Source: Bacteroidaceae bacterium
GTDB lineage: Bacteria; Bacteroidota; Bacteroidia; Bacteroidales; Bacteroidaceae
Direction: 5' to 3'
Assembly: GCA_017617235.1 (NCBI GenBank)
Contig: JAFZWQ010000025.1
Span: forward strand, 1-64,000
DNA: 64,000 nucleotides
The notes under the pieces were generated by a model. The model saw only the letters and a list, made by a program, of their open reading frames with translations, was not told the DNA's origin and did no database searches. The number at the start of each line of letters is the position of its first letter. Position 1 is the first letter of the stretch. Shown here piece by piece: positions 1 through 64,000 of the stretch. The translations under genes and the position numbers were made by a program.

Positions 1-86
1 GGAGCCATAGCGGGATTCCATTTTCTCTTGAGGTGGCCGAAGTGGCAGCCTGCCTCCAGGAGTTGGTCAAAGTTTGTTCTTGACAT
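1..86 (-). CDS. rpsB: 30S ribosomal protein S2, N-terminal fragment (window edge)
   Basis: Reading the minus strand from the ATG at 86-84 gives 28 residues starting [18 protein letters not shown] and continuing through a KRKWNPAMA stretch, the typical S2 N-terminus. The gene runs off the left edge, so only the start is visible. S2 binds the small-subunit head/platform region. It follows rpsI by about 120 bp in the same direction, so it is probably the third gene of the rplM-rpsI-rpsB transcript. Confidence 0.93.
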
Positions 87-206
87 AGTCTTAATTTGTT
101 TTTTGTTTTGTTTACTTTCTTTTTAATCTTTGTTAGATCAACCCACGGGTAGTCCCCCGATTAATAGGAGTCTCGCAGGTTTAGATACTAAACAGCCTCC
201 AGCAGA
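87..206 (-). promoter_or_regulatory. rpsI-rpsB spacer with possible rpsB leader structure
   Basis: This 120-bp gap contains a short palindrome (GTTTAGTATCTAAAC on the minus strand) and a second stem of the CGGG..CCCG type. Both lie ahead of the rpsB start at 86. S2 autoregulation through its own leader is known in other bacteria. Here the structural role is inferred only from the position and the hairpins. Confidence 0.35.
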
Positions 207-593
207 TTAACGCTTGCTGAACTGGAAGCGACGACGTGCCTTTGGACGACCCGGCTTCTTGCGCTCTACCTCGCGGCTGTCGCGTGTCATGAAGCCTTCG
301 GCACGAAGTGCCTTCTTATCCTCGGCGTTGATTTTCACCAGTGCACGGGCAATAGCCAGACGCAGAGCCTGAGACTGACCGGTATAACCGCCACCTGTGA
401 GGTTTACTTTAATATCGTACTTCTCTACGGCGTCTACCACAGTCAGGGGCTGTTTTACCACGAACTGCAGGATAGAGCTGGGGAAATATTCTGTGAGGTC
501 ACGCTTGTTGATGGTAATCTTACCCGAACCCTCAGTTACATAGATGCGGGCAATGGCGCTCTTACGGCGACCAAGTGCATTAACTACTTCCAT
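207..593 (-). CDS. rpsI: 30S ribosomal protein S9
   Basis: 128 residues, full length for the family. It shows the N-terminal GRRKSAIARI block, the central GGGYTGQSQALRLAIARAL segment, and the basic tail ending ARRRFQFSKR that reaches the P-site tRNA in the ribosome. It lies 9 bp downstream of rplM in the usual L13-S9 pairing and is cotranscribed from the promoter near 1209-1240. Confidence 0.98.
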   Translation of the reverse strand: MEVVNALGRRKSAIARIYVTEGSGKITINKRDLTEYFPSSILQFVVKQPLTVVDAVEKYDIKVNLTGGGYTGQSQALRLAIARALVKINAEDKKALRAEGFMTRDSREVERKKPGRPKARRRFQFSKR

Positions 594-602
594 CTTCGTT
601 GA

Positions 603-1064
603 TTATTTGAACTGGTTAATATCAATAGTCTTGGGGCTCTGAGCTTCGTGCTTGTGCTCGCTGCCTTCGTAAATGTAAAGATTTGCAATCAGGCGGTCTG
701 CCAGCTTGTTCTTGGGCAGCATGCCCTTAACAACCTTGCGGATCAGCTTCTCAGCACCGTTCTTCTTAGCCAGGATGCTGGCGGGAGTAGACTCCTTCTG
801 GCCGCCGGGATAACCCGAGTAGCGCAGATATACACGGTCGGTCATCTTCTGACCGGTCAGCACAATCTTCTCAGCATTTACGATAATCACGTTGTCGCCA
901 CAATCCACATGAGGTGTGAAGTTGGGCTTGTACTTACCTCTCAACATTTTAGCCACTTTCGTGCACATACGGCCCAGAACCTGGTCGGTAGCGTCAACGA
1001 CTACCCACTCCTTGGTTGCAGTAACCTTGTTCACGTTTGTGGTCTTCTGACTTAATGTGTCCAT
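603..1064 (-). CDS. rplM: 50S ribosomal protein L13
   Basis: 153 residues from the ATG at 1064. An in-frame upstream start at 1130 would add a non-conserved 22-residue lysine-rich extension and is less likely. The conserved blocks KEWVVVDATDQVLGR, HVDCGDNVIIVNAEKI, SGYPGG and KGMLPKNKL are all visible. L13 is an early assembly protein of the large subunit. It is the first gene of the rplM-rpsI-rpsB unit and has a long (about 140 nt) untranslated leader. Confidence 0.97.
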   Translation of the reverse strand: MDTLSQKTTNVNKVTATKEWVVVDATDQVLGRMCTKVAKMLRGKYKPNFTPHVDCGDNVIIVNAEKIVLTGQKMTDRVYLRYSGYPGGQKESTPASILAKKNGAEKLIRKVVKGMLPKNKLADRLIANLYIYEGSEHKHEAQSPKTIDINQFK

Positions 1065-1202
1065 TTCAGTTTGTTCGTTACTTACGTTTAACTTTTCTTT
1101 TTTCAATCTTTTCCGTGATTCACAAACCACCCGCCCAGGCCAATGGAAACGAGCTATTTACACACGGATTTGGGCCCTTTTTGGGGTACCCTGATAATAA
1201 TC
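1065..1202 (-). promoter_or_regulatory. Long 5' leader of the rplM-rpsI-rpsB transcript
   Basis: The inferred transcription start lies just below the TACCTTTG box at 1209-1216, which leaves about 137 nt of leader before the rplM ATG at 1064. That is long compared with the near-leaderless genes elsewhere in the window. It could hold an autoregulatory L13 leader; such leaders have been proposed in Bacteroidia. I did not derive a confirmed fold. Confidence 0.4.
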
Positions 1203-1208
1203 GGCTTG

Positions 1209-1240
1209 CAAAGGTACTGCAAATCGAGCGAAAAACCAAA
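1209..1240 (-). promoter_or_regulatory. Promoter of rplM operon
   Basis: On the minus strand there is TTTG (1240-1237), exactly 20 bp of spacer, then TACCTTTG (1216-1209). This matches the Bacteroidetes primary-sigma promoter (TTTG, N19-21, TAnnTTTG). The -33 box overlaps the left arm of the inverted repeat at 1237-1254. Confidence 0.8.
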
Positions 1241-1357
1241 TTTTTGAAGAGACAAATGCAGTAAACATGAAAAAAAAGATGCTCGCATATTGTTTATTCG
1301 TGTTTACAGCATGAAATCCGATAGGATTATAGTGCAACTATGTCTCTTCAAAATTTG
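1237..1357. repeat. Nested inverted-repeat element upstream of rplM
   Basis: Outer arms at 1237-1254 and 1341-1357 are reverse complements (CAAATTTT(T)GAAGAGACA) apart from one extra T. Inner arms at 1261-1271 and 1297-1307 pair 10 of 11 (GTAAACATGAA). The whole could fold as one long cruciform or hairpin of about 121 bp. Its left arm contains the -33 box of the rplM promoter. A 15-codon reading frame (1267-1314, MKKKMLAYCLFVFTA) starts inside it and looks like the front of a signal peptide, but is too short to call a gene. Confidence 0.55.
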
Positions 1358-1375
1358 TTTTTCCGAGATGCAGTG

Positions 1376-1441
1376 TACCTTCGACGCGAGTCAAAGGTAA
1401 ATGCATCCTACCTTCGACCAAGGAACGCAGGTCAAAGGTAG
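1376..1441 (-). repeat. Two tandem hairpins built on TACCTTCGAC
   Basis: Hairpin 1 is at 1376-1399 (10-bp arms). Hairpin 2 has 12-bp arms at 1408-1419 and 1430-1441. Both start with TACCTTCGAC and close with GTCAAAGGTA. In each, the single imperfect pair is a C-A mismatch in plus-strand RNA but a G-U pair in minus-strand RNA. That suggests the structure works in the 3' region of the sialidase transcript. Confidence 0.5.
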
Positions 1442-1489
1442 AATTTCCCCCTCGCGCATGCATAAATAAATAAGGTATAATTCTTCCGA

Positions 1490-1579
1490 GGGAGGAATAC
1501 TAACGCTACCGACGGAGCGTTGTGACGCTAGACGGGTAGCGTTGCAACGCTCCATGGGTAGGGATGTGACGCTCCGATG
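1490..1579. repeat. Palindromic 'AGCGTTGCAACGCT' repeat cluster, copy 1
   Basis: The cluster contains the perfect 14-bp palindrome AGCGTTGCAACGCT at 1538-1551, bordered by degenerate relatives such as GACGCTAGACGGGTAGCG. Related clusters occur at 39846-40105 and 53345-53478. It fills most of the non-coding stretch 1065-1579 next to the sialidase stop codon, in which I see no gene. Confidence 0.65.
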
Positions 1580-2827
1580 TTAGCGGTATTGGGCGGAAGT
1601 GATTTGCTGGATAGTCAGGGGCCGATAGACAATATTGTAGCCACCGCCAGAGGTGTTGCAATGAGTCTCTTCCTCATAGAGGAAACCTATCTGACTGTTG
1701 TGCTGAAGCGTCATAGTGCTGTAGGCCGAAGGAAGTTTGGTTACCTCGTAAGGACCACTCCAGTTGGCAGCGAGAGCCTCGGGCGTAGCATAGGAAGCAG
1801 GGTCGGAGAGTTCCTTCCAGTAGATACCAACACGACTGCGACCAGGTCCCAGGGGCAGGCTCTGCAGGAGCAGGGGAACACGTTTCTTGTCGCTGGCACG
1901 CACAACGGGTAGGATAAGTACTTCGCCGTTGCAGGCGTTCTGATTGGCCTCTACCCCACCGTTGTCCTTGCCGCTGAAAGCTTTCGTGCCCCACGAACCC
2001 TGTGCCGAACGACGGTCGGTGAAAGTGAAGATGTTATAGAAGCGTCCGCCCCAGGCACGGCTGCTGATGAGGATGTTACCATCGGGCAATTCCTCGCACT
2101 TGGGTTCGTCGCCACCAGGAACAGGCGATACGTCGACACCACCCAGGAACTGCCACGACTGACCGAAATCATCGCTATAGATGACCCAGTTGGCATTCTC
2201 CTTGTCGTTGCGCGAAACACCGGCACAGTAGAGGCGATAGTACTTGCCCACGCGGAGAGTGCGGCTCTGGAAAATACGACCGCTGCCCACAAACCAAGCC
2301 TTGATGGGGCCATACTTGCCCGCTGCCAGGGGTTGGTAGATGGTTTCCTCGCCGATGTATTCGGGACCGGTCCACGACTGACCACCGTCGTCGCTATAGA
2401 AACGAGCCATACCCTGATGGTGGTCGATGGTGCTGTAGCCAAAAAGCGGACCTCCGGAGCAACTGAGCAACAGCATACGGTCGCTGGTGCGGTCGGCAAC
2501 CAGACAGGCATCGCCGTAGCCAGCCTCCTGATGACCCTTGGTGAGATCGCCATCGCCTATCATAACCACAGGCTGGTAGATGTTTCCCCATGTCTTTCCG
2601 TGGTCGAGCGACTGACGGAAATGCAGGTCGATGCGCCCAGCCCCAATATCGCTACGGCAGTAACGATAGTCACTCACAGCCACCAGAGCCCCTGTACGCG
2701 TAGTAGCAATAGCGGGGATGCGGTATGGAATGTCCGCTGTGGTGCGTGTTCTGAAAATCTCGCTTTGGGCATTAGCCGCAAAAGGGAGGAGGAGCCACAG
2801 GAGGCTCAGGATGGTGTTTCTTTTCAT
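1580..2827 (-). CDS. Exo-alpha-sialidase, GH33-type
   Basis: 415 residues with a signal peptide (residues 1 to about 21, ending FAANA). The YRIP motif lies at about residue 35, carrying an arginine of the sialic-acid carboxylate-binding triad. Three Asp boxes follow (SLDHGKTW, SDDGGQSW, SDDFGQSW) near residues 73, 146 and 219. NACNGEVL and AYSTMT fit the catalytic acid and tyrosine nucleophile regions. This is a six-bladed propeller sialidase that removes terminal sialic acid from host glycans in the periplasm or outside the cell. It has no T9SS-type tail and no CBM. It starts 52 bp below the hisS stop and may be read from that transcript. No other sialic acid genes are in the window. Confidence 0.9.
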   Translation of the reverse strand: MKRNTILSLLWLLLPFAANAQSEIFRTRTTADIPYRIPAIATTRTGALVAVSDYRYCRSDIGAGRIDLHFRQSLDHGKTWGNIYQPVVMIGDGDLTKGHQEAGYGDACLVADRTSDRMLLLSCSGGPLFGYSTIDHHQGMARFYSDDGGQSWTGPEYIGEETIYQPLAAGKYGPIKAWFVGSGRIFQSRTLRVGKYYRLYCAGVSRNDKENANWVIYSDDFGQSWQFLGGVDVSPVPGGDEPKCEELPDGNILISSRAWGGRFYNIFTFTDRRSAQGSWGTKAFSGKDNGGVEANQNACNGEVLILPVVRASDKKRVPLLLQSLPLGPGRSRVGIYWKELSDPASYATPEALAANWSGPYEVTKLPSAYSTMTLQHNSQIGFLYEEETHCNTSGGGYNIVYRPLTIQQITSAQYR

Positions 2828-2850
2828 GGTTTTCGGTATTTCAGGGTTTT

Positions 2851-2890
2851 CGTTATGACGTTATATCGAGATTACGGAATTACGATTGTG
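2851..2890. repeat. 8-bp-period CG array across the hisS stop codon
   Basis: Five consecutive octamers start with CG: CGTTATGA, CGTTATAT, CGAGATTA, CGGAATTA, CGATTGTG. The hisS stop codon (2880-2882) and its last two codons lie inside. A second array of the same kind ends the DPP III gene at 25282-25321. Confidence 0.6.
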
Positions 2891-4247
2891 TTAGTTGCTC
2901 AATGAGTTCGGCGGGGGTGACAAGCTGCTGTTGGCCCGTTTCCATGTCCTTCAGCGTAACGCGTCCCTCGGACATCTCGTTCTCGCCGACAATGGCGACG
3001 AAAGGCACCTGCTTCTGGTTGGCATACTGCATCTGCTTCTTCATCTTCGCCGCATCAGGATAGATTTCGCAACGGATACCTGCCGCACGGGCCTGCGCCA
3101 GAATGGGCAGACAGTAAGCGGCTTCGGCCTCGCCAAAGTTGATGAAGAGCAACTGGGTGCTGGTGGTGACGGTTTCGGGGTACAGTTCCAACTGGTTCAG
3201 CACATCGTAGATGCGGTCGGCACCAAACGAAATACCCACACCTGACAGACCCGGCATGCCGAAGATACCCGTGAGGTTGTCGTAGCGTCCACCACCTGTG
3301 ATGCTGCCAATCTCGACGTCGAGAGCCTTCACCTCAAAAATGCAGCCCGTATAGTAGTTCAGACCACGAGCCAGCGTGAGGTCAAACTCTAATGGACAAT
3401 TGAAACTGGACAATTGACAATTCTTGAGGACGAAGGACACTTCGTCGATACCCTTCAGACCGATTTCGCTGTCCTTCAGCACTTGGCGCATGGTCTGTAG
3501 CTTTTCATCGTTCGTACCGCTGAGGTTGATGATGGGTTGCAGTTTCTCGATGGCCTCGTCGGGCAATCCGGCCTCGCGCAGTTCAGCATTCACATTGTCG
3601 AGTCCTATCTTATCAAGTTTGTCGATGGCTACCGTGATGTCCACAATCTTGTCGGCCTGACCAATGATTTCGGCTATGCCGGTGAGAATTTTGCGGTTGT
3701 TAATCTTGATGCAGACACGAATGCCGAAGCGACGGAACACCTCGTCGACAATCTGCATCAGTTCCACCTCGTTCAACAGAGAATCCGAACCCACAACGTC
3801 GGCATCGCACTGATAGAATTCGCGATAGCGTCCTTTCTGAGGACGGTCGGCACGCCATACGGGCTGAATCTGGAAACGACGGAATGGCAGGCTGAGTTCC
3901 TCACGATGCTGCACCACATAGCGGGCAAAGGGCACAGTGAGGTCGTAGCGCAGGCCCTTCTCGCACAGGCGAGTAGCCAGTTTATTCGAGGAATCCTGAT
4001 GGATATTCTCGTCCGTAACACCTCGCATAAAATCGCCTGAGTTCAGTATCTTGAATAGCAGTTTGTCGCCTTCCTCGCCGTATTTGCCCATCAGGGTCGA
4101 GAGATTCTCCATAGCGGGAGTCTCGATTTGCTGGAAGCCGTACAGCGCATAGACGCTGCGAATAGTGTCGAAAATATAGTTGCGACGGGCCATCTCTACA
4201 GGACCAAAGTCCCTGGTTCCCTTAGGTATGCTGGGTTTCTGTGACAT
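2880..4247 (-). CDS. hisS: Histidine--tRNA ligase
   Basis: 455 residues, class II aminoacyl-tRNA synthetase. Motif 2 is the [23 protein letters not shown] region. The HisRS-specific ARGLNYYTG signature and the GGGRYDNL plus GISFGADRI motif 3 region are present, followed by the anticodon-binding domain. It charges tRNA-His in the cytoplasm. Oddity: just before the [14 protein letters not shown] block, the segment [11 protein letters not shown] (codons at about 3392-3426) is encoded by a 7-bp-period array. Its N-terminus [16 protein letters not shown] is canonical. Confidence 0.97.
3392..3440. repeat. 7-bp-period array inside hisS
   Basis: Units ATGGACA, ATTGAAA, CTGGACA, ATTGACA, ATTCTTG, AGGACGA, AGGACAC run without a break in period. 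The reading frame stays open across them, because three 7-bp units equal seven codons. The encoded segment sits in a loop just before the HisRS signature. Confidence 0.6.
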
Positions 4248-4259
4248 CGTGATAATTTA

Positions 4260-4313
4260 CGATTTAACGATTTACAATTTATTTTATGATTTAATGATTT
4301 TGGTGCAAAGATA
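4260..4313 (-). promoter_or_regulatory. hisS promoter -10-like box and 5' UTR array
   Basis: TATCTTTG at 4313-4306 is a clear Bacteroidetes -7 box; no good -33 TTTG is seen at the right spacing. The leader down to the ATG at 4247 contains CGATTTAA, CGATTTAC and related octamers (4260-4299), which resemble the 8-bp CG arrays. Confidence 0.55.
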
Positions 4314-4368
4314 CAATAATTAAATTAAATACGTGGCATCGGAGGAGCGAAAACATTACACAAGGGCC

Positions 4369-6897
4369 TTAGAACGGGTATCCGACAGCCAAGTGGAAGC
4401 CCAGAGAGTCCCAGAACTTGGTCATGTTGTAGTAACCCGACTTGCCCGTTTCGTAGGGAGCATGAACGCCCACACCGATGTCGAATCGAATGACCAGAAA
4501 GTCGAGGTCGTAACGCAGGCCGAAACCCGTTCCCAGAGCTATCTCCTTGCCCATAGTTTTGGGATTGATGCTACCACCCGGACGGTTACTATCGGGTTTC
4601 ATCAGCCACACGTTACCCGCATCCATGAAAATGGCGCCACCCAGGTCGCTGACCAATGGGAAGCGGTATTCCAAATTGGCCTCCAACTTAAGGTTACCCA
4701 TCTGGTCGAGATAGCTGTAACTGGAATTTGCCGGATGGTAACTACCCGGACCTATGGTGCGCACGCCAAAGGCACGAATGCTGTTGGCACCACCGATGGT
4801 GAACAGGTCGTTGTAGGGAGCCACGCGACTGTTGCCGTAGCTGTAGATGACGCCAGCAAACAGGCGACCAGCCAAGTAGGTGTGGGTATGTCCGATACGA
4901 TATTGCTGGGTGTATTCGGCCGTCAGTCTCACGTACTGGGCAAAGGGCACGCCGAAGAGGTGCTTGTTTTTCTGGCTCAGCGGCTTTCCACCCATTCGAT
5001 ACAGCACGCTGGTCAGGTTACCGGCCTCCTTCAGGGAGAAGGTGATTCGCCGTTTGTGGTGTGTGCTGTTGGGATTAGTGAGAGTAATGGTGTACTGTGC
5101 CGAAGGTACGAACTGGTCACGCAGCGAGGCATAAAGTGCTGGACTTACCTTCACGATTGAGTCGAACTTGGCAGTCGTATGCAACTGTTTCTCATAGTCG
5201 AGACGGAAAGGCACCACCTCGTGCAGAATTCTCGGTTTGCGCTGGTAGGTATGCGACACACGGGCTCCGAACGAGACACGGTTGAAATAAGCCGAACGGT
5301 TTATCCAGTCGGCACTGATCTTGTACGTCGTCGTGGCCTTCGCTCTGCGGTTGAAGTATTTACCCAGTCCCAACAGGAGCAAACGCGGATAAGAGAGGTT
5401 CATGGACGTACCCCATTCGAACGAGTTCATAACACGGCGATTGCCGCGTGCCTGGGCTCCCGTCATCCATTCGTACGAGCCATAGGCCTCCAGGCTGAGG
5501 GTCTCGGCTCCGCGGAACACATTCTGCTTGGACATCGTAAAGCTGACGCCCGGTCCTACCAATCCGTTACTCTTGCCTGCTATGTTCCCCTTGAATTCTG
5601 CGGTATAGGGTTTATCGAGACGAGCCGTAATCTCCACATCCAACGTGTCGCAGGTAGCCGTTGTATCACGCGGAACGTAGCGCATACTCAACTGCGAGAA
5701 GATGCCCATCCCCACCAGATTATTCTGAACTGCTTCCTGCACTTTTTGGCTGTAGAGGTCACCCCTGCGGTACGAGATGAAACGTCGTATGGCATTCATC
5801 TTCAGTGGTGTATGTCCTTCGCGACCTGTATAAGCCATCGTCACGCTGCGTCTTCCGATGGTGTCCACCAGTTCCTGCTTTCCGTATTCATAGACATTGA
5901 TGCGGGTGCGACCCAGATAGTACTGACGACGGGCATTGTCGGGCGTTGTGGGCGACGGTACCACCTGCAACTGAACGAATTGCGGATGAGCAACAGTATC
6001 AGCCCGATAGACAATGTTTTCGGGACGGAAGTAATAGAATCCATTATTGCGAAATACATCGCTCAGGCGTTTGCGTTCCTCGTCGAGGTTGGGTACGCTG
6101 AAGGGGTCGTTCCGATGCAGCACCGTCCAACGCATGCTGCTGTGTATCAGGGAATCGGCCTTCTGGGGAAAATTCAAATAAGCAATGCTGTCCAAATGGA
6201 AAAGTTCGCCAGGATGCACCTCGTAGGCAACCTTTGCCTTGCGGGGATGTTTCTGGGGAATGGTATCGAAAGAAACCTGTCCACGGAAGTAGCCGTAGTT
6301 GCGCAGAGTGTTCTGCGCCACCTGAGTGCGAACACGCGGATTCACGGTAGTCAGCGTGACAGGTGTGGCGGCAAAGGTGTTGAACATCCACTTGCCAAAG
6401 CGTTTCTTGCTGTAAAGATACTTGTTATAGGTCCATAGGCCAACGGCTAACGGCTGACGATAGTACGACGAACCCATGAGCGAGTTGTTGGGTTTATAAG
6501 CCAGCACGCCTTCCACCTCGCTCTTGGCCGTAGCATAGGCCTCGCGATTCTTCTTTGGGTTAAGGGTTAAAGGAGAAGGGTTGACGGCTAAAGGCTTATC
6601 CAGTTCTTTTGACTTCGGACTTTCGTCTTTTGTCCCTGTAAGGTAGTCGGAAACAGTATTATAGGCATTGCCCAGGGCAGTGATAACACCCGTTGTATCC
6701 CCTTTTTCCTGCTCGGGTTTGGGCATTTTGTCATACGATACTCGCTTGATACCGGTGTACAGAACCTCGCCCTCGGCAAGGTTCTTCGTCTCAGAACAAG
6801 AGAAAATAAGGAATTGAGAAATGGAGAGCATGAGGAGGCAGAACAACTTTGTTGTCCACCTTCTTTCAAACCATCTATGTCGTAATTCCTTCCTCAT
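4369..6897 (-). CDS. tamL: TamL: BamA/TamA-family outer membrane lipoprotein
   Basis: 842 residues. The N-terminal signal ends at a lipobox (FLIFSC, Cys34), so it is lipidated. POTRA-like repeats fill the middle (about 180-400). The C-terminal half is an Omp85 beta-barrel with the ANSIRAFGVRTIGPG motif and a terminal Phe (AVGYPF). In Bacteroidetes this lipidated TamA relative pairs with TamB in moving proteins or lipids to the outer membrane. The start codon overlaps the tamB stop by four bases (ATGA), so translation is probably coupled. A linker at about residues 89-114 (PKSKELDKPLAVNPSPLTLN) is encoded by 7-bp-period arrays. Confidence 0.9.
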   Translation of the reverse strand: MRKELRHRWFERRWTTKLFCLLMLSISQFLIFSCSETKNLAEGEVLYTGIKRVSYDKMPKPEQEKGDTTGVITALGNAYNTVSDYLTGTKDESPKSKELDKPLAVNPSPLTLNPKKNREAYATAKSEVEGVLAYKPNNSLMGSSYYRQPLAVGLWTYNKYLYSKKRFGKWMFNTFAATPVTLTTVNPRVRTQVAQNTLRNYGYFRGQVSFDTIPQKHPRKAKVAYEVHPGELFHLDSIAYLNFPQKADSLIHSSMRWTVLHRNDPFSVPNLDEERKRLSDVFRNNGFYYFRPENIVYRADTVAHPQFVQLQVVPSPTTPDNARRQYYLGRTRINVYEYGKQELVDTIGRRSVTMAYTGREGHTPLKMNAIRRFISYRRGDLYSQKVQEAVQNNLVGMGIFSQLSMRYVPRDTTATCDTLDVEITARLDKPYTAEFKGNIAGKSNGLVGPGVSFTMSKQNVFRGAETLSLEAYGSYEWMTGAQARGNRRVMNSFEWGTSMNLSYPRLLLLGLGKYFNRRAKATTTYKISADWINRSAYFNRVSFGARVSHTYQRKPRILHEVVPFRLDYEKQLHTTAKFDSIVKVSPALYASLRDQFVPSAQYTITLTNPNSTHHKRRITFSLKEAGNLTSVLYRMGGKPLSQKNKHLFGVPFAQYVRLTAEYTQQYRIGHTHTYLAGRLFAGVIYSYGNSRVAPYNDLFTIGGANSIRAFGVRTIGPGSYHPANSSYSYLDQMGNLKLEANLEYRFPLVSDLGGAIFMDAGNVWLMKPDSNRPGGSINPKTMGKEIALGTGFGLRYDLDFLVIRFDIGVGVHAPYETGKSGYYNMTKFWDSLGFHLAVGYPF
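6557..6633. repeat. 7-bp-period arrays inside tamL linker
   Basis: Units at 6557-6598 are GGGTTAA, GGGTTAA, AGGAGAA, GGGTTGA, CGGCTAA, AGGCTTA. A second run at 6606-6633 is CTTTTGA, CTTCGGA, CTTTCGT, CTTTTGT. Both are in frame and encode a low-complexity linker between the lipidated N-terminus and the first folded domain. Confidence 0.6.
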
Positions 6898-9800
6898 TTT
6901 GAATGTTGTTCCTTCATTTTTTCATTTTCATCATTTCTCCTAAAGATGAACAATTCGCCCAATCGGGTACTCTTACGACGCAGCACCAAACCGGCTCCCA
7001 TCTCCATAATCTCACCTTCAAGTAGAGACTCAGCATCATAATCATAATAAATTCGTACATATCGCGTCGCGCTCTTGTCAAGACGATACTCCAACGACAC
7101 ATTATTGATAATAGCCTGACTCGAATTCTGGACATCGCTGCCATAGCTAACCTTACCTCCAATTATCAGGCTGATGCGATTACCTCTGAACCGTTTGGCA
7201 AAGCTGAAACTATAGTCTGTATGTGTGCCACCCGCTGCCGATTCCGTATTGTCGATACCAAAATTGATGTCGATGGAGGACAGAGCACGATTCGAGATGG
7301 CAGCAATCTGCGACTGGAGGAACGAGTTCAAGGCATTGGTGGCACTGAAACCACTGGTACCATTACCGCTCTCCGTCAGATACAAACCTGTTGCCAACAT
7401 AGTTACAGCCACCTTGCCACGTTCCTCGGCACTCATCGTTGCCAACTGGTTATAGATGGTCAGATCCGAAGGTGCCTCGATGGTAAACTCCAACCCCATA
7501 TTCTCCAGCGTCTGCGAGACAGTGAGTCCCACATCAAAGTTCACGCTTCGCGGTACATTATTCTCGTAAACAGTAGTCTTGATGCGTTCGCTGGCACTGA
7601 TGTTCAAACGGGGATTCAGTATGTCGCCAAAGAACTCAGCATAACTACCGCTCTGGATGGTAAAGTTCTTCAGCGACATCACCATCAGCGAATAGTTCAT
7701 CAGTCCGCTTACAATGGTATATCGCCCGAAGAGGCGCAATCCATCCTGATTGGTATAGGTCATATTCAGATCTCCCCCGCCCTCCAGGTCGATGCGGTTC
7801 ACACCGTCGGTACTGAGCAGACAATGTACCTGGGTGGCCTGTTCGATGGCGATATCCATTTGCATATCGATGTTCTGCAGCGACTGCTTGACGGGTTCCA
7901 CGTTCAGCGTGTCGGAAAAATCGACAAAGGTGACAATTTCCGACAGATGGTCATCAACCGTCAAGGGAGAATCGGCCAGGACATAGGTAACGTCGGTATT
8001 TCCACGAACATTCAGACGTCCGCGCAGGAGCATATCGTCGAGAGTACCCGTCAGCCGTGCGCCAATGTCCACGAACACCTTTCCGTAGGCCAGAGCCTTC
8101 GGGCTCTTAGGAGCATTAATAAGTTCGAAGTTACGAGCTGAGAGATCCAGATTGAGCAGAATCTTTTCGACGTTCCGGAAGTTGATAGTTCCGTCCAGCA
8201 CCAAGGGGTTCTTTCCCGTAGAATAGGCCTCGATACGCTTGAGGTCGAGGAAACTTTCACGTACACCAATGGTATCGTCAGGGAAACGGAGATGCAGGCT
8301 GTACATGTCGCTGTTCAAGTACATGGAATCGGTGATGATAGCACCGTTCAGGACTGGATTGGAGACCTTGCCCTTGACGCTCATCTCGCCCGTAACATAT
8401 CCCGCCAACTCCATGATGCCGTTGGGGACGAAACCATTGGCCAGGCTCAGCGGCAGGCGTTCCAACGAACCCTGTGCATCGATGGTTCCCTGATCGGCAG
8501 GATCGTAGGTTCCGGAAAGCAGGCCCACCTCGTTACCGTTGTGCAGGATAATGCCATCGACATAGTGTGTACCATCGGGGTTGGGCAGATATACGGCATT
8601 GATACCCACATTGTCCAACGCTGCACCCTCGTAGGTGAGTTTCTGTACACCAGCATCAATGAGCACGCTTGTCGACTGTTCCTGCTGTACCAGGTGGAAG
8701 TCGCCAGCCAGCACACCTCCCAGTTTGGGCATATAGGGAAGTACAGCACTGAGTTCGTCGAGATTGAAATCGTGGACGGACAAGGTAAGATCCTGCAAGG
8801 CTTCCTCGTTGGGTGTGCTGTAGAACTTGAATCCCGTACCGTCATCTGCCACTAGGTCTACATCAGCTTCCAGATGCATATCACCGTGCAGATAGATATA
8901 GTTGTCCTCGTTCAGTTTGAAACGGCGGTAAGCAATAATTGGATTCAGGGGATGCAAGTGCAAGCGATAGCCTTCGTCCCCAAGCCGAAGGTTGGCTCCC
9001 AGGTCCACGCCCTTTCGTCCTTTGGCGTCGTAGAAGGTGAGCGCAGCATTAGCACCCGTGGAATCGAGTTCAGCTTGGAGACCGGCCTCGAACACCACCT
9101 GTTTGTTTCGCGGTCCGTTGCGTACCCGTCCATCGAAACGCACCACATCGGCTGTATCCTGATGGATACGGAACTGTATGGTGTCGAGCAGAATGGAACC
9201 CGTGTTCAGGGCATGTACATAACCATTACCGTTCAGGCCCACCTGCGGGTCGCTGTCCAAGTTCAAAGCCATTACCCGATACTGATAGCCAAACGACTGG
9301 ATGATGTGGGCCAATGTGTTTTCCTCGCCACTATGGATACGCAGATTAACACGTGGCAACAGGCTCTTCAGTGTATCCTGCGCCAAATGCCGTTCCGTAA
9401 ACTGACGCTTGAATTCCGTAACCAACTGATTGCTTGTGTTCAGCAATTGGTCCAACCCATCACGCGAAACAAGTTCCAGTTGCAAGTCTCCAGCCATTGC
9501 TTCGGCATACAGCGTATCGGGTCTCATCAAAAGCGAGAGGGTGAGATCAGGTGGATAGAATGTGGTATCGGCCAGCATCAATTCTACAGCCTGCAGGTTG
9601 CCACGTATCTCATGTGCATTCTTCAGATTGGTATTTCCATCGGCTTGCAGATGCATAGACATAGCCAGTGGCTTCTGGGTCAACCCCAGCGCATACAGGT
9701 CGATACGACTAACTCCAAAGGTAAAATCGGCAGCCGTAATCTTCTTGTCGAGTTGCAGGGTAGCACAGGCATCGGCTGTCAGTACATTGTTTTCGCTATA

Positions 9801-11351
9801 CAGGTTCACCAGAGCCTCACCGTTTCGGGATCTTGCATCCATGCGGATATTGTCGAGGTCGAGATGCCCATAGCGCAGATGCCTTACCTCGACATTGGCT
9901 TTTGCACGTGCACGACGCGACAGAAGGTCCAGTCCTACGCCACTCACCTGAGCCTTTGCCGTCAGTGTATATATCGAGTCTTTGGGCAAGAAGGCATGCA
10001 GGTTCAGGTTACGCACATCGAACTTACCTTGATAGGCCTCGGTACGGACATTGTAGCCGCCTCTGAGCCATGCTGTACCCGTCCCCTGACGCAAGCGCAA
10101 GTCGGCATCGTATTGCTGGTTATGGAGGTGAGCATCGCCCGTCAACTGCATATTGGGCAACTGATAGGTACGGTCCAGGCCCAGCATGCGGCGAACAGGA
10201 TTCAGGTCGTGGGTCTGGACATCCAACTCCACATCGGCTCCCATATCATTCGGGCTCAGCACATAGGTTACGTTTCCACTAACCTGAGCCTCGGCCAACG
10301 GTAAGAGTGCCATCCGGCAATCCTCGACCCATAGGCTGTCGACATTACCACGCAACCGTGCTTTCAGGGTTACTGGAGGAGCCTCGGGAATGAGTTGAGC
10401 AAGTTCGTTTGGCATATAGCTGGCAGCCACTGCCATTAGATCTTGACGCCCAATAGAAGCATCGATATCGGCATTCATGTATCCGCGTTCACGAGGCGTC
10501 AGTGCCGACCAATCCATACGGACTTTTCCGTCGATATGGCTATAGGGAGTACTGAGATGGAAATCGGGAGCCTGGATATGGGTATTATCCACTAACACAT
10601 TACTGCCTTCGATATGCAATCCCCGCAACGACATTTCGTTACAGAACAGGGAATCGGCATCCAACAGAAGATGGTCCACCCGATAGACACCTTCGCCCAG
10701 ATTTACATCACCGCCTTTCACACGAAGCTCCCTGACACCACCCCTCACTAGCAAAGAGTCGCCCACCGTATGGAACACCACACGAGTGTCCTTCAGGCTG
10801 ATGTTGCCCAGTCCTATGCTCCACAACACGGGTTTCGATTCGGTAGTGTCCACAACAGTGGTGTCGCGCAACTGTATATCCACATCACACCCCTCCAGTT
10901 GAGCGCCCGTGAGCACGGCTCGCTGTTCCCGGAGTGCAATATCGTCAGCATTCAAATGCAGGTTTCCCAAGCGTCCATGTACAACAGCCGTAGCAATCAG
11001 GTCGCGGGTATCCAACACCCCATCCTGCAAATCTACCCCTTCGACGCCCAAATGCCTATCCAGCAAACGTGAGAAATCGAGATCCACCACGGCATGGTTC
11101 ACAGCCACAACCGTATCGGGGGGAGTTGTAATGGAGAATTGCTGCAGGTCGAGATCGAGGGGAAAACGGATGCGGATGCGTTCGAGGCGGACTTCCATCC
11201 CCAACTGTTCCGAGGCATAGACGCACACCTTCCCTACCATCCACTGCTGAACCGCAGGAACGTAGAACAGCGCCACGAGCAGTGCAAACAGCACCACGGG
11301 GCTTAGCACAATCCCCCCTGTCCAGAGGGCTATTTTCTTCCTGCGTCGCAT
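6894..11351 (-). CDS. tamB: TamB: translocation and assembly module inner membrane protein
   Basis: 1485 residues. A single N-terminal membrane anchor (about residues 5-30) is followed by a very long beta-rich repetitive region (AsmA/TamB-like, periplasm-spanning groove). The C-terminal TamB (DUF490) domain includes LTVSQTLENMGLEFTIEAPS and SLIIGGKVSYGSDVQ. It is known to work with TamA/TamL in envelope biogenesis and, in other bacteria, in phospholipid transport. It is the first gene of the tamB-tamL pair. A TATCTTTG box at 11363-11370 lies only 12 bp above its ATG, so the mRNA leader must be extremely short. Confidence 0.92.
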   Translation of the reverse strand: MRRRKKIALWTGGIVLSPVVLFALLVALFYVPAVQQWMVGKVCVYASEQLGMEVRLERIRIRFPLDLDLQQFSITTPPDTVVAVNHAVVDLDFSRLLDRHLGVEGVDLQDGVLDTRDLIATAVVHGRLGNLHLNADDIALREQRAVLTGAQLEGCDVDIQLRDTTVVDTTESKPVLWSIGLGNISLKDTRVVFHTVGDSLLVRGGVRELRVKGGDVNLGEGVYRVDHLLLDADSLFCNEMSLRGLHIEGSNVLVDNTHIQAPDFHLSTPYSHIDGKVRMDWSALTPRERGYMNADIDASIGRQDLMAVAASYMPNELAQLIPEAPPVTLKARLRGNVDSLWVEDCRMALLPLAEAQVSGNVTYVLSPNDMGADVELDVQTHDLNPVRRMLGLDRTYQLPNMQLTGDAHLHNQQYDADLRLRQGTGTAWLRGGYNVRTEAYQGKFDVRNLNLHAFLPKDSIYTLTAKAQVSGVGLDLLSRRARAKANVEVRHLRYGHLDLDNIRMDARSRNGEALVNLYSENNVLTADACATLQLDKKITAADFTFGVSRIDLYALGLTQKPLAMSMHLQADGNTNLKNAHEIRGNLQAVELMLADTTFYPPDLTLSLLMRPDTLYAEAMAGDLQLELVSRDGLDQLLNTSNQLVTEFKRQFTERHLAQDTLKSLLPRVNLRIHSGEENTLAHIIQSFGYQYRVMALNLDSDPQVGLNGNGYVHALNTGSILLDTIQFRIHQDTADVVRFDGRVRNGPRNKQVVFEAGLQAELDSTGANAALTFYDAKGRKGVDLGANLRLGDEGYRLHLHPLNPIIAYRRFKLNEDNYIYLHGDMHLEADVDLVADDGTGFKFYSTPNEEALQDLTLSVHDFNLDELSAVLPYMPKLGGVLAGDFHLVQQEQSTSVLIDAGVQKLTYEGAALDNVGINAVYLPNPDGTHYVDGIILHNGNEVGLLSGTYDPADQGTIDAQGSLERLPLSLANGFVPNGIMELAGYVTGEMSVKGKVSNPVLNGAIITDSMYLNSDMYSLHLRFPDDTIGVRESFLDLKRIEAYSTGKNPLVLDGTINFRNVEKILLNLDLSARNFELINAPKSPKALAYGKVFVDIGARLTGTLDDMLLRGRLNVRGNTDVTYVLADSPLTVDDHLSEIVTFVDFSDTLNVEPVKQSLQNIDMQMDIAIEQATQVHCLLSTDGVNRIDLEGGGDLNMTYTNQDGLRLFGRYTIVSGLMNYSLMVMSLKNFTIQSGSYAEFFGDILNPRLNISASERIKTTVYENNVPRSVNFDVGLTVSQTLENMGLEFTIEAPSDLTIYNQLATMSAEERGKVAVTMLATGLYLTESGNGTSGFSATNALNSFLQSQIAAISNRALSSIDINFGIDNTESAAGGTHTDYSFSFAKRFRGNRISLIIGGKVSYGSDVQNSSQAIINNVSLEYRLDKSATRYVRIYYDYDAESLLEGEIMEMGAGLVLRRKSTRLGELFIFRRNDENEKMKEQHSK

Positions 11352-11362
11352 AATTTACGATA

Positions 11363-11401
11363 CAAAGATACTATTTAATTCGCATTTATTTTGTATGTTT
11401 G
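11363..11401. promoter_or_regulatory. Divergent promoter region tamB / cyclophilin
   Basis: TATCTTTG on the minus strand (11370-11363) serves tamB, and TATGTTTG on the plus strand (11394-11401) serves the cyclophilin gene. Neither has an obvious -33 TTTG at 19-21 bp. The plus-strand box lies on top of an in-frame ATG at 11395, which argues for the later starts at 11419 or 11425. Confidence 0.6.
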
Positions 11402-11424
11402 TACCAAAATATCATTACATGCGC

Positions 11425-12231
11425 ATGAAGAAACACATCTATTGGCTGTTGCTGGCAACATTACTGATAAGTTGCAACAAGAAAAAAGATACCACACAAG
11501 TGCTCATCGAGACATCGGAGGGCGACATTCGTGTAGAACTCTTCGACGATACGCCCCAACACCGCGACAACTTTATTCGTCTGGCCCGAGAAGGGTATTT
11601 TGACGAGATGATGTGGCACCGCATTGTGCCGGAACTGATGATTCAAACAGGCGACCCAACGCTGAAACCCGGCAACCGTCCCGTCACTGTGGATACGGCT
11701 TGCCTGCACTACACCATTCCCCAGGAAATACGGTTTCCCAAATACATCCACCGAAGAGGGATGCTGGCTGCTGCCCGTCAGCCCGATGACAAGAATCCCA
11801 CCAAGGCCAGTTCCGCAACACAGTGGTACATCGTTACTGGCGAGAAGTACACTTCGGAATCACTGGCCAGTTTTTATCAAACGCTGTATCAGGAAGCCGT
11901 GAATGCCCATTGGCGCAAACTGCAGAATCAGCAGGCAGCACGACTCGACCGTCTGGAGCAGAAGGACAAAAATGCATTCTACGAACTGCAAGACAGCATT
12001 CTGTCCGTTGCTGAAGCCGCTGTGGCGGCCCGTCCACCACGTCCCTTCAACGAACAACAAAAACATGTCTACACCACCGAAGGCGGTTGTCCCCATCTTG
12101 ACGGAGAATACACCATATTTGGACAGGTTGTCGAAGGAATGGCAGTCGTCGACCGAATAGCCAACACGCCCACCGACAATCGGGAACGTCCGCTGAAAGA
12201 AGTTTACATCAAAAAAGTTACTGTATTGTAA
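11425..12231 (+). CDS. Lipoprotein peptidyl-prolyl cis-trans isomerase (cyclophilin type)
   Basis: 268 residues from the chosen ATG. MKK..YWLLLATLLISC is a lipoprotein signal with Cys at the lipobox. ATGs at 11395 and 11419 are also in frame, but 11395 lies within the promoter box. The cyclophilin fold is seen in IETSEGDIRVELFDDTPQHRDNF, FDEMMWHRIVPELMIQTGDP, SSATQWYIV and YTIFGQVVEGMAVVDRIAN. A helical, charged insertion of about 75 residues (SLASFYQTLYQEAV...FNEQQKHVY) splits the domain before the last strands. It is likely a periplasmic folding helper. It converges on and overlaps the next gene by 14 bp. Confidence 0.9.
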   Translation: MKKHIYWLLLATLLISCNKKKDTTQVLIETSEGDIRVELFDDTPQHRDNFIRLAREGYFDEMMWHRIVPELMIQTGDPTLKPGNRPVTVDTACLHYTIPQEIRFPKYIHRRGMLAAARQPDDKNPTKASSATQWYIVTGEKYTSESLASFYQTLYQEAVNAHWRKLQNQQAARLDRLEQKDKNAFYELQDSILSVAEAAVAARPPRPFNEQQKHVYTTEGGCPHLDGEYTIFGQVVEGMAVVDRIANTPTDNRERPLKEVYIKKVTVL

Positions 12232-12901
12232 CGTCACTGGCGATAGTTTGCCAAAGACGGTCGTTAGGCACGGGAGCCGTCACGTCTATTTGCTGATGAG
12301 AGACGGGATGCTCGAATTGAATGCGACGTGCATGGAGAGAAATACCCCCATCCGGGTTACTTCGCGGAGCACCATACTTCAGATCGCCCTTGATGGGACA
12401 CCCCATCTTGGCCAACTGACAACGGATTTGGTGGTGGCGACCCGTATGCAAGTCGACTTCCAGCAGATAGTATCGGTCGCTGTGGGCAATAAGCCGATAG
12501 TCGAGGATGGCCTGTTTGGAACCAGGCACCTCACGGTCGTAGGCACGGGCCGTATTACTCTTCTCGTTCCGCGTAAGCCAATGGATAAGGGTTCCTTCCT
12601 TCTGTGGAGGCTGATTGGCCACAATGGCCCAATAGGTCTTACGGACAGCCCGTGTACGAAACATTTCGGAAAGGCGGCTCAGTGCCTTCGATGTGCGGGC
12701 ATATAGCACAATCCCGCTGACAGGTCGGTCGAGCCGGTGGACCACACCCAGGAAGACATCGCCGGGTTTGTGATATCGTTCCTTTATATACGACTTCACC
12801 GTCTCCGAGAGGGGGGTATCGCCGGTTTTGTCACCCTGAACGATTTCGCCCACCCGCTTGGAGACGATGATGATGTGATTATCCTCGTAGATTACGTCCA
12901 T
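12218..12901 (-). CDS. RluA-family RNA pseudouridine synthase
   Basis: 227 residues. The RluA catalytic motif HRLDRPVSG carries the nucleophile Asp58. LHTGRHHQIRCQLAKMGCPIKGDLKYG is the standard second block. No S4 domain is present, so this is the short RluA/RluC-like form. It converts specific uridines in rRNA or tRNA to pseudouridine; the target cannot be told from sequence. The start overlaps the fabG stop by one base (TAATG), which implies a shared mRNA. Confidence 0.92.
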   Translation of the reverse strand: MDVIYEDNHIIIVSKRVGEIVQGDKTGDTPLSETVKSYIKERYHKPGDVFLGVVHRLDRPVSGIVLYARTSKALSRLSEMFRTRAVRKTYWAIVANQPPQKEGTLIHWLTRNEKSNTARAYDREVPGSKQAILDYRLIAHSDRYYLLEVDLHTGRHHQIRCQLAKMGCPIKGDLKYGAPRSNPDGGISLHARRIQFEHPVSHQQIDVTAPVPNDRLWQTIASDVTIQ

Positions 12902-13638
12902 TACGTGTTCATGCCGCCATCGACCTGGATAACCTGTCCGCTGACATACGAACTGAGGTCACTGGCCAGATAGAGAGCGGTATTCGCAATATCCTCAACC
13001 TGTCCGCCACGACGAAGGGGAATCTTCTGTTTCCAAGCCTCGCGGACCTCGTCGCTGAGGGCAGCCGTCATTGCCGTCTCAATGAAGCCCGGAGCAATGG
13101 CATTGGCACGAATACCCTTGGGACCCATCTCTTGGGCTATACTCTTGGCCAGGGCAATCAGACCGGCCTTTGAAGCAGCATAGTTGGCCTGTCCTGCATT
13201 TCCGTGAACACCTACCACAGAGGCCATGTTGATGATGCTTCCGCCACGCTGGCGCATCATGATAGGTACACAGGCATGGATGAAGTTGAAAGCCGACTTC
13301 AAGTTTACGGCAATCACGGCATCCCACTGCTGTTCGCTCATGCGCAACATCAGTCCGTCCTTTGTAATACCTGCATTATTAACCAAAATATCGATACTTC
13401 CGAACTCTTCCTTTACCTGAGCCACTACCTGTTCGGTCTGAGCAAAGTCAGCAGCATTCGAAGCATAGCTCTTAGCCTTCACGCCCAAAGCGGCAAGTTC
13501 CTGTTCAGTTTCAAGGTTCACCTCTAAATCGGTAAATGCAATATTTGCGCCCTCCTGGGCAAACTTCAAGGCAATAGCCTTGCCTATTCCACGTGCCGCA
13601 CCTGTAATGAGTGCGGTCTTTCCTTCCAATAATTTCAT
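12901..13638 (-). CDS. fabG: 3-oxoacyl-ACP reductase
   Basis: 245 residues, classic short-chain dehydrogenase. The TGAARGIG nucleotide-binding loop lies at 12-19, NNAG at 87-90, and the catalytic Ser140, Tyr153 and Lys157 (YAASK) are all in place. The C-terminal YVSGQVIQVDGGMNT is typical of FabG. It reduces 3-oxoacyl-ACP with NADPH in fatty-acid elongation. It lies between a TetR regulator and the pseudouridine synthase on the same strand. Confidence 0.95.
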   Translation of the reverse strand: MKLLEGKTALITGAARGIGKAIALKFAQEGANIAFTDLEVNLETEQELAALGVKAKSYASNAADFAQTEQVVAQVKEEFGSIDILVNNAGITKDGLMLRMSEQQWDAVIAVNLKSAFNFIHACVPIMMRQRGGSIINMASVVGVHGNAGQANYAASKAGLIALAKSIAQEMGPKGIRANAIAPGFIETAMTAALSDEVREAWKQKIPLRRGGQVEDIANTALYLASDLSSYVSGQVIQVDGGMNT

Positions 13639-13663
13639 ATCTTAAAATGTCAAATATGTAATG

Positions 13664-14263
13664 TCAATTATGCTCATCCGGACGCTCTATTTTTGCCATA
13701 GCCCGATGGATTACCTGCTTAACCATGGGGCGACTGATCTGGATGCTGTTACCAAGGCGTCCATAGATGTAGGGAACCTCCAGGCCCTTGATGCAATAAT
13801 GCAGAATATCTACAGACAAGCGGATATTGGCCACATCGAACTTACCCTGTCGAATACCCTGCATAATGATTTGCTGCAACAATTCGACCTCGGTACGGTC
13901 AAAATCCTTACGAACCTTCTCCACCAGCCATATATTGCGGAAAAATTCGGCACGCAAGTTACCATTCCGCATCACAGCCTCCTTAATCAGACTCAGATGG
14001 GTGTAAACCAGTTGAACCAACTTATCCTCGGGTTCAAGGTCCTTGGTCGCAACCAACTTCAGCCGCTCGCTCATTCGCGACATTTCCTGTTCTATAACAG
14101 CATAGAATACCTCTTCCTTACTTTTAAAATAAGTATAAAGCGTACGCCGACCCTTGCTGGACGCAACAGCAATGTCGTTCATCGTCGTATCTTCCATCCC
14201 ATTCTTAGCAAACAGGTGGCGAGCCACATCTATCAGTTTGTCTCGTGTCTTAGACGTTCCCAT
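13664..14263 (-). CDS. TetR-family transcriptional regulator
   Basis: 199 residues from MGTSKTRDKLIDVARHLFAKNGMEDTTM. The helix-turn-helix is in the segment TMNDIAVASSKGRRTLYTYFKSKEEVF. The C-terminal ligand domain is not assigned to a ligand. A start at 14335 is in frame but would lie upstream of the promoter. TAACTTTG at 14279-14272 with TTG 20 bp further up (14302-14300) puts the transcript start only a few bases above the ATG, so the mRNA is almost leaderless. It directly precedes fabG (25 bp gap), which suggests control of envelope lipid genes. Confidence 0.9.
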   Translation of the reverse strand: MGTSKTRDKLIDVARHLFAKNGMEDTTMNDIAVASSKGRRTLYTYFKSKEEVFYAVIEQEMSRMSERLKLVATKDLEPEDKLVQLVYTHLSLIKEAVMRNGNLRAEFFRNIWLVEKVRKDFDRTEVELLQQIIMQGIRQGKFDVANIRLSVDILHYCIKGLEVPYIYGRLGNSIQISRPMVKQVIHRAMAKIERPDEHN

Positions 14264-14271
14264 AATTGGCA

Positions 14272-14302
14272 CAAAGTTAGACAAAAGTGTGCAATCCGAC
14301 AA
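14272..14302 (-). promoter_or_regulatory. Promoter of the TetR-fabG-RluA unit
   Basis: TTG (14302-14300), 20-bp spacer, TAACTTTG (14279-14272). The start codon at 14263 follows only 8 bp after the box. Confidence 0.65.
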
Positions 14303-14394
14303 GAAATTCTGGTTAATATGTGCAAAAATGGTCAATTTCTTACCGAAAAGTTTGGTCAGAAGGAAAATTCTCCTTACCTTTGCAGTCGCAAAAT

Positions 14395-14466
14395 CGCGGA
14401 GTGGAGCAGTGGTAGCTCGCCAGGCTCATAACCTGGAGGTCGCCCGTTCGAGTCGGACCTCCGCAA
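14395..14466 (+). tRNA. tRNA-Met (CAU), initiator type
   Basis: A cloverleaf can be drawn: acceptor CGCGGAG/CTCCGCA with an unpaired C1-A72, D stem GAGC/GCTC, anticodon arm CCAGG-CTCATAA-CCTGG, T arm GCCCG-TTCGAGT-CGGAC, discriminator A. The C1-A72 mismatch marks a bacterial initiator tRNA. The anticodon stem has only two of the usual three G-C pairs next to the loop, and the T stem has one C-A mismatch. CCA is not encoded. Confidence 0.9.
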
Positions 14467-14471
14467 CTAAA

Positions 14472-14504
14472 GAAAGCCCTCAATTGAGGGCTTTTCTTTT
14501 TGTT
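14472..14504 (+). terminator. Terminator after tRNA-Met
   Basis: AAAGCCCTC, loop AATT, GAGGGCTTT, followed by a T-rich tail (TCTTTTT) on the plus strand, six bases after the tRNA. Confidence 0.85.
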
Positions 14505-14519
14505 GTATCTTGGGGAAGG

Positions 14520-17500
14520 TTACTTCAGGAGGAGCTTGCGACCATTCACCAAGTATAGGCCTGCCTGCGAGGGACGCTTTTGAAGGCGAACACCTATGAG
14601 GGTGAAGATTTCGGCATCGCACAATTCATCAGCATGCAGACTCATAACTGCATCGGGGGCGGGAGCGACAATTAGAATTCCTTCGTTCAGCCGACTGGTG
14701 TCCCATGTCAGTCCCATGGCCACGTTGGGTTCGCACAGTTCGAGTTCGAGCGCCGTTCCCAATGTAATGGCAGATGCATCGAAGAGCTGAATCTCGTCGC
14801 CCACGGAAAGAGCCAAATCTTCGGTTCCTCGAACCACCAATTTACCATTCAATGTTAATGCACTTATATTCGTAAACCTGCCGAAACTGGTCTTACTGCC
14901 AATGCAGGTCTGTAGGGTTCCATTTACCGTAACATCCTTTCCGCCAAAGTTCAGATTACCAACAGTGTTAGTCTCCGTGGTTCCACTGCGCAGGATTCCA
15001 CCCTTGTTGACAATAACGCTGCTGTTGCCCAAGGTGCCCTTGCCACTAAGGGTTGCACCATTAGAGACGGTGAGTTTGCCTGTACCCAGCATGGTGGCGG
15101 ATTTACTGCTGTTCAGACAGAGTTCACCGGCCTTTACCTGACAGGCGCCCTGGAAATCGCCAGAACCCGTAAAGGTCATCTTACAGGTTCCAACCTTGTT
15201 GAAGAGAACCTTGTTCGAAGAGCCATTGTCGGTGATGGTACCGGCGAAAGAGAAGTCTTTATCCAGCGAATTGCCCACGTTCCATGTATTATTTCCAGAA
15301 ACGGCACTGCTGTTCTGGAAGTTGGCCACAGGCTGGGCCAACGAGCCGCTACCCGTCAGACAACCGATGGTGAAGGACTTGCAGACATTCGTAACCGTGC
15401 ACCCGGCTGCCAGGTTCAACGTACCCTTGGGAATGCCGGACGTGGCATCGAGCGGCAACCAGATACCTGTGGTGGTGTGCTTGATGGTACCCTCGAACTG
15501 CGACCAGTCGCCCGTGATGCGTACACGGCTTACCGTGTTACGTGGAATGATGGTCAGCGTGCCCTCGCCCGTAATCTTGTTCTCGTAGGCAGTATAGTAA
15601 GAACTTGTCAATTGCCATGTTGCAGATTTACCCTTCGGCACATAGATGGCATGTGTGGTGCTTTGGGCATCATCGTAAAGGGTACCGCCTTGTAATTCGA
15701 TGGTACTGGCAGCATTACCAGCGCGCTCGGCAACGGAACCGGCTGTAATGACCATGCGACTGAGCGAGGGATTAGCTTTGTAGCAAATCAGCGTACCCGT
15801 CCCACTCTTTGTCAGCGTAGTACCTATGAAACTCTGATTCATCGCAAAGTCAGCACCGGTGTTCAGCACACCACCCGACTCGCCTTGCAAGCGAATGGGC
15901 GTGCCCATTTCCACGGCAGCTGTCGTCTGCAAAGTAGCGCCGTTCTCGATAACAAAGTTCGTATTTTTCGTGCTGACAGCACCCAAGTTTCCATAGGCCT
16001 TGTTCTCATTCGAAAGGTTGCTCACCTTCACTGTTCCGCCACTAATGATGGTTTTGCCCGTGTAAGTATTGTCGTTGGAAATGGTAAGCGAACCCGTACC
16101 ACGCTTCACCAACGATGTTCCACCCACAAGCGAACCTGTACCATTGAAGGTATAGGCCTTGGTATTATCCACAATCACGGTATCAGGATCGAGTTCACCG
16201 GTAAGGGTCACTGTGAATCGCTTGGCAGCATCGTCGAAGATGACTTTGTCACCTGTTACAAAGATATCAGGATCACCCTCCAGACTCTGGAAATTCTCGA
16301 CATCGGCATAGTTCCATGTTGCACCTTTAGCACCTGTCCAATAGACAATACCAGCATCACGAATACCTTCGATAACTAAGTAGAGTTTTCCTTCCTCCTG
16401 CTGCAAGTAAGCCTTCTGACTCGAAATGCCTTCAATCTTCACATTATCCAGGCTGCCCTTCAGCGTTTCCATAGAACCTATCAGGTATTTGCCGGGAGTC
16501 AGCTGGTTACTACCTTCCTCACCGTGGGCCACGACCTCGACTACAGGCATCAGGTATTGCGGGCCATAGGTCTCCCATACAGTTCCCGTCTTCCGTTCAA
16601 TGCTCAGGTATTTAGTGTTTACCTGGTCTATCTTCAGACCTTCGCTATAAGCATCAAGTTGCAGACGCGAACCAAAGCCCATTACCAAGGAGTCGGCAGT
16701 GATGCAGCCTTGTGCATTCTCGCCACCCGGACGGATGACAGCAGCATAATCTGCCTTAATGCAACGGAAGGTTCCTGAACTATTGAGTTCGGCAAAACGA
16801 TTGAGCCACAACATCGATTGGTTCAACGAGCCATCGAAGTTCAGCGTGCCTGCCCAAATATTCGTCGGGCCGGCATAGGTCATATCCACCTTAGGAAGGG
16901 AGAGTATGCCATCGCCTTGCTTCGCCAGTGTTGTGCTGCCCGTAAAGGCACCACCTTCGACAGTGCAGGTATAATAGGTTCGGTTTATCACGGCCGAACC
17001 ATCTGTCTTGTTGCTGTTGGTTCCCTGAACCCAACTGGGAACATTGAAAGTCACTACATCGGGATTGGCTCCATCAGCAACCGTAATCCGCGTATCGTTT
17101 GTCTCGCATACTATTACGTGTTGACCGGCATTGGCCGCAGAGATGGTGCCTCCGTTCTGAATCTCCGTGCGACCCTCCATCGTCAATGGGGGAGGTGCTA
17201 CGGTTATGCCCTCCATCTGTCCCAGAAAGAAACTTACATGGGGCGGCTGGTTATAACCCACAGGCTGCCATACCATTGCGTTACGGTACTGATGGTCGCT
17301 CCACAGGTTGGGAATACGGTAGGAAGTGGACTGCGGAGTTGTATAGATTCGAATCTTTGTATTCCCATCAGCACGCAACACGATTTCCTCGCGCCAGTCG
17401 CCCAGGATGTCACCCATGGCACAAGGATTGTTCTTCGAATCATTATTCATCTGACATCCGCTCGACTGGAACACACGCCCCCCCGTAGTTGTCCACACAA

Positions 17501-19106
17501 CAGCCTCGCGCTCTGTGCCCGGGCTGTCCAGAATGCCTTCTATAAGGTCGCCTGTCCAATAAATACGGAAATTCAAATGGCTCCAAAACAGTCCGTCGTT
17601 AGTGCCACCAGTACTGGGTACGTTTGTACCCGTCAGTTCCTTGTCGGCCACTGAACTTATAAGCCCCGTATTTACAGAACGTCCCATACAACCTGGGAAG
17701 GAGTTCGAAAAATTACCCATCAGTGCACGACCGTCATCACCAGTGCCTTTTGAACGAACATACATTTTCGAGGTGGTGGCATTGCGATAGTTCATGTTGG
17801 GTTCATCTTCGTTGCACGTAAAGATTTCCTGTCCATGACGGTAAGGATCGAAATCACCGCAATGCTGGGCATCGCCGTGTCCCAAGCCAGTAGTAGAAAG
17901 GCCCTTGCCATTATCGTCGATGACCATAGAACCGAAGACAATTTCGTCGCGTCCGTCCCAGTCGACATCAGCAATACCAAAATTGTGGAATCCGTTACCG
18001 AACCAGGGATCGCTCCATCCGTTGTTGTTAGTCCAACGCCAACGTTCGGTCAGTTTGTGCGTTACTGGATCTACGTCCAAGGCCACCATTTTGTGACGCG
18101 TATAACAGCCACGTCCCAGGAAAATGCTTGCATGACGCCCATCCAAATAAGGTGCACCGAAATAGTGTTTCGAGGAACGGTGTCCGCCATCGTGTCCACC
18201 ATTGGTGCTTCCGCCCCAAGCCGACACATAGTCGCTCTCGCCATTTTCAAACCGAGGCAGCGGATAAGCTATCCAAGGCTTCGAGGCATTACCGCTGATG
18301 TTATACAGTTCACCCGTCTGTCCGTTGATGTAGAGCAGATATTCGTTTCCCTCGCAGGTGTACTGATGCCGGCCAGCCACATACGTCATATCGCCAACGT
18401 TGATGGTCTCGCCTTTTGAGGTGTGTATAATCATGTTGTCGGCACCTCGCATAATACCTTCGGCCTTTCCGTCCTGGTCCCAGTCGAAGAGCACAATGTC
18501 CCATTGCTCGTCTGCTCCCGCCATCATGTTGGGCCCAAGGTCTATCCACCACAGGCGCTCGCCATTCAGGTTATAGCATTCGTAGTGGTGGAATTTAGTG
18601 GTATTCCCTGTGGTATTCAGGTCTGAACCCGTATAGTTGCGCTTCACCAGGAACTCCACTACCCCATCGCCGTCCACATCGCCCAGAGAGATATCGTTCA
18701 AGATATATTGGCTGGTTACGTCGTTGCCATTGCGGTCTAACACCTTTGCCACAGGTATGTCCAGATAGCCGTTATTCCATCGGGTAACTTTGGCGGACAG
18801 TTCCTGTTCCTTACCCTTCACCACAGCTGCCACCTGGTATTGGGTACTCGATGTACCAGCGGAATGGCTGTAGTTCGACACTTTCAGGCCTTCTTTCAGC
18901 AACGACCCATTGGCATAAAGGTTATAGGTAACACCATAGTATTCGTCGGCCAAGATACGCCAAGATACAAAGTTCCCACTACTGTTTCCACCATTCGCAT
19001 TGGCTGGTATGGCAACCAATCCACGGTCCAGTTTGTCGGTCTTGCGTTGTGCGAAAGATATTTGCACTACACAAAGTAGCAGTACAACAAGGGTCAATTT
19101 TTTCAT
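14520..19106 (-). CDS. PL11 rhamnogalacturonan lyase fused to autotransporter-type beta repeats
   Basis: 1528 residues. The signal peptide is residues 1 to about 19. Residues 20 to about 620 match rhamnogalacturonan lyase family PL11: LDRGLVAIPAN at the start, many calcium-binding DxDxDG loops such as DVDGDGVVEF and DWDQDGKAEG, and a blade-like repeat organisation. From about 650 to 1450 come many beta-strand repeats of the autotransporter-associated kind (GTGSLTISNDNTYTGKTIISGGTVKVSN). The end is a T9SS-type tail (IFTLIGVRLQKRPSQAGLYL, then NGRKLLLK). It probably cleaves the pectin rhamnogalacturonan-I backbone at the cell surface. No SusC/SusD partners are seen nearby. Confidence 0.88.
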   Translation of the reverse strand: MKKLTLVVLLLCVVQISFAQRKTDKLDRGLVAIPANANGGNSSGNFVSWRILADEYYGVTYNLYANGSLLKEGLKVSNYSHSAGTSSTQYQVAAVVKGKEQELSAKVTRWNNGYLDIPVAKVLDRNGNDVTSQYILNDISLGDVDGDGVVEFLVKRNYTGSDLNTTGNTTKFHHYECYNLNGERLWWIDLGPNMMAGADEQWDIVLFDWDQDGKAEGIMRGADNMIIHTSKGETINVGDMTYVAGRHQYTCEGNEYLLYINGQTGELYNISGNASKPWIAYPLPRFENGESDYVSAWGGSTNGGHDGGHRSSKHYFGAPYLDGRHASIFLGRGCYTRHKMVALDVDPVTHKLTERWRWTNNNGWSDPWFGNGFHNFGIADVDWDGRDEIVFGSMVIDDNGKGLSTTGLGHGDAQHCGDFDPYRHGQEIFTCNEDEPNMNYRNATTSKMYVRSKGTGDDGRALMGNFSNSFPGCMGRSVNTGLISSVADKELTGTNVPSTGGTNDGLFWSHLNFRIYWTGDLIEGILDSPGTEREAVVWTTTGGRVFQSSGCQMNNDSKNNPCAMGDILGDWREEIVLRADGNTKIRIYTTPQSTSYRIPNLWSDHQYRNAMVWQPVGYNQPPHVSFFLGQMEGITVAPPPLTMEGRTEIQNGGTISAANAGQHVIVCETNDTRITVADGANPDVVTFNVPSWVQGTNSNKTDGSAVINRTYYTCTVEGGAFTGSTTLAKQGDGILSLPKVDMTYAGPTNIWAGTLNFDGSLNQSMLWLNRFAELNSSGTFRCIKADYAAVIRPGGENAQGCITADSLVMGFGSRLQLDAYSEGLKIDQVNTKYLSIERKTGTVWETYGPQYLMPVVEVVAHGEEGSNQLTPGKYLIGSMETLKGSLDNVKIEGISSQKAYLQQEEGKLYLVIEGIRDAGIVYWTGAKGATWNYADVENFQSLEGDPDIFVTGDKVIFDDAAKRFTVTLTGELDPDTVIVDNTKAYTFNGTGSLVGGTSLVKRGTGSLTISNDNTYTGKTIISGGTVKVSNLSNENKAYGNLGAVSTKNTNFVIENGATLQTTAAVEMGTPIRLQGESGGVLNTGADFAMNQSFIGTTLTKSGTGTLICYKANPSLSRMVITAGSVAERAGNAASTIELQGGTLYDDAQSTTHAIYVPKGKSATWQLTSSYYTAYENKITGEGTLTIIPRNTVSRVRITGDWSQFEGTIKHTTTGIWLPLDATSGIPKGTLNLAAGCTVTNVCKSFTIGCLTGSGSLAQPVANFQNSSAVSGNNTWNVGNSLDKDFSFAGTITDNGSSNKVLFNKVGTCKMTFTGSGDFQGACQVKAGELCLNSSKSATMLGTGKLTVSNGATLSGKGTLGNSSVIVNKGGILRSGTTETNTVGNLNFGGKDVTVNGTLQTCIGSKTSFGRFTNISALTLNGKLVVRGTEDLALSVGDEIQLFDASAITLGTALELELCEPNVAMGLTWDTSRLNEGILIVAPAPDAVMSLHADELCDAEIFTLIGVRLQKRPSQAGLYLVNGRKLLLK

Positions 19107-19169
19107 GTTTCTATCTTTATTCTTATTAGTTAGTCATATAGAACTTATGGGGCTTATGGACCCAATCGC

Positions 19170-20465
19170 TCATAAAAATTCAGGTAACTGGAACAGTCGC
19201 GTGCCGTTACTGCCCTTTACCAGAATGGTGTACCCTTGGATAGGATGTGACGACAGTTCCTGCTTCACGGCCTCCACATCGGGGAACAGCCGGAAATGGT
19301 TCTTCGTGTCGGCAAAATTCTGTCCCACCAGCCACACCTCAGCCCCACATGCTGCGGCCATGTCCACTACATGTTGGTGTTCTTGAGCAGAATCAGCACC
19401 CAGTTCGCGCATGTCTCCAAGAATCATCATCTTCTTGTCTGCATGTATTTGGTGGAAGTTGTCGAGAGCCGCAGCCATTGAGGTCGGATTGGCATTGTAG
19501 GCATCAATAATCAGGTGGTTACGTCCGGTGTCGCGGAACTCGGAACGGTTATTTGTGGGTTGATAGTTAGCCAGCGCCTCGTTTATCAGGCTGAACGGCA
19601 CACCGAACTGCATACCCACAGCCACAGCCGTCATCAGATTGTGTATGTTATAAGCCCCAATCAAATGAGTCTGAACCGTATGCCACTGGGTATGTTCTTG
19701 ACGATAGCGGAACTTGACGAACGGATTGCACTCCACCACTTCGCCCCAGACCTCCACATTGGGTGTCCCTGTTAATCCATAGCGTACGGCTGGCAAATCG
19801 CCCGCCATCTCCACCAGATTCTCGTCCGAAGCATTCAGAAAGATGCCAATTTTTCCATTGCGACGGATGTAGTCGTAGAGTTCGCCCTTGGTCTTCTTCA
19901 CGCCCTCGAACGAACCGAAGCCCTCCAGATGGGCACGACCGACATTGGTAATCAGTCCCATATCAGGGTCTACGATTTCCGACAGTTGAGCAATCTCTCC
20001 CGGATGGTTGGCTCCCGTCTCAATCACTCCAAAACCATTATCGTCCTCCAACGTCAAAAGGGTTAGAGGAACTCCGATATGGTTGTTCAGATTCCCTTGT
20101 GTCCACTGCACAGGAGCTATCTGACTCAGCACCGCAGACACCAGTTCTTTCGTTGTAGTCTTTCCGTTCGTGCCCGTCACTTGGATAATCATCTTCCCTG
20201 GCATTTGCTCACGATGATAATGCCCCAATTGTTGCAGCGTTTTCAAAACATCTTCAACAAGTATAAACCTTTCATCACCAGTAATTTTAGCATCATCTAC
20301 TACAGCAAAGCTGCAACCTTGTTCCAAAGCTTTTGCTGCATATTGATTACCATCGAACGTTTCGCCACGAAGGGCAAAGAATATAGATCCATGCGGTGTA
20401 CGACGACTATCCGTCGTTACCACATGATGTTTAAGGAATATTTGGTATAACTCGCTAATCTCCAT
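19170..20465 (-). CDS. murF: UDP-N-acetylmuramoyl-tripeptide--D-alanyl-D-alanine ligase
   Basis: 431 residues, normal length. The N-terminal UDP-binding domain has DSRRTPHGSIFFALRGETFDGN. The ATP loop TGTNGKTTTKE is at about 97-107, followed by the central Mur ligase region (GVIETGANHPGEIAQL) and the C-terminal DAYNANPTSM block. It adds D-Ala-D-Ala to the peptidoglycan precursor in the cytoplasm. It is not in a dcw cluster here. PL11 follows 63 bp downstream on the same strand, which may be chance. TAACTTTG at 20499-20492 is the likely -7 box. Confidence 0.96.
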   Translation of the reverse strand: MEISELYQIFLKHHVVTTDSRRTPHGSIFFALRGETFDGNQYAAKALEQGCSFAVVDDAKITGDERFILVEDVLKTLQQLGHYHREQMPGKMIIQVTGTNGKTTTKELVSAVLSQIAPVQWTQGNLNNHIGVPLTLLTLEDDNGFGVIETGANHPGEIAQLSEIVDPDMGLITNVGRAHLEGFGSFEGVKKTKGELYDYIRRNGKIGIFLNASDENLVEMAGDLPAVRYGLTGTPNVEVWGEVVECNPFVKFRYRQEHTQWHTVQTHLIGAYNIHNLMTAVAVGMQFGVPFSLINEALANYQPTNNRSEFRDTGRNHLIIDAYNANPTSMAAALDNFHQIHADKKMMILGDMRELGADSAQEHQHVVDMAAACGAEVWLVGQNFADTKNHFRLFPDVEAVKQELSSHPIQGYTILVKGSNGTRLFQLPEFL

Positions 20466-20562
20466 TCGTTATCGTATGCATATAATCCGTACAAAGTTAC
20501 AATTTTTTCCTGAGACGATAAAAATTGAGCCACGTTTTTTCGTCTACCATACAATAATTCAC

Positions 20563-20570
20563 TACCTTTG
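20563..20570 (+). promoter_or_regulatory. -7 box of the zinc-hook coiled-coil gene
   Basis: TACCTTTG ends 21 bp before the ATG at 20592. No clear -33 TTTG is seen. A minus-strand TAACTTTG (20499-20492) serves murF in the other direction, so the 126-bp gap is a divergent promoter. Confidence 0.55.
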
Positions 20571-20591
20571 CATCCGTAAAAGCAAAGACGT

Positions 20592-23399
20592 ATGAATTTA
20601 TTCCGAAACAAACAGCAGAACAACGATACCAAACCAGAAGCAGCACCACAGTCACAACACGAGGAGGTGGCCCACTGCACAGAGGCTCCACAGCCAGAAA
20701 TGACAGCAGAGGAGGTGGCACGGAATTGGTGGCGTGAACAACACGACAGCACAATTCCCGAAGAAATCGTAGCATGGATTAAACAGTTAGTACGCACCGA
20801 AGCACGTCGGCAGAAACTGGCCAGCGAATTGCTGAGTCCACAAAAGCAGGCACGCATTGAAGACGCACAACGGTTGGCCGAAACCAAACTACACAACATT
20901 GAATCGAGTCTTCAGCACATACTAGCCCAACAAGAGTGGCTACACAGGTTCAACGAACGTCGCCACGAATTGGAAGAGCACAAGAACCGGCTGTACGAGA
21001 TGAACAAAAAACTGACCAGCATGGCCCATGAGGAACGTGATCTGGCACGCTTCGAGACATTTGAGACCGTACAAGGATTATTCCAACGCATGCAACTGCT
21101 GGAGCAACTGTCACGACAGAACAAGGAAAAGAAAAGCACGCTGGAACGCGAGATGGACGAAGCCAAAAGTAATGCCACAGAACAAAGGAAACTATATACA
21201 CAACAGGTCAACGCACATGCCGAGGCCATTAAACAAATGGAACGGGTACATGGTCAGGTAAACGAGGCGAACCGCATTCTGGGGGCACGCAGTGTGTTAG
21301 ATATGATAGAAGACACCGACAGGCAGTTGGTGGAAACTATTGGGGAACAGATTGAGGAACTAAGCCATGACATAGAAGAACATAACAACGAAATCCAAGA
21401 GCTGCAAACTTCCATAGCGCAAGACAGCATAAAGCGACAGACAATGGAGCCCCACCGCAGACTGATGAAGCACGGAGAAATGGTGTTGACCCAGCTGGAA
21501 AGACTGCAAGAAATAAAAGAGGAAATAGAACAAACCACACGCCTCCTGGATGAATACTTGAAGAAGCAGAAAGAGGAAAACGACATGCTGGGACGTGTGT
21601 TCAGCGAATACCAAAATGTTGAACAGGACATAAAAACATTGAATGCCGAACTGCAACTGCACCGCCAGCAAAACCTGGGACACGACAGTTATTTGCTGCA
21701 GGAACGTGCCATGCAATTGCGAAGCAGGCGACAGATGCTCATCAGTGCACAATCACTGTGGAACCGCATTCAATCGGGCTACGCGCTGATTGAGGAAAAG
21801 ACCCAAACAGTAAACCATTTGAGGCTATCGCTGGAAAATCTAAACCAAAACATCGAGAGTTTGGAGGGGAAAGTGATTCCCATGCGACAACTGTGCCACG
21901 AAAAAGAATACACTCTGACCCTGAGCAAAAGCCAAAATGTAATCCAACTGCGTAGCGACCTGAAGGAAAATGTAGCTTGTCCCGTATGTGGCGCACCGCA
22001 TCACCCCTATCACAGCGACACCCTGTTGGAACAGAACAAATTGATTGGCGACATCAAAATAGACTACGAACTGTTGCAAGCCGAGCTGAAGGCTAAAGAG
22101 ACCCAACTGTTGGAACTGAAACTGGAACAAGCATCGGTTCAGACACACCACGATGTAGAAGCAGAAATATTGTCGCTGCTGCGCCACAGACAGATGGAAG
22201 ATGTAAAGGAATGGAGCGTATTTGCACCACTCGACCCATCGTTCAAGGATTGTTCATCGTCCACCAACGCTGAAGCCAGAACGGCCCTTATCCGACAACT
22301 CATAGAAAGCGCCATGCAGGCCGCCAACGAAGCACAGCAAGAATTGGACGAATACAATTTCCACCAGAAACAAATCAATGATATCGCCGAGATGCTGACC
22401 CGAAAAGAGCAGCACCGTGCCGACCTAACCACGCGACTGAATGAGGTAAACACAGGTTGCCAAGTGCTGGCCCGACAGGTGGAACACACCCGAAAGGCAA
22501 AGGCCAAACAGCAAACGGACTTGACACAACTATACGAACGGCTGAACGTAAACATCTCGCTGAACGAATGGTATGCCGATTGGAAAAACAATCCCGACGC
22601 CTTGCGCATGCACATCGAAGAAATGATGAAGGATTGGAAACAATTGAATACCAGCATCCCCGAAAAGCAACAACGTCAAGCAGAAGTTCAGGCACTGAAA
22701 GACACGAAAACCTTGACACGCAATTTCCTTAGCAAACTGCTGCAGCAAATGAAGGAAAATGGGGACCGACGTCACGCCATGCGTAAAGAAGACGAAAAAA
22801 CATACGCCAGCATGCTGGGAGAACAGGATGTGAAGGAATACTTCGAGGCCTGTTACAACCAATTGTTACAGACGGAACAAAAGGAAGAGGAGCAGCAAAA
22901 GGCCATGAACGAGACCGAGAACCTGCTGACGACATTGATGGGCAAAAAAGAAGAATTGGAACAGCAAACAGCCAAATTGGATGCTGCGACCAATGACGAG
23001 CGCTCGAAACTGGATGTTTGGATGCGACAGTTCAATGCCAACCACCCCCCCGTTCAATATACCGAACTAGAACAGGTTTTTTCCTCGGACAAAGACTGGA
23101 ACGCTATACGAGAAACAATACGTTCATTGCGCATCGAGGTTTTGATGGAACAGTCTCGTGTGGATACTTTGCGCAATGCAATCGTATCCTTGCAAGCTGA
23201 GGGCATGCGTCCATCGGACAACAGTGAAACTGATGTGATGGAATCTTTGATTCTGCAGAAAGAACAGTTGGAAAAACAGCGTCAGGCCATTATGATGCAA
23301 GTGGCAGAACAAAGCATTGCCCTGAAGAGGCACAACGAATGCCGCGAACGGCTGAAAGAAGAAGAGGAAAAGATGTATGCTATGACAGATAGCCGCTGA
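20592..23399 (+). CDS. Orphan zinc-hook coiled-coil protein without ATPase heads
   Basis: 935 residues, almost entirely E/K/Q/R-rich heptad coil. At the exact middle lies CPVCGAPHHP (Cys463, Cys466), a CxxC zinc hook as in SbcC/Rad50. The arms on either side are about 390-400 residues each. No Walker A (GxxxxGKS/T), ABC signature or Walker B is seen at either end: the protein starts MNLFRNKQQNN.. with a Pro/Glu-rich tail and ends in coil (KEEEEKMYAMTDSR). A normal SbcC would carry nucleotide-binding lobes at both ends and sit next to sbcD; no sbcD is in the window. The gene has its own promoter and no internal stop. Function unknown: perhaps a tether or a coil acting with heads in trans. A decayed SbcC is less likely because the long frame is intact. 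Confidence 0.8.
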   Translation: MNLFRNKQQNNDTKPEAAPQSQHEEVAHCTEAPQPEMTAEEVARNWWREQHDSTIPEEIVAWIKQLVRTEARRQKLASELLSPQKQARIEDAQRLAETKLHNIESSLQHILAQQEWLHRFNERRHELEEHKNRLYEMNKKLTSMAHEERDLARFETFETVQGLFQRMQLLEQLSRQNKEKKSTLEREMDEAKSNATEQRKLYTQQVNAHAEAIKQMERVHGQVNEANRILGARSVLDMIEDTDRQLVETIGEQIEELSHDIEEHNNEIQELQTSIAQDSIKRQTMEPHRRLMKHGEMVLTQLERLQEIKEEIEQTTRLLDEYLKKQKEENDMLGRVFSEYQNVEQDIKTLNAELQLHRQQNLGHDSYLLQERAMQLRSRRQMLISAQSLWNRIQSGYALIEEKTQTVNHLRLSLENLNQNIESLEGKVIPMRQLCHEKEYTLTLSKSQNVIQLRSDLKENVACPVCGAPHHPYHSDTLLEQNKLIGDIKIDYELLQAELKAKETQLLELKLEQASVQTHHDVEAEILSLLRHRQMEDVKEWSVFAPLDPSFKDCSSSTNAEARTALIRQLIESAMQAANEAQQELDEYNFHQKQINDIAEMLTRKEQHRADLTTRLNEVNTGCQVLARQVEHTRKAKAKQQTDLTQLYERLNVNISLNEWYADWKNNPDALRMHIEEMMKDWKQLNTSIPEKQQRQAEVQALKDTKTLTRNFLSKLLQQMKENGDRRHAMRKEDEKTYASMLGEQDVKEYFEACYNQLLQTEQKEEEQQKAMNETENLLTTLMGKKEELEQQTAKLDAATNDERSKLDVWMRQFNANHPPVQYTELEQVFSSDKDWNAIRETIRSLRIEVLMEQSRVDTLRNAIVSLQAEGMRPSDNSETDVMESLILQKEQLEKQRQAIMMQVAEQSIALKRHNECRERLKEEEEKMYAMTDSR

Positions 23400-23422
23400 T
23401 TCCTTAGCGGCTATCTGTCATA
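23381..23422. terminator. 17-bp perfect hairpin between convergent genes
   Basis: Arms 23381-23397 and 23406-23422 are perfect reverse complements with an 8-nt loop. The left arm encodes the last codons of the coiled-coil protein (..MTDSR) and part of its stop. The stem ends 4 bp before the purA stop. No strong T tract follows on either side, so it is either a bidirectional barrier or a 3'-end stabiliser. Confidence 0.65.
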
Positions 23423-23426
23423 AACT

Positions 23427-24695
23427 TTACCTAACAATTGTCTGGGCGCGATCTGGACCAACAGATAGGATGGTAATGGGAGTCTCCAACTGTTGCTCCA
23501 AATATTTCACATAGTTGCGGAAAGCCTGGGGGAACTCTGCCTCGCTGGTCATCTTCGTCAATTCGGTCTGCCAACCAGGCAACTCTTCGTAAACGGCCTG
23601 CCAACCTTCCGTATCAAAGGGCATATCGGTGGTGCGCACTCCGTCTTTCTCGTATGCCACACAAACCTTGATGGTGGGGAAGGTATCCAATACGTCGCTC
23701 TTCATCATAATAAGTTGGGTTACACCATTTACCATGATGGCATAACGAAGAGCAACCAAATCTACCCATCCGCAACGACGGTTACGACCTGTAACGGCAC
23801 CATACTCATGACCAATCTCGCGAATCTTGTCGCCAGTCTCGTCAAACAATTCTACAGGGAACGGACCAGAACCGACGCGGGTGCTGTAAGCCTTGAAGAT
23901 ACCAAACACCTCACCGATGCTGTTGGGAGCAACACCCAATCCTGTGCAGACACCACCACATACAGTGCTGGACGAACTTACGAAAGGATATGTACCGTGG
24001 TCTATGTCAAGCATTGTACCCTGGGCACCCTCTGCCAACACGCTCTTGCCCTCGCGCAATGCCTTGTTGATTTCTATCTCAGTGTCCGTAAGTGGGAAGG
24101 AACGCATATATTCCACACCTTCCATCCACAACTTTTCTTCGTTTGTGATGTCGTAGTCGGTGTAGTTCAGATTACGCAGGATTTCCTCGTGACGGGCCTT
24201 CAGGGTTTTGTACTTGGTCTCGAAACCATCCAGGATGTCTCCCACGCGCAATCCGGTTCGACTAGCCTTCTCGCTATATGTGGGACCAATACCCTTGCCC
24301 GTAGTTCCAACCTTATTCTTTCCTTTGGCTGCCTCATAGGCACGGTCCAGCACACGATGGGTGGGAAGAATCAGATGGGCACGTTTACTGATGTGCAGGC
24401 GACTGCGTAAATCATAACCGGCAGCCTCCAATTCGCGAGCCTCAGCCATAAACAGGTCGGGGGCAATGACACACCCATTACCAATGATGTTTACCTTATC
24501 CTCGGCAAAAATGCCGGAAGGGATGGAACGTAGAACAAACTTCTTACCCTCAAAGATGATGGTATGACCTGCATTGGGACCACCGGCAAAACGGGCCACA
24601 ATGTCGTACTTCGGGGTAAAGACATCTACGACCTTACCCTTTCCTTCGTCTCCGAAAACGATACCCAGCAGGGCATCAACTTTTCCTTTACTCAT
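23427..24695 (-). CDS. purA: Adenylosuccinate synthetase
   Basis: 422 residues from MSKGKVDALLGIVFGDEGKGK; an upstream ATG at 24746 would overlap the preceding gene and add a non-conserved 17-residue piece. The GDEGKGK loop (about 12-18) binds GTP and IMP. AGGPNAGHTI, KGIGPTYSEK, EGAQGTMLDIDHGTYPFVSSS and GAVTGRNRRCGW are hallmark blocks. It makes adenylosuccinate from IMP and aspartate in AMP synthesis. It lies 4 bp below the AlkD-like gene, so both are likely read together. Confidence 0.97.
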   Translation of the reverse strand: MSKGKVDALLGIVFGDEGKGKVVDVFTPKYDIVARFAGGPNAGHTIIFEGKKFVLRSIPSGIFAEDKVNIIGNGCVIAPDLFMAEARELEAAGYDLRSRLHISKRAHLILPTHRVLDRAYEAAKGKNKVGTTGKGIGPTYSEKASRTGLRVGDILDGFETKYKTLKARHEEILRNLNYTDYDITNEEKLWMEGVEYMRSFPLTDTEIEINKALREGKSVLAEGAQGTMLDIDHGTYPFVSSSSTVCGGVCTGLGVAPNSIGEVFGIFKAYSTRVGSGPFPVELFDETGDKIREIGHEYGAVTGRNRRCGWVDLVALRYAIMVNGVTQLIMMKSDVLDTFPTIKVCVAYEKDGVRTTDMPFDTEGWQAVYEELPGWQTELTKMTSEAEFPQAFRNYVKYLEQQLETPITILSVGPDRAQTIVR

Positions 24696-24699
24696 AGGA

Positions 24700-25272
24700 T
24701 TATCTATCTTTAGTTTTATGATTTGTTTCGTAATGGGCCATTGCATTAGCTATAGCCTTGCGCAGATGCAGGTTGCCACTCTGTCCCAATGATGCGGCCT
24801 GGTCCAGGAATTCCTGTTCGCTGCGTTCGTTCATCTGGCCCCCCTGCATAAGTAAACGACTGATGAGCAGGAAACCACACAATTGCAGAATTTCGTTATT
24901 GCTAGCCATCCACTCGAATGCCTTTTCCGAAGCATACGGTAGGCGCGAGAACAGGTACAGCACGGTGGTCTGTGCAATCTCGGCATTGGGAATTTGCTCT
25001 ACCCAGATATCTGCCACATCGGGTAGGAAACGCTCCACAGGCATCAGCATTGCTGCCAGAATCTTGCTCTCTCGCACATTCTCGTGCCACAGTTGCTGGG
25101 CCAGTTCGTGGTTAGGTTCAAACTCGCTGGCTATCATTTGCAAGCGAGGCAGTTCGATGCCGAAGTTTACATGATACTGCAGTCCGCCCTCGCGCATCTG
25201 CTGAGAAGCAACACCATTCATATTGGCCCGCAGTTCTTTTTTTATTTCCTGTATCGTCGTCTCTACGTTCAT
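24700..25272 (-). CDS. AlkD-like HEAT-repeat protein (DNA alkylation repair family)
   Basis: 190 residues, all-helical. The pattern (LQYHVNFGIELPRLQMIASEFEPNHELAQQLW, ESKILAAMLMP, DIWVEQIPNAEIAQTTVLYLFSRLP, LHLRKAIANAMAHY) matches the short AlkD/HEAT-like family common in Bacteroidetes. AlkD is a DNA glycosylase for alkylated bases. I cannot confirm its catalytic Trp/Asp set in this shorter version, so activity is uncertain. It lies between DPP III and purA. Confidence 0.7.
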   Translation of the reverse strand: MNVETTIQEIKKELRANMNGVASQQMREGGLQYHVNFGIELPRLQMIASEFEPNHELAQQLWHENVRESKILAAMLMPVERFLPDVADIWVEQIPNAEIAQTTVLYLFSRLPYASEKAFEWMASNNEILQLCGFLLISRLLMQGGQMNERSEQEFLDQAASLGQSGNLHLRKAIANAMAHYETNHKTKDR

Positions 25273-25281
25273 CTTTTATTT

Positions 25282-25321
25282 CGAAATGTCGTTATAACGC
25301 TATTCCGATACAACGTCAGGG
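25282..25321. repeat. 8-bp-period CG array across the DPP III stop codon
   Basis: Octamers CGAAATGT, CGTTATAA, CGCTATTC, CGATACAA, CGTCAGGG run in exact 8-bp register. The last residues of DPP III and its stop codon (25300-25302) are inside. Same architecture as 2851-2890. Confidence 0.6.
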
Positions 25322-27234
25322 TTTTCTTTTCCATACCTTAGCATCTGCTCGTCATACTTTTCTCCGTATTCAATCTCCACATCCACAATCTCACCATTTT
25401 TGTTACGTACCGCATGATATCGTGGATTTATGAAACCCTTGTAGGGAGCCAGATCAAGGGCACGATAGCGGCGCAACATTTCCTCGTGCAACGCAGCATC
25501 CACCTTCACACCATAGTTTTCGACAAGGTCGCGGGCTGCTTCATAGTCACCTTCACTCTTTATGCGCTGCACCTCGGCCAACAATCTGCCGACCACAGGT
25601 CGCAACGCCGCATAGTCGGATATTACGAGGTATGATTTCTCCCCTTTTTCCACCTCCATCGCACCATTGCTATGCTCCATCACCCAACGGGCTATGAGGG
25701 CACGGTTGCGCATATGTGCCTCTTCAATCTGTCTGCCTGGTTCTATGCGCACAAGTTGGGTCAGCAATCCATTCATCATATAGCTGTAATACTGACTTTT
25801 ATAAGCCTCCATATTGGGTACCAGTCGCAGTTCCGCCATCTTCGGGTCGGCTATATAATAGAGCGCAAACAAGTCGGCACGCGCTTCTTCTATAGTGCTG
25901 CCATACGCCTTCAGGGCATCGGGATCAACACCTGGCAACAACTTTCCGCTACCGTGTCCCAAACATTCGTGCAAATCGGTATGTAAATCGTCGAGAGCCT
26001 CATCGTATTTATCCAGCAATTGAAGCGTTTCCACATCCGCTACAAACTCCTGACGGAAACCATTTCCCTTTGCCGCCTCAGCATAGGCATGGGTCAGGTT
26101 ACCAATCGTCACACTCTTGCTGCCATGTTCCTGACGCACCCAATTGCTGTTGGGAAGATTAATGCCGATGGCACTGGCTGGATACAGGTCACCACCCAGA
26201 ATTGCAGCTTCTACCACCTTTGCCGTAATACCACAGCATATCTCCTTCTTGAAACGCGGGTCAACAGGACTATGGTCTTCGAACCACTGCGCATTATCGC
26301 TGAGTTGCTGGGTTCGCCACGTTGCTTTGTGGTCCTTCAGGTTTACATAACCTTCCCATGAAGCCTTTAGGCCCAACGGGTCGCCATACACCTCCGTAAA
26401 GCCGTTGGTAAAGTCCACCTCGCTGGCAGTTTCCATTACCCACTGGATAGTGTATTGGTCAAATGTCGACAAATCGCCTGTCTGGTAGAAATCTATCAGA
26501 GTATCTATCACCGCTTGCTGGGCATCGTTCTCTGCTACCTCTCTGGCCTGTCGAAGCCAATAGATAATGCGGTCTATCTGCTTCCCGTACATTCCCCCGC
26601 TCTTCCATACGCGTTCCACCAACTGCCCCTTCTCATCATGCTCCAAACGGCTGTTCATTCCGTACATCACGGGATGGGGATTGTCCGTTTGTTTCATAGC
26701 ATTGTAGAATTGTTCAGCCTCGTTCTGACGGATATCCGGCGCGTAATAATTCATAGCCGAAGTCTGCAAAAGGTCCTCTCCGTCTTCCTGGCTCTCACGT
26801 TTCGGCAAGACGTCTGGATTGAAGATAACCTCCATCAGTTCTTCGTCGATAGGATAGCCTATCTCACGCAGTTTACCCTCCAGGAACTCACGACTGAACC
26901 CCGGCTGGAACTTATCCATCGAATAGTGATGGTGAATGCCGTTGGCAAACCACACCCTCTTCAAATACGTTTCAAACGCCTCCCACTCCCCTTCATTTTT
27001 AACTTTCCATTTCCCATTTTTCATTTCGACATACACAGCTTCAAGTATACGTCGAATGGGTAGGTTGTATCGACAGTTCTGATCCCACAGAATATCGCGT
27101 CCAGCCAAAGCTGCCTCGCTCAGATAATACACAAGAATCCGCTGTCGGGGCGTCAACGCCTCGAATCCCGGCACCTGGTATCTGAGCATTTGGATGTCGG
27201 CAAATCTTATATCGTTGTACTGAAAGTCAGTCAC
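25300..27234 (-). CDS. Dipeptidyl peptidase III (M49 metallopeptidase)
   Basis: 644 residues. The M49 zinc motif HECLGH is at 422-427, and the glutamate ligand lies in EEARADLFALYY about 27 residues later. It removes N-terminal dipeptides. The frame opens with GTG (27234), 4 bp after the AraC-gene stop, at MTDFQYNDIRFADIQMLRYQVPGF. Family members known to me in Bacteroides carry an exported lipoprotein leader before this point; none is present here, so the enzyme should be cytoplasmic. Residues of the segment VEMKNGKWKVKNEGEWEAF are encoded by a 7-bp-period array, and the C-terminus lies in an 8-bp array. Confidence 0.93.
   Translation of the reverse strand: MTDFQYNDIRFADIQMLRYQVPGFEALTPRQRILVYYLSEAALAGRDILWDQNCRYNLPIRRILEAVYVEMKNGKWKVKNEGEWEAFETYLKRVWFANGIHHHYSMDKFQPGFSREFLEGKLREIGYPIDEELMEVIFNPDVLPKRESQEDGEDLLQTSAMNYYAPDIRQNEAEQFYNAMKQTDNPHPVMYGMNSRLEHDEKGQLVERVWKSGGMYGKQIDRIIYWLRQAREVAENDAQQAVIDTLIDFYQTGDLSTFDQYTIQWVMETASEVDFTNGFTEVYGDPLGLKASWEGYVNLKDHKATWRTQQLSDNAQWFEDHSPVDPRFKKEICCGITAKVVEAAILGGDLYPASAIGINLPNSNWVRQEHGSKSVTIGNLTHAYAEAAKGNGFRQEFVADVETLQLLDKYDEALDDLHTDLHECLGHGSGKLLPGVDPDALKAYGSTIEEARADLFALYYIADPKMAELRLVPNMEAYKSQYYSYMMNGLLTQLVRIEPGRQIEEAHMRNRALIARWVMEHSNGAMEVEKGEKSYLVISDYAALRPVVGRLLAEVQRIKSEGDYEAARDLVENYGVKVDAALHEEMLRRYRALDLAPYKGFINPRYHAVRNKNGEIVDVEIEYGEKYDEQMLRYGKENPDVVSE
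26992..27026. repeat. 7-bp-period array inside the DPP III gene
   Basis: Units TTCATTT, TTAACTT, TCCATTT, CCCATTT, TTCATTT. In frame, encoding MKNGKWKVKNE on the minus strand, just before the conserved YLKRVWFANGIHHHY block. Confidence 0.6.
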
Positions 27235-27266
27235 TTACTTCTACTTTTTACTTTTGGTTTTCATGT
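27232..27266. repeat. 7-bp-period array at the AraC-gene end / DPP III start
   Basis: CACTTAC, TTCTACT, TTTTACT, TTTGGTT, TTCATGT. It encodes the C-terminal KTKSKK of the AraC-type regulator, its stop codon, the 4-bp spacer and the GTG start of DPP III. Confidence 0.5.
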
Positions 27267-27669
27267 TGCGCTGCCGATAATCCTTCGGAGTCATACCCTT
27301 GACGCGATAGAATGCAGCATAGAACGACTGACGGTTGGAAAAGCCCACCATCGAAGAGATATCCTCGACGGTGCAATCAGCATACCGTTGGTCTATCAGC
27401 AAGTACAGGGCATCGCGAATACGCAATTCATTTACCAACGAGGAATAGTTCTGTTGGAATCGCAGGTTTATTACCGCACTAATGTAACGAGTATTCGTTC
27501 CCAGATCTGTGGCAAGTTGCTTTGCCGAATACTCGTTATCTCGATACTTCTTCTCCAACACAAGTTTCTGCTGGATTTTCTCATATAACTCGTCTACGAG
27601 TTCGGGGCGCAGCATCATTCTGTAGGATGCATCTTTCTCCTTTTTGACAACGATATTGTACTTCGACAT
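27241..27669 (-). CDS. AraC-type helix-turn-helix regulator (DNA-binding domain only)
   Basis: 142 residues. The two-helix AraC module runs from about residue 45 to the end: EYSAKQLATDLGTNTRYISAVINLRFQQNYSSLVNELRIRDAL.. then CTVEDISSMVGFSNRQSFYAAFYRVKGMTPKDYRQ. No separate ligand-binding domain is present, only about 40 residues ahead of the HTH. It lies immediately upstream of DPP III on the same strand. Its target is unknown. Confidence 0.88.
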   Translation of the reverse strand: MSKYNIVVKKEKDASYRMMLRPELVDELYEKIQQKLVLEKKYRDNEYSAKQLATDLGTNTRYISAVINLRFQQNYSSLVNELRIRDALYLLIDQRYADCTVEDISSMVGFSNRQSFYAAFYRVKGMTPKDYRQRNMKTKSKK

Positions 27670-27720
27670 AGCAATATAGGTTTAGACCGTACAAATGTAA
27701 ACATTTTTTTCGATAAAAAC

Positions 27721-27757
27721 AAATAAAAATGGCATCACTTCAACAGCGATGCCATTT
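27721..27757 (-). terminator. Terminator overlapping the TPR gene stop
   Basis: Arms AAATGGCATC (27727-27736) and GATGCCATTT (27748-27757) form a 10-bp stem. Read on the minus strand it is followed by a T-rich tail. The TPR-gene stop (27735-27737) lies inside the stem. Confidence 0.8.
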
Positions 27758-28565
27758 CCTTTGGGTCTGCGCCATATTTGACAGCAAGTTGCGTATCCTG
27801 TCGGGCCAGCTTTTTCTTTCTCATTTCCAGATGTAGCGTAGCTCGCGATACATAGAAATCTGCATTCGTCGGCTCCATCTCCACCGCTCGGTTCAAATCG
27901 GCCAGAGCCAACTCGTATTGTTTGCGTTTCTGTTCCATTCCGCCCCGTATGGCATACAACGTAGCATGGTTGGGATAAACCAGTATCAATCCGTTTATCT
28001 GTTCCATAGCCTCTCGGGGACGTCCGTCGCGGTCGTTCAACAAGACCAGTCCGATATATGCCTTTTCGTTCAGCGGGTCCATTTTAATAATGAAGTCATA
28101 GTCGGCTCGTGCCTTTTTATTGTCGTGCATTACCGAATAGATGTGGGCCCTCATGAGTCGTGCCTCCATGTTTTCCGGTTGTTCGTCCAATACGTCTGAA
28201 TAGTCGTTCAGTGCTCTGCCGTTGTTCCCCATGCGATAATACAGCGCAGCACGATCCAACCTCATTTCGTTGCTCTTCGGGTTCAAACTCAAGCCGGCAG
28301 TATAGCTCTCCAATGCCTCTTTGAGCATTTCCTGCCGTTCCTGGATTCGTCCGATGTACCTGAACAACATGTAGTTAGAACGATGAGTCGGGTCCAATTG
28401 CATTGCCTCGCGGAAATGAGATTCTGCCACCGTCAGACTATCTTTCATCAAAGCCTCCAACCCCAACTTCACATAGGTTGTATATAAGGAATCGCCTTCC
28501 TCCCCTGCCCCCATGATGGGGAGAGAGAAGAACATCATTATTATGGCAATTCGGATATATCTCAT
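27735..28565 (-). CDS. Exported tetratricopeptide-repeat protein
   Basis: 276 residues with an N-terminal signal (MRYIRIAIIMMFFSLPIMGA). The rest is about six TPR units, e.g. AESHFREAMQLDPTHRSNYMLF, ALESYTAGLSLNPKSNEMRLDRAALYYRMG, ALADLNRAVEMEPTNADFYVSRATLHL. TPRs are protein-binding scaffolds; the partner is unknown. The end of the signal and the next residues (MGAGEEGD) are encoded by CTCCCC/GGGGAG repeat sequence. It follows leuB by about 50 bp and may be at the tail of the leu transcript. Confidence 0.85.
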   Translation of the reverse strand: MRYIRIAIIMMFFSLPIMGAGEEGDSLYTTYVKLGLEALMKDSLTVAESHFREAMQLDPTHRSNYMLFRYIGRIQERQEMLKEALESYTAGLSLNPKSNEMRLDRAALYYRMGNNGRALNDYSDVLDEQPENMEARLMRAHIYSVMHDNKKARADYDFIIKMDPLNEKAYIGLVLLNDRDGRPREAMEQINGLILVYPNHATLYAIRGGMEQKRKQYELALADLNRAVEMEPTNADFYVSRATLHLEMRKKKLARQDTQLAVKYGADPKEMASLLK

Positions 28566-28573
28566 TAGTCAAA

Positions 28574-28615
28574 AGTCCCTCCCACGGGGGAGGAATTTAG
28601 TTTAGGGAGAGGGTC
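28574..28615. repeat. CTCCC/GGGAG repeat element abutting leuB stop
   Basis: An inverted CTCCC...GGGAG core (TCCCTCCCACGGGGGAGGA) is followed by GGGAGAGGGTC, ending one base before the leuB stop codon (28617-28619). It resembles one half of the GACCCC...GGGGTC elements at 49378-49510 and 52599-52706. Confidence 0.5.
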
Positions 28616-28616
28616 T

Positions 28617-29678
28617 TCACTTCCGCTTGATATACTCCACAATCCACTGCCCCACTTCGCGAGTTCCGTACTTGGCACCACCCTCGACTTGAATCTCCGG
28701 GGTGCGTACGTTCTGATCCAACGAAGCATTCACAGCCTCACGGATGAGAGCACCTTCCTGCTTTAGGTCGAAGTATTCGTACAGCATGGCTACGGACAGG
28801 ATTTGTGCCAAGGGATTGGCAATGTTCAGTCCCTTGCCCTGAGGCCAACTGCCATGAATGGGCTCGAACACGGGAGTATGTTCACCTGTAGAGGCACTAG
28901 GCAGCAAACCCATGGAACCAGTAATACAAGACCCCTCGTCAGTCAGGATGTCGCCAAAGGTGTTTTCCGTCACCATCACATCAAAGAAACGGGGCTCCTG
29001 AATCATGCGCATAGCGGCATTATCGACATACATGAAGTCCGTGGTCACATCGGGATACTCTGTCATCACCTCCTGGGCCACATGGCGCCACAAGCGGCTG
29101 CTGGCCAACACGTTGGCTTTGTCTACAACGGTCAGATGCTTTCTGCGCTGACGGGCATACTGATAAGCCACACGCAAGATGCGCTCCACCTCGGGACGAC
29201 TATAGAAATTCGTATCGTAGGCCTCTTCCGTGCCTTCTTTCTTCTCGCCGAAATACATACCACCCGTCAGTTCACGGATGCAGATAAAGTCGGCACCACG
29301 CACCAGTTCGTCTTTCAGGGGCGATTTGTGCACCAGGCAGTCGAAAGTGGTAACGGGACGGATATTGGCAAACAGTCCCAACTTCTTACGCATAGCCAGC
29401 AGACCCTGTTCAGGACGCACTTTGGCCGTCGGGTCGTTGTCGAACTTGGGGTCGCCCACACTGGCAAACAGCACAGCATCGGCATCCATACAGGTCTGGA
29501 AAGTCTCTTCAGGGAAGGGATCGCCCACCTCATCGATAGCATGTGCTCCACACAGGGCTTCCTTGTACGACACTTCGTGTCCGAACTTCTCAGCAACAGC
29601 CGACATCACGGCTACGCCTTGCTCCATAATCTCGGGGCCGATACCGTCACCGGCCAATACTGCAATCTTCAGTTTCAT
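28617..29678 (-). CDS. leuB: 3-isopropylmalate dehydrogenase
   Basis: 353 residues from [17 protein letters not shown]; an ATG 8 codons earlier (29702) overlaps the preceding gene and is less likely. The GDGIGPE start, [14 protein letters not shown] (substrate loop), the DNAAMRMI segment and EPIHGSWP plus [12 protein letters not shown] are all family blocks. It oxidises and decarboxylates 3-isopropylmalate with NAD in leucine synthesis. Last gene of the leuA-C-D-synthase-B run. Confidence 0.96.
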
Positions 29679-29682
29679 ATAC

Positions 29683-31212
29683 TTATTTATAATTATCTTC
29701 AATAATATTCAGCAACTTGATGGTGGCCTTGATGGCAGCCTCTGTCTGGTCGGCATCCAGGGCATGCGTACGATAGGTCTTCCCTTCGAACTGCCATTCG
29801 ATGATGGTCTGCACCAAGGCATCGGTACGTCCACCTGGCGGAATCGACACATTATAGTTCGACAGCCAGGGGAACTGACGACCCAACTTGTCGCGATAGA
29901 TGTGGCGAATGCAACGCACGAAGGCATCGTACTGTCCGTCGCCCGTTGCCGTTTCCTCGTAAATCGTGCCGTTCACATTCAGTTTCACACTGGCGATTGG
30001 GCGCAGTCCATACGAGGTGTTCACCATATAGCTGTCCAACGTCACCCGTTCGTCGATGGTGGCATGCTTCAGCACATCGCTCACGATATAGGGCAGGTCT
30101 TCCTGTGTCACCAGTTCCTTTTTGTCACCCAGTTCAATGATACGTTCCGTTACACGCTTCGTCTGCTCGGGTGTCAGCTCCAGTCCCAGTTCCTCCAGAT
30201 TCTTAAGGATGTTGGCCTTGCCCGAGTTCTTTCCCAGAGCATATTCACGTTTACGTCCGAATCGTTCGGGAATCAGGTCATTCTGGTACAGACGGCCCTT
30301 ATTGTCGCCATCGGCATGCACCCCTGCCACCTGCGTAAACACGTTACTACCCGTAATGGGTTGATTGGGGGGAATGGCAATGCCCGAATAGTTCTCCACC
30401 AGTCGGCTTACCTCGTTCAAACGACTTTCATCGATATTCGTCGAAGCATGGAACTGATCCTTCAATATGGCCTGTACCGAAGCCAACGGAGCATTTCCGG
30501 CCCTTTCGCCCAGTCCGTTCACACAGGTGTGGATTCCCTGACAGCCTGCCAACACAGCAGCCAAGACATTCGAGATGGCCAGGTCGTAGTCATTGTGGGC
30601 ATGGAAGTCGAAATGCAGCGTAGGATAACGCTTGCGCATCTGACGGACATAGTTCACCAGGTCTATGGGATTCAGGATACCCAACGTATCAGGCAGCATG
30701 AATCGCTGTATGGCGCTGCCTTTCAGGGCATCCACCAGTCCGAAGACATAGTCGGGCGACGACTTCATGCCGTTGCTCCAGTCCTCCAGATACACGTTAA
30801 CACCGATGCCTTGTGATTCGGCATAGGCAACCACAGCCCTGATGTCCGCAACATGTTCCTCCAGCGTCTTCTTCAGCTGTTCCTCACAATGGCGACGCGA
30901 ACCCTTGCACAGCAGGTTGATGTGACAACAACCCGCATCGCGAATCCAGTCCACCGAAGTGTGGCCATCCACAAATCCCAGCACCTCTACCCTGTCCAGA
31001 AAACCATTCTGACTGGCCCAGCGGCAGATGTTGCCGACAGCTTCTTTCTCGCCATCGCTGACACGAGCCGAAGCCACCTCTATGCGGTCGACCTTCAGAT
31101 CCTGCAACAGGGCACGAGCCACCATCAGTTTCTCGTGGGGCATGAAGCTTACGCCGCTGGTCTGTTCACCATCGCGCAGCGTGGTGTCCATTATCTCTAT
31201 CTGCGTTCCCAT
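29683..31212 (-). CDS. LeuA-like synthase (isopropylmalate/citramalate synthase family)
   Basis: 509 residues from [24 protein letters not shown]-like TIM barrel with [22 protein letters not shown] and [11 protein letters not shown], then the LeuA dimer/regulatory C-terminal domain ([30 protein letters not shown]). It condenses acetyl-CoA with a 2-oxoacid. The operon already has a canonical leuA, so this second enzyme may be a citramalate synthase feeding isoleucine (pyruvate to citramalate, then LeuC/D/B) or another homologue. Substrate not provable from sequence. It overlaps leuD by 16 bp. Confidence 0.85.
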
Positions 31213-31808
31213 TCTTCTATTTTGTCCTTGTTTTCCAACAGGAAGTCTATATCGTCGAGAGCGTTCATCAAACAATATTTCTTATAGCCGTTCAGTTCGA
31301 AATGCTCGCTCCGACCTGTCGTCAGGTTGGTCACCGTCTGATTGGGCACATCCACTTTCACCTGTGCCTCGGGATTGGCTGCAATGGTTTCGAACAGTTC
31401 CTGCTGCATCTGCTTGCTCACGATAACGGGCAGCACAAAGTTATTCAGCAGGTTATTGCGATGGATGTCGGCAAAGCTCGACGAGATAACCACCCGCACT
31501 CCATATCCGGCAATGGCCCATGCTGCATGTTCACGACTGCTACCGCTACCCCAGTTCTCGCCACCCACAATGATTTCGTGAACGCCCTTGTGGGGAGCCT
31601 CAGAGAACTCGGGTTTGTTCATCACGAAGTCCGCGATGGGTTGGTCGTTGGCATCGTAGCGCAAGTCATGCATGAAGGCATCGCCATAGAACTTCGGGTC
31701 GCGGGTTGTGAAAGCCAGATAACGGGCAGGAATAATATTGTCCGTATTGTTATTGTCTATTGCTATAGGTATGCAACTCGACTGTATGATATCAAATTTC
31801 TGTTTCAT
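31197..31808 (-). CDS. leuD: 3-isopropylmalate dehydratase small subunit
   Basis: 203 residues. The [13 protein letters not shown] swivelling-domain signature is seen near residue 90 and [11 protein letters not shown] before it. With LeuC it isomerises 2- to 3-isopropylmalate. The start overlaps the leuC stop by four bases (ATGA). Confidence 0.96.
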
Positions 31809-33196
31809 AGCATTGTTCTTGGGTCTGTGATTTTTCCTGTGAGAGCTGAAGCGGCAACGGTGAGCGGGCTGGCCAGGATGGTGCGGGCACCAGGTCCCTG
31901 ACGACCCACGAAGTTGCGGTTCGAAGTCGAGATGGCCAGTTTACCTGCTGGAACTTTGTCGGGGTTCATCGCCAGACAGGCCGAGCACGATGGGAGTCGC
32001 AGTTCGAAGCCTGCCTCCTCCAAAACCTTGTCAATACCCTCGTCGATAATCTGCTGACGTACCAACCAGCTACCGGGCACCAGCCAAGCAACCACGTTGG
32101 GCGCCTTCTTCTTACCCTTCACCACAGAAGCAAAGGCACGGAAGTCTTCGATTCTGCCATTGGTGCAGGCACCCAGGAACACATAGTCAACAGGCGTGCC
32201 TTCCAGTTTCTGTCCGGGTTTGAACTGCATATAGTCGAGTTGTGTCATCAACTGCGTGCGAGCGGCCTCATCCAGTCCATCCAACGTGGGGATGGTTCCG
32301 TCGATGGCAATACCAGCACCCGGGTTTGTTCCGTAGGTGATGCGTGGAGCAATGTCCTCGGCATGATAGGTAACCTCTTTGTCGAACACGGCATCGTCGT
32401 CGCTCTTGAGTTTCTTCCACTCCTCCACAGCATGATCCCAATCGGCACCCTTGGGGGCATATTCGCGACCCTTCAGGTAAGCAAATGTCGTCTCGTCGGG
32501 AGCAATCAGGCCTGCACGCGAGCCCATCTCGATAGACAGGTTCGACAGCGTCAGTCGACCTTCCATACTCATATTGCGAACCACCTCGCCGGCATATTCC
32601 ACAGCATAACCTGTAGCACCGCTGGTGGTCATCTGTGCCATAATATACAGCGCCACATCCTTGGCCGTTGTACCCTTGGGCAGCGTACCTTCGATGTTGA
32701 TGCGCATAGTCTTGGGCTTCGACTGCAGAATACATTGCGAAGCCAGCACCTGAGCCACCTCGCTGGTACCAATACCCATAGCGATAGCACCCACAGCTCC
32801 ATGTGTCGAGGTATGCGAATCGCCGCAAACGATGGTCATTCCGGGCAGCGAAAGACCCTTCTCTGGGCCCACCACATGGATGATACCGTTGTCCTTCGTG
32901 CCCATAGTGAAGTGGCGGATGCCAAACTCCTCACAGTTCGCCTTCAGCGTCTCCACCTGCTTCCGTCCAACAGGGTCGTTTATGCACTCTTGCTGGTCGC
33001 TGGGGGTGTTGTGGTCCGGCATCGCGAAAATCTGCTGAGGGCGGAACACCTTCAATCCCTTCTCCCTCAGGGTGTCGAATGCCTGTGGGCTTGTCACCTC
33101 GTGGGCATACAGCCTATCGATGTACAACTGCGTCGGTCCGTCTGGAACTTCATATATAACATGAGAATCCCAAATTTTATCAAATAAAGTCTTCAT
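31805..33196 (-). CDS. leuC: 3-isopropylmalate dehydratase large subunit
   Basis: 463 residues, aconitase family. The iron-sulfur cluster ligands are in GACTNGR and in the [11 protein letters not shown] segment. [24 protein letters not shown] and [10 protein letters not shown] are conserved blocks. It needs LeuD as partner. It lies one base after the leuA stop region in the leu operon. Confidence 0.97.
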
Positions 33197-33197
33197 C

Positions 33198-34697
33198 CTA
33201 TTTGAATTTATTTATACAATCAATATATGCCTCGACGGAGGCGGTAACGATGTCGGTGTTGGCTCCAAAGCCGTAGTAGATGTGCCCATCGTACTCCACC
33301 TGCATGTGCACCTTTCCCACATCGTCCGACCCCTTGCTGATGGCCTGGATGGTGAACTCGCGCAGCGTCATCTGGCGACGGATAATCACCTTCAGCGCCT
33401 TGATGGCAGCATCCACAGGACCGTTTCCGCTGGCCGATGCCTCGAACCGTTCGCCGCTGATGTTCAGCCCGATAGCTGCCACGCTGCGTACACCCATACC
33501 TGTGGTCACCTGCAGGTAATCCAGCTTTATGGCGTGCGAAGCCGTGCGGTCGGCACCTGCAAGGACGAGGATATCGTCGTCCGTCACCTCCTTCTTCTTA
33601 TCAGCCAACTTCAGGAATGCCTCGTAGATGTTATCCAACCGTTCGCCATCCACCTCTATGCCGTTCACATGCAGACGGTGCTTCAGTGCAGCACGTCCGC
33701 TGCGGGCCGTCAGCACGATGGCGTTATCGTCTATTCCCACATCCTTGGGGTTCATGATTTCGTAGGTCGATGCATCCTTCAGCACACCGTCCTGGTGAAT
33801 GCCGCTCGAGTGGGCAAAGGCATTGCGACCCACGATGGCCTTATTGGGCTGCACAGGCATATTCATCAAACTCGACACCATGCGGCTGATGGGGAATATC
33901 TTCGTGGTATTGATGTTCGTATCCACATTCAGGTAGGGATGTGTCTTCAGGGCCATCACCACCTCTTCCAAGCTGGTGTTTCCGGCTCGTTCGCCAATGC
34001 CGTTTATGGTCACCTCCACCTGTCGCGCACCATTCAGCACACCAGCCAGAGTGTTCGCTGTGGCCATACCCAGGTCGTTGTGGCAGTGGGTCGAGAGGAT
34101 TGCCTTTCCTGCCGACAGTCCATCCACATGCTCCATCAGATACTTTATCTTGTCGCCAAATTCGTTGGGCAGACGGAAACCTGTGGTATCAGGGATGTTC
34201 ACCACTGTGGCACCAGCCTTCACTACGGCCTCCACCACACGGGCCAGATACTCGTTGTCCGTGCGACCGGCATCTTCGGCATAGAACTCCACATCCTCCA
34301 CATAGCGCTTGGCATACTTCACGGCAGCCACAGCACGTTCTATGATTTCCTCGGGAGTCGAATTAAACTTGTACCGGATGTGGCTCTCGCTGGTTCCGAT
34401 ACCCGTATGTATGCGTTTGTGCTTGGCATACTGCAGCGCCTCGGCAGCCACATCGATATCTTTTTCCACAGCACGTGTCAGGGCACATATCGTGGGCCAC
34501 GTTACGGCCTTCGATATCTCCACCACACTGTTAAAGTCGCCCGGACTCGAGATGGGGAAACCCGCCTCTATAACGTCCACGCCCAACAACTCCAGCTGTC
34601 GGGCTACCTGTATCTTCTCCACGGTGTTCAGCTGACAGCCAGGCACTTGCTCGCCGTCGCGCAACGTCGTATCGAATATAAACAATCTTTCGCTCAT
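33198..34697 (-). CDS. leuA: 2-isopropylmalate synthase
   Basis: 499 residues. [37 protein letters not shown] (metal ligands) and [19 protein letters not shown] are textbook LeuA; the C-terminal 130 residues are the LeuA allosteric domain ([22 protein letters not shown]). It makes 2-isopropylmalate from 2-oxoisovalerate and acetyl-CoA and is normally feedback-inhibited by leucine. First gene of the leu operon, with a strong promoter and a dyad operator candidate upstream. Confidence 0.97.
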
Positions 34698-34726
34698 TCT
34701 TTTACCTTAAAAAAAATTCGGGCGCA

Positions 34727-34758
34727 CAAAGATACGACATTATTTTATAATGTCCAAA
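34727..34758 (-). promoter_or_regulatory. leu operon promoter
   Basis: TTTG (34758-34755), exactly 20 bp, TATCTTTG (34734-34727). The leader to the leuA ATG at 34697 is short (about 22 nt), which leaves little room for a leader-peptide attenuator. Confidence 0.85.
34736..34754. promoter_or_regulatory. Perfect dyad in the leu promoter spacer (operator candidate)
   Basis: GACATTAT-TTT-ATAATGTC: perfect 8-bp arms and a 3-bp centre, fully contained between the -33 and -7 boxes. A protein bound here would block RNA polymerase. The regulator is not identified; none is adjacent. Confidence 0.7.
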
Positions 34759-34805
34759 TAATGAGTTCAAAATCCCCACTACTTATTGCCAAAGCATAAG
34801 AAAAG

Positions 34806-34840
34806 GGCTAACGACAAACGGCTAAAGGCTAACGACGAAG
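34806..34840. repeat. 7-bp-period array (GGCTAAC type), intergenic
   Basis: GGCTAAC, GACAAAC, GGCTAAA, GGCTAAC, GACGAAG in exact register between the leu promoter and the HepT stop. It runs straight into the 20-bp direct repeat at 34840-34859. Confidence 0.65.
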
Positions 34841-34859
34841 GGGGAATCAATAATCGTCA
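34840..34859. repeat. 20-bp direct repeat, left copy
   Basis: GGGGGAATCAATAATCGTCA, identical to 35693-35712, where it covers the last codons and stop of the small-peptide gene. The two copies bracket the MntA/HepT pair. Confidence 0.8.
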
Positions 34860-34860
34860 A

Positions 34861-35247
34861 CTATTTCGTATAATCGAAATCCTGTTGTTCCCAAGCGTCC
34901 CAATCCGTTTCAGAAAGGTATTTGGATATCTGCTCGCGAAGAGGTCGAAGGTCTTGTTGGATAACATTCCACACATCCAATGCATTAACCTGATAATAGC
35001 CGTGTACAAGATGATGCCTCATGTTCGCAATAATCTCCCAGTCGGTATCTGTATACTTTTCCTTAAAGACCTTACTTAATTTATAAGAAGCCTCTCCGAT
35101 AATCATCGTATAATAAACGATGCCACCAAAGAGTATTTTATCGGCTGTCAAATCGTCGTACGACATCTTTTCGGTACGCTCCAAAATCGTATCGATTGCA
35201 TCCTGAATATGCAACAGGCGTCCCCTGTCCCTAAGAGGCTCTCTCAT
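34861..35247 (-). CDS. hepT: HEPN-domain toxin HepT-like (DUF86)
   Basis: 128 residues, helical HEPN domain. The RX4HXY RNase motif is intact (Arg77, His82, Tyr84 in MRHHLVHGYY). In characterised HepT/MntA pairs the toxin is an RNase that the nucleotidyltransferase partner silences by AMPylating the conserved tyrosine. It overlaps the MntA gene by 17 bp, downstream of it, as usual for this pair. Confidence 0.9.
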   Translation of the reverse strand: MREPLRDRGRLLHIQDAIDTILERTEKMSYDDLTADKILFGGIVYYTMIIGEASYKLSKVFKEKYTDTDWEIIANMRHHLVHGYYQVNALDVWNVIQQDLRPLREQISKYLSETDWDAWEQQDFDYTK

Positions 35248-35530
35248 AAATCAACTCTTTATCGTGATTAACATATTTCTCGACCCATGGGAACAGGGTT
35301 TCCTCATCAACCAAATCCACTTCTCTGCCTAAAATTCTCTCCAAATCGAGATGCATTCCTGAAATCTTGAAAAGGCCGATGGGCTGTGTACGGTCGTACA
35401 TAACCAGAATATCGATGTCGCTGTCGGGCGTTTCCTCGCCGCGAGCATAGGAGCCAAAGAGCCATGCCTTCACGACGGGTTGAGTCTTGAAGTATTCGGC
35501 AACGGTTTTCTTTATGGTATTTGTACTCAT
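35231..35530 (-). CDS. mntA: MNT-type nucleotidyltransferase antitoxin MntA-like
   Basis: 99 residues from MSTNTIKKTVAEYFKTQP. The minimal nucleotidyltransferase signature GSX10DXD is perfect (Gly26-Ser27, Asp38, Asp40 in GSYARGEETPDSDID), with a later Asp/Glu-rich strand (EVDLVDEETL). The frame is open further upstream but runs into the hairpin and repeat region. It likely silences HepT by AMPylation. A TAACTTTG box lies 18 bp above the ATG. Confidence 0.9.
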   Translation of the reverse strand: MSTNTIKKTVAEYFKTQPVVKAWLFGSYARGEETPDSDIDILVMYDRTQPIGLFKISGMHLDLERILGREVDLVDEETLFPWVEKYVNHDKELIYERAS

Positions 35531-35547
35531 CTTTAGTCTCCTCGCTG

Positions 35548-35575
35548 CAAAGTTAATACATTTGCAAATATACAC
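35548..35575 (-). promoter_or_regulatory. mntA-hepT promoter with ATTTGCAAAT palindrome
   Basis: TAACTTTG at 35555-35548, and a TTG about 20 bp upstream (near 35576). The spacer holds the palindrome ATTTGCAAAT, a possible autoregulation site. Confidence 0.55.
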
Positions 35576-35610
35576 CAAGCCCTCAAACAAAAAAGTTAAG
35601 TAAACACACA

Positions 35611-35646
35611 AAAAAGCTCCCGGACCGGACGGGTCGGGGAGCTTTG
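35611..35646 (-). terminator. Terminator after small-peptide gene
   Basis: AAAGCTCCC and GGGAGCTTT arms around a GC-rich loop, followed on the minus strand by a T run. It ends the transcript of the 1246-residue protein and the small peptide. Confidence 0.8.
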
Positions 35647-35663
35647 CAGTATGCTGCGTCAGC

Positions 35664-35712
35664 AGGGGATTCAATAATCGTGCGTCAGCAGGGGGGGAAT
35701 CAATAATCGTCA
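35664..35712. repeat. Duplicated 3' end of the small-peptide gene; right copy of the 20-bp repeat
   Basis: The stretch containing GGGGATTCAATAATCGT (35665-35681) repeats at 35693-35712 as GGGGGAATCAATAATCGTCA, each next to GCGTCAGCAGGG. The gene-proximal copy includes codons DDY and the stop of the peptide. A third, exact copy is at 34840-34859. Confidence 0.75.
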
Positions 35713-35909
35713 TCGTAATCTTCGTCGCTGGAACCCCAAATGTCCCAGTCGTTGTAGCCCTTGATGCCAACGCCAACGCCACCACCGTATTCGCCTCCAT
35801 TTCCAGGGCTATTGTCAATTCCGCCCAAATTTCCGCTCAAACCGAGCAGATGATTTTCCAGTTGAACTTGCGTTACACTAACTGTGGGAATAATATATGT
35901 CTTTTTCAT
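35700..35909 (-). CDS. Small Gly/Asp-rich peptide, MKKTYIIP family
   Basis: 69 residues: a leader-like N-terminus MKKTYIIPTVSVTQVQLENH with LLGLSG, then a Gly-rich stretch (NLGGIDNSPGNGGEYGGGVGVG) and an acidic tail (SSDEDYDDDY). Small Bacteroidetes proteins opening MKK.Y..P...V..VQ..N.LL are frequent, but I know of no proven function. It starts 22 bp after the 1246-residue gene and ends in a terminator, so the two share an mRNA. The leader/glycine-rich layout recalls precursor peptides, but no maturation enzyme or transporter is nearby. Confidence 0.7.
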   Translation of the reverse strand: MKKTYIIPTVSVTQVQLENHLLGLSGNLGGIDNSPGNGGEYGGGVGVGIKGYNDWDIWGSSDEDYDDDY

Positions 35910-35931
35910 GATTCTATTCTCCTTTCTTCAA

Positions 35932-38900
35932 TTATTTCAAAACTACCTTCTTACCATTCACGATGTATACACCCTTCTTGGCCTTCTGTACTTTCTGGCC
36001 AGCAAGTGTGTAGATGTCGCCAGTCTGCACATTTACGTTTCCATCAACCAGGTTGATAATACCCGTTTCCTCATCATCAATGCTGAAGCCTGCGGCCTTA
36101 ACCCCTGCACCACCTGTTGGACGGAAGAATGCACGAGTTCCCTTCATCGTTGGCAACATAGCACCTACAGAATAAAGGTTGTTGTCGCTACCAATGAAGT
36201 AGTCACCTGCTGCCAACTCCGTCGAAGCATTATACGAACCTGTGAAACTATAACTTGCACCTGCAGGAGTAAACGAAGGTGTACCAGATACAATGGTACG
36301 ACCAGAAATATCATACGGACCACTTTCACTGACACCATAAATCAATACGGGTTGGTTTGCAACAATGCTGGCACTCTCGGTTGAGAACAGCAATTGGTCG
36401 TTGCCTGAACCTAAAGTTGTTGTACCTGTATAATTGGCAATCGTGATATCGTTTCCGAAAACAGCCTTTGCTTCCTCAAGAGTCATATTAAATGGTAGAA
36501 CCAGCGTATTCCAAGCGCTAGCATTGAAGCTACGGGTAAGGGTTACATCTCCAGTTATTGGGGCAGGAGCAGAAGTTGCATCTTCGCTTATGATATAAAT
36601 GTAGCGAGTCAGAGTGAAGTTCTGGAAGCCGAACCATTCGCCATTAGAGAAACGGCTGGGCTGATGGATTCCATAGGTAAAATTACCTCCTGTATGATAA
36701 ACATAGAGTTCTGTGAGATAACTACTTGCAGTAGCAGCAGCACCAGAGGTTGCATCATCAGGATAATAACCAGCAGCATCACTTTGATTTCGACCACTCC
36801 ATTCTACTGCTGCAGGGAAGTCCTTCAGCGAATACAGCTGGGTCTTAGCAGAGCCACCATAAAGATAGGTGTTACCACGCGCACCTTCGGCAGCAGTTGC
36901 GCTACCATTCAGGCGATAGTATGCATTTACGGTAAGTTTGTAGAGACCAGCGGGCAGAGCTGATATGGTATTGGTATATGGATTCATACCATTTCCTGCC
37001 CATTCATCACCTGCAGAAGCATTGCCATCCCATTTCTCGGTAAAGCTTACAGAAGGTACTGAAACAGCATCGGTATTGCAGTTCGCACCTAGCCATGTAG
37101 CTAATGCAGCCTTTGTGGTTATGCCAGTAATACCATAGTCAGTAGCAGCAGTAGCAGCCTGAAAATCTTTCAGAGCTTCCATATATGTATTGTGGTCGCC
37201 GAGTGCCTCAAATACCCATACGCAATTCTGATTATTAGTTATAACATTGTTGAAACCGTCAATACCCACCTTTTCTCCATTATGACCTCTGCTATTTGCA
37301 TTGATGATATAGCAACCACCAGCAGTAGCCTGAATATTCCAATTATTGTCGCTACCATTATTGTCAGTATAAATTGTTCCATTATTAGCATCGAATAAAT
37401 ACTGATTACTGTCAACATACTTTATCTGAGTCACGCCAGATGCGTTGGTTGATACGGTTACGGGCAATCCAAATTCATCAACAATAGCACGAGTGTTATA
37501 GTTTCCACCACGACTCAAATAAGAGCCAGTAGAAGTGCGAACGAAATACGTTCCATCGAACACAGCAGGTGTGTGAATGGTAATATCAATAGCAGCGTTC
37601 ATGCTCTCGCCTGCATAACCATATACATTAGCAGGAATGACAATATTGTAATCTGTATTGGCAGTAAGTGAGCCTAAATCGAGGCTGAAACCATTTGTTA
37701 CAGCAGAAAGATCGGCCTCATTGCCATTGACCGTACCTTTAGAAGAAGCGACGAGGGCTGCAGAAGCACCAGGATCATTGGTAGCTGCACCAAGGAACGT
37801 AATAGTGAAGGTGCTACTCTGTGTATAGCCACCATCAGCAGTACTAAATGTGGGTGAACCTATTGCGTAAGAGTATGCACCTACGGTTACCTCAAGGCTC
37901 TGGGCTGTAGAAGACTTAACAAAGTAGCGGCCTGCAGTCAGTGTTTCGTTTTCTGCCTTCGAGAATTTGTCAGTTACATCACCCTCATTCTCAATCAGGA
38001 TAGTACCGTCTGTAGTATAAACAATATTTGAAAGAGTTGTGGCCGTGAGATTATAAAGGCCACCTACAGGAATATCAAAGTAATACCACTTACCTGCAGC
38101 CATTGCAGTTTCAGTATCCATTGATATCTCCGTTGCCTCACCACCTACGGTAGGACCATAGTAGTATAGCTCAAAATTATCCCATACACACCAGTTGCTT
38201 GCGCTAGTACTCTTGGCACCTACTGTCAGTGTATTATTAGTTACATAGGCAGTAATCCAATCAGTATAATAATTGCCAAGAGAGAACTGAGTGGACATTC
38301 CGCTCATACTATTCTCACCATTAGCCATAGAATTGAATGCTGCTGTTTCATCACCTGCATATACCACAGCAACTGGTGATCCCTGTTCTGCTGCCTGAGC
38401 ACGCAACTTATACATACCATTGGGAATGGTGAGTTCTTGGCTTAACGTGAAAGTCGCATGCCAGGATTCTGCACAGAAATTATCGTTATTACCACCCTTT
38501 AGATTATAATTGCTGGCAGTAATCGACCATGGATACGATTCACACGCAGTCAATGTCCTCGTACCTTGATTATAAACAGAAGCTAAATAATTACGTCTGA
38601 AATTTTGGTCACTAATATAGAACGTTGCATCCTTATGACTAGATGAGGTCGCATTGCCAAGAGCACTTTCAAGATTGGACTTGCTGACAAAATACCATTG
38701 TGCATGCGTATCATCAGCATTGGCTGCTGAGTTATCTACGATACCAGAACTTAATGCAGTTACATATTCTGAGCTGGCTGCTGTAGAAATACTATATTTA
38801 CCACTACCTAACGATGCGATATATAGATTTGTTGAGTTACCATCCACATATGTGCCGTTAAAATAGCACTTGTTTGTTCCTGTATTTTCCTGGAAATGTG

Positions 38901-39672
38901 AATTGAGGGTATAAACGCCCTCACCTACAGTTACAGTAAAAGGAGTTCCGTGAGTTTCCAAAGATGCTTGAGTACCCCAACTATTAGCTCCAGTGAGGAA
39001 TAAACCCGTAGCAGCATTCACAATGTAAAAATCACCTGCAGCAACTTCGCTATAAGATGAAGGAGCAGCTACATAAGGTTTAAATGTGATTTTTATATTA
39101 TCTACACCAGCCTTGTGACCACCTGCACCTTTATTGGTAAACTTTACGCCGACCTTGAGATCTGTATTGGCTGCTAATTCAAGCGTGAAACTACGTTTTT
39201 CCCATGTTCCAGCATTGGCATTGCTAACTTTTGTTTCTCCAGCATACAGTTCAACATTAATTTTTGAACCGTTCTCACGAATCATATCAGCAGAGAACGT
39301 GTAGAAACCTGCTTCTGTGACTCGAATATTCTGAGATAAATCAACATATTCTGTAGGTTGTTCATTCCTAAATCGGACCATGTACTTGTTGTTTCCCTCA
39401 GGGACAGCATAATTATCAGTGAAGTTTGAGGCCATTGCATCAGAGCTACTAACAACAGTCATGTTCCACTCAGAAACATTTATGTATTCTACTGTCCAAC
39501 CGTTAGGTTGATAAACATAACGACCATCATTTTTGATTTCGTAAAATTGAGAATAAGAGCCAGAGAAGTCCGCATTTGTGATGTACGTTGAAGTGACATC
39601 TGTTTGTGCCCAGGCACTAAGGGTGAGAAATGCCCCCCCCAGAAGTGCTAATAGTCTTCTTTTCATTTTCAT
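35932..39672 (-). CDS. Large exported repeat protein with T9SS-type C-terminal tail
   Basis: 1246 residues. Signal peptide 1-22 (MKMKRRLLALLGGAFLTLSA). The body contains several galactose-binding-like or carbohydrate-binding-like modules (AGFYTFSADMIRENGSKINVELYAGE.. near 130; LPAGLYKLTVNAYYRLNG.. near 905; NGMYKLRAQAAEQGSP near 415). Between them lie WNI..Y-type segments and an Ig-like stretch. The tail IYTLAGQKVQKAKKGVYIVN with GKKVVLK is the short Prevotella type A sorting-like end. No catalytic domain is recognised. Base composition looks more AT-rich than the flanks. Codons 11-13 contain a run of eight G on the coding strand. Confidence 0.75.
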   Translation of the reverse strand: MKMKRRLLALLGGAFLTLSAWAQTDVTSTYITNADFSGSYSQFYEIKNDGRYVYQPNGWTVEYINVSEWNMTVVSSSDAMASNFTDNYAVPEGNNKYMVRFRNEQPTEYVDLSQNIRVTEAGFYTFSADMIRENGSKINVELYAGETKVSNANAGTWEKRSFTLELAANTDLKVGVKFTNKGAGGHKAGVDNIKITFKPYVAAPSSYSEVAAGDFYIVNAATGLFLTGANSWGTQASLETHGTPFTVTVGEGVYTLNSHFQENTGTNKCYFNGTYVDGNSTNLYIASLGSGKYSISTAASSEYVTALSSGIVDNSAANADDTHAQWYFVSKSNLESALGNATSSSHKDATFYISDQNFRRNYLASVYNQGTRTLTACESYPWSITASNYNLKGGNNDNFCAESWHATFTLSQELTIPNGMYKLRAQAAEQGSPVAVVYAGDETAAFNSMANGENSMSGMSTQFSLGNYYTDWITAYVTNNTLTVGAKSTSASNWCVWDNFELYYYGPTVGGEATEISMDTETAMAAGKWYYFDIPVGGLYNLTATTLSNIVYTTDGTILIENEGDVTDKFSKAENETLTAGRYFVKSSTAQSLEVTVGAYSYAIGSPTFSTADGGYTQSSTFTITFLGAATNDPGASAALVASSKGTVNGNEADLSAVTNGFSLDLGSLTANTDYNIVIPANVYGYAGESMNAAIDITIHTPAVFDGTYFVRTSTGSYLSRGGNYNTRAIVDEFGLPVTVSTNASGVTQIKYVDSNQYLFDANNGTIYTDNNGSDNNWNIQATAGGCYIINANSRGHNGEKVGIDGFNNVITNNQNCVWVFEALGDHNTYMEALKDFQAATAATDYGITGITTKAALATWLGANCNTDAVSVPSVSFTEKWDGNASAGDEWAGNGMNPYTNTISALPAGLYKLTVNAYYRLNGSATAAEGARGNTYLYGGSAKTQLYSLKDFPAAVEWSGRNQSDAAGYYPDDATSGAAATASSYLTELYVYHTGGNFTYGIHQPSRFSNGEWFGFQNFTLTRYIYIISEDATSAPAPITGDVTLTRSFNASAWNTLVLPFNMTLEEAKAVFGNDITIANYTGTTTLGSGNDQLLFSTESASIVANQPVLIYGVSESGPYDISGRTIVSGTPSFTPAGASYSFTGSYNASTELAAGDYFIGSDNNLYSVGAMLPTMKGTRAFFRPTGGAGVKAAGFSIDDEETGIINLVDGNVNVQTGDIYTLAGQKVQKAKKGVYIVNGKKVVLK
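39633..39640 (-). repeat. G8 homopolymer in the signal-peptide codons
   Basis: Eight consecutive C on the plus strand (G on the coding strand) within codons for LLGGAF. Loss or gain of one base would frameshift the whole 1246-residue protein. Confidence 0.6.
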
Positions 39673-39748
39673 GATAAAAAATTTAAGTTTATAATATTAT
39701 TTGTGTTTACACATGGTTGTTTGGGCGCAGAACGAGCCTGAGCCGCCA

Positions 39749-39780
39749 CAAATATACGGATTAATACTGAACGGCACAAA
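39749..39780 (-). promoter_or_regulatory. Promoter of the 1246-residue protein and small peptide
   Basis: TTTG (39780-39777), 20 bp, TATATTTG (39756-39749). The leader is about 70 nt. Confidence 0.8.
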
Positions 39781-39810
39781 TTTTCGGCTGTTTTTTCTGT
39801 TTTTTGTAAA

Positions 39811-39845
39811 AACTAACGGCTAAAGGCGAATGGCAAAAGGCAAAA
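39811..39845. repeat. 7-bp-period array (GGCTAAA/GGCAAAA type), intergenic
   Basis: AACTAAC, GGCTAAA, GGCGAAT, GGCAAAA, GGCAAAA, upstream of the promoter at 39749-39780. Confidence 0.6.
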
Positions 39846-40105
39846 GGGTTTCCAATGGAGCGATGCGACGCTGGGGCGGAGGGATAGCAACCTTACTGCG
39901 ATAGGATAGTAACGCTTCGCTTGACACACAATTGTGTGACAAGGGAAGGGATAGTAATCCTAGGCAGGGAGGAATAGTAACGCTAGGCTTGTCACACAAC
40001 TGTGTGTCAAGAGACGCGACGCATCGTTACCGACGGAGCGTTGCAACGCTAAGCGGGTAGCGTTGGGACGCTAGACGGGTAGCGTTGGGATGCTACCTCG
40101 CGCTG
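39846..40105. repeat. Palindromic repeat cluster, copy 2
   Basis: This fills the 420-bp gap between the 1246-residue protein and the thioesterase. It contains the 14-bp palindrome AGCGTTGCAACGCT (40037-40050), and two 24-bp near-palindromes at 39920-39943 and 39988-40011 that start CTTG(A/T)CACACA and end TGTGTG(A/T)CAAG. Degenerate GTAGCGTTGGGACGCTAGACGG units follow. The cluster reaches the thioesterase stop codon. No gene is seen in it. Confidence 0.7.
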
Positions 40106-40509
40106 TGGGAAGGATGAAAGGGGATGGATTTGGTATAGCCTATGCCCGTAATATGGCATATCAAACGTCCTTCCTGATTCGTTACACGTACTTCTACGGA
40201 TGGAATCTTGGGATGATTCGATATGCTGACAGCCTCAGCACGAAGCAAATCGCCTTCTTTGGCACTCGACACAAAAATAATGCTGTTGTTGATGCCGAAG
40301 GTGAGTTGTCCCCTGCTGTTCAACAGAGCAGCCATAGCCAAATCTGCCAGTGTGAACAAAGCTCCTCCCTGACAGACTTGTCCGCCATTCAGGTGTTCCG
40401 CTGTTACCACCATCTCTGCAACAGCATGTTCTTCATCGACCTCTGTCAGTTTGCAACCCGCATTGGCTGCAAAGCGATCGGTGCGATTCAGTATTTCCGC
40501 TATATCCAT
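40093..40509 (-). CDS. PaaI-type hotdog thioesterase
   Basis: 138 residues from MDIAEILNRTDRFAANAG; ATGs at 40521 and 40554 are also in frame and the first overlaps the xseB stop. The hotdog core shows HLNGGQVCQGGALFTLADLAMAALLNS and NNSIIFVSSAKEGDLLRAEA, as in PaaI/YbgC-like acyl-CoA thioesterases. The substrate is not known. It closes the xseA-xseB run, and its C-terminus HPSHSAR lies at the edge of the palindromic cluster. Confidence 0.85.
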   Translation of the reverse strand: MDIAEILNRTDRFAANAGCKLTEVDEEHAVAEMVVTAEHLNGGQVCQGGALFTLADLAMAALLNSRGQLTFGINNSIIFVSSAKEGDLLRAEAVSISNHPKIPSVEVRVTNQEGRLICHITGIGYTKSIPFHPSHSAR

Positions 40510-40516
40510 TGTCGTA

Positions 40517-40711
40517 TCAGGCATCGGGATTGAGGATTTGCTGGACGGAGGCATCGGCGGCAGTAAGGCGCTGGCGGCAGTACTGAATAAGCTGCTGGGC
40601 CTGGCGCAGACGGTCGGCCATAGCGTCGATGGGCACTTCGCCCCGTTCCATTTGCTGGGCCAGTGTCTCGAGCTGTGCCATAGCCTGTTCGTAGGTCAGT
40701 TGTTGTTCCAT
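40517..40711 (-). CDS. xseB: Exodeoxyribonuclease VII small subunit
   Basis: 64 residues with the family pattern YEQAMAQLETLAQQMERGEVPIDAMADRLRQAQQLIQYCRQRL. It coats the long helices of XseA in the ExoVII complex that degrades single-stranded DNA. It overlaps xseA by 16 bp. Confidence 0.95.
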   Translation of the reverse strand: MEQQLTYEQAMAQLETLAQQMERGEVPIDAMADRLRQAQQLIQYCRQRLTAADASVQQILNPDA

Positions 40712-41955
40712 TGTATTTCAGTTTGTTGTGTTACTACGGAGATGAGTGTGCCCTTGGCCAGACGGGTGACAAGGGTTTGTCCGGCACGTACCTGCGAGGC
40801 ATCGCGCAACAGTTTTCCGTCAGCCAGAGTCATGGAGTATCCACGCTGTAGCAGCAGGGCCGGATCGAGGCTCTGCAGGCGCTGCTCCATGAGTTGAAGG
40901 CGATGCTGTTCGCGCAACTGTCGTTCGCGGTGAGCCGTCTGCATGCGGGACAAGAGTGTTTCGATGCGATGTTCCTGTCGCTGGCGGACAGTCTGGAAGG
41001 CCAAAGGCAGGACGCTAGCCAGACGAACGAGGCGTTGCAGTTCGCGTGCCAAGCGCTCCGTTACGCTGCGGGTGATGCGCTGGCTGAGTTCGTCGATATG
41101 AGCTGCGGTGGTGGCCAGATGGTCGATGAGGAAGGCTGCTACGGCAGTGGGTGTCTTCAGATGGGTATGAGCCACATAGTCGAGCACCGTTTCGTCGCGT
41201 TCATGACCGATACCGGTAATGACGGGCAGCGGCATCTGTGCGATGCAGGCAGCCAAAGGATAGGAATCGAAATCGCTGAGGTCACTGGTGGCTCCCCCAC
41301 CCCGGATGATGACTACGGCATCCCACTGGTCAGACTCGGCAGCAATCTGTTCCAGGGCCGCAATGATGGTTTCGGGCACGCGGCTGCCCTGCATGACAGC
41401 GGGGAACAGCTGTAGGTGGAACCAGAAGCCGAGCTCGTTGTTCTGGACCTGATTGCAGAAATCGCCATAACCGGCTGCCGTAGCGCTGCTGATGACGGCG
41501 ATGCGCTGAGTGAGCAACGGAAGGGTAAGTGTCTGATTGTCGTGCAGGATGCCGTCCTTCTCCAACTGTCGCAGTATCTCCTGACGACGACGAGCCATAT
41601 CGCCCAGCGTGTAGGAGGGGTCTATGTTGGTAATCGTAAGGCTGTAGCCGTATTGCTGGTGGAAACTGACGGTAACCTCCACCATCACCGTCAGCCCGGC
41701 CCTGAGGGTCTCGCCTGTGGCTTCCTGGAACTTCTGTGCCAACTGGCGGAAGGTGTTGGCCCAGCAGGTGATGCGGGCCTTGGCCATGATGGCACCCGAC
41801 TGCTCGTCCTTCTGCACCATCTCGCCATAGAAATGTCCGTTGTATCCTGGTCTGCCCTCGCTGATTTCGCCCTGCACCCAATAGCGACCCGGAAGCCCCT
41901 GTTCCAGGGTTTCCTTGACCAATGTGTTCAACTGAAAGAGTGTTATGGGTTGCAT
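40696..41955 (-). CDS. xseA: Exodeoxyribonuclease VII large subunit
   Basis: 419 residues. N-terminal OB-fold (RYWVQGEISEGRPGYNGHFYGEMVQKD), the catalytic region with VIIRGGGATSDLSDFDSYPLA, GIGHERDETVLDYVAHTHLKTPTAVAAFL, then long helices for XseB binding. It processively digests ssDNA to oligonucleotides. It lies 18 bp below the membrane protein gene on the same strand. Confidence 0.96.
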   Translation of the reverse strand: MQPITLFQLNTLVKETLEQGLPGRYWVQGEISEGRPGYNGHFYGEMVQKDEQSGAIMAKARITCWANTFRQLAQKFQEATGETLRAGLTVMVEVTVSFHQQYGYSLTITNIDPSYTLGDMARRRQEILRQLEKDGILHDNQTLTLPLLTQRIAVISSATAAGYGDFCNQVQNNELGFWFHLQLFPAVMQGSRVPETIIAALEQIAAESDQWDAVVIIRGGGATSDLSDFDSYPLAACIAQMPLPVITGIGHERDETVLDYVAHTHLKTPTAVAAFLIDHLATTAAHIDELSQRITRSVTERLARELQRLVRLASVLPLAFQTVRQRQEHRIETLLSRMQTAHRERQLREQHRLQLMEQRLQSLDPALLLQRGYSMTLADGKLLRDASQVRAGQTLVTRLAKGTLISVVTQQTEIQWNNN

Positions 41956-41973
41956 ACCAGCGATAGTTACGGG

Positions 41974-43521
41974 TTAATGTCCGGCACTCTGTATCATCCT
42001 CGCATTGGGCTCAGGTATGGGCACATAGCGGAAATAATGGTAATAGGTGCCAGGCAGACATTCCTCGTCTGGAACCTGCCCCTGGGTCTGCAGCAAGCGG
42101 TAGGCCTGGGCATAGGCGGCAGGCAGCGGATTGGGCAGCAGGTCGGGGAAGCCATGAACGACGGCGTTAAAATGCGGCAGATTCTTCTGGAGCAGCAGTC
42201 CACACAACAGGAAGTCGTAAACACGCCGACGATTGCATCGGGTGTTCTGCAACAGGCGCACCATCTCGGAATTGAAGGGATAGCCGCCCACGAAATTATC
42301 GGCACGCAGGGGAGTTTCGAACTTCACTTCCGTCCGCTGACGGGCCATGCGTTCGCGCTGCTCCCGGACAAAGCGACCATAGAAGGGCGCATGGTCGAGG
42401 ATGGTCAGAAACTTCTCGGCCACGTCGTATTCTCCTTCACGAATGGAGTAGTCCACCATCTGGGTGAGGGAAGAGAAACAACAGGCATCGGGCATCAGGA
42501 GAAAATATTCCTGGGCATGATGGAATGCCTCGTCCCACAGCTCCAGATTACGATAATAAAGACGGTTGAACTGACAAGTCAGCAAGTTACGTTCGTGATA
42601 ATAGAAGAACTCCTCTGGCGTATTAATGGAATAGGAGAACAGATTTTCGGGCAACGTGCCCATAGCACTCTCGGACAGCAACAGGTATTTCTGCATCAAG
42701 CCTGTGTGCATACGGCCACTCTCGCGAACGGCAACACGCATATCGTTCCAACGTTCCTCCTCTGCTGCATGCACCACGCGGAAGTACATATTCTGTTCGC
42801 GTAATTCCTCGCTCCACAAAGGCAATGCAGCATCTAGTGCCCCTGACTGGTAGCGGTCCTCAAAAGGAATGAAAGCAACACGCTGGCTATAGATGGGCGG
42901 CAACATGAGGGAACAGAACGCCAGCAACACTACGACTGCCACACGGCTGCGACCCTTATGTACAAACCACTCGACAGCGGCAAACAAGACGAACAGGGCG
43001 ATGAGAAACGGCATGCTGACCAACATATAGCCCAACGGCAATAGCAGGACGGCCCATGCCAGACGCGCCCACCAACGCGGCAAACGGCAATAGATCAGCA
43101 GCACGAAGGCCAATAGCAGCACCTGAAGCTGCATCAACAGCACAAAGGGCCATACACAAAGTAAGATGAGGGACGGCAGCAGGACCAGTAAGTCGAAACG
43201 GCGATTATTTGCAGGAAGCATCTGGCGCAGACATTGCACCGTAAGCCATGCGATGAGTCCCTGAATCAGGGCCCCTATTAGCGGCCAATGGAAGAATTGC
43301 GTCAACAAACTGGAAAGCCAGCTCGAGACAGCAGGCTGCATGGGAAGTTTGAAACGGAAATAATCGACCGTAAACAGAAAGAAGCTGTCGTCTTGCAGGG
43401 AAAGATAAGTATCGGTAAACCAACAGGACAGCGCCACATAGGGTAAGAGGCAAACGGCTAACGACGAAAGGCAAAAGGCCAAAGGCGATAGGCTAAAGGC
43501 TAAGGACTTATCTTTTTTCAT
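41974..43521 (-). CDS. Polytopic membrane protein with C-terminal soluble domain (DUF6057-like)
   Basis: 515 residues. The N-terminal half has about seven or eight membrane segments (residues 5 to about 215). The C-terminal half is soluble, with TPR-like helices (YFRVVHAAEEERWNDMRVAVRES.., FHHAQEYFLLMPDACCF.., YDVAEKFLTILDHAPFYG). The first hydrophobic segment LAFSLSPLAFCLSSLAVCLL is encoded entirely by a 7-bp-period array. The start overlaps the preceding gene by ATGA. It belongs with the PD40 and FAS1 lipoprotein genes in one unit. Function unknown; the family name is my best recollection. Confidence 0.65.
   Translation of the reverse strand: MKKDKSLAFSLSPLAFCLSSLAVCLLPYVALSCWFTDTYLSLQDDSFFLFTVDYFRFKLPMQPAVSSWLSSLLTQFFHWPLIGALIQGLIAWLTVQCLRQMLPANNRRFDLLVLLPSLILLCVWPFVLLMQLQVLLLAFVLLIYCRLPRWWARLAWAVLLLPLGYMLVSMPFLIALFVLFAAVEWFVHKGRSRVAVVVLLAFCSLMLPPIYSQRVAFIPFEDRYQSGALDAALPLWSEELREQNMYFRVVHAAEEERWNDMRVAVRESGRMHTGLMQKYLLLSESAMGTLPENLFSYSINTPEEFFYYHERNLLTCQFNRLYYRNLELWDEAFHHAQEYFLLMPDACCFSSLTQMVDYSIREGEYDVAEKFLTILDHAPFYGRFVREQRERMARQRTEVKFETPLRADNFVGGYPFNSEMVRLLQNTRCNRRRVYDFLLCGLLLQKNLPHFNAVVHGFPDLLPNPLPAAYAQAYRLLQTQGQVPDEECLPGTYYHYFRYVPIPEPNARMIQSAGH
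43449..43511. repeat. 7-bp-period array forming a signal/anchor segment
   Basis: Nine units: GGCAAAC, GGCTAAC, GACGAAA, GGCAAAA, GGCCAAA, GGCGATA, GGCTAAA, GGCTAAG, GACTTAT. On the coding strand, three units make a seven-residue hydrophobic repeat (LAFSLSP / LAFCLSS / LAVCLLP). Confidence 0.75.
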
Positions 43522-44936
43522 TCTCTAAACATCTTTGCCAGTTCGTCGCGGGGGAACTCGATGGGTTCGCGCACAAACTCTGGAATATTGTATGCCATCA
43601 TGAGCATGGTGTTCTGTTGAGGACAGCGCTGGGGCAACAAGAAGGCACGCCCCCAACGGTTGCCGTCCCAATGGGCCATGAAGAGACGGGTATAACGGTC
43701 GTCGATGCGTTTCGAGCTGAACAAGAGCCAACGTCCGTTGCTGCTCCACGCATGGAAGCTCTCCGCCTGGTTGCTGTTGATGGGACTGGTGTCGACAAGC
43801 TGTCGCGTCTCGAGGTCCATCATCTGGAAATCGCTCTCGTTGTGATAGAGATTGAAAGCCCCACATTCCGCCACCGTATAAATCATGTAGCGACAATCGG
43901 GCGAGATACGCGGCATCTGGGCAGTTCCCCCACGTTCGTAGGCGCTGTAGAGGGTATCGACCTCGCCCAATGTACCGTCAGTCTCATTGAAAGGTACCCG
44001 GATGATGCTGTAGTGCATCTTCTTATATTCCTTGGGCATATCCACAGGCGGTGCTATGCTGAAATAGAGCCACTTGCCGTCTGGCGAGAAGGCCGGGAAG
44101 ATTTCGTGCTGGTCATCGGTAAGGAAACGCGGGTCAGCAATAACCCGATGCTGTTCCGTATCATAGATTATCAGGTCGGACCACAGGTCATAGACCTCCA
44201 CTTTGTCGCGACTTTGTCCATAGAAACTCTGATGAGTGGCGTTACTGCTGAAGGCGATATAACGGCCCTTGGGATGCCACATGTTGTAAGAACCATGTTT
44301 GTACGGTTCCATGCTTTTGATGTCGACTTTCTCCACGGCATCGTCGCGTTTCACGATGGTGCCTCCACCCTGTCCGCGAACATGCATCATGAAGCGACGG
44401 GGGGAGTAATCGGCAAAGGCATGACAATTGACACATCCTCTGTTGAGTTGCGTATTCTCGACCAGTGTGCGCACCTCCCACGTAGCAAGGTTACGCTCGT
44501 AGATGCCCATGCGGTTCCAGCCCTCGTAACCAGGCGGCAACAGACGATAGGCAATCCAAGGGTCGATGGAATCGGCTGACACGTGAACCACAAAGGACTG
44601 ATAGGTGATGCCCTCGGGATGACGGTCGGACCACACGGAGGTGGCAACCTCAATATCACCAGCCTGAGCCGTCAGCCGGCGCCAAGCCTTCTGGGGGATA
44701 TCGATGTAGTTGCTGCCCGAAACCTCCACTTTTTCCTGCGAAGCACGGCTGTACAGCACCACCTGCATGTGGGTGGCACTGTCTATTCCGAAGTTCAGGG
44801 GTGCGATGTTGCAGGGAACAGTCACACCCCTATAATCGGGGAAGATTGGTGGCTGTTCGTCCGTGGTTTCCTGTGCCTGTCGGCGTCCGCAAGCGACGAG
44901 TGCACAGGCAAGTAAGACAATGCAGATTCTTCTCAT
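43518..44936 (-). CDS. Lipoprotein beta-propeller (PD40/TolB-like) with a CxxCH motif
   Basis: 472 residues. Lipobox ends at Cys16 (CALVAC). The middle contains CVNCH (168-172), the covalent haem-c attachment pattern. From about 190 on, WD40-like TolB blades are seen (HPKGRYIAFSSN, FPAFSPDGKWLYFS, MPRISPDCRYMIYT, HAWSSNGRWLLFSSKR). If haem is attached this would be a monohaem surface or periplasmic propeller; no cytochrome c maturation gene is in the window. It lies 3 bp after FAS1 and overlaps the membrane protein gene. Confidence 0.75.
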   Translation of the reverse strand: MRRICIVLLACALVACGRRQAQETTDEQPPIFPDYRGVTVPCNIAPLNFGIDSATHMQVVLYSRASQEKVEVSGSNYIDIPQKAWRRLTAQAGDIEVATSVWSDRHPEGITYQSFVVHVSADSIDPWIAYRLLPPGYEGWNRMGIYERNLATWEVRTLVENTQLNRGCVNCHAFADYSPRRFMMHVRGQGGGTIVKRDDAVEKVDIKSMEPYKHGSYNMWHPKGRYIAFSSNATHQSFYGQSRDKVEVYDLWSDLIIYDTEQHRVIADPRFLTDDQHEIFPAFSPDGKWLYFSIAPPVDMPKEYKKMHYSIIRVPFNETDGTLGEVDTLYSAYERGGTAQMPRISPDCRYMIYTVAECGAFNLYHNESDFQMMDLETRQLVDTSPINSNQAESFHAWSSNGRWLLFSSKRIDDRYTRLFMAHWDGNRWGRAFLLPQRCPQQNTMLMMAYNIPEFVREPIEFPRDELAKMFRE

Positions 44937-44939
44937 AGG

Positions 44940-47111
44940 TTACCAGATATCCTCTGGATTGAAAGGATTGTCGTAAACCTCCTTCGGACAATACTCGAGG
45001 AAGTCCATGTAGAACTGCAACTGATCGTCGTCCAGCACGTTCTTGAAACCGATGTAATAGATTTCGTCCGGTTCCATGCGCTGGGTAATGATGATACGAC
45101 GAACGGAGGTGGGAACGATACGGGCCACACGGTCTGTTCCGCCCGAATAGCAGATGTAGCTGGCAGGAGCCTTCATGAAGCCGTTGGCACGCATCTTCTT
45201 CTCGACTTCGGCATTGTAGTCGTCGTCCTCGGTATCTTCCTCCCATCCTACGATACTGGGATAGCTGCCGGCAGGTGTGGCACGAACCAGGCCTCCCATA
45301 CGGAGGTCGAGAGGAATGCCCTGGGCTACCATACCATCCAAGGGGAAGCTATTCGCATCTTTGTTGTGGCCGAAATAAACCTGGCATACTCCACGCAAAC
45401 TGGAACCTGCACCCACCAGATAACGAATCTCGTAGGTACCGCTGCGAGGAACAGGCGGCAGACGGAACACCATCTCGTAGTTTCCGATAATGTTCAGCTC
45501 GTCGCCCTGATAGTTGTTCCAAGCCATCTTGAAGCCCGACAAGTAGTTGAACTTACAGCCATCGTAGAGATAGGCATCGTTCAGATACTTGTAAACGGCA
45601 TCGTAAGTAATGGCCACACGCAGGTTCTTGGCCTGACCCACACGGTCGCCACGAATGTCGTTGTTCATGAATTCGGGGAACATGGAGGCTGCGTCGAAAC
45701 GGATACGCTCCTTCATCAGGTTGTCGCGGGTTTCGTTAATATAAGCCAGCGGACGGTCTATGGGATAGATGATGGCGTTCACCAGGTCGGTCAGGTGGTC
45801 GGCATTGATGGCAACACCTTCTTTATCTGGGTCACAATAGGCTTCGTGGTAGTTTTCGTGGCGTCCGTTCTTCAGTTTCGGGAAGCGGTTGAGGTAAACG
45901 ACACCGCTGGTTTCCTTCGATTCGTAAATCTTGAGCAGACGGCGCTTGCCCATCGTGCAGTAATATTCGAAGACGGGTATGGTGGCCGAGTTGGTCGTTC
46001 CGTAGGTATATCCGCGTTCATTGTAGTGCATCACCAGTTTGTTCTGCGGAATACGCATGGGCAGCATGTGATAGGTAAGGAACTGGTTGAGCGCATTGTC
46101 CACGCTGGTATAGTTATCGTCGTCTATGCCATCGGGACACAGATTGTTCGACTGGATGTACTGACGGATGTCGTTCATCGTAATGTCCTTGGGTTTCTTG
46201 CCCAGAGCCTGCTCCCAGAAAGCGTCGGTTTCGGCAAAGATGGTATATCCGAACTTACGGTGTTCGGGCAATGTGCTGACAGTGGGTTCCGAGGGAATCT
46301 TCCACGGCTGGGAATTGAGCTCAGCATTCAGCATGATGTCTTCGTATTTCTCGTCCTTCACCTTCATCAGGGTATCAAGCATATGGCAGGCCTGCAGCAT
46401 CTTAGCCAGCACCAGGTAGCCTTCCTCGTTCGAAGCGATAATGTTTGTCATGAGGTCGCCCAACGTTTCGTTGCTGGGGGCAATTACCGTCTCCACAGCA
46501 TGGATGTAACCATTGACGGCAGGAATGTCTCGATTCTTCAGGGAAATGAGCGAACCGGAAATGATTTGATTGGTCTTCGAGTCGCGAACACCATTGACAT
46601 AGATGCTGTCGGGATTTACCTTGTTGATGCAAATGCGGATTCTGCGGTCGTTCATATTGGGAATGGGGAACTCGTCGCCATCATCGGGGAAAGTGGAGGT
46701 AAGATAGGGAGTCGTTTCATCACCGCCATCCAGAATACTGTTGAAGGCAATAACCTTCAGGATGGAGTCGTATTTCGCAACTTCAGTAAAACCGTCCCAT
46801 GAGGGTTCCGTAATGATTCCCTTGCGCCACAGGGTGTCCAGATATTCCTGAATAGCCTGATTGGTGGGTGCGAATACAGTATAGTTTCCACGTGCTCCCA
46901 GCAACTGGTAAAGCGTGCTCTTGGAACGGCGGCTCACATTCACCTCGCCAAGGATGCGCAAGTATTCACCATAGGTGGAATCGTGTTTCTCCAGATACGT
47001 AATAATGGTATTCTCGGTCTGGGTGTAGCGGTCCTCCATACTGATGTTCTCGGTACAGGCAACCAATAAAACAGCAAACACAAATAAAAGGGCGGCTGTG
47101 ATGTTTCTCAT
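44940..47111 (-). CDS. Fasciclin (FAS1) domain lipoprotein
   Basis: 723 residues from MRNITAALLFVFAVLLVACT (lipobox Cys19); an ATG two codons earlier (47117) is equally possible. FAS1 signatures: TLYQLLGARGNYTVFAPTNQAIQEYLDTLW (first domain) and FGYTIFAETDAFWEQALGK..YLTYHMLP-like region (second). The C-terminal part (FNYLSGFKMAWNN.. RSGTYEIRYLVGAGSS) looks like a beta-sandwich. Exported adhesion-type protein, first gene of the FAS1-PD40-membrane protein run. An ATG further up (47180) lies above the promoter and is rejected. Confidence 0.85.
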   Translation of the reverse strand: MRNITAALLFVFAVLLVACTENISMEDRYTQTENTIITYLEKHDSTYGEYLRILGEVNVSRRSKSTLYQLLGARGNYTVFAPTNQAIQEYLDTLWRKGIITEPSWDGFTEVAKYDSILKVIAFNSILDGGDETTPYLTSTFPDDGDEFPIPNMNDRRIRICINKVNPDSIYVNGVRDSKTNQIISGSLISLKNRDIPAVNGYIHAVETVIAPSNETLGDLMTNIIASNEEGYLVLAKMLQACHMLDTLMKVKDEKYEDIMLNAELNSQPWKIPSEPTVSTLPEHRKFGYTIFAETDAFWEQALGKKPKDITMNDIRQYIQSNNLCPDGIDDDNYTSVDNALNQFLTYHMLPMRIPQNKLVMHYNERGYTYGTTNSATIPVFEYYCTMGKRRLLKIYESKETSGVVYLNRFPKLKNGRHENYHEAYCDPDKEGVAINADHLTDLVNAIIYPIDRPLAYINETRDNLMKERIRFDAASMFPEFMNNDIRGDRVGQAKNLRVAITYDAVYKYLNDAYLYDGCKFNYLSGFKMAWNNYQGDELNIIGNYEMVFRLPPVPRSGTYEIRYLVGAGSSLRGVCQVYFGHNKDANSFPLDGMVAQGIPLDLRMGGLVRATPAGSYPSIVGWEEDTEDDDYNAEVEKKMRANGFMKAPASYICYSGGTDRVARIVPTSVRRIIITQRMEPDEIYYIGFKNVLDDDQLQFYMDFLEYCPKEVYDNPFNPEDIW

Positions 47112-47135
47112 AGTCATAGTTATTATTATCCTGGG

Positions 47136-47166
47136 CAAAGATACACAATTAAACTCAAAAGACAAA
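47136..47166 (-). promoter_or_regulatory. Promoter of the FAS1 operon
   Basis: TTTG (47166-47163), 19 bp, TATCTTTG (47143-47136). It borders the terminator of the oadB operon, so the two units are cleanly separated. Confidence 0.8.
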
Positions 47167-47196
47167 AAAAGCGCGGACATTTCCGCGCTTTTTTAT
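47166..47196 (-). terminator. Terminator of the mmdA-oadB operon
   Basis: AAAAAAGCGCGGA, loop, TCCGCGCTTTTTT: 13-bp stem 15 bp past the oadB stop, with T run in the direction of transcription. Confidence 0.9.
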
Positions 47197-47211
47197 GAAA
47201 TAATTCATTTC

Positions 47212-48498
47212 TTAACCCAAGAAACTGAGCAAAATGCCTGCTGCAACAGCAGAACCGATGACGCCAGCCACGTTGGGACCCATGGCGTGCATCAGCAGGA
47301 AGTTGTGCTTGTCGGACTCCTGACCTACGGTCTGGCTGACACGAGCTGCCATAGGCACAGCGCTGACACCAGCCGAACCAATCAGCGGGTTAATCTTCTT
47401 CTTCAGGAACAGGTTCATGATTTTTGCCATGATGACGCCAGAGGCAGAACCGATACCGAAAGCGACAATACCTACAGCCAGAATACCAATCGTCTGCCAG
47501 TTCATGAACGAAGTGGCAGTTGCCGTAGCACCAACGGTAAGACCCAGACAGATAACAACAATGTTGTTAAGTTCGTTCTGGGCAGCCTTCGACAGGCGCT
47601 CTACTACTCCGCTTTCCTTCATCAGGTTACCCAGCATCAGACAGCCGATAAGCGTACCGGCAGAGGGCACTACCAGCGATACGATGATGGCCACAATGAT
47701 GGGGAACAGAATCTTCTCCTTCTTCGATACGGTGCGCAGCTGCTCCATGCGAATCATGCGCTCGTTCTTAGTAGTCAAGGCACGCATGATGGGGGGCTGG
47801 ATAACGGGTACCAGAGCCATGTAGCTGTAGGCAGCAACGGCAATGGGACCAAGCAGTTCGGGAGCCAGCTTCGAAGTCAGGAAGATGGCCGTAGGACCGT
47901 CGGCACCACCAATGATACCGATGGAAGCAGCCTGTTCGGGAGTGAAGCCAAAGATGGGCCAATCGATCTGTGTTACCAGGAATGTGGCAAAGATACCAAT
48001 CTGTGCAGCAGCACCCAACAGCAGACTCTTGGGGTTAGCAATCAGGGGACCGAAGTCCGTCATGGCACCCACACCCAGGAAAATAAGGCAGGGATAGACA
48101 CCAGCCTTGACACCGATGTACAGGATGTCCAGCAGGCCACCATGAGCCATGATGTAGCCATAGCTGTGATAACCTTCGGCACCTTCCTTCAGGAAGTGTT
48201 CATTCCACAGGTTCGAGTCGAACATGCCTACGCCCGGCAGGTTCGTAAGAATCATACCAAAGGCGATGGGCAACAGCAACAGGGGCTCGTACTCCTTCTT
48301 GATAGCAAGATAGAGCAAGAGGCAACCTATCAGAATCATAACGGCATTCTTCCATCCCTCGCCAGCGAAGAAAGACACGAAGCCCATTTCCTCGACAAAC
48401 TTAGCGATACCTTCCGAAGCACTGGAGTCGGCAGCCATCATGGGGGCAGCCACCAACAAGAGCAGGGCAAGAATGCTAAAGAACTTAATATTCTTCAT
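47212..48498 (-). CDS. mmdB: Sodium-translocating decarboxylase, beta subunit
   Basis: 428 residues from [15 protein letters not shown]. Polytopic membrane protein with the conserved [14 protein letters not shown] (Na+ channel Asp) and the C-terminal [35 protein letters not shown]. It carries out decarboxylation of carboxybiotin coupled to Na+ export. Together with MmdA, the biotin carrier and the gamma subunit it forms methylmalonyl-CoA decarboxylase (or an oxaloacetate relative). An N-terminal cleavable segment ([11 protein letters not shown]) precedes the first core helix. Confidence 0.93.
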
Positions 48499-48500
48499 AA

Positions 48501-48535
48501 TCAATTGTCAATTTTCAATTATCAATTGTCAATTA
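48501..48535. repeat. 7-bp-period array (TCAATTN) between mmdC and mmdB
   Basis: Five perfect-register units TCAATTG, TCAATTT, TCAATTA, TCAATTG, TCAATTA; they fill almost the whole gap between the mmdC stop (48541) and the mmdB start (48498). Confidence 0.8.
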
Positions 48536-48540
48536 CGAAA

Positions 48541-48978
48541 TCAGCCGATTTCGACGAGGGCGTCGCCCGACTGTACCTGAGCACCCTGCTGAACGAGGAT
48601 GGCCTTTACGGTACCATCGCTCTCGGCAGTGATGTTGTTGGCCATCTTCATGGCTTCCATCACGAGAAGTGTGTCGCCAGCCTTCACCTGGTCGCCTTCC
48701 TTCACATTGATGCTGGTGATGGTGCCGGGCAGAGGAGCCGTAATGGCAGTGCCTGCGCCAGTGGCAGCCTTCTTGGGGGCAGCAGCGGGAGCAGCGGCAG
48801 GAGCGGCAGCGGGAGCTGCAGGCTTGATGGGTTGAACCTTGGGAGCGGCTGCTGCATGTCCGGGAACTTCTACCTCATAGGCATTGCCGTTTACTGTAAC
48901 TGCCAGTTTGCCGTCTTCCTTTTCGTCGACGCTGGCCGTGTACTCTGCGCCGTCTATCTTAAACTTAAATTCATTCAT
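48541..48978 (-). CDS. mmdC: Biotin carboxyl carrier subunit of the decarboxylase
   Basis: 145 residues. An N-terminal beta segment is followed by an Ala/Pro linker (PAAPAAAPAAAPAAAP, about 53-68) and the biotinyl domain with EAMKM, Lys111 the biotin site. It carries CO2 from the carboxyltransferase MmdA to the membrane subunit. Confidence 0.94.
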   Translation of the reverse strand: MNEFKFKIDGAEYTASVDEKEDGKLAVTVNGNAYEVEVPGHAAAAPKVQPIKPAAPAAAPAAAPAAAPKKAATGAGTAITAPLPGTITSINVKEGDQVKAGDTLLVMEAMKMANNITAESDGTVKAILVQQGAQVQSGDALVEIG

Positions 48979-48984
48979 TTTTTT

Positions 48985-49044
48985 TCGAATTACGAGTTAC
49001 GAATTACAACTAATTCTCAATTTTCAATTTTCAATTCTCAATTT
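48985..49044. repeat. 7-bp-period array between oadG and mmdC
   Basis: TCGAATT, ACGAGTT, ACGAATT, ACAACTA, then (after 4 bp) TCAATTT, TCAATTT, TCAATTC, TCAATTT. Two sub-families of the same 7-bp period fill the gap, ending 2 bp before the oadG stop. Confidence 0.75.
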
Positions 49045-49045
49045 A

Positions 49046-49369
49046 TCAAAGTCTCTCGTTCAGTTCCTCGTGCCAGAGCGAATGTTCGTTGACATGGATG
49101 GTGAGCACACCACTCTCTTCGTCGTGACGTCCGTTCAGATAGAGGTACACGGCTGTGGCCACAGCTGCCTCGTCGGCTTTGGAAACTTTCTTCGTAGACT
49201 TGGGGGATGCAGTCGCCGTTGTAGAAGCAGGTTTTTCAGTCTTACCGCTTGCAACGTAGCTGAACACGCAGAGCACAAGAACGAGCAGCACCAGGATGGT
49301 AAATACCACGCCTACGCTGATGCCGGCCATCGTCCAGGCCTGTCCCCAGTCGGTTGTTAGTAAAATCAT
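49046..49369 (-). CDS. oadG: Sodium pump decarboxylase gamma subunit
   Basis: 107 residues: one membrane helix (GISVGVVFTILVLLVLVLCVF, about 17-37), then a Lys/Ser/Thr/Ala linker and a short C-terminal domain (EAAVATAVYLYLNGRHDEESGVLTIH). This fits the OadG/MmdD-type assembly subunit that holds the complex together. Confidence 0.88.
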   Translation of the reverse strand: MILLTTDWGQAWTMAGISVGVVFTILVLLVLVLCVFSYVASGKTEKPASTTATASPKSTKKVSKADEAAVATAVYLYLNGRHDEESGVLTIHVNEHSLWHEELNERL

Positions 49370-49377
49370 AATATTAA

Positions 49378-49510
49378 GACCCCCTCCTCATTTCCTCCCC
49401 GAGGGGAGGACGGAAATACATCGAGGTTTGGAGGATTTTGTTATTAGTTGATAAATACTTTTTTAATTTTAACTACTCCCCTCACCCGGGAGGGGTTAGG
49501 GGGTGGGGTC
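49378..49510. repeat. GACCCC...GGGGTC element between mmdA and oadG
   Basis: Starts GACCCCCTCC and ends GGTGGGGTC, with internal hairpins (CCTCCCCGAGGGGAGG and CTCCCCTCACCCGGGAGGGG). The element ends exactly at the base before the mmdA stop triplet (49511). Same layout as 52599-52706. Confidence 0.65.
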
Positions 49511-51082
49511 TTACAAAGGAATATTACCGTGCTTCTTGGCAGGGTTGTGCAGTTTCTTGTTCTCCAGCTGTGTGAGGGCACGGATGATGCGGAAGCGGGT
49601 GTTACGCGGCTCGATGACATCGTCGATGTATCCATAGCGGGCAGCATTGTAGGGGTTGGCGAAGAGCTTGTTGTACTCGTCCTCCTTCTCCTTGATGAAT
49701 GCTTTTGCCTCGTCCACCTTACCTTCGTCCTTCAGGGCCTTGGCCTCCTTGGCGTAGAGCACGCTGGCAGCACCTGCAGCACCCATAACGGCGATTTCGG
49801 CAGAGGGCCAAGCGTAGTTCATGTCGCCACGAAGTTGCTTACAGCTCATCACGATGTGGCTACCACCATAAGATTTGCGCAGGGTAACGGTAACCTTGGG
49901 CACAGTGGCTTCACCGTAAGCATAGAGCAGTTTGGCACCATGCAGGATGACTGCGTTGTACTCCTGCTGTGTACCAGGCAGGAAGCCGGGGACATCTACG
50001 AGGGTAACGATGGGGATATTGAAGGCGTCGCAGAAACGAACGAAGCGGGCACCCTTGCGGCTGGAGTTGCTGTCCAGCACACCTGCCATCACCTGAGGCT
50101 GGTTGGCAACGATACCCACACTTTCGCCATTGAAGCGGGCGAAGCCCACGATGATGTTCTTGGCAAAGTTAGGCTGAACCTCAAAGAACTCGCCGTTGTC
50201 CACGATGCTGGCAATAACCTGATACATATCGTAGGCCTCGTTGGGGTTCTCGGGGATAATCTCGTTCAGGCTGTCCTCCATGCGGTTGATGGGGTCTGTG
50301 CAAGCCACGCGAGGTGTCTTCTCCAGGTTGTTCTGGGGAATGTAGCTGATGAGCTGCTTAATCATGGCCATTGCCTCTTCCTCGGTCTTGGCGGTGAAGT
50401 GGCATACGCCTGACTTCGTGCCGTGAACGCTGGCACCACCCAGCTGCTCCTGCGTAACATCCTCGCCCAGCACGGTCTTTACGACTGCAGGACCAGTGAG
50501 GAACATGTAGGAGGTGTTCTCCATCATCAGGGTGAAGTCGGTCAGCGCAGGGCTATATACGGCACCACCTGCGCAGGGGCCCATGATGGCGCTGATCTGG
50601 GGTACTACGCCAGAGGCCATAATGTTGCGCTGGAAGATTTCCGAATAACCGGCCAGGGCGTTGATACCCTCCTGCAGACGTGCGCCACCCGAGTCATTCA
50701 GACCAATAACAGGTGCGCCCACCTTCATGGCGATGTCCATTACCTTGCAAATCTTCGAAGCCAGCATCTCAGACAGAGAACCTGCCGATACGGTGAAGTC
50801 CTGTGCAAAGACGTAAACCAGACGGCCACCAATGGTACCGCTACCGGTAACTACACCATCGCCCAGATAGTGTTTCTTTTCCATGCCGAAGTTGGTGCAG
50901 CGGTGCTGGACAAACATATCCATCTCCTCGAAACTGCCTTCATCCAGCAACATAGCAATACGCTCGCGGGCAGTGTATTTGCCCTTCTGGTGCTGCTTCT
51001 CAATAGCCTTCTCGCCACCACCCACACGGGCCTTGGCGCGGAGCTCAACGAGCTCGTTTACTTTTTCCTTTTGAGTACTCAT
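49511..51082 (-). CDS. mmdA: Methylmalonyl-CoA decarboxylase alpha subunit (carboxyltransferase)
   Basis: 523 residues, acyl-CoA carboxyltransferase family. Blocks include [94 protein letters not shown] and [17 protein letters not shown]. It moves the carboxyl group from methylmalonyl-CoA to biotin on MmdC. First gene of the four-gene operon. Propionyl-CoA carboxylase beta subunits look alike; the Na+ pump neighbours decide for decarboxylase. TATCTTTG at 51139-51132. Confidence 0.94.
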
Positions 51083-51131
51083 TTTGATTGTTAAATGATT
51101 ATTTTTTGGTCGTTTTTTCGCTAATGCGCGA

Positions 51132-51191
51132 CAAAGATAGTAAATTTATATGACTTGCGTGCGTAGATAGCAATATTTTTTTGTATCTTCG
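51132..51191. promoter_or_regulatory. Divergent promoters mmdA / MATE
   Basis: Minus-strand TATCTTTG (51139-51132) for mmdA; plus-strand TATCTTCG (51184-51191), one base off consensus, 9 bp before the MATE ATG. -33 boxes are unclear for both. Confidence 0.6.
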
Positions 51192-51200
51192 CACCGAGAT

Positions 51201-52712
51201 ATGGCACAATACGTACCCACAGAACTTGGCACGCGCAGTATTCCGCGACTACTTTTCCAGTATGCCGTGCCCGCCATCATAGCGATGACGGCGGCTTCGC
51301 TTTATAACATTGTAGACAGCATTTTCATTGGTCACATCGGGCCCGACGGCATGTGGGGAAACTCGGATGGCATGGCCATCAGCGGTTTGGCACTGACTTT
51401 CCCCCTCATGAACATCAGCATTGCGCTGGGCGCCATGGTGGGTGTGGGTGCCTCCACCGTCATCTCCGTCCGTTTAGGACAAAGGGAATACGATACAGCC
51501 CAGCACGTCCTGGGCAACACCGTGGTGCTGAACATCCTGCTGGGTGCAATCTTCATGGTTGCCTGCCTGCTTTACCTCGACCCCATCCTGATTCTTTTTG
51601 GGGCCAGCGACGCCACCCTGCCCTATGCCCGCGACTACATGACGGTCATCCTCTTGGGCAACGTCATCTCGCACAGCTATTTCGGACTGAATGCCGTATT
51701 GCGCTCGGCCGGACACCCACAGCAGGCCATGTACTGCACCATCCTGACGGTGGTCATCAACGCCATCCTCGACCCCCTCTTCATCTTCAACTTTCACTTT
51801 TCAATTTTCAATGGTCAATGGTCATTGGGCCTCGGATGGGGAATAAAGGGGGCAGCTGTCGCAACCATCCTGTCGCAGCTGGTTTCACTCATATGGCAGT
51901 TCAAGTTATTGAGTAACAAAAACGAGCTATTACACTTGCACAGAGGCATTTATGGTCTGCGTCCAACCATCATCCGCCAAATCATTGCCGTGGGCATGAG
52001 TCCTTTCCTCATGAACCTGTGCGCCTGCTTGGTCGTACTGCTTATTAATAAAGGTATGCTGCAATACGGTGGCGACGCAGCCATTGCGGCCTATGGCATT
52101 GTGAATCGTGTGGTGTTCCTGTTCATCATGATGGTGATGGGACTGAACCAGGGCATGCAACCCATCGTGGGCTACAACTGGGGAGCCAAGCAGAATCCAC
52201 GTGTTTGGCAAACACTTCGGCTCACCATCCTGTGTGCCGAAGTTGTCGTTCTTACAGGCTTCATCATGGGCGAGTTCTGTCCCCATGTGCTGACACATCT
52301 GTTCACGGACAACGAAGAAATCACCCTGATGTCCGACCATGGGTTCCGTATCGACGTTCTGGTATTCCCACTCGTGGGCATTCAAATGGTTATCGGCAAC
52401 TTCTTCCAGAGCATCGGTCATGCGGGTAAATCCATTTTCCAGAGCCTCACCCGACAGATGCTGTTCCTGATTCCCTTCCTGCTGATTCTGCCGCCCCGCA
52501 TGGGCTTGGATGGTGTGTGGTACTCCATTCCGCTCTCCGACCTGTGCAGTTTCTTCGTTTCCGTCGGCATGCTTTGGTGGCTCATCCGCAAAGTCAAAGA
52601 CCCCTCTCCCAACCTCCCCCGAAGGGGAGGAGTGAAAACTCAGGAGGTCGAGAAGATAACTAAAGAACATACTCCCTTCCCTCGGGAAGGGCAAGGGGAT
52701 GGGGTCATATGA
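51201..52712 (+). CDS. MATE-family efflux transporter
   Basis: 503 residues, twelve membrane segments. Typical blocks: GTRSIPRLLFQYAVPAIIAMTAASLYNIVDSIFIG at the start, ALGAMVGVGASTVISVRLGQ, DPLFIF, MMVMGLNQGMQPIVGYNWGA. Exports cationic drugs or metabolites using Na+ or H+. Two oddities: the loop after DPLFIF contains NFHFSIFNGQWSL encoded by a 7-bp-period array, and the last 37 residues (from DPSPNLPRRGG on) come from a GACCCC...GGGGTC repeat element. Its stop overlaps the next start (ATGA). Confidence 0.92.
   Translation: MAQYVPTELGTRSIPRLLFQYAVPAIIAMTAASLYNIVDSIFIGHIGPDGMWGNSDGMAISGLALTFPLMNISIALGAMVGVGASTVISVRLGQREYDTAQHVLGNTVVLNILLGAIFMVACLLYLDPILILFGASDATLPYARDYMTVILLGNVISHSYFGLNAVLRSAGHPQQAMYCTILTVVINAILDPLFIFNFHFSIFNGQWSLGLGWGIKGAAVATILSQLVSLIWQFKLLSNKNELLHLHRGIYGLRPTIIRQIIAVGMSPFLMNLCACLVVLLINKGMLQYGGDAAIAAYGIVNRVVFLFIMMVMGLNQGMQPIVGYNWGAKQNPRVWQTLRLTILCAEVVVLTGFIMGEFCPHVLTHLFTDNEEITLMSDHGFRIDVLVFPLVGIQMVIGNFFQSIGHAGKSIFQSLTRQMLFLIPFLLILPPRMGLDGVWYSIPLSDLCSFFVSVGMLWWLIRKVKDPSPNLPRRGGVKTQEVEKITKEHTPFPREGQGDGVI
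51784..51825. repeat. 7-bp-period array inside the MATE gene
   Basis: TCTTCAA, CTTTCAC, TTTTCAA, TTTTCAA, TGGTCAA, TGGTCAT: six units in frame, adding roughly a dozen residues between DPLFIF and the GLGWGIKGAA helix. Confidence 0.7.
52599..52706. repeat. GACCCC...GGGGTC element forming the MATE C-terminus
   Basis: 108 bp, begins GACCCCTCTCCC and ends GGGGATGGGGTC, with internal hairpins CCTCCCCCGAAGGGGAGG and CCCTTCCCTCGGGAAGGG. The MATE frame reads through it and stops 6 bp beyond, on top of the next gene's ATG. Confidence 0.7.
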
Positions 52713-53200
52713 AAAGAATTGGACTCCTTAGCGACACCCACGCCTGGTGGGACGACCGTTACCTCCACTATTTCGAGAAGTGCGACGAGATATGGCACGC
52801 TGGCGACATCGGCTCGATGGAAGTGGCCCAGCGACTGGCCGATTTCCGTCCGTTGAGGGCCGTCTGCGGCAACTGCGACGGGGGCGACCTGCGACGTCTC
52901 TACCCCACCCTGCTACGGTGGAACTGCGAGGGCGCAGACGTGCTGATGACCCACATCGGCGGCTATCCCGGGCGCTACGAGCCTGCCATCCGCCAACAGC
53001 TCTATGCCCGTCCTCCAAAACTCTTCATCTCCGGCCACAGCCACATCCTGAAGGTGCAATACGACGAACGCCTCCGCCTGCTCCACATCAACCCCGGAGC
53101 TGCAGGCATACAAGGCTGGCAACAGGTTAGAACCCTTGTCCGCTTTGTTGCCGACCAGGGTCAGTTCCGCGACCTCGAGGTCATCGAAATTCCCCGCTAA
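52709..53200 (+). CDS. YfcE/MJ0936-type metallophosphoesterase
   Basis: 163 residues with all metal-ligand motifs of the calcineurin-like family: SDTH (Asp9, His11), HAGDIG (Asp33), GNCDGG (Asn55), MTHIGG, GHSH near residue 109. Small phosphodiesterase; natural substrate unknown. Translationally coupled to the MATE gene through a 4-bp overlap, which exists only because the repeat element extends the MATE frame. Confidence 0.92.
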   Translation: MKRIGLLSDTHAWWDDRYLHYFEKCDEIWHAGDIGSMEVAQRLADFRPLRAVCGNCDGGDLRRLYPTLLRWNCEGADVLMTHIGGYPGRYEPAIRQQLYARPPKLFISGHSHILKVQYDERLRLLHINPGAAGIQGWQQVRTLVRFVADQGQFRDLEVIEIPR

Positions 53201-53222
53201 TACTTATTGATAATCAAAGAAC

Positions 53223-53257
53223 AAAGGCGCCATCCCCACCGGATAGCGCCTTTTTTC
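53223..53257 (+). terminator. Terminator of the MATE-phosphodiesterase unit
   Basis: AAAGGCGC and GCGCCTTT arms, followed by a T run (TTTTTT C TTC). A near-identical hairpin ends cysQ at 56451-56483 on the other strand. Confidence 0.85.
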
Positions 53258-53266
53258 TTCTCATTC

Positions 53267-53329
53267 TCTCAATTTCCCTTTGCCTTTCGCCCTTTGCCTT
53301 TAGTCGGTGGTCGGTGGTCGGGCGTCAGC
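53267..53329. repeat. 7-bp-period array (TGCCTTT to GGTCGGT)
   Basis: TCTCAAT-like start, then TTCCCTT, TGCCTTT, CGCCCTT, TGCCTTT, AGTCGGT, GGTCGGT, GGTCGGG, CGTCAGC in unbroken register; the unit sequence drifts completely along the array while the period stays 7. Confidence 0.65.
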
Positions 53330-53490
53330 CCAGCGTGACCGTGTAGCGTGAACTGCTGTGGAGCGATGCGACGCGCCTCTTGACACACAGCTGTGTGACA
53401 AGCGAAGCGATACTATTCCTCTGCGCCTAGCGTTGTAACGCTCCGCCCCTAGCGTTGGGACGCTCGGACGGTAGCGTTGAAAACGTGTTG
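53330..53490. repeat. Palindromic repeat cluster, copy 3
   Basis: Contains AGCGTTGTAACGCT (53429-53442) and one 24-bp near-palindrome CTTGACACACAG..CAAG (53379-53402), as in copy 2, and GCGTTGGGACGCTCGGACGG units. Confidence 0.7.
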
Positions 53491-53497
53491 AAAATCG

Positions 53498-53683
53498 TGA
53501 CAATGACAATGACATTATGACATTAAGGTGGTTTCGACACGTCGGACTTCAATGGTTATATTAATATAATAATTATATTATATATAAAATAATAATAATT
53601 ATAATCTATTATCTCTTTGGGTGAAATCGCGTCTCGTGAACGCTTGGAAGGTGCTTAATGTCACTTTGTCATTGTCATTGTCA
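53498..53683. repeat. MITE-like element with 30-bp inverted ends
   Basis: Left end 53498-53527 and right end 53654-53683 are inverted repeats matching 27 of 30, built on TGACAATGACAATGACA...TGACATTAAG. The inside (126 bp) is very AT-rich (TTATATTAATATAATAATTA..). No coding capacity. The right end is itself bracketed by GCTTGGAAGG (53642-53651) and CCTTCCAAGC (53696-53705). Confidence 0.55.
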
Positions 53684-54053
53684 TAATTCAGCCCCCTTCC
53701 AAGCTTATGTACATGCCTATTAATCAATAGAATAAACGTGGATGGATAAGGGCGAGAGGCTGGGGTGACGATTCGTTACTCTAGCGGAAGAAAATAAGAT
53801 GAGTCCCCGAAATGAGGACTCGTGAATGGAAAAGACAAAAACACCGTCGCGATTCGCGACACTAGTTCTAACTACAAGTCAAATACTATGTCCTTCCCAA
53901 GAAAAAGTTGAATGAATCTCATCTTCACCCCATACTTCCTCAGCATATTTAGATGCTGGACAAAATACTCTCTGATTCTTATTCCCTTCACGCGCCCATC
54001 AGACCTCTCCCCTCTATCATATATAACAGTATGGCAAACACGAAAATGTTACA
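53684..54053. other. Non-coding stretch upstream of the NERD gene 3' end
   Basis: No convincing gene. It contains a hairpin GAGTCC..GGACTC (53800-53822). The minus strand has an open frame without a usable start (about 53876-54040; ..GIRIREYFVQHLNMLRK..), possibly a decayed gene end. Nothing else recognised. Confidence 0.4.
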
Positions 54054-54845
54054 TTAATGTGCTATATATTTACATTTAGGATAATTAGAACAGCCAAAGA
54101 ATGTGCCATACTTACCTTTTCGTTTTACAAGGTGTCCACCGCACTTCGGGCATATGCCAGAATAGATGGTAGCATCAACTTTGTTTGTTGCCAATCGCAG
54201 GTTCATGGCATGCTGCCAGTCATCCACAAGCTCTCGAATATTGTTTTCTTCCAAGATACGAATGACTTCCCTGACATCAACATCCGTCAAATATACAGTA
54301 TTGTATCCTTTTATCAATTTCAATAGGCTGCTCTGGTAAACAACATGATATCTACTACGAACGTTGCTTAGTATGGCATCACCTGCAAATACTACAATAG
54401 GAACAATCTCAACATGAGGGAATGCTGATAAAATTTCTTTTATTCTCAAAGCATGACCAATAGATTGCTTGACTGGGTTGTAGAAGTGATTCTTCGTTAC
54501 ATAAGTGTAAGTCTTCCACCATTTCTTCGCATACGTCACATTTGTAATAATCATCTGCGTCCACTCCTGACGATTGTCATCTCCATAAATTTCGCCCCGA
54601 TAGTTTTTGGTCTCTATAGCAAAGATTCCATACTTAGAAACAACGATATGGTCTATTTGAGTCGTTCCTTTCTCAGTTCTGAAAACCAGGTCATTTAAAA
54701 CCGTATAATCACTTGGCAGTAGTGACAAAATAAAAGATATGCGTTTTTCCCCTCTTTTCCCTTTCTGACTTGCCGAGTTATACCAGGCAAGATAGGCAAA
54801 GAGTGCAACACCTAATATGGTTATCAGAAGGGTTATTAACTGCAT
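54054..54845 (-). CDS. NERD-domain protein with topoisomerase-type zinc finger
   Basis: 263 residues. Membrane helix at 4-23 (ITLLITILGVALFAYLAWY). NERD nuclease-related domain at about 30-150 (QIDHIVVSKYGIFAIETKNYRGEIYGDDNRQEW; the D and ExK triad is intact). C-terminal CxxC..CxxxxxC zinc ribbon of the topoisomerase I type (CPKCGGHLVKRKGKYGTFFGC then KC). Predicted membrane-anchored DNA-binding/processing protein; function unknown. Upstream lies a gene remnant and the DUF1016 gene. Confidence 0.9.
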   Translation of the reverse strand: MQLITLLITILGVALFAYLAWYNSASQKGKRGEKRISFILSLLPSDYTVLNDLVFRTEKGTTQIDHIVVSKYGIFAIETKNYRGEIYGDDNRQEWTQMIITNVTYAKKWWKTYTYVTKNHFYNPVKQSIGHALRIKEILSAFPHVEIVPIVVFAGDAILSNVRSRYHVVYQSSLLKLIKGYNTVYLTDVDVREVIRILEENNIRELVDDWQHAMNLRLATNKVDATIYSGICPKCGGHLVKRKGKYGTFFGCSNYPKCKYIAH

Positions 54846-54861
54846 CGTTATCTTCTGATTA

Positions 54862-54945
54862 CTATTTTATATAGATAAGGTTACACTTATCCCCATGTAC
54901 CTCTCGGGCGTTCTTGATGAATTCTTCGGTGATTAGCTTTGCCAT
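54862..54945 (-). pseudogene. 27-residue remnant of a 'FIxxAxxVHGDKYDY' family protein
   Basis: MAKLITEEFIKNAREVHGDK then CNLIYIK, stop. The pattern EEFI..AREVHGDK is the N-terminal repeat found in larger treble-clef/DUF723-like proteins of bacteria and phages, normally followed by YDYS. Here it is cut off after one half-repeat. It starts 12 bp after the DUF1016 stop. Too short to be a working member; a truncated gene end is the likely reading. Confidence 0.55.
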
Positions 54946-54957
54946 ACCGTTTTCCGT

Positions 54958-56178
54958 TTACAATTCTTCTTTTTTACTGCTTTCAACAAACACCCTCTGC
55001 AGTTCTTCCTTTGGCGGCAGGGCTTTCAGGAGTTCGGGATCCATTTCATCGGCAGTCTTATAGGTGGCAACACCCATGGGCTGACGGAAGTCCTGCATGA
55101 TGTATCCGGCATAATCCTTATCGGCCTCTTTGCAGAGGATGATACCGATGGGAGCCTCTTCGTGGTCGCGGCGGTCATCGTCGTTCAGTATCCTCAAATA
55201 GGCACTCAACTGCGCCAGGTAGCCCACCTTGAACTTACCATTCTTCAACTCGAACACGACGGTTCGGTTCAGGTCGCGATTAAAGAACAGCAGGTCTATC
55301 CAGTGGTCGTGACCCAGTTTGTCGAAGTGAACCTGGCAGCCACAGAAGGAGAATCCACGCCCGAAGGTCATGATGAAGTTCTTCACGTTATGTACGATGT
55401 TGCTCTCTATTACATTTTCATTAACATCTTCGTCGTGCATGCCCAGCTCCTCCACATTGATAAAGTCAAGCAGATACTCGTCCTTGAACATCCTGATGGC
55501 GCGATAGGCCTTTTTGTAATCGGGGATGGTCGCCAGGAAGTTGTTGGGCATCTTGTCCTGATGGTGGTAGAGGTCTTGCTTGATGACCTTCTCCAAATCC
55601 TCTACTGTTGGCTTAAATCCATCGGCATACTTCATGTAGAACACACGCTCCTCGTATGTCTTGGCCTTGGTCAGGATGGCAATATGGTGGGTGAAGCTGA
55701 TGCTCAGGAACTCGCGCAAGGGGAAATTGGGCAGATTTGCCAATTGCAATTGGCGAATCTCCTCGTCTTCTGCAATTTCGGTAGTCGGAACTACCGAATT
55801 GTCGGAATTGTTAATTTTTGTTATTTCATCAGTTGCGACTGATGATTTGGGTGGAAGAACCTGAAATTCATCAGTTACGACTGATGATTTGTTTTCGAGC
55901 TGCCTCCATTCCTCATAGAAAGTACGCATATTGCGCATACTTGTAGCCGAGAAGCCACGAAGTCCTGGCAGTTCCTTACGCAATTGTTCGCTGATGGTTT
56001 CAATTGCGCCTGTCCCCCAATTCTTCTTCCGGCTGTTTGCCGACACATACCTGCCAATGCCGTAGTAGAGGGCCAGTTGCTCCTGATTGACGGCCTTTGC
56101 AGCTCGTGCCTGACTCTGCAGTATCGCGGTTTTGATGATATCCACCGCACCTTGATATTTTCTTATCTCGTCTGCCAT
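54958..56178 (-). CDS. DUF1016 (YhcG) family protein, PD-(D/E)XK nuclease fold
   Basis: 406 residues. N-terminal DUF1016_N winged-helix region (DIIKTAILQSQARAAKAVNQEQLALYYGIGRYVS; RGFSATSMRNMRTFYEEW). C-terminal nuclease domain with DHWIDLLFFNR, VVFELKNGKF (E-x-K) and LSAYL. Family members are linked to DNA processing and sometimes to defence or R-M loci. Between them (about residues 95-148) is a disordered linker with the duplicated KSSVVTDE / KSSVATDE, encoded by palindromic DNA. Strong promoter at 56218-56249. Confidence 0.9.
   Translation of the reverse strand: MADEIRKYQGAVDIIKTAILQSQARAAKAVNQEQLALYYGIGRYVSANSRKKNWGTGAIETISEQLRKELPGLRGFSATSMRNMRTFYEEWRQLENKSSVVTDEFQVLPPKSSVATDEITKINNSDNSVVPTTEIAEDEEIRQLQLANLPNFPLREFLSISFTHHIAILTKAKTYEERVFYMKYADGFKPTVEDLEKVIKQDLYHHQDKMPNNFLATIPDYKKAYRAIRMFKDEYLLDFINVEELGMHDEDVNENVIESNIVHNVKNFIMTFGRGFSFCGCQVHFDKLGHDHWIDLLFFNRDLNRTVVFELKNGKFKVGYLAQLSAYLRILNDDDRRDHEEAPIGIILCKEADKDYAGYIMQDFRQPMGVATYKTADEMDPELLKALPPKEELQRVFVESSKKEEL
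55734..55887. repeat. Four palindromes inside the DUF1016 linker
   Basis: (1) 55734-55759 around GCCAATTGCAATTGGC, 16 bp perfect; (2) 55777-55798, TTCGGTAGT/ACTACCGAA; (3) 55827-55844, CATCAGT-TGCG-ACTGATG; (4) 55868-55887, TCATCAGT-TACG-ACTGATGA. Units 3 and 4 are also direct repeats of each other. All are in frame. Confidence 0.7.
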
Positions 56179-56217
56179 ATATTCTTATATGTTATGCTTT
56201 TCATAGCGATTCCGCTT

Positions 56218-56249
56218 CAAAGATACGATTAAGTGAGTAAAATACCAAA
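56218..56249 (-). promoter_or_regulatory. DUF1016 promoter
   Basis: TTTG (56249-56246), 20 bp, TATCTTTG (56225-56218). Textbook Bacteroidetes promoter. Confidence 0.85.
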
Positions 56250-56279
56250 TTTTTGAGCAGCGAAAGCAGAGATATGCTT

Positions 56280-56450
56280 GCATAATCTTTGCTGAGATTC
56301 CCGCTAAAGCGCCTACCCGTAGCCTTTCTCACCTCTCACTAAACTTCTAAACTTCTAAATCACTCGCTCGAACTTGTTCGCTTGCGTAACAACGTGGAGC
56401 AAGTAACCGGCTTGCCGCTTGCGTAACAACGTGGAGCAAGAAATCACAAG
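56280..56450. repeat. Repeat region between DUF1016 and cysQ
   Basis: A 24-bp direct repeat (starting GCTTGCGTAACAACG, ending GTGGAGCAAG) at 56380-56403 and 56417-56440. The first copy plus TAACCG is an inverted relative of the sequence at 57428-57457 on the other side of cysQ. No gene in 56250-56517. Confidence 0.6.
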
Positions 56451-56483
56451 AAAAAGGCGCTGTCCGGGGTGGATAGCGCCTTT
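56451..56483 (-). terminator. Terminator of cysQ
   Basis: GGCGCT and AGCGCC arms; on the minus strand AAAGGCGCT..AGCGCC is followed by TTTTTCTT. Confidence 0.8.
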
Positions 56484-56494
56484 GTGTTGTGTGT

Positions 56495-56510
56495 GGGGGG
56501 GGGGGGGGGG
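56495..56510. repeat. G16 homopolymer after cysQ
   Basis: Sixteen G on the plus strand between the cysQ stop (56518) and its terminator; the transcript carries a C16 tract. Confidence 0.7.
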
Positions 56511-56517
56511 AAGGAGA

Positions 56518-57339
56518 TTAGCAGACGAGGAACCAGGGATTGTGGAGGTCTTCCTTGTTGTATTTCAGGGGTAGGTCGGTACCTGCCTGATATACCCACC
56601 TGCCGGCACAGGCGGCAATGGCGTGACCGGCTGCGGTGTCCCACTCCATGGTGGGGGCATAGCGGGGATAGGCATCGGCCTTGCCCTCTGCCACCAGACA
56701 AATCTTCAGGCTGCTGCCCGAGGAGATGATGTCCACCTCGCCGTGTTGCTTACGTGCATCCTCGATAAACTGTTCCGTTTCGGGGCTCATGTGACTGCGG
56801 CTGGCCACAATGGTATAGGGACGTCCATCGGGTTGTGGCAAGGGCAGGCGCTGGGCACGTGCTATGAGGTCGGGCAAGCGTTCCTCGCTGTCCCACGATT
56901 CGATGTTCTCGACCTTGTATGCGCCCAAAAGGGGCTCTGCAAAATACAGTTCCTTGCGGGCAGGAACGTAGATGACGCCCACATGGGGGTGGGTATCGAG
57001 CACAAGGGCAATGTTCACGGTGAATTCCCCGTTACGCTTGATGAATTCCTTGGTTCCATCCAACGGATCTACCAGCCAGAAAGCGTCCCACAGGCTGCGT
57101 GTCTTGTAATCGCAATGCTCGCCTTCTTCGCTCAGAATGGGCAGTCCCGTTTCCCACAACATACCCGTAATACGGTGGTGGGCAGCTCTATCCGCCAACG
57201 TCAGCGGAGAATTGTCGGCTTTGCGTTCAATCCCAAAATCCTGATTGGGGTCGGTATAAATCTTCATGATGTCCTGTCCTGCAGCCAATGCGGCACGAAT
57301 GGCCACGCTGAGGACGGACTTTAGTTTGTTTTGCTCCAT
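56518..57339 (-). CDS. cysQ: 3'(2'),5'-bisphosphate nucleotidase (CysQ-type inositol monophosphatase family)
   Basis: 273 residues from MEQNKLKSVLSVAIRAALAAGQDI; a start 7 codons earlier would fall on the promoter box. Metal ligands in SEEGE (70-74), DPLDGTKEF (91-99) and WDTAAGHA near 236 are intact. CysQ dephosphorylates PAP in sulfate assimilation and sulfotransfer recycling. It stands alone, with repeats on both flanks. Confidence 0.93.
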   Translation of the reverse strand: MEQNKLKSVLSVAIRAALAAGQDIMKIYTDPNQDFGIERKADNSPLTLADRAAHHRITGMLWETGLPILSEEGEHCDYKTRSLWDAFWLVDPLDGTKEFIKRNGEFTVNIALVLDTHPHVGVIYVPARKELYFAEPLLGAYKVENIESWDSEERLPDLIARAQRLPLPQPDGRPYTIVASRSHMSPETEQFIEDARKQHGEVDIISSGSSLKICLVAEGKADAYPRYAPTMEWDTAAGHAIAACAGRWVYQAGTDLPLKYNKEDLHNPWFLVC

Positions 57340-57357
57340 AAATTCGATTTTCGAGTA

Positions 57358-57402
57358 CAAAGGTAATATTTTATATTGAAAATTGAAAATTTAAAATTGA
57401 AA
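57358..57402 (-). promoter_or_regulatory. cysQ promoter next to a 7-bp-period array
   Basis: TACCTTTG at 57365-57358. Immediately upstream are ATTGAAA, ATTGAAA, ATTTAAA, ATTGAAA (57375-57402). The -33 position falls inside this array, so unit number could alter promoter strength. Confidence 0.6.
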
Positions 57403-57560
57403 ATTCTCGCACAGCGAGCGACTATGTCGGTTACTTGCTCCTCTGCGCTACGCAAGCGACTACGTCGATTACTCGCACAGCGAGCGACTACGTCGGTTAG
57501 AAGATTGAAAATTTAGAGCAACGAGAGCAGTGCCTGTCAATTAGAAAATGGGAAAAAAGA
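57403..57560. repeat. CTCGCACAGCGAG repeats upstream of cysQ/ruvA
   Basis: A 28-bp direct repeat starting with CTCGCACAGCGAGCGACTA at 57406-57433 and 57472-57499 (one mismatch); its front is a CTCGC-ACAG-CGAG hairpin. Between them CGGTTACTTGCTCC...TACGCAAGC (57428-57457) is the inverted relative of 56380-56410. The 302-bp gap 57340-57641 has no gene. Confidence 0.6.
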
Positions 57561-57641
57561 GGCTTTTAGGATTCGGATTTACAATATTTGGGCGTCGCGC
57601 GCGTTATTATAAAGGAATTAACGCGTAAAAAAACGACAAAA

Positions 57642-58235
57642 ATGATAGAATACGTACGTGGGACATTGGAAGAACTGACACCGACACTGGCCGTTGTCGA
57701 TTGTCAGGGTGTAGGCTATGGACTGAACATCAGCCTGGGCACATTTTCTGCCATTCAGGGAAAGCGCGAAGTAAAGCTCTTTGTTTACGAGGTGATTCGC
57801 GAGGATGCGTTCCAGCTGTGGGGTTTTGCCACGAAGAGCGAACGCGAGTTGTTCCTGCAACTGACCAGCGTCAGCGGCATCGGTGCAGCAATGGCCCGTA
57901 TGATTCTCTCCGCTTTCTCGCCTGCTGAACTGGTGGAAATCATCAGCATGGGCAACGACCGTGCCCTGAAAGGTGTGAAGGGAATAGGCCCAAAGGCCGC
58001 ACAGCGTGTCATCGTGGACCTGAAGGACAAAATCCTGGGTCTGGACATCGCCCCAACAAGCACTGTTGCCCAGTCGTCCGTCGTGAACCAGGAGACGCAG
58101 CAGGAAGCCGTTGCCGCACTGACCATGTTGGGCTTCAGTCCTGCCCCATCGGCCAAGGTGGTTACGAAACTGCTGTCGGAAGACCCCACGATGCCCGTGG
58201 AGCAAATCATCAAGCAAGCGCTGAAAATGCCATAA
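57642..58235 (+). CDS. ruvA: Holliday junction branch migration protein RuvA
   Basis: 197 residues from MIEYVRGTLEELTPTLAVVDCQGVGYGLNIS; the frame is open to 57588 but that extension is not family-like. The OB domain is followed by helix-hairpin-helix motifs (LTSVSGIGAAMARMIL, LKGVKGIGPKAAQRVIVDLKDK) and the flexible linker to domain III (AVAALTMLGFSP). It holds four-way junctions for the RuvB motor. It is directly upstream of sprA, a neighbour pair I know from other Bacteroidetes. Confidence 0.96.
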   Translation: MIEYVRGTLEELTPTLAVVDCQGVGYGLNISLGTFSAIQGKREVKLFVYEVIREDAFQLWGFATKSERELFLQLTSVSGIGAAMARMILSAFSPAELVEIISMGNDRALKGVKGIGPKAAQRVIVDLKDKILGLDIAPTSTVAQSSVVNQETQQEAVAALTMLGFSPAPSAKVVTKLLSEDPTMPVEQIIKQALKMP

Positions 58236-58243
58236 AAATGACA

Positions 58244-58306
58244 AGTGAAAAGTGAAAAGTGAAAAATGAATAGTGAAACATGAGAGGTGAAAAATGAGAG
58301 GTGAGA
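58244..58306. repeat. 7-bp-period array holding the sprA start codon
   Basis: Nine units: AGTGAAA, AGTGAAA, AGTGAAA, AATGAAT, AGTGAAA, CATGAGA, GGTGAAA, AATGAGA, GGTGAGA. The sprA ATG (58294-58296) is inside the eighth unit, and codons 1-4 (MRGE) are encoded by the array. ATGs in earlier units are in other frames and stop within a few codons. Confidence 0.8.
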
Positions 58307-61300
58307 GGCTAATATTACGATTGCTGCTGGCCGTAGTCATAAGTGCTGCGGCCATTGGTGCGTCTTATGCTTCACCCTTAACCCTTAATTCCTATGCCGA
58401 GGCTCCAAAGGACACCACGACACAGAAGAAACCACGCTATTCGGTACGTAAGACTTCGGCACAAACACGAGACGATGTTAAACAGAAGTCCGCTGACCTG
58501 AAAGACCCCGACAACCTGCAGACCGAAGTCTCGTACGACGAGAAGACCAATACCTATCAGGTGGGTACAACCCTGAAGGGAGGTACTGCGCAAACGGGAC
58601 AAAAAAACAACACCAACACCTCGAAGACAAACACCTCGAACAATAAGTCGACAGGAAAGTCTTCGAACAATAAGAACCAAAGCCGCAACGCCACCAACGT
58701 AACCAGCACAGGAACGGCCAGTGGACTGGGCTACACCAGCAGCACACAGACCCAATTCGGGTTGGTGGGCAACTACCTGAACACCCCCCTGCTGATGACA
58801 CCCGACGAGTATAAGGAATGGACCATGCAACAGAGCATGGCCCGCTATTTCCGCGACCGCAATGCCGAATTGTTCGAATCGAAGGGACAGTCGAAATTCG
58901 ATTTCACGGACATGCACTTCGACCTGGGACCTGCCGAAAAGATATTCGGTCCGGGCGGTGTGCAAATCAAAACCCAGGGTTCGGCAGAATTGAAGCTGGG
59001 TATGAACAGCAAGAAGGTGAACAACCCCTCGCTGGCCGCCAACCGTCGCAAGACCACAGGCTTTGATTTCGACGAGAAAATCAACCTGAACTTGACGGGT
59101 AGCGTGGGCGACAAAATCAAGATGAGTCTGAACTACAACACCGACGCCACTTTCGATTTCGATGCCCAGAACATGAAATTGAAATACGACGGCAAGGAGG
59201 ACGAGATTATCAAGTTGGTAGAGGCCGGTAACGTATCTTTCCCCTCGAACAACAGCCTCATCCCGGGTGTCAGCAGCTTGTTTGGCTTGCGTACCGATGT
59301 GCAGTTCGGACGATTGAAAATGCAAACCGTAGTCAGCCAGAAGAAGAGTGCATCGAAGAGTGTATCGTCGAAAGGCGGCGGCTCGACGAACTCCTTCGAG
59401 TTCTCGGCTACCAACTACGAGGAGAACCGCCACTTCTTCCTGTCCCACTTCTTCCGTCAGCAGTACGACAAGAATATGAAGACACTGCCCACCATTGCCA
59501 GCGGTGTCAACATCAAGCGTGTGGAAATCTGGGTAACGAACAAGACATCGAACGTTGCCAACAACCGCAACATCATCGCATTGTCGGACTTGGGCGAAAA
59601 CGACAACATCGGTAACACCGATCTGTGGGTGCCCGGTATAGTAAACGTGCCCTCGAACAAGGCCAACGACGAATACCAGACCCTGACAAGCACACTGGAC
59701 GGTGCACGCGACATCAGTCAGGCAACTCAATTGCTCGACGGCTACGGAATGGTAGGAGGCGAAGACTACGAAAAGCTGCAAAGCGCCCGCCTGCTCTCCA
59801 GCTCGGAATACTACGTAAACACGGCACTGGGTTACGTCTCCCTGAACAGCACCCTGCAAACCGACGATGTGCTGGGCGTGGCTTTCGAATACACCTACAA
59901 CGGTACCACCTACCAGGTGGGTGAGTTCAGTTCCGACATGACGGACAATACGAAAGCCCTGTATGTAAAGTTGTTGAAGCCATCAAGCGGCAGTCCCCAA
60001 CTGGTAACCTGGCGACTGATGATGAAAAACGTCTATAGCCTGGGAGCATCCAGCGTGTCGAAAGAGAAATTCAAACTCGACATCAAGTACCAAAGCGACT
60101 CCAGCGGCGTGTACATCACCTATCTGCCCGAACAGAAGTTGAAGAGCACCACCTTGCTGAAAGCCATGAATCTGGACCGTCTGGACAATAACAACAAGGC
60201 AAATTCTAACGGTCAGTTCGACTTCGTAGAGGGCTACACCATCTACAAGGGACGCATCTACTTCCCTGTTGCAGAGCCCTTTGGTGCACACCTGCGGAAA
60301 TGGATTGGCGACGATCAGATTGCCGACAAATACTGCTTCCCTGAACTATACGACAGCACCAAGACGGTGGCCAAACAGAGAGCCGAGCACGACAAGTTCA
60401 TGCTGACGGGTCAGTACAAAGGCAGCAACGGCAGCCAGATAGACCTGGGGGCCACGAACATTGCCCAGGGGTCGGTGGTGGTAACAGCCGGTGGTGTCAC
60501 CCTGACCGAGAATACCGACTACACGGTGGATTACAACATGGGTATTGTAACCATCATCAACCAGAGCATCATCGATGCGGGTACCAAGGTGAATGCTTCC
60601 GTAGAGTCGAACGACAACTACGGCATGCAGCGCAAAACCATGATGGGTGTGAACCTCGACTACGAACTGAGCAAGAACTTCACTGTCGGCGCCTCCATCA
60701 TGTTCCTCAACGAGCAACCCCTGACCACCAAGGTATCCATGGGTAACGAACCGTTGCGTAACACCCTGTGGGGTGCCCATATGTCGTGGAAAACCAAGAG
60801 TCAGTGGCTGACGAACATGATTGATAAACTGCCGCTCATCCACGCCACACAACCCAGCCAGATTACCTTCAACGCCGAATTTGCCCAACTGATGGCCGGA
60901 CAGAACAAAAAGGTGCAGGGCAACGCCTCGTACCTCGACGATTTCGAGAACTCGTCGTACAAGGAACCCCTGGGCACACCCCAATACTGGGTACAGGCCA
61001 GCACCCCGTCGATGTTCCCCGAGAGTCGTCTGACCGACGATATTCGCTATGGCTACAATCGCGCTCTGTTGGCGTGGTACTACGTTGACCCGCTTTTCAC
61101 CCGTCGCAGCAGCACCCTCACCCCCAGTCACATCAAAAGCGACCTCGACCAACTGTCGAACCACTACGTACGCGAGGTGTACGAACGCGAGCTCTATCCC
61201 CAAAAGGCCCAGAACAGCTACACATCGGCCACACCGCTCAGTGTACTGAATCTGGCTTTCTACCCCAAGGAGCGTGGAGCCTACAACCTATCGACAGACG

Positions 61301-64000
61301 TTGACCAGGATGGCAAATTCCTACGTCCCACCGAGAAATGGGGTGGCATGATGCGCAAGATGGACAACACCGACTTCGAGACGATGAACGTACAATACCT
61401 GGAATTCTGGATGCTCGACCCGTTCATCTACACCCGCGACCTGCCGGGCAACCACGGTGGTGACTTCTACATCAACCTGGGTGAGGTGTCCGAGGACATC
61501 CTGAAGGACGGTAAGAAATACTTCGAAAGCGGAATGCCCATCGATGGCGACGCCTCGTACTATACGGAAACAAACTGGGGACGCATTCCAAACACCACCA
61601 GCGTAACCTATGCATTTAACAACGAAGGTGGTGCACGAACGGCACAGGACATCGGTCTGAACGGCCTCTCATCGGAACAGGAACGCACCTTCGGAGCTTA
61701 TGCCCAATATCTGCAGGACATGCAGGGAAAGGTAAATGCCCAGGTCTATGATTCCATTTACAACGACCCTGCCGGCGACGACTACCACTACTATCGCGGC
61801 ACCGACTATGACCAGGCACGCACCAGCATCCTGGAACGCTACAAACGCATCAACATGCCCGAGGGTAACTCGCCCGATTCGGACAACTCGCCCGAACGAT
61901 ACGAAACAGCCTACAAGACCACACCCGACGTCGAGGACCTGAACCAGGACTACACGCTGAACGAATACGAGAAATATTTCCAGTACCACGTTTCCGTACG
62001 TCCCGAAGACCTGGTGGTGGGCCGCAACCATATTGTCGATAAGCGTGTCTATACCGCCACCCTGCGCAACGGCAACAAGGAAGAGGTGCATTGGTATCTG
62101 TTCCGCGTTCCCCTCTACGACTACGAGTCGAAGGTGGGTAACATCAGCGACTTCACCAGCATCCGTTTCATGCGCATGTTCCTTACTAATTTCGAGGAAC
62201 CCATCGTCATGCGACTGGCCACTCTGGATCTTGTTCACGGCGACTGGCGCAGCTACGACCAAGCTCTCTACACCGGCGAAGCTCCCAGCACCAGCGCCAC
62301 CATGACGGTGAGCACCGTGAACCTAGAGGAAAACAGCAGCAAGCAACCCGTCAACTATGTGCTGCCTCCTGGCATCAGTCGTGTTACCGACCCCGGTCAG
62401 AGCCAGTTGGTGGAGGAAAACGAACAGGCGCTGTGCATGATTGTCGAGAACCTGTCGCCCGGCGATGCAAAGGCTGTGTACAAGAACTGTAACTACGACA
62501 TGCGCCAGTACAAGCACCTGCAACTCTTCGTTCACGCCAATGCCCTGATGAACGACATTACTGACCTGTCCGATGGCGAAACCAGCATCTTCCTGCGCCT
62601 GGGTTCCGACTACAAGAGCAACTTCTATGAATACGAGGTTCCCTTGCAGCTGACCCCCGAAGGCAACTACGACCGTTTCTCGCCAAGCGACTGCCGCAGC
62701 GTATGGCCTGCCGACAACATGATAAACATCGACATGGACATCCTGACGGAACTGAAGAAGGAACGCAACAAGCAGAAGAGTCTGGGGATGACCAGCTTCA
62801 ACCAGCTCTACCACAGCTACGACGAAAGCCATCCCAACAACCGCATCTCTATCATGGGTAACCCCACGTTGGGCGAGGTGAAGACCATCATGATTGGTGT
62901 CCGCAACAACGGTCGTACGGTGAAGAGCGTCGAGGTATGGGCCAACGAACTGCGCCTGCAGGAATTCACGAACGATGGTGGTTGGGCTGCTCAAGGCTCG
63001 CTGAACATCCAACTGAGCGACCTAGGCAGCGTGAATGCAACAGCGCACGTTGAGACTGCTGGCTTCGGTGGTATCGAACAGAGCGTAGCCGACCGCAAGG
63101 ACGAGGACAGTTACAACTACGCCGTCACCACCCAATTCAACCTGGGCAAGATATTCCCGGAAAAAGCAAAGGTTAATGCACCCGTTTACTACAGTTTCAG
63201 CCAGGAACGGGTGAAACCCAAATACAATCCGCTGGACACCGATATGTTGCTAAGCGATGCCCTGGATGCCCTGCAGACGAAGGAAGAGAAAGATTCGCTG
63301 AAGGCCCTCACCACGACCAAGGAGACGCAGCGCAACCTGTCGTTCTCAGGCATCAAGGTGAACATCGCATCGCGCAAACACCCCATGCCCTACGATCCGG
63401 CAAACTTCACCTTCAACTACTCACGCAACTCCACCGAACGCGAAGGGGTCACCACCGTCTATGAACACAACCGCACGTGGCGTGCTGGCATGAACTATTC
63501 GTGGAGCCCCAACTGGAAAGCCTGGGAACCCTTCAAGAAAAGCATCAAGTCGAAATCCAAGTGGCTCACACTACTCAAGGAACAGAACCTGTCGTTCGCT
63601 CCCCAGAACATCACGTTCAGCACCGATCTCAACCGCACCTACTATGAACTGCAGGAACGCGACGTCGAGAACCTGGATAACAACCAGAGCATTCCCGTCA
63701 CCTTCTCCCAGACCTATCTGTGGAACCGCGAATTCTCGTTCAAATGGGATATCTTCAAGGCGCTGCACTTCTCGTTCCAGAGCGGAACACATGCCGAGGT
63801 AGAGGAACCATACACTCCCGTCAACAAGGACCTGTATGCCGATAAATACGATGCGTGGAAGGATTCCGTGAAGATGAGCCTTCGCAATTTCGGACGTCCG
63901 CTCGACTACAGTCAGACGGCCCAGCTCTCCTACAAGCTCCCCATCGACAAGCTGCCCATGTTCGACTGGCTCACTGCCGATGCGTCGTATAACAGCAACT
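58294..64000 (+). CDS. sprA: SprA, T9SS outer membrane translocon (5' part; cut by window end)
   Basis: 1902 codons visible without a stop. Signal peptide 1-26 (LILRLLLAVVISAAAIGASYA), then a Thr/Asn/Ser-rich linker (about 45-150). The SprA core starts at YTSSTQTQFGLVGNYLNTPLLMTPDEY and goes on through FDFDEKINLNLTGSVGDKIKMSLNYNTDATFDFD, EAGNVSFPSNNSLIPGVSSLFGLRTDVQFG, TIYKGRIYFPVAEPFG and FLDDFENS-like LDDFENSSYKEPLGTP. SprA (Sov) is the giant 36-strand barrel through which T9SS cargo leaves the cell. The two large proteins with C-terminal sorting-like tails in this window are plausible cargo. Confidence 0.95.
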   Translation, partial: MRGERLILRLLLAVVISAAAIGASYASPLTLNSYAEAPKDTTTQKKPRYSVRKTSAQTRDDVKQKSADLKDPDNLQTEVSYDEKTNTYQVGTTLKGGTAQTGQKNNTNTSKTNTSNNKSTGKSSNNKNQSRNATNVTSTGTASGLGYTSSTQTQFGLVGNYLNTPLLMTPDEYKEWTMQQSMARYFRDRNAELFESKGQSKFDFTDMHFDLGPAEKIFGPGGVQIKTQGSAELKLGMNSKKVNNPSLAANRRKTTGFDFDEKINLNLTGSVGDKIKMSLNYNTDATFDFDAQNMKLKYDGKEDEIIKLVEAGNVSFPSNNSLIPGVSSLFGLRTDVQFGRLKMQTVVSQKKSASKSVSSKGGGSTNSFEFSATNYEENRHFFLSHFFRQQYDKNMKTLPTIASGVNIKRVEIWVTNKTSNVANNRNIIALSDLGENDNIGNTDLWVPGIVNVPSNKANDEYQTLTSTLDGARDISQATQLLDGYGMVGGEDYEKLQSARLLSSSEYYVNTALGYVSLNSTLQTDDVLGVAFEYTYNGTTYQVGEFSSDMTDNTKALYVKLLKPSSGSPQLVTWRLMMKNVYSLGASSVSKEKFKLDIKYQSDSSGVYITYLPEQKLKSTTLLKAMNLDRLDNNNKANSNGQFDFVEGYTIYKGRIYFPVAEPFGAHLRKWIGDDQIADKYCFPELYDSTKTVAKQRAEHDKFMLTGQYKGSNGSQIDLGATNIAQGSVVVTAGGVTLTENTDYTVDYNMGIVTIINQSIIDAGTKVNASVESNDNYGMQRKTMMGVNLDYELSKNFTVGASIMFLNEQPLTTKVSMGNEPLRNTLWGAHMSWKTKSQWLTNMIDKLPLIHATQPSQITFNAEFAQLMAGQNKKVQGNASYLDDFENSSYKEPLGTPQYWVQASTPSMFPESRLTDDIRYGYNRALLAWYYVDPLFTRRSSTLTPSHIKSDLDQLSNHYVREVYERELYPQKAQNSYTSATPLSVLNLAFYPKERGAYNLSTDVDQDGKFLRPTEKWGGMMRKMDNTDFETMNVQYLEFWMLDPFIYTRDLPGNHGGDFYINLGEVSEDILKDGKKYFESGMPIDGDASYYTETNWGRIPNTTSVTYAFNNEGGARTAQDIGLNGLSSEQERTFGAYAQYLQDMQGKVNAQVYDSIYNDPAGDDYHYYRGTDYDQARTSILERYKRINMPEGNSPDSDNSPERYETAYKTTPDVEDLNQDYTLNEYEKYFQYHVSVRPEDLVVGRNHIVDKRVYTATLRNGNKEEVHWYLFRVPLYDYESKVGNISDFTSIRFMRMFLTNFEEPIVMRLATLDLVHGDWRSYDQALYTGEAPSTSATMTVSTVNLEENSSKQPVNYVLPPGISRVTDPGQSQLVEENEQALCMIVENLSPGDAKAVYKNCNYDMRQYKHLQLFVHANALMNDITDLSDGETSIFLRLGSDYKSNFYEYEVPLQLTPEGNYDRFSPSDCRSVWPADNMINIDMDILTELKKERNKQKSLGMTSFNQLYHSYDESHPNNRISIMGNPTLGEVKTIMIGVRNNGRTVKSVEVWANELRLQEFTNDGGWAAQGSLNIQLSDLGSVNATAHVETAGFGGIEQSVADRKDEDSYNYAVTTQFNLGKIFPEKAKVNAPVYYSFSQERVKPKYNPLDTDMLLSDALDALQTKEEKDSLKALTTTKETQRNLSFSGIKVNIASRKHPMPYDPANFTFNYSRNSTEREGVTTVYEHNRTWRAGMNYSWSPNWKAWEPFKKSIKSKSKWLTLLKEQNLSFAPQNITFSTDLNRTYYELQERDVENLDNNQSIPVTFSQTYLWNREFSFKWDIFKALHFSFQSGTHAEVEEPYTPVNKDLYADKYDAWKDSVKMSLRNFGRPLDYSQTAQLSYKLPIDKLPMFDWLTADASYNSN

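Follow-up and report, generated by a model that had tools for sequence, protein, structure and literature searches.

Tandem tracts with a 7-bp period form a class of repeat that is spread over Bacteroidia but patchy, and their excess over other periods is real, with period 8 as a clear second. We favor, with moderate confidence, the reading that these tracts are heptanucleotide simple-sequence repeats, which originate as tandem copies made on the spot, preferably in steps of 7 nt, are blurred by point mutation and are mostly functionless.

The tracts were noticed in a window, that is, the whole 64-kb stretch of DNA analyzed here, which comprises the first 64 kb of a 91-kb contig in a draft genome of 2.54 Mb (50 contigs, 85.5% complete). 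Its membership in Bacteroidales was supported by an L13-Bacteroidia leader, by the presence of TamL and by the relatives of its HisRS; the leader and TamL also rule out a cyanobacterial origin, which the heptads had initially suggested. An Rfam search of the window at the gathering score yielded a tRNA and the L13 leader and nothing else, and GCGATCGC had 0 occurrences in the 64 kb. The HisRS of the window was nearest to those of uncultured Bacteroidales and Bacteroidaceae genomes from ruminant and other animal guts; in the HisRS tree, the row of a same-genus genome (G021) was identical to Candidatus Physcousia equi, which indicates that the window belongs to the genus holding that organism. 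One genome per species was used in the comparisons.

Excess of period 7 in the window, its genome and relatives

The original prediction listed 13 sites in 7-bp register, at each of which the score of the lag-7 self-match segment was compared with those in the window after dinucleotide shuffling (30 shuffles). Beyond chance were 12 of these sites, with at most 0.13 matches expected per 64 kb, and nine of these had 0 matches in the 30 shuffles (Table 1). The remaining site, 27232-27266, lay at chance level (2.87 expected per 64 kb in the same 30 shuffles) and thus had no 7-bp register beyond chance; it fitted lag 6 slightly better than lag 7 (0.59 vs 0.54).

Table 1. Heptad tracts in the window, with the start listed in the original prediction, the segment score and the chance expectation from 30 dinucleotide shuffles.
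Tract	Strand	Listed start	Score	By chance	Context and units
3391..3422	-	3392		0.13 per 64 kb	within hisS (2880-4247, minus; NCBIfam TIGR00442); earlier-noted site extends to 3440
6557..6598	-	6557		0.03 per 64 kb	N-terminal side of tamL (4369-6831 or 6897)
26992..27026	-	26992		0.03 per 64 kb	N-terminal part of peptidase M49 gene (25300-27234)
34803..34846		34806		0 in 30 shuffles	between called genes 34697 and 34861
39813..39847		39811	15.5	0 in 30 shuffles	between called genes 39672 and 40093
43449..43503		43449	20.5	0 in 30 shuffles	GGCTAAA-like units
48501..48534	-	48501	19.5	0 in 30 shuffles	sense AATTGAY
48983..49043	-	48985	10.5 and 20.0	0 in 30 shuffles	two heptad runs, 48983-49007 and 49012-49043
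51786..51828	+	51784	21.0	0 in 30 shuffles	within MATE transporter gene (51201-52712; NCBIfam TIGR00797)
53273..53321		53267	14.5	0 in 30 shuffles	73 nt past YfcE-like gene (52709-53200)
57366..57405		57375	20.5	0 in 30 shuffles	ATTGAAA; upstream of cysQ (56518-57339)
58236..58308	+	58244	23.5	0 in 30 shuffles	AGTGAAA; after gene ending 58235

For the counts across periods in this section, a harsher segment score was used with a cut of ≥12, unless a cut of 11 is stated. The window contained 8 segments at lag 7, compared with 0-1 at lags 2-6 and 8-13 and a mean of 0 at lag 7 in 5 dinucleotide shuffles; lags 14 and 21, both multiples of 7, had 6 and 5 segments, lag 28 was raised too, and the 3 segments at lag 22 came from another repeat. 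In twenty 20-kb stretches of the same genome (400 kb), lags 7, 8, 9 and 6 had 32, 18, 10 and 2 segments, respectively, with 0 in one shuffle of each stretch. Among 17 genus mates (400 kb), the corresponding counts were 18, 6, 2 and 4, and lag 7 led among periods 2-20; a longer-unit repeat raised lag 22 to 22 segments, above lag 7, and lowering the cut to 11 still left 10 of the 20 stretches with no lag-7 tract. Eighty named Bacteroidales loci (1.396 Mb) had 74, 17, 11 and 5 segments at lags 7, 8, 9 and 6, respectively, with 0 at lag 7 in shuffles and 47 of the 80 loci without a tract; L158 coincides with G021 in the HisRS tree, and the unnamed and named sets may share further genomes. The genome-wide excess of 7 bp over 6, 8 and 9 bp that had been anticipated was therefore borne out by the scan of 400 kb of the genome itself and of its relatives. 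Calling the period "strict" proved too strong, since period 8 lay well above chance in the window's genome; the step is mostly, not strictly, seven.

The distribution over lineages was uneven. Isolates, separated by eye from the record titles, carried 1 tract in 204 kb (10 loci), compared with 73 in 1192 kb for the other 70 loci, and nine hisS loci from other families of the order (38.6 kb) had 0 lag-7 tracts. Elsewhere in the class, 15 stretches of 20 kb each from other families had 13 tracts, or 15 at a cut of 11, with 7 of the latter in one genome, G073. These 7 lie in a single 20-kb stretch (L287, G073:C1:2870001-2890000) of this single-contig 5.1-Mb genome. Five stretches from other classes of the phylum had 0 tracts, and 50 kb of E. 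coli K-12 had 0 tracts at periods 4-12.

Other repeats were noticed nearby. Tandem arrays of 22-23 bp occur in the window at 1516-1575, 40037-40095 and 53419-53479, as well as in L024 (12030-12129), L022 (3634-3787) and L016 (8178-8273), with semi-palindromic units consisting of AGCGTTGGGACGCT plus a spacer and GGATTACTATTCC plus a spacer; lag 22 was the commonest lag in the genus mates. When the first 3 kb were compared with the own genome by blastn, 38 of 50 matches hit 1472-1585, some of them being the two strands of one place. In unit length and habit, these arrays are reminiscent of the Porphyromonas gingivalis BrickBuilt MITE with its 23-nt repeats, as described in excerpts of PMC4596501. 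Elements of about 180-220 bp were also seen, with about three direct 6-8-bp units, an AT-rich core and the same unit inverted. One of them, at 53480-53700 with TGACAA ... TTGTCA as its units, has an 82% second copy at G000:C39:19296-19486 (L238) and matches in 4 of 41 genomes, and a Prevotella genome from red deer holds an element of visible similarity (L205 12795-12995); elements of similar plan are found at L009 11303-11481, L012 11166-11354 and L010 8108-8311. Its predicted fold is much more stable than those of its shuffles (z -5.3, 0 of 200), and both sub-threshold matches of a lax Rfam search of 53200-54060 fell outside it. By its appearance, it is a small element, mobile or structured, with ends built of short repeats. 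In the oadA-oadG gap (49370-49510), a block of about 80-160 bp with GACCC...GGGTC-like inverted ends appears MITE-like; by eye, it recurs in other gaps of the oad operon in L104, L110, L111, L114 and L115 and more loosely in L113 and L116, and the own genome holds 18 matches including itself, with one other nearly full length and the rest confined to the ends.

Tract location and turnover at orthologous sites

Genes and their starts were called by a simple caller trained on this DNA. Tracts lie predominantly outside called genes (37 of 47 in the window plus 400 kb at a cut of 11, compared with 533 of 5000 random positions), and many fill short gaps between co-directional genes, which have a median length of 49 nt in the own genome. 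The tract at 43449..43503, for example, takes up most of the gap from the gene end at 43437 to the next start at 43518. In the oad operon, with genes assigned by Pfam, the tract at 48501..48534 fills the gap between the biotin-carrier gene (48541-48978) and oadB (47212-48498), and the two runs in 48983..49043 fill that between the oadG-like gene (49046-49369) and the biotin-carrier gene. The plus-strand gene following 58236..58308 has a called start at 58321, and judging by eye from relatives, translation may in fact begin within the tract. Beside the end of cysQ, 16 consecutive G at 56495-56510 were noted as a possible slippage site.

Within called genes, period 7 was at or near the top among periods 4-11, with 9 segments in the own genome (2 at period 6 and 8 at period 9), 4 in the genus mates (3 and 1) and 19 in the named loci (2 and 3), although coding sequence would be expected to favor period 6 or 9. 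The hisS tract of the window falls in a length-variable HisRS loop ahead of the conserved DLTLARG motif; this loop is variable in relatives as well. The tamL tract precedes the stretch matched by the TamL model (NF052279, residues 115-842), and that in the peptidase M49 gene lies outside the Pfam match (PF03571, best stretch 208-435).

Presence and absence of tracts turned over at orthologous sites. Among 19 oad operon loci of the genus, the gap upstream of the biotin-carrier gene was readable in 17 genomes, 7 of which had a lag-7 segment (score ≥8) and 10 had none. The units differed among the genomes, namely AATTGAR and TAATTCG in that of the window, GAGTTAA/GAATTAC in G011, AATTCAT/AATTGAC in G012, TTTAAAG in G007 and TTAAACA in G018, with weaker segments in G013 and G020. 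Upstream of oadB, 2 of 18 readable genomes had lag 7 (that of the window and, as a short run, G013) and 3 of 18 had lag 8 (G004, G002 and G015), and upstream of oadG, G013 had an 80-nt tract reaching the ATG. In G020 and G022 (L030 and L032), the loci that match 57366-57405 and 58236-58308 had no lag-7 counterpart scoring ≥10. Overall, an orthologous partner was obtained for 25 of 148 tracts, and a tract was present on both sides in 39 of 324 pairs, at least 9 of which represent one genome counted twice (flanks 100% alike).

The HisRS loop was followed in 110 loci, two of which (L188 and L211) were without the anchor. A tract (score ≥9) was found before DLTLARG in 9 of 108 rows, that is, 8 species once a duplicate is subtracted; the tract of the window itself, scoring 7.5, falls under this cut. 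At lags 5-12, the only period besides 7 was 9, in one row. On a quick HisRS tree built without the loop (L066 omitted, being the genome of L159), the 8 species need 7 state changes, at least 5 by starred branches, compared with 7.8 on average for shuffled labels, which indicates that the trait is hardly clustered. In several relatives, the loop was by eye equal in length and differed from the tract by point changes only; tracts thus fade by substitution as well as by length change. A second HisRS tract, shared by the Prevotella-like L163, L166 and L168 at a flank identity of 86-95%, was likewise equal in length with substitutions only. Among the genus mates, HisRS insertions near residues 256-290 were also seen in G017:C38:23249-24691, G018:C13:7711-9114 and G019:C9:8559-9977, some of which are not heptad tracts.

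Unit sequence and origin of the tracts

A search across rotation and strand gave the unit consensus ARTTRAR over 132 tracts, with a fit of -5.68 per tract compared with -6.40 to -6.44 in three column-shuffled controls. For the genus-mate tracts alone (n=18), the difference was only slight (-5.17 vs -5.22 to -5.71). The own genome had the consensus AAAAKTG, equivalent to AKTGAAA, in agreement with the unit form NNYDAAA given in the original prediction. Units are more alike within a genome than between genomes (4.33 vs 4.02 with shuffled labels, sd 0.08, 300 label shuffles), also when the window's genome is left out (4.256 vs 3.956). The earlier description of the units as freely varying was therefore too strong, as they cluster on ARTTRAR with one dialect per genome; the drift of units within a lineage-wide class of preferred 7-bp period stood up. 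In tracts of ≥28 nt, unit identity decays from 0.858 between neighbors to 0.738 five units apart, as predicted by stepwise copying plus mutation.

Among 181 tracts scoring ≥10, 66 had 4-5 units and 25 had 6 or more, and the 4-5-unit mode is partly a detection effect because three-unit tracts that have become blurred fall below the cut-off. After masking of the tracts, duplications with two copies (exact runs ≥8) were no commoner at lag 7 than at other lags: 3 vs 0-3 in own non-coding DNA, 1 vs 0-2 in the mates and 14 vs 5-19 in the named loci. Weak lag-7 segments (score 6-8) exceeded the mean of five other lags by about 10, 12 and 7 in the three sets.

We infer the copying error itself and, from the counts, its preference for 7 nt. 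A local error with a preferred step of about 7 nt, be it slippage during replication or a switch of template, would create short tandem tracts, often of 4-5 units, whose units would then be blurred by point mutation, so that the period outlives the unit. Such tracts would persist where harm is least, in intergenic gaps and variable protein loops, and the A-rich consensus and genome dialect may reflect the seeds and compositions tolerated or favored in each genome. Tandem duplication is supported by the excess of period 7 in four data sets and by the variation in unit, length or presence at orthologous gaps and in the HisRS loop. MutS-type repair does not act on loops as long as 7 nt, so that units of more than about 4 nt survive more easily; this limit does not single out 7. 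No function is required to account for the tract data.

The suggestion that the tracts reflect "not simple slippage of one motif" was partly upheld: slippage followed by point mutation also yields drifting units, but slippage from random seeds would predict a pool of two-copy precursors, of which there was no clear sign. The lack of a clear pool, together with the 4-5-unit tracts, the likeness of units within a genome and the frequency of period 7 in genes, where single 7-nt steps break the frame, speaks against plain slippage. The lack of a clear two-copy pool and the in-gene tracts would fit a birth of several units at once, and block writing or copying (by template switching, gene conversion or an unknown element), in which tracts spread within a genome without growing from two copies, therefore stays a live rival, which we nevertheless regard as unlikely. 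The tract sizes, the within-genome likeness and the in-frame hisS tracts are in its favor, but by eye the matches between loci cover the tract and share no flank, and part of the likeness comes from neighboring tracts (N194, N159 and N233), as some of the alike pairs are adjacent. It is similarly improbable, though conceivable, that Bacteroidales possess a copying process with an intrinsic 7-nt step that writes about 4-5 units in one go, between and inside genes, with the unit derived locally or from tracts elsewhere in that genome, and that proteins such as HisRS gain new loop sequence from the tracts; writing in one go would make period 7 common even where the reading frame is endangered.

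A role as translation signals, namely A-rich leaders with stops in all frames between operon genes, seems more doubtful still. Among the 74 co-directional gap tracts of all three sets, 29 end ≤15 nt before the next called start, 21 of these 29 (counted from the list) are A-rich on the mRNA strand, and 38 of the 74 have three-frame stops on the mRNA strand, compared with 21 of 74 on the other, an excess that selection could explain. Nevertheless, 401 of 656 tract-free leaders are likewise A-rich on the mRNA strand, so that most of the bias in orientation near starts is shared by leaders in general; the short gaps partly oblige tracts to lie close to starts, and the 10 genomes without a tract before the biotin-carrier gene also speak against such a role. 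The structural need proposed earlier was unsupported: neighboring pairs among 152 tracts had inverted partners in 3 of 18 cases, a count on which hairpin arms were rejected, and the A-rich tract strand and the G-rich locus strand gave no clear replication-strand signal (78 to 65). Chance, base composition or an assembly artefact, for which the one listed site at chance level might be cited, has a negligible probability, and several controls refute it as an account of the whole class, namely 0 segments in dinucleotide shuffles at score 12 and lag 7 in all four data sets, the presence of period 7 in coding sequence and the 7 tracts of the single-contig G073. Local tandem duplication with mutation thus remains the preferred reading.

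Comparison with known heptanucleotide repeats

In these genomes, tandem 7-nt units exceed both chance and the neighboring periods, the property by which heptanucleotide simple-sequence repeats are recognized, with the genus mates exceptional in that lag 22 was higher. According to the citations of Mrazek 2007 in excerpts of PMC4679880 and PMC4692102, 7 nt is the commonest unit of prokaryotic long simple-sequence repeats, which are mostly intergenic and for which slippage was proposed, and 7 nt perhaps corresponds to the DNA stretch contacting the polymerase; the preference has been a puzzle since that survey. The Bacteroidales tracts share the 7-nt unit and the mostly intergenic location and belong to this already reported class. 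They differ in that the repeats of that survey are longer than expected, with units in multiples of three likeliest inside genes (cited in PMC4679880), whereas ours are blurred, have drifting units and show period 7 in genes. The literature searches made found no paper on drifting-unit heptads in Bacteroidales. This animal-gut lineage offers many tracts, tract-bearing and tract-free sister species, and an essential gene, hisS, with turnover at one loop; for annotators, the tracts account for unusual gene junctions and loops of low complexity in such genomes.

Other systems resemble the tracts in part, as far as excerpts of the respective papers describe them. The TAACTGA direct repeats of Beggiatoaceae, Cyanobacteria and five Bacteroidetes genomes (PMC4679880), for which a translation role was suggested in Beggiatoaceae, are also 7-nt, intergenic, often just upstream of a start and bear three-frame stops, but have one fixed unit where the Bacteroidales units drift. 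Identity with them was rejected, as the doubled unit had no exact match in 293 loci and none at ≤2 mismatches in the window. The degenerate heptads of variable copy number in Nostoc tRNA-Leu introns (PMC3488679) are similar in these respects, but pair into a hairpin in one intron, whereas inverted partners are exceptional here; the window has no tRNA intron. Likewise, in Xanthomonas and Nostoc, GGGAATC and GGGGA(C/T)T heptamers (PMC4692102) form many intergenic tracts with variable units and lengths, but are G-rich and quadruplex-capable, in contrast to the mostly A-rich Bacteroidales tracts. In a 2025 survey, Bacteroidota are among the bacterial phyla of high short-tandem-repeat density (PMC12699852), and some of the commonest bacterial satellite families derive from heptamer and hexamer repeats (PMC6749651). 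Finally, the tandem repeats of archaeal Borgs (PMC9879509) are, like the tracts described here, fast-evolving, A-enriched, of independent origins and located within as well as between genes; they are near-perfect and have in-gene units in multiples of three, whereas the Bacteroidales tracts carry 7-nt units into genes.
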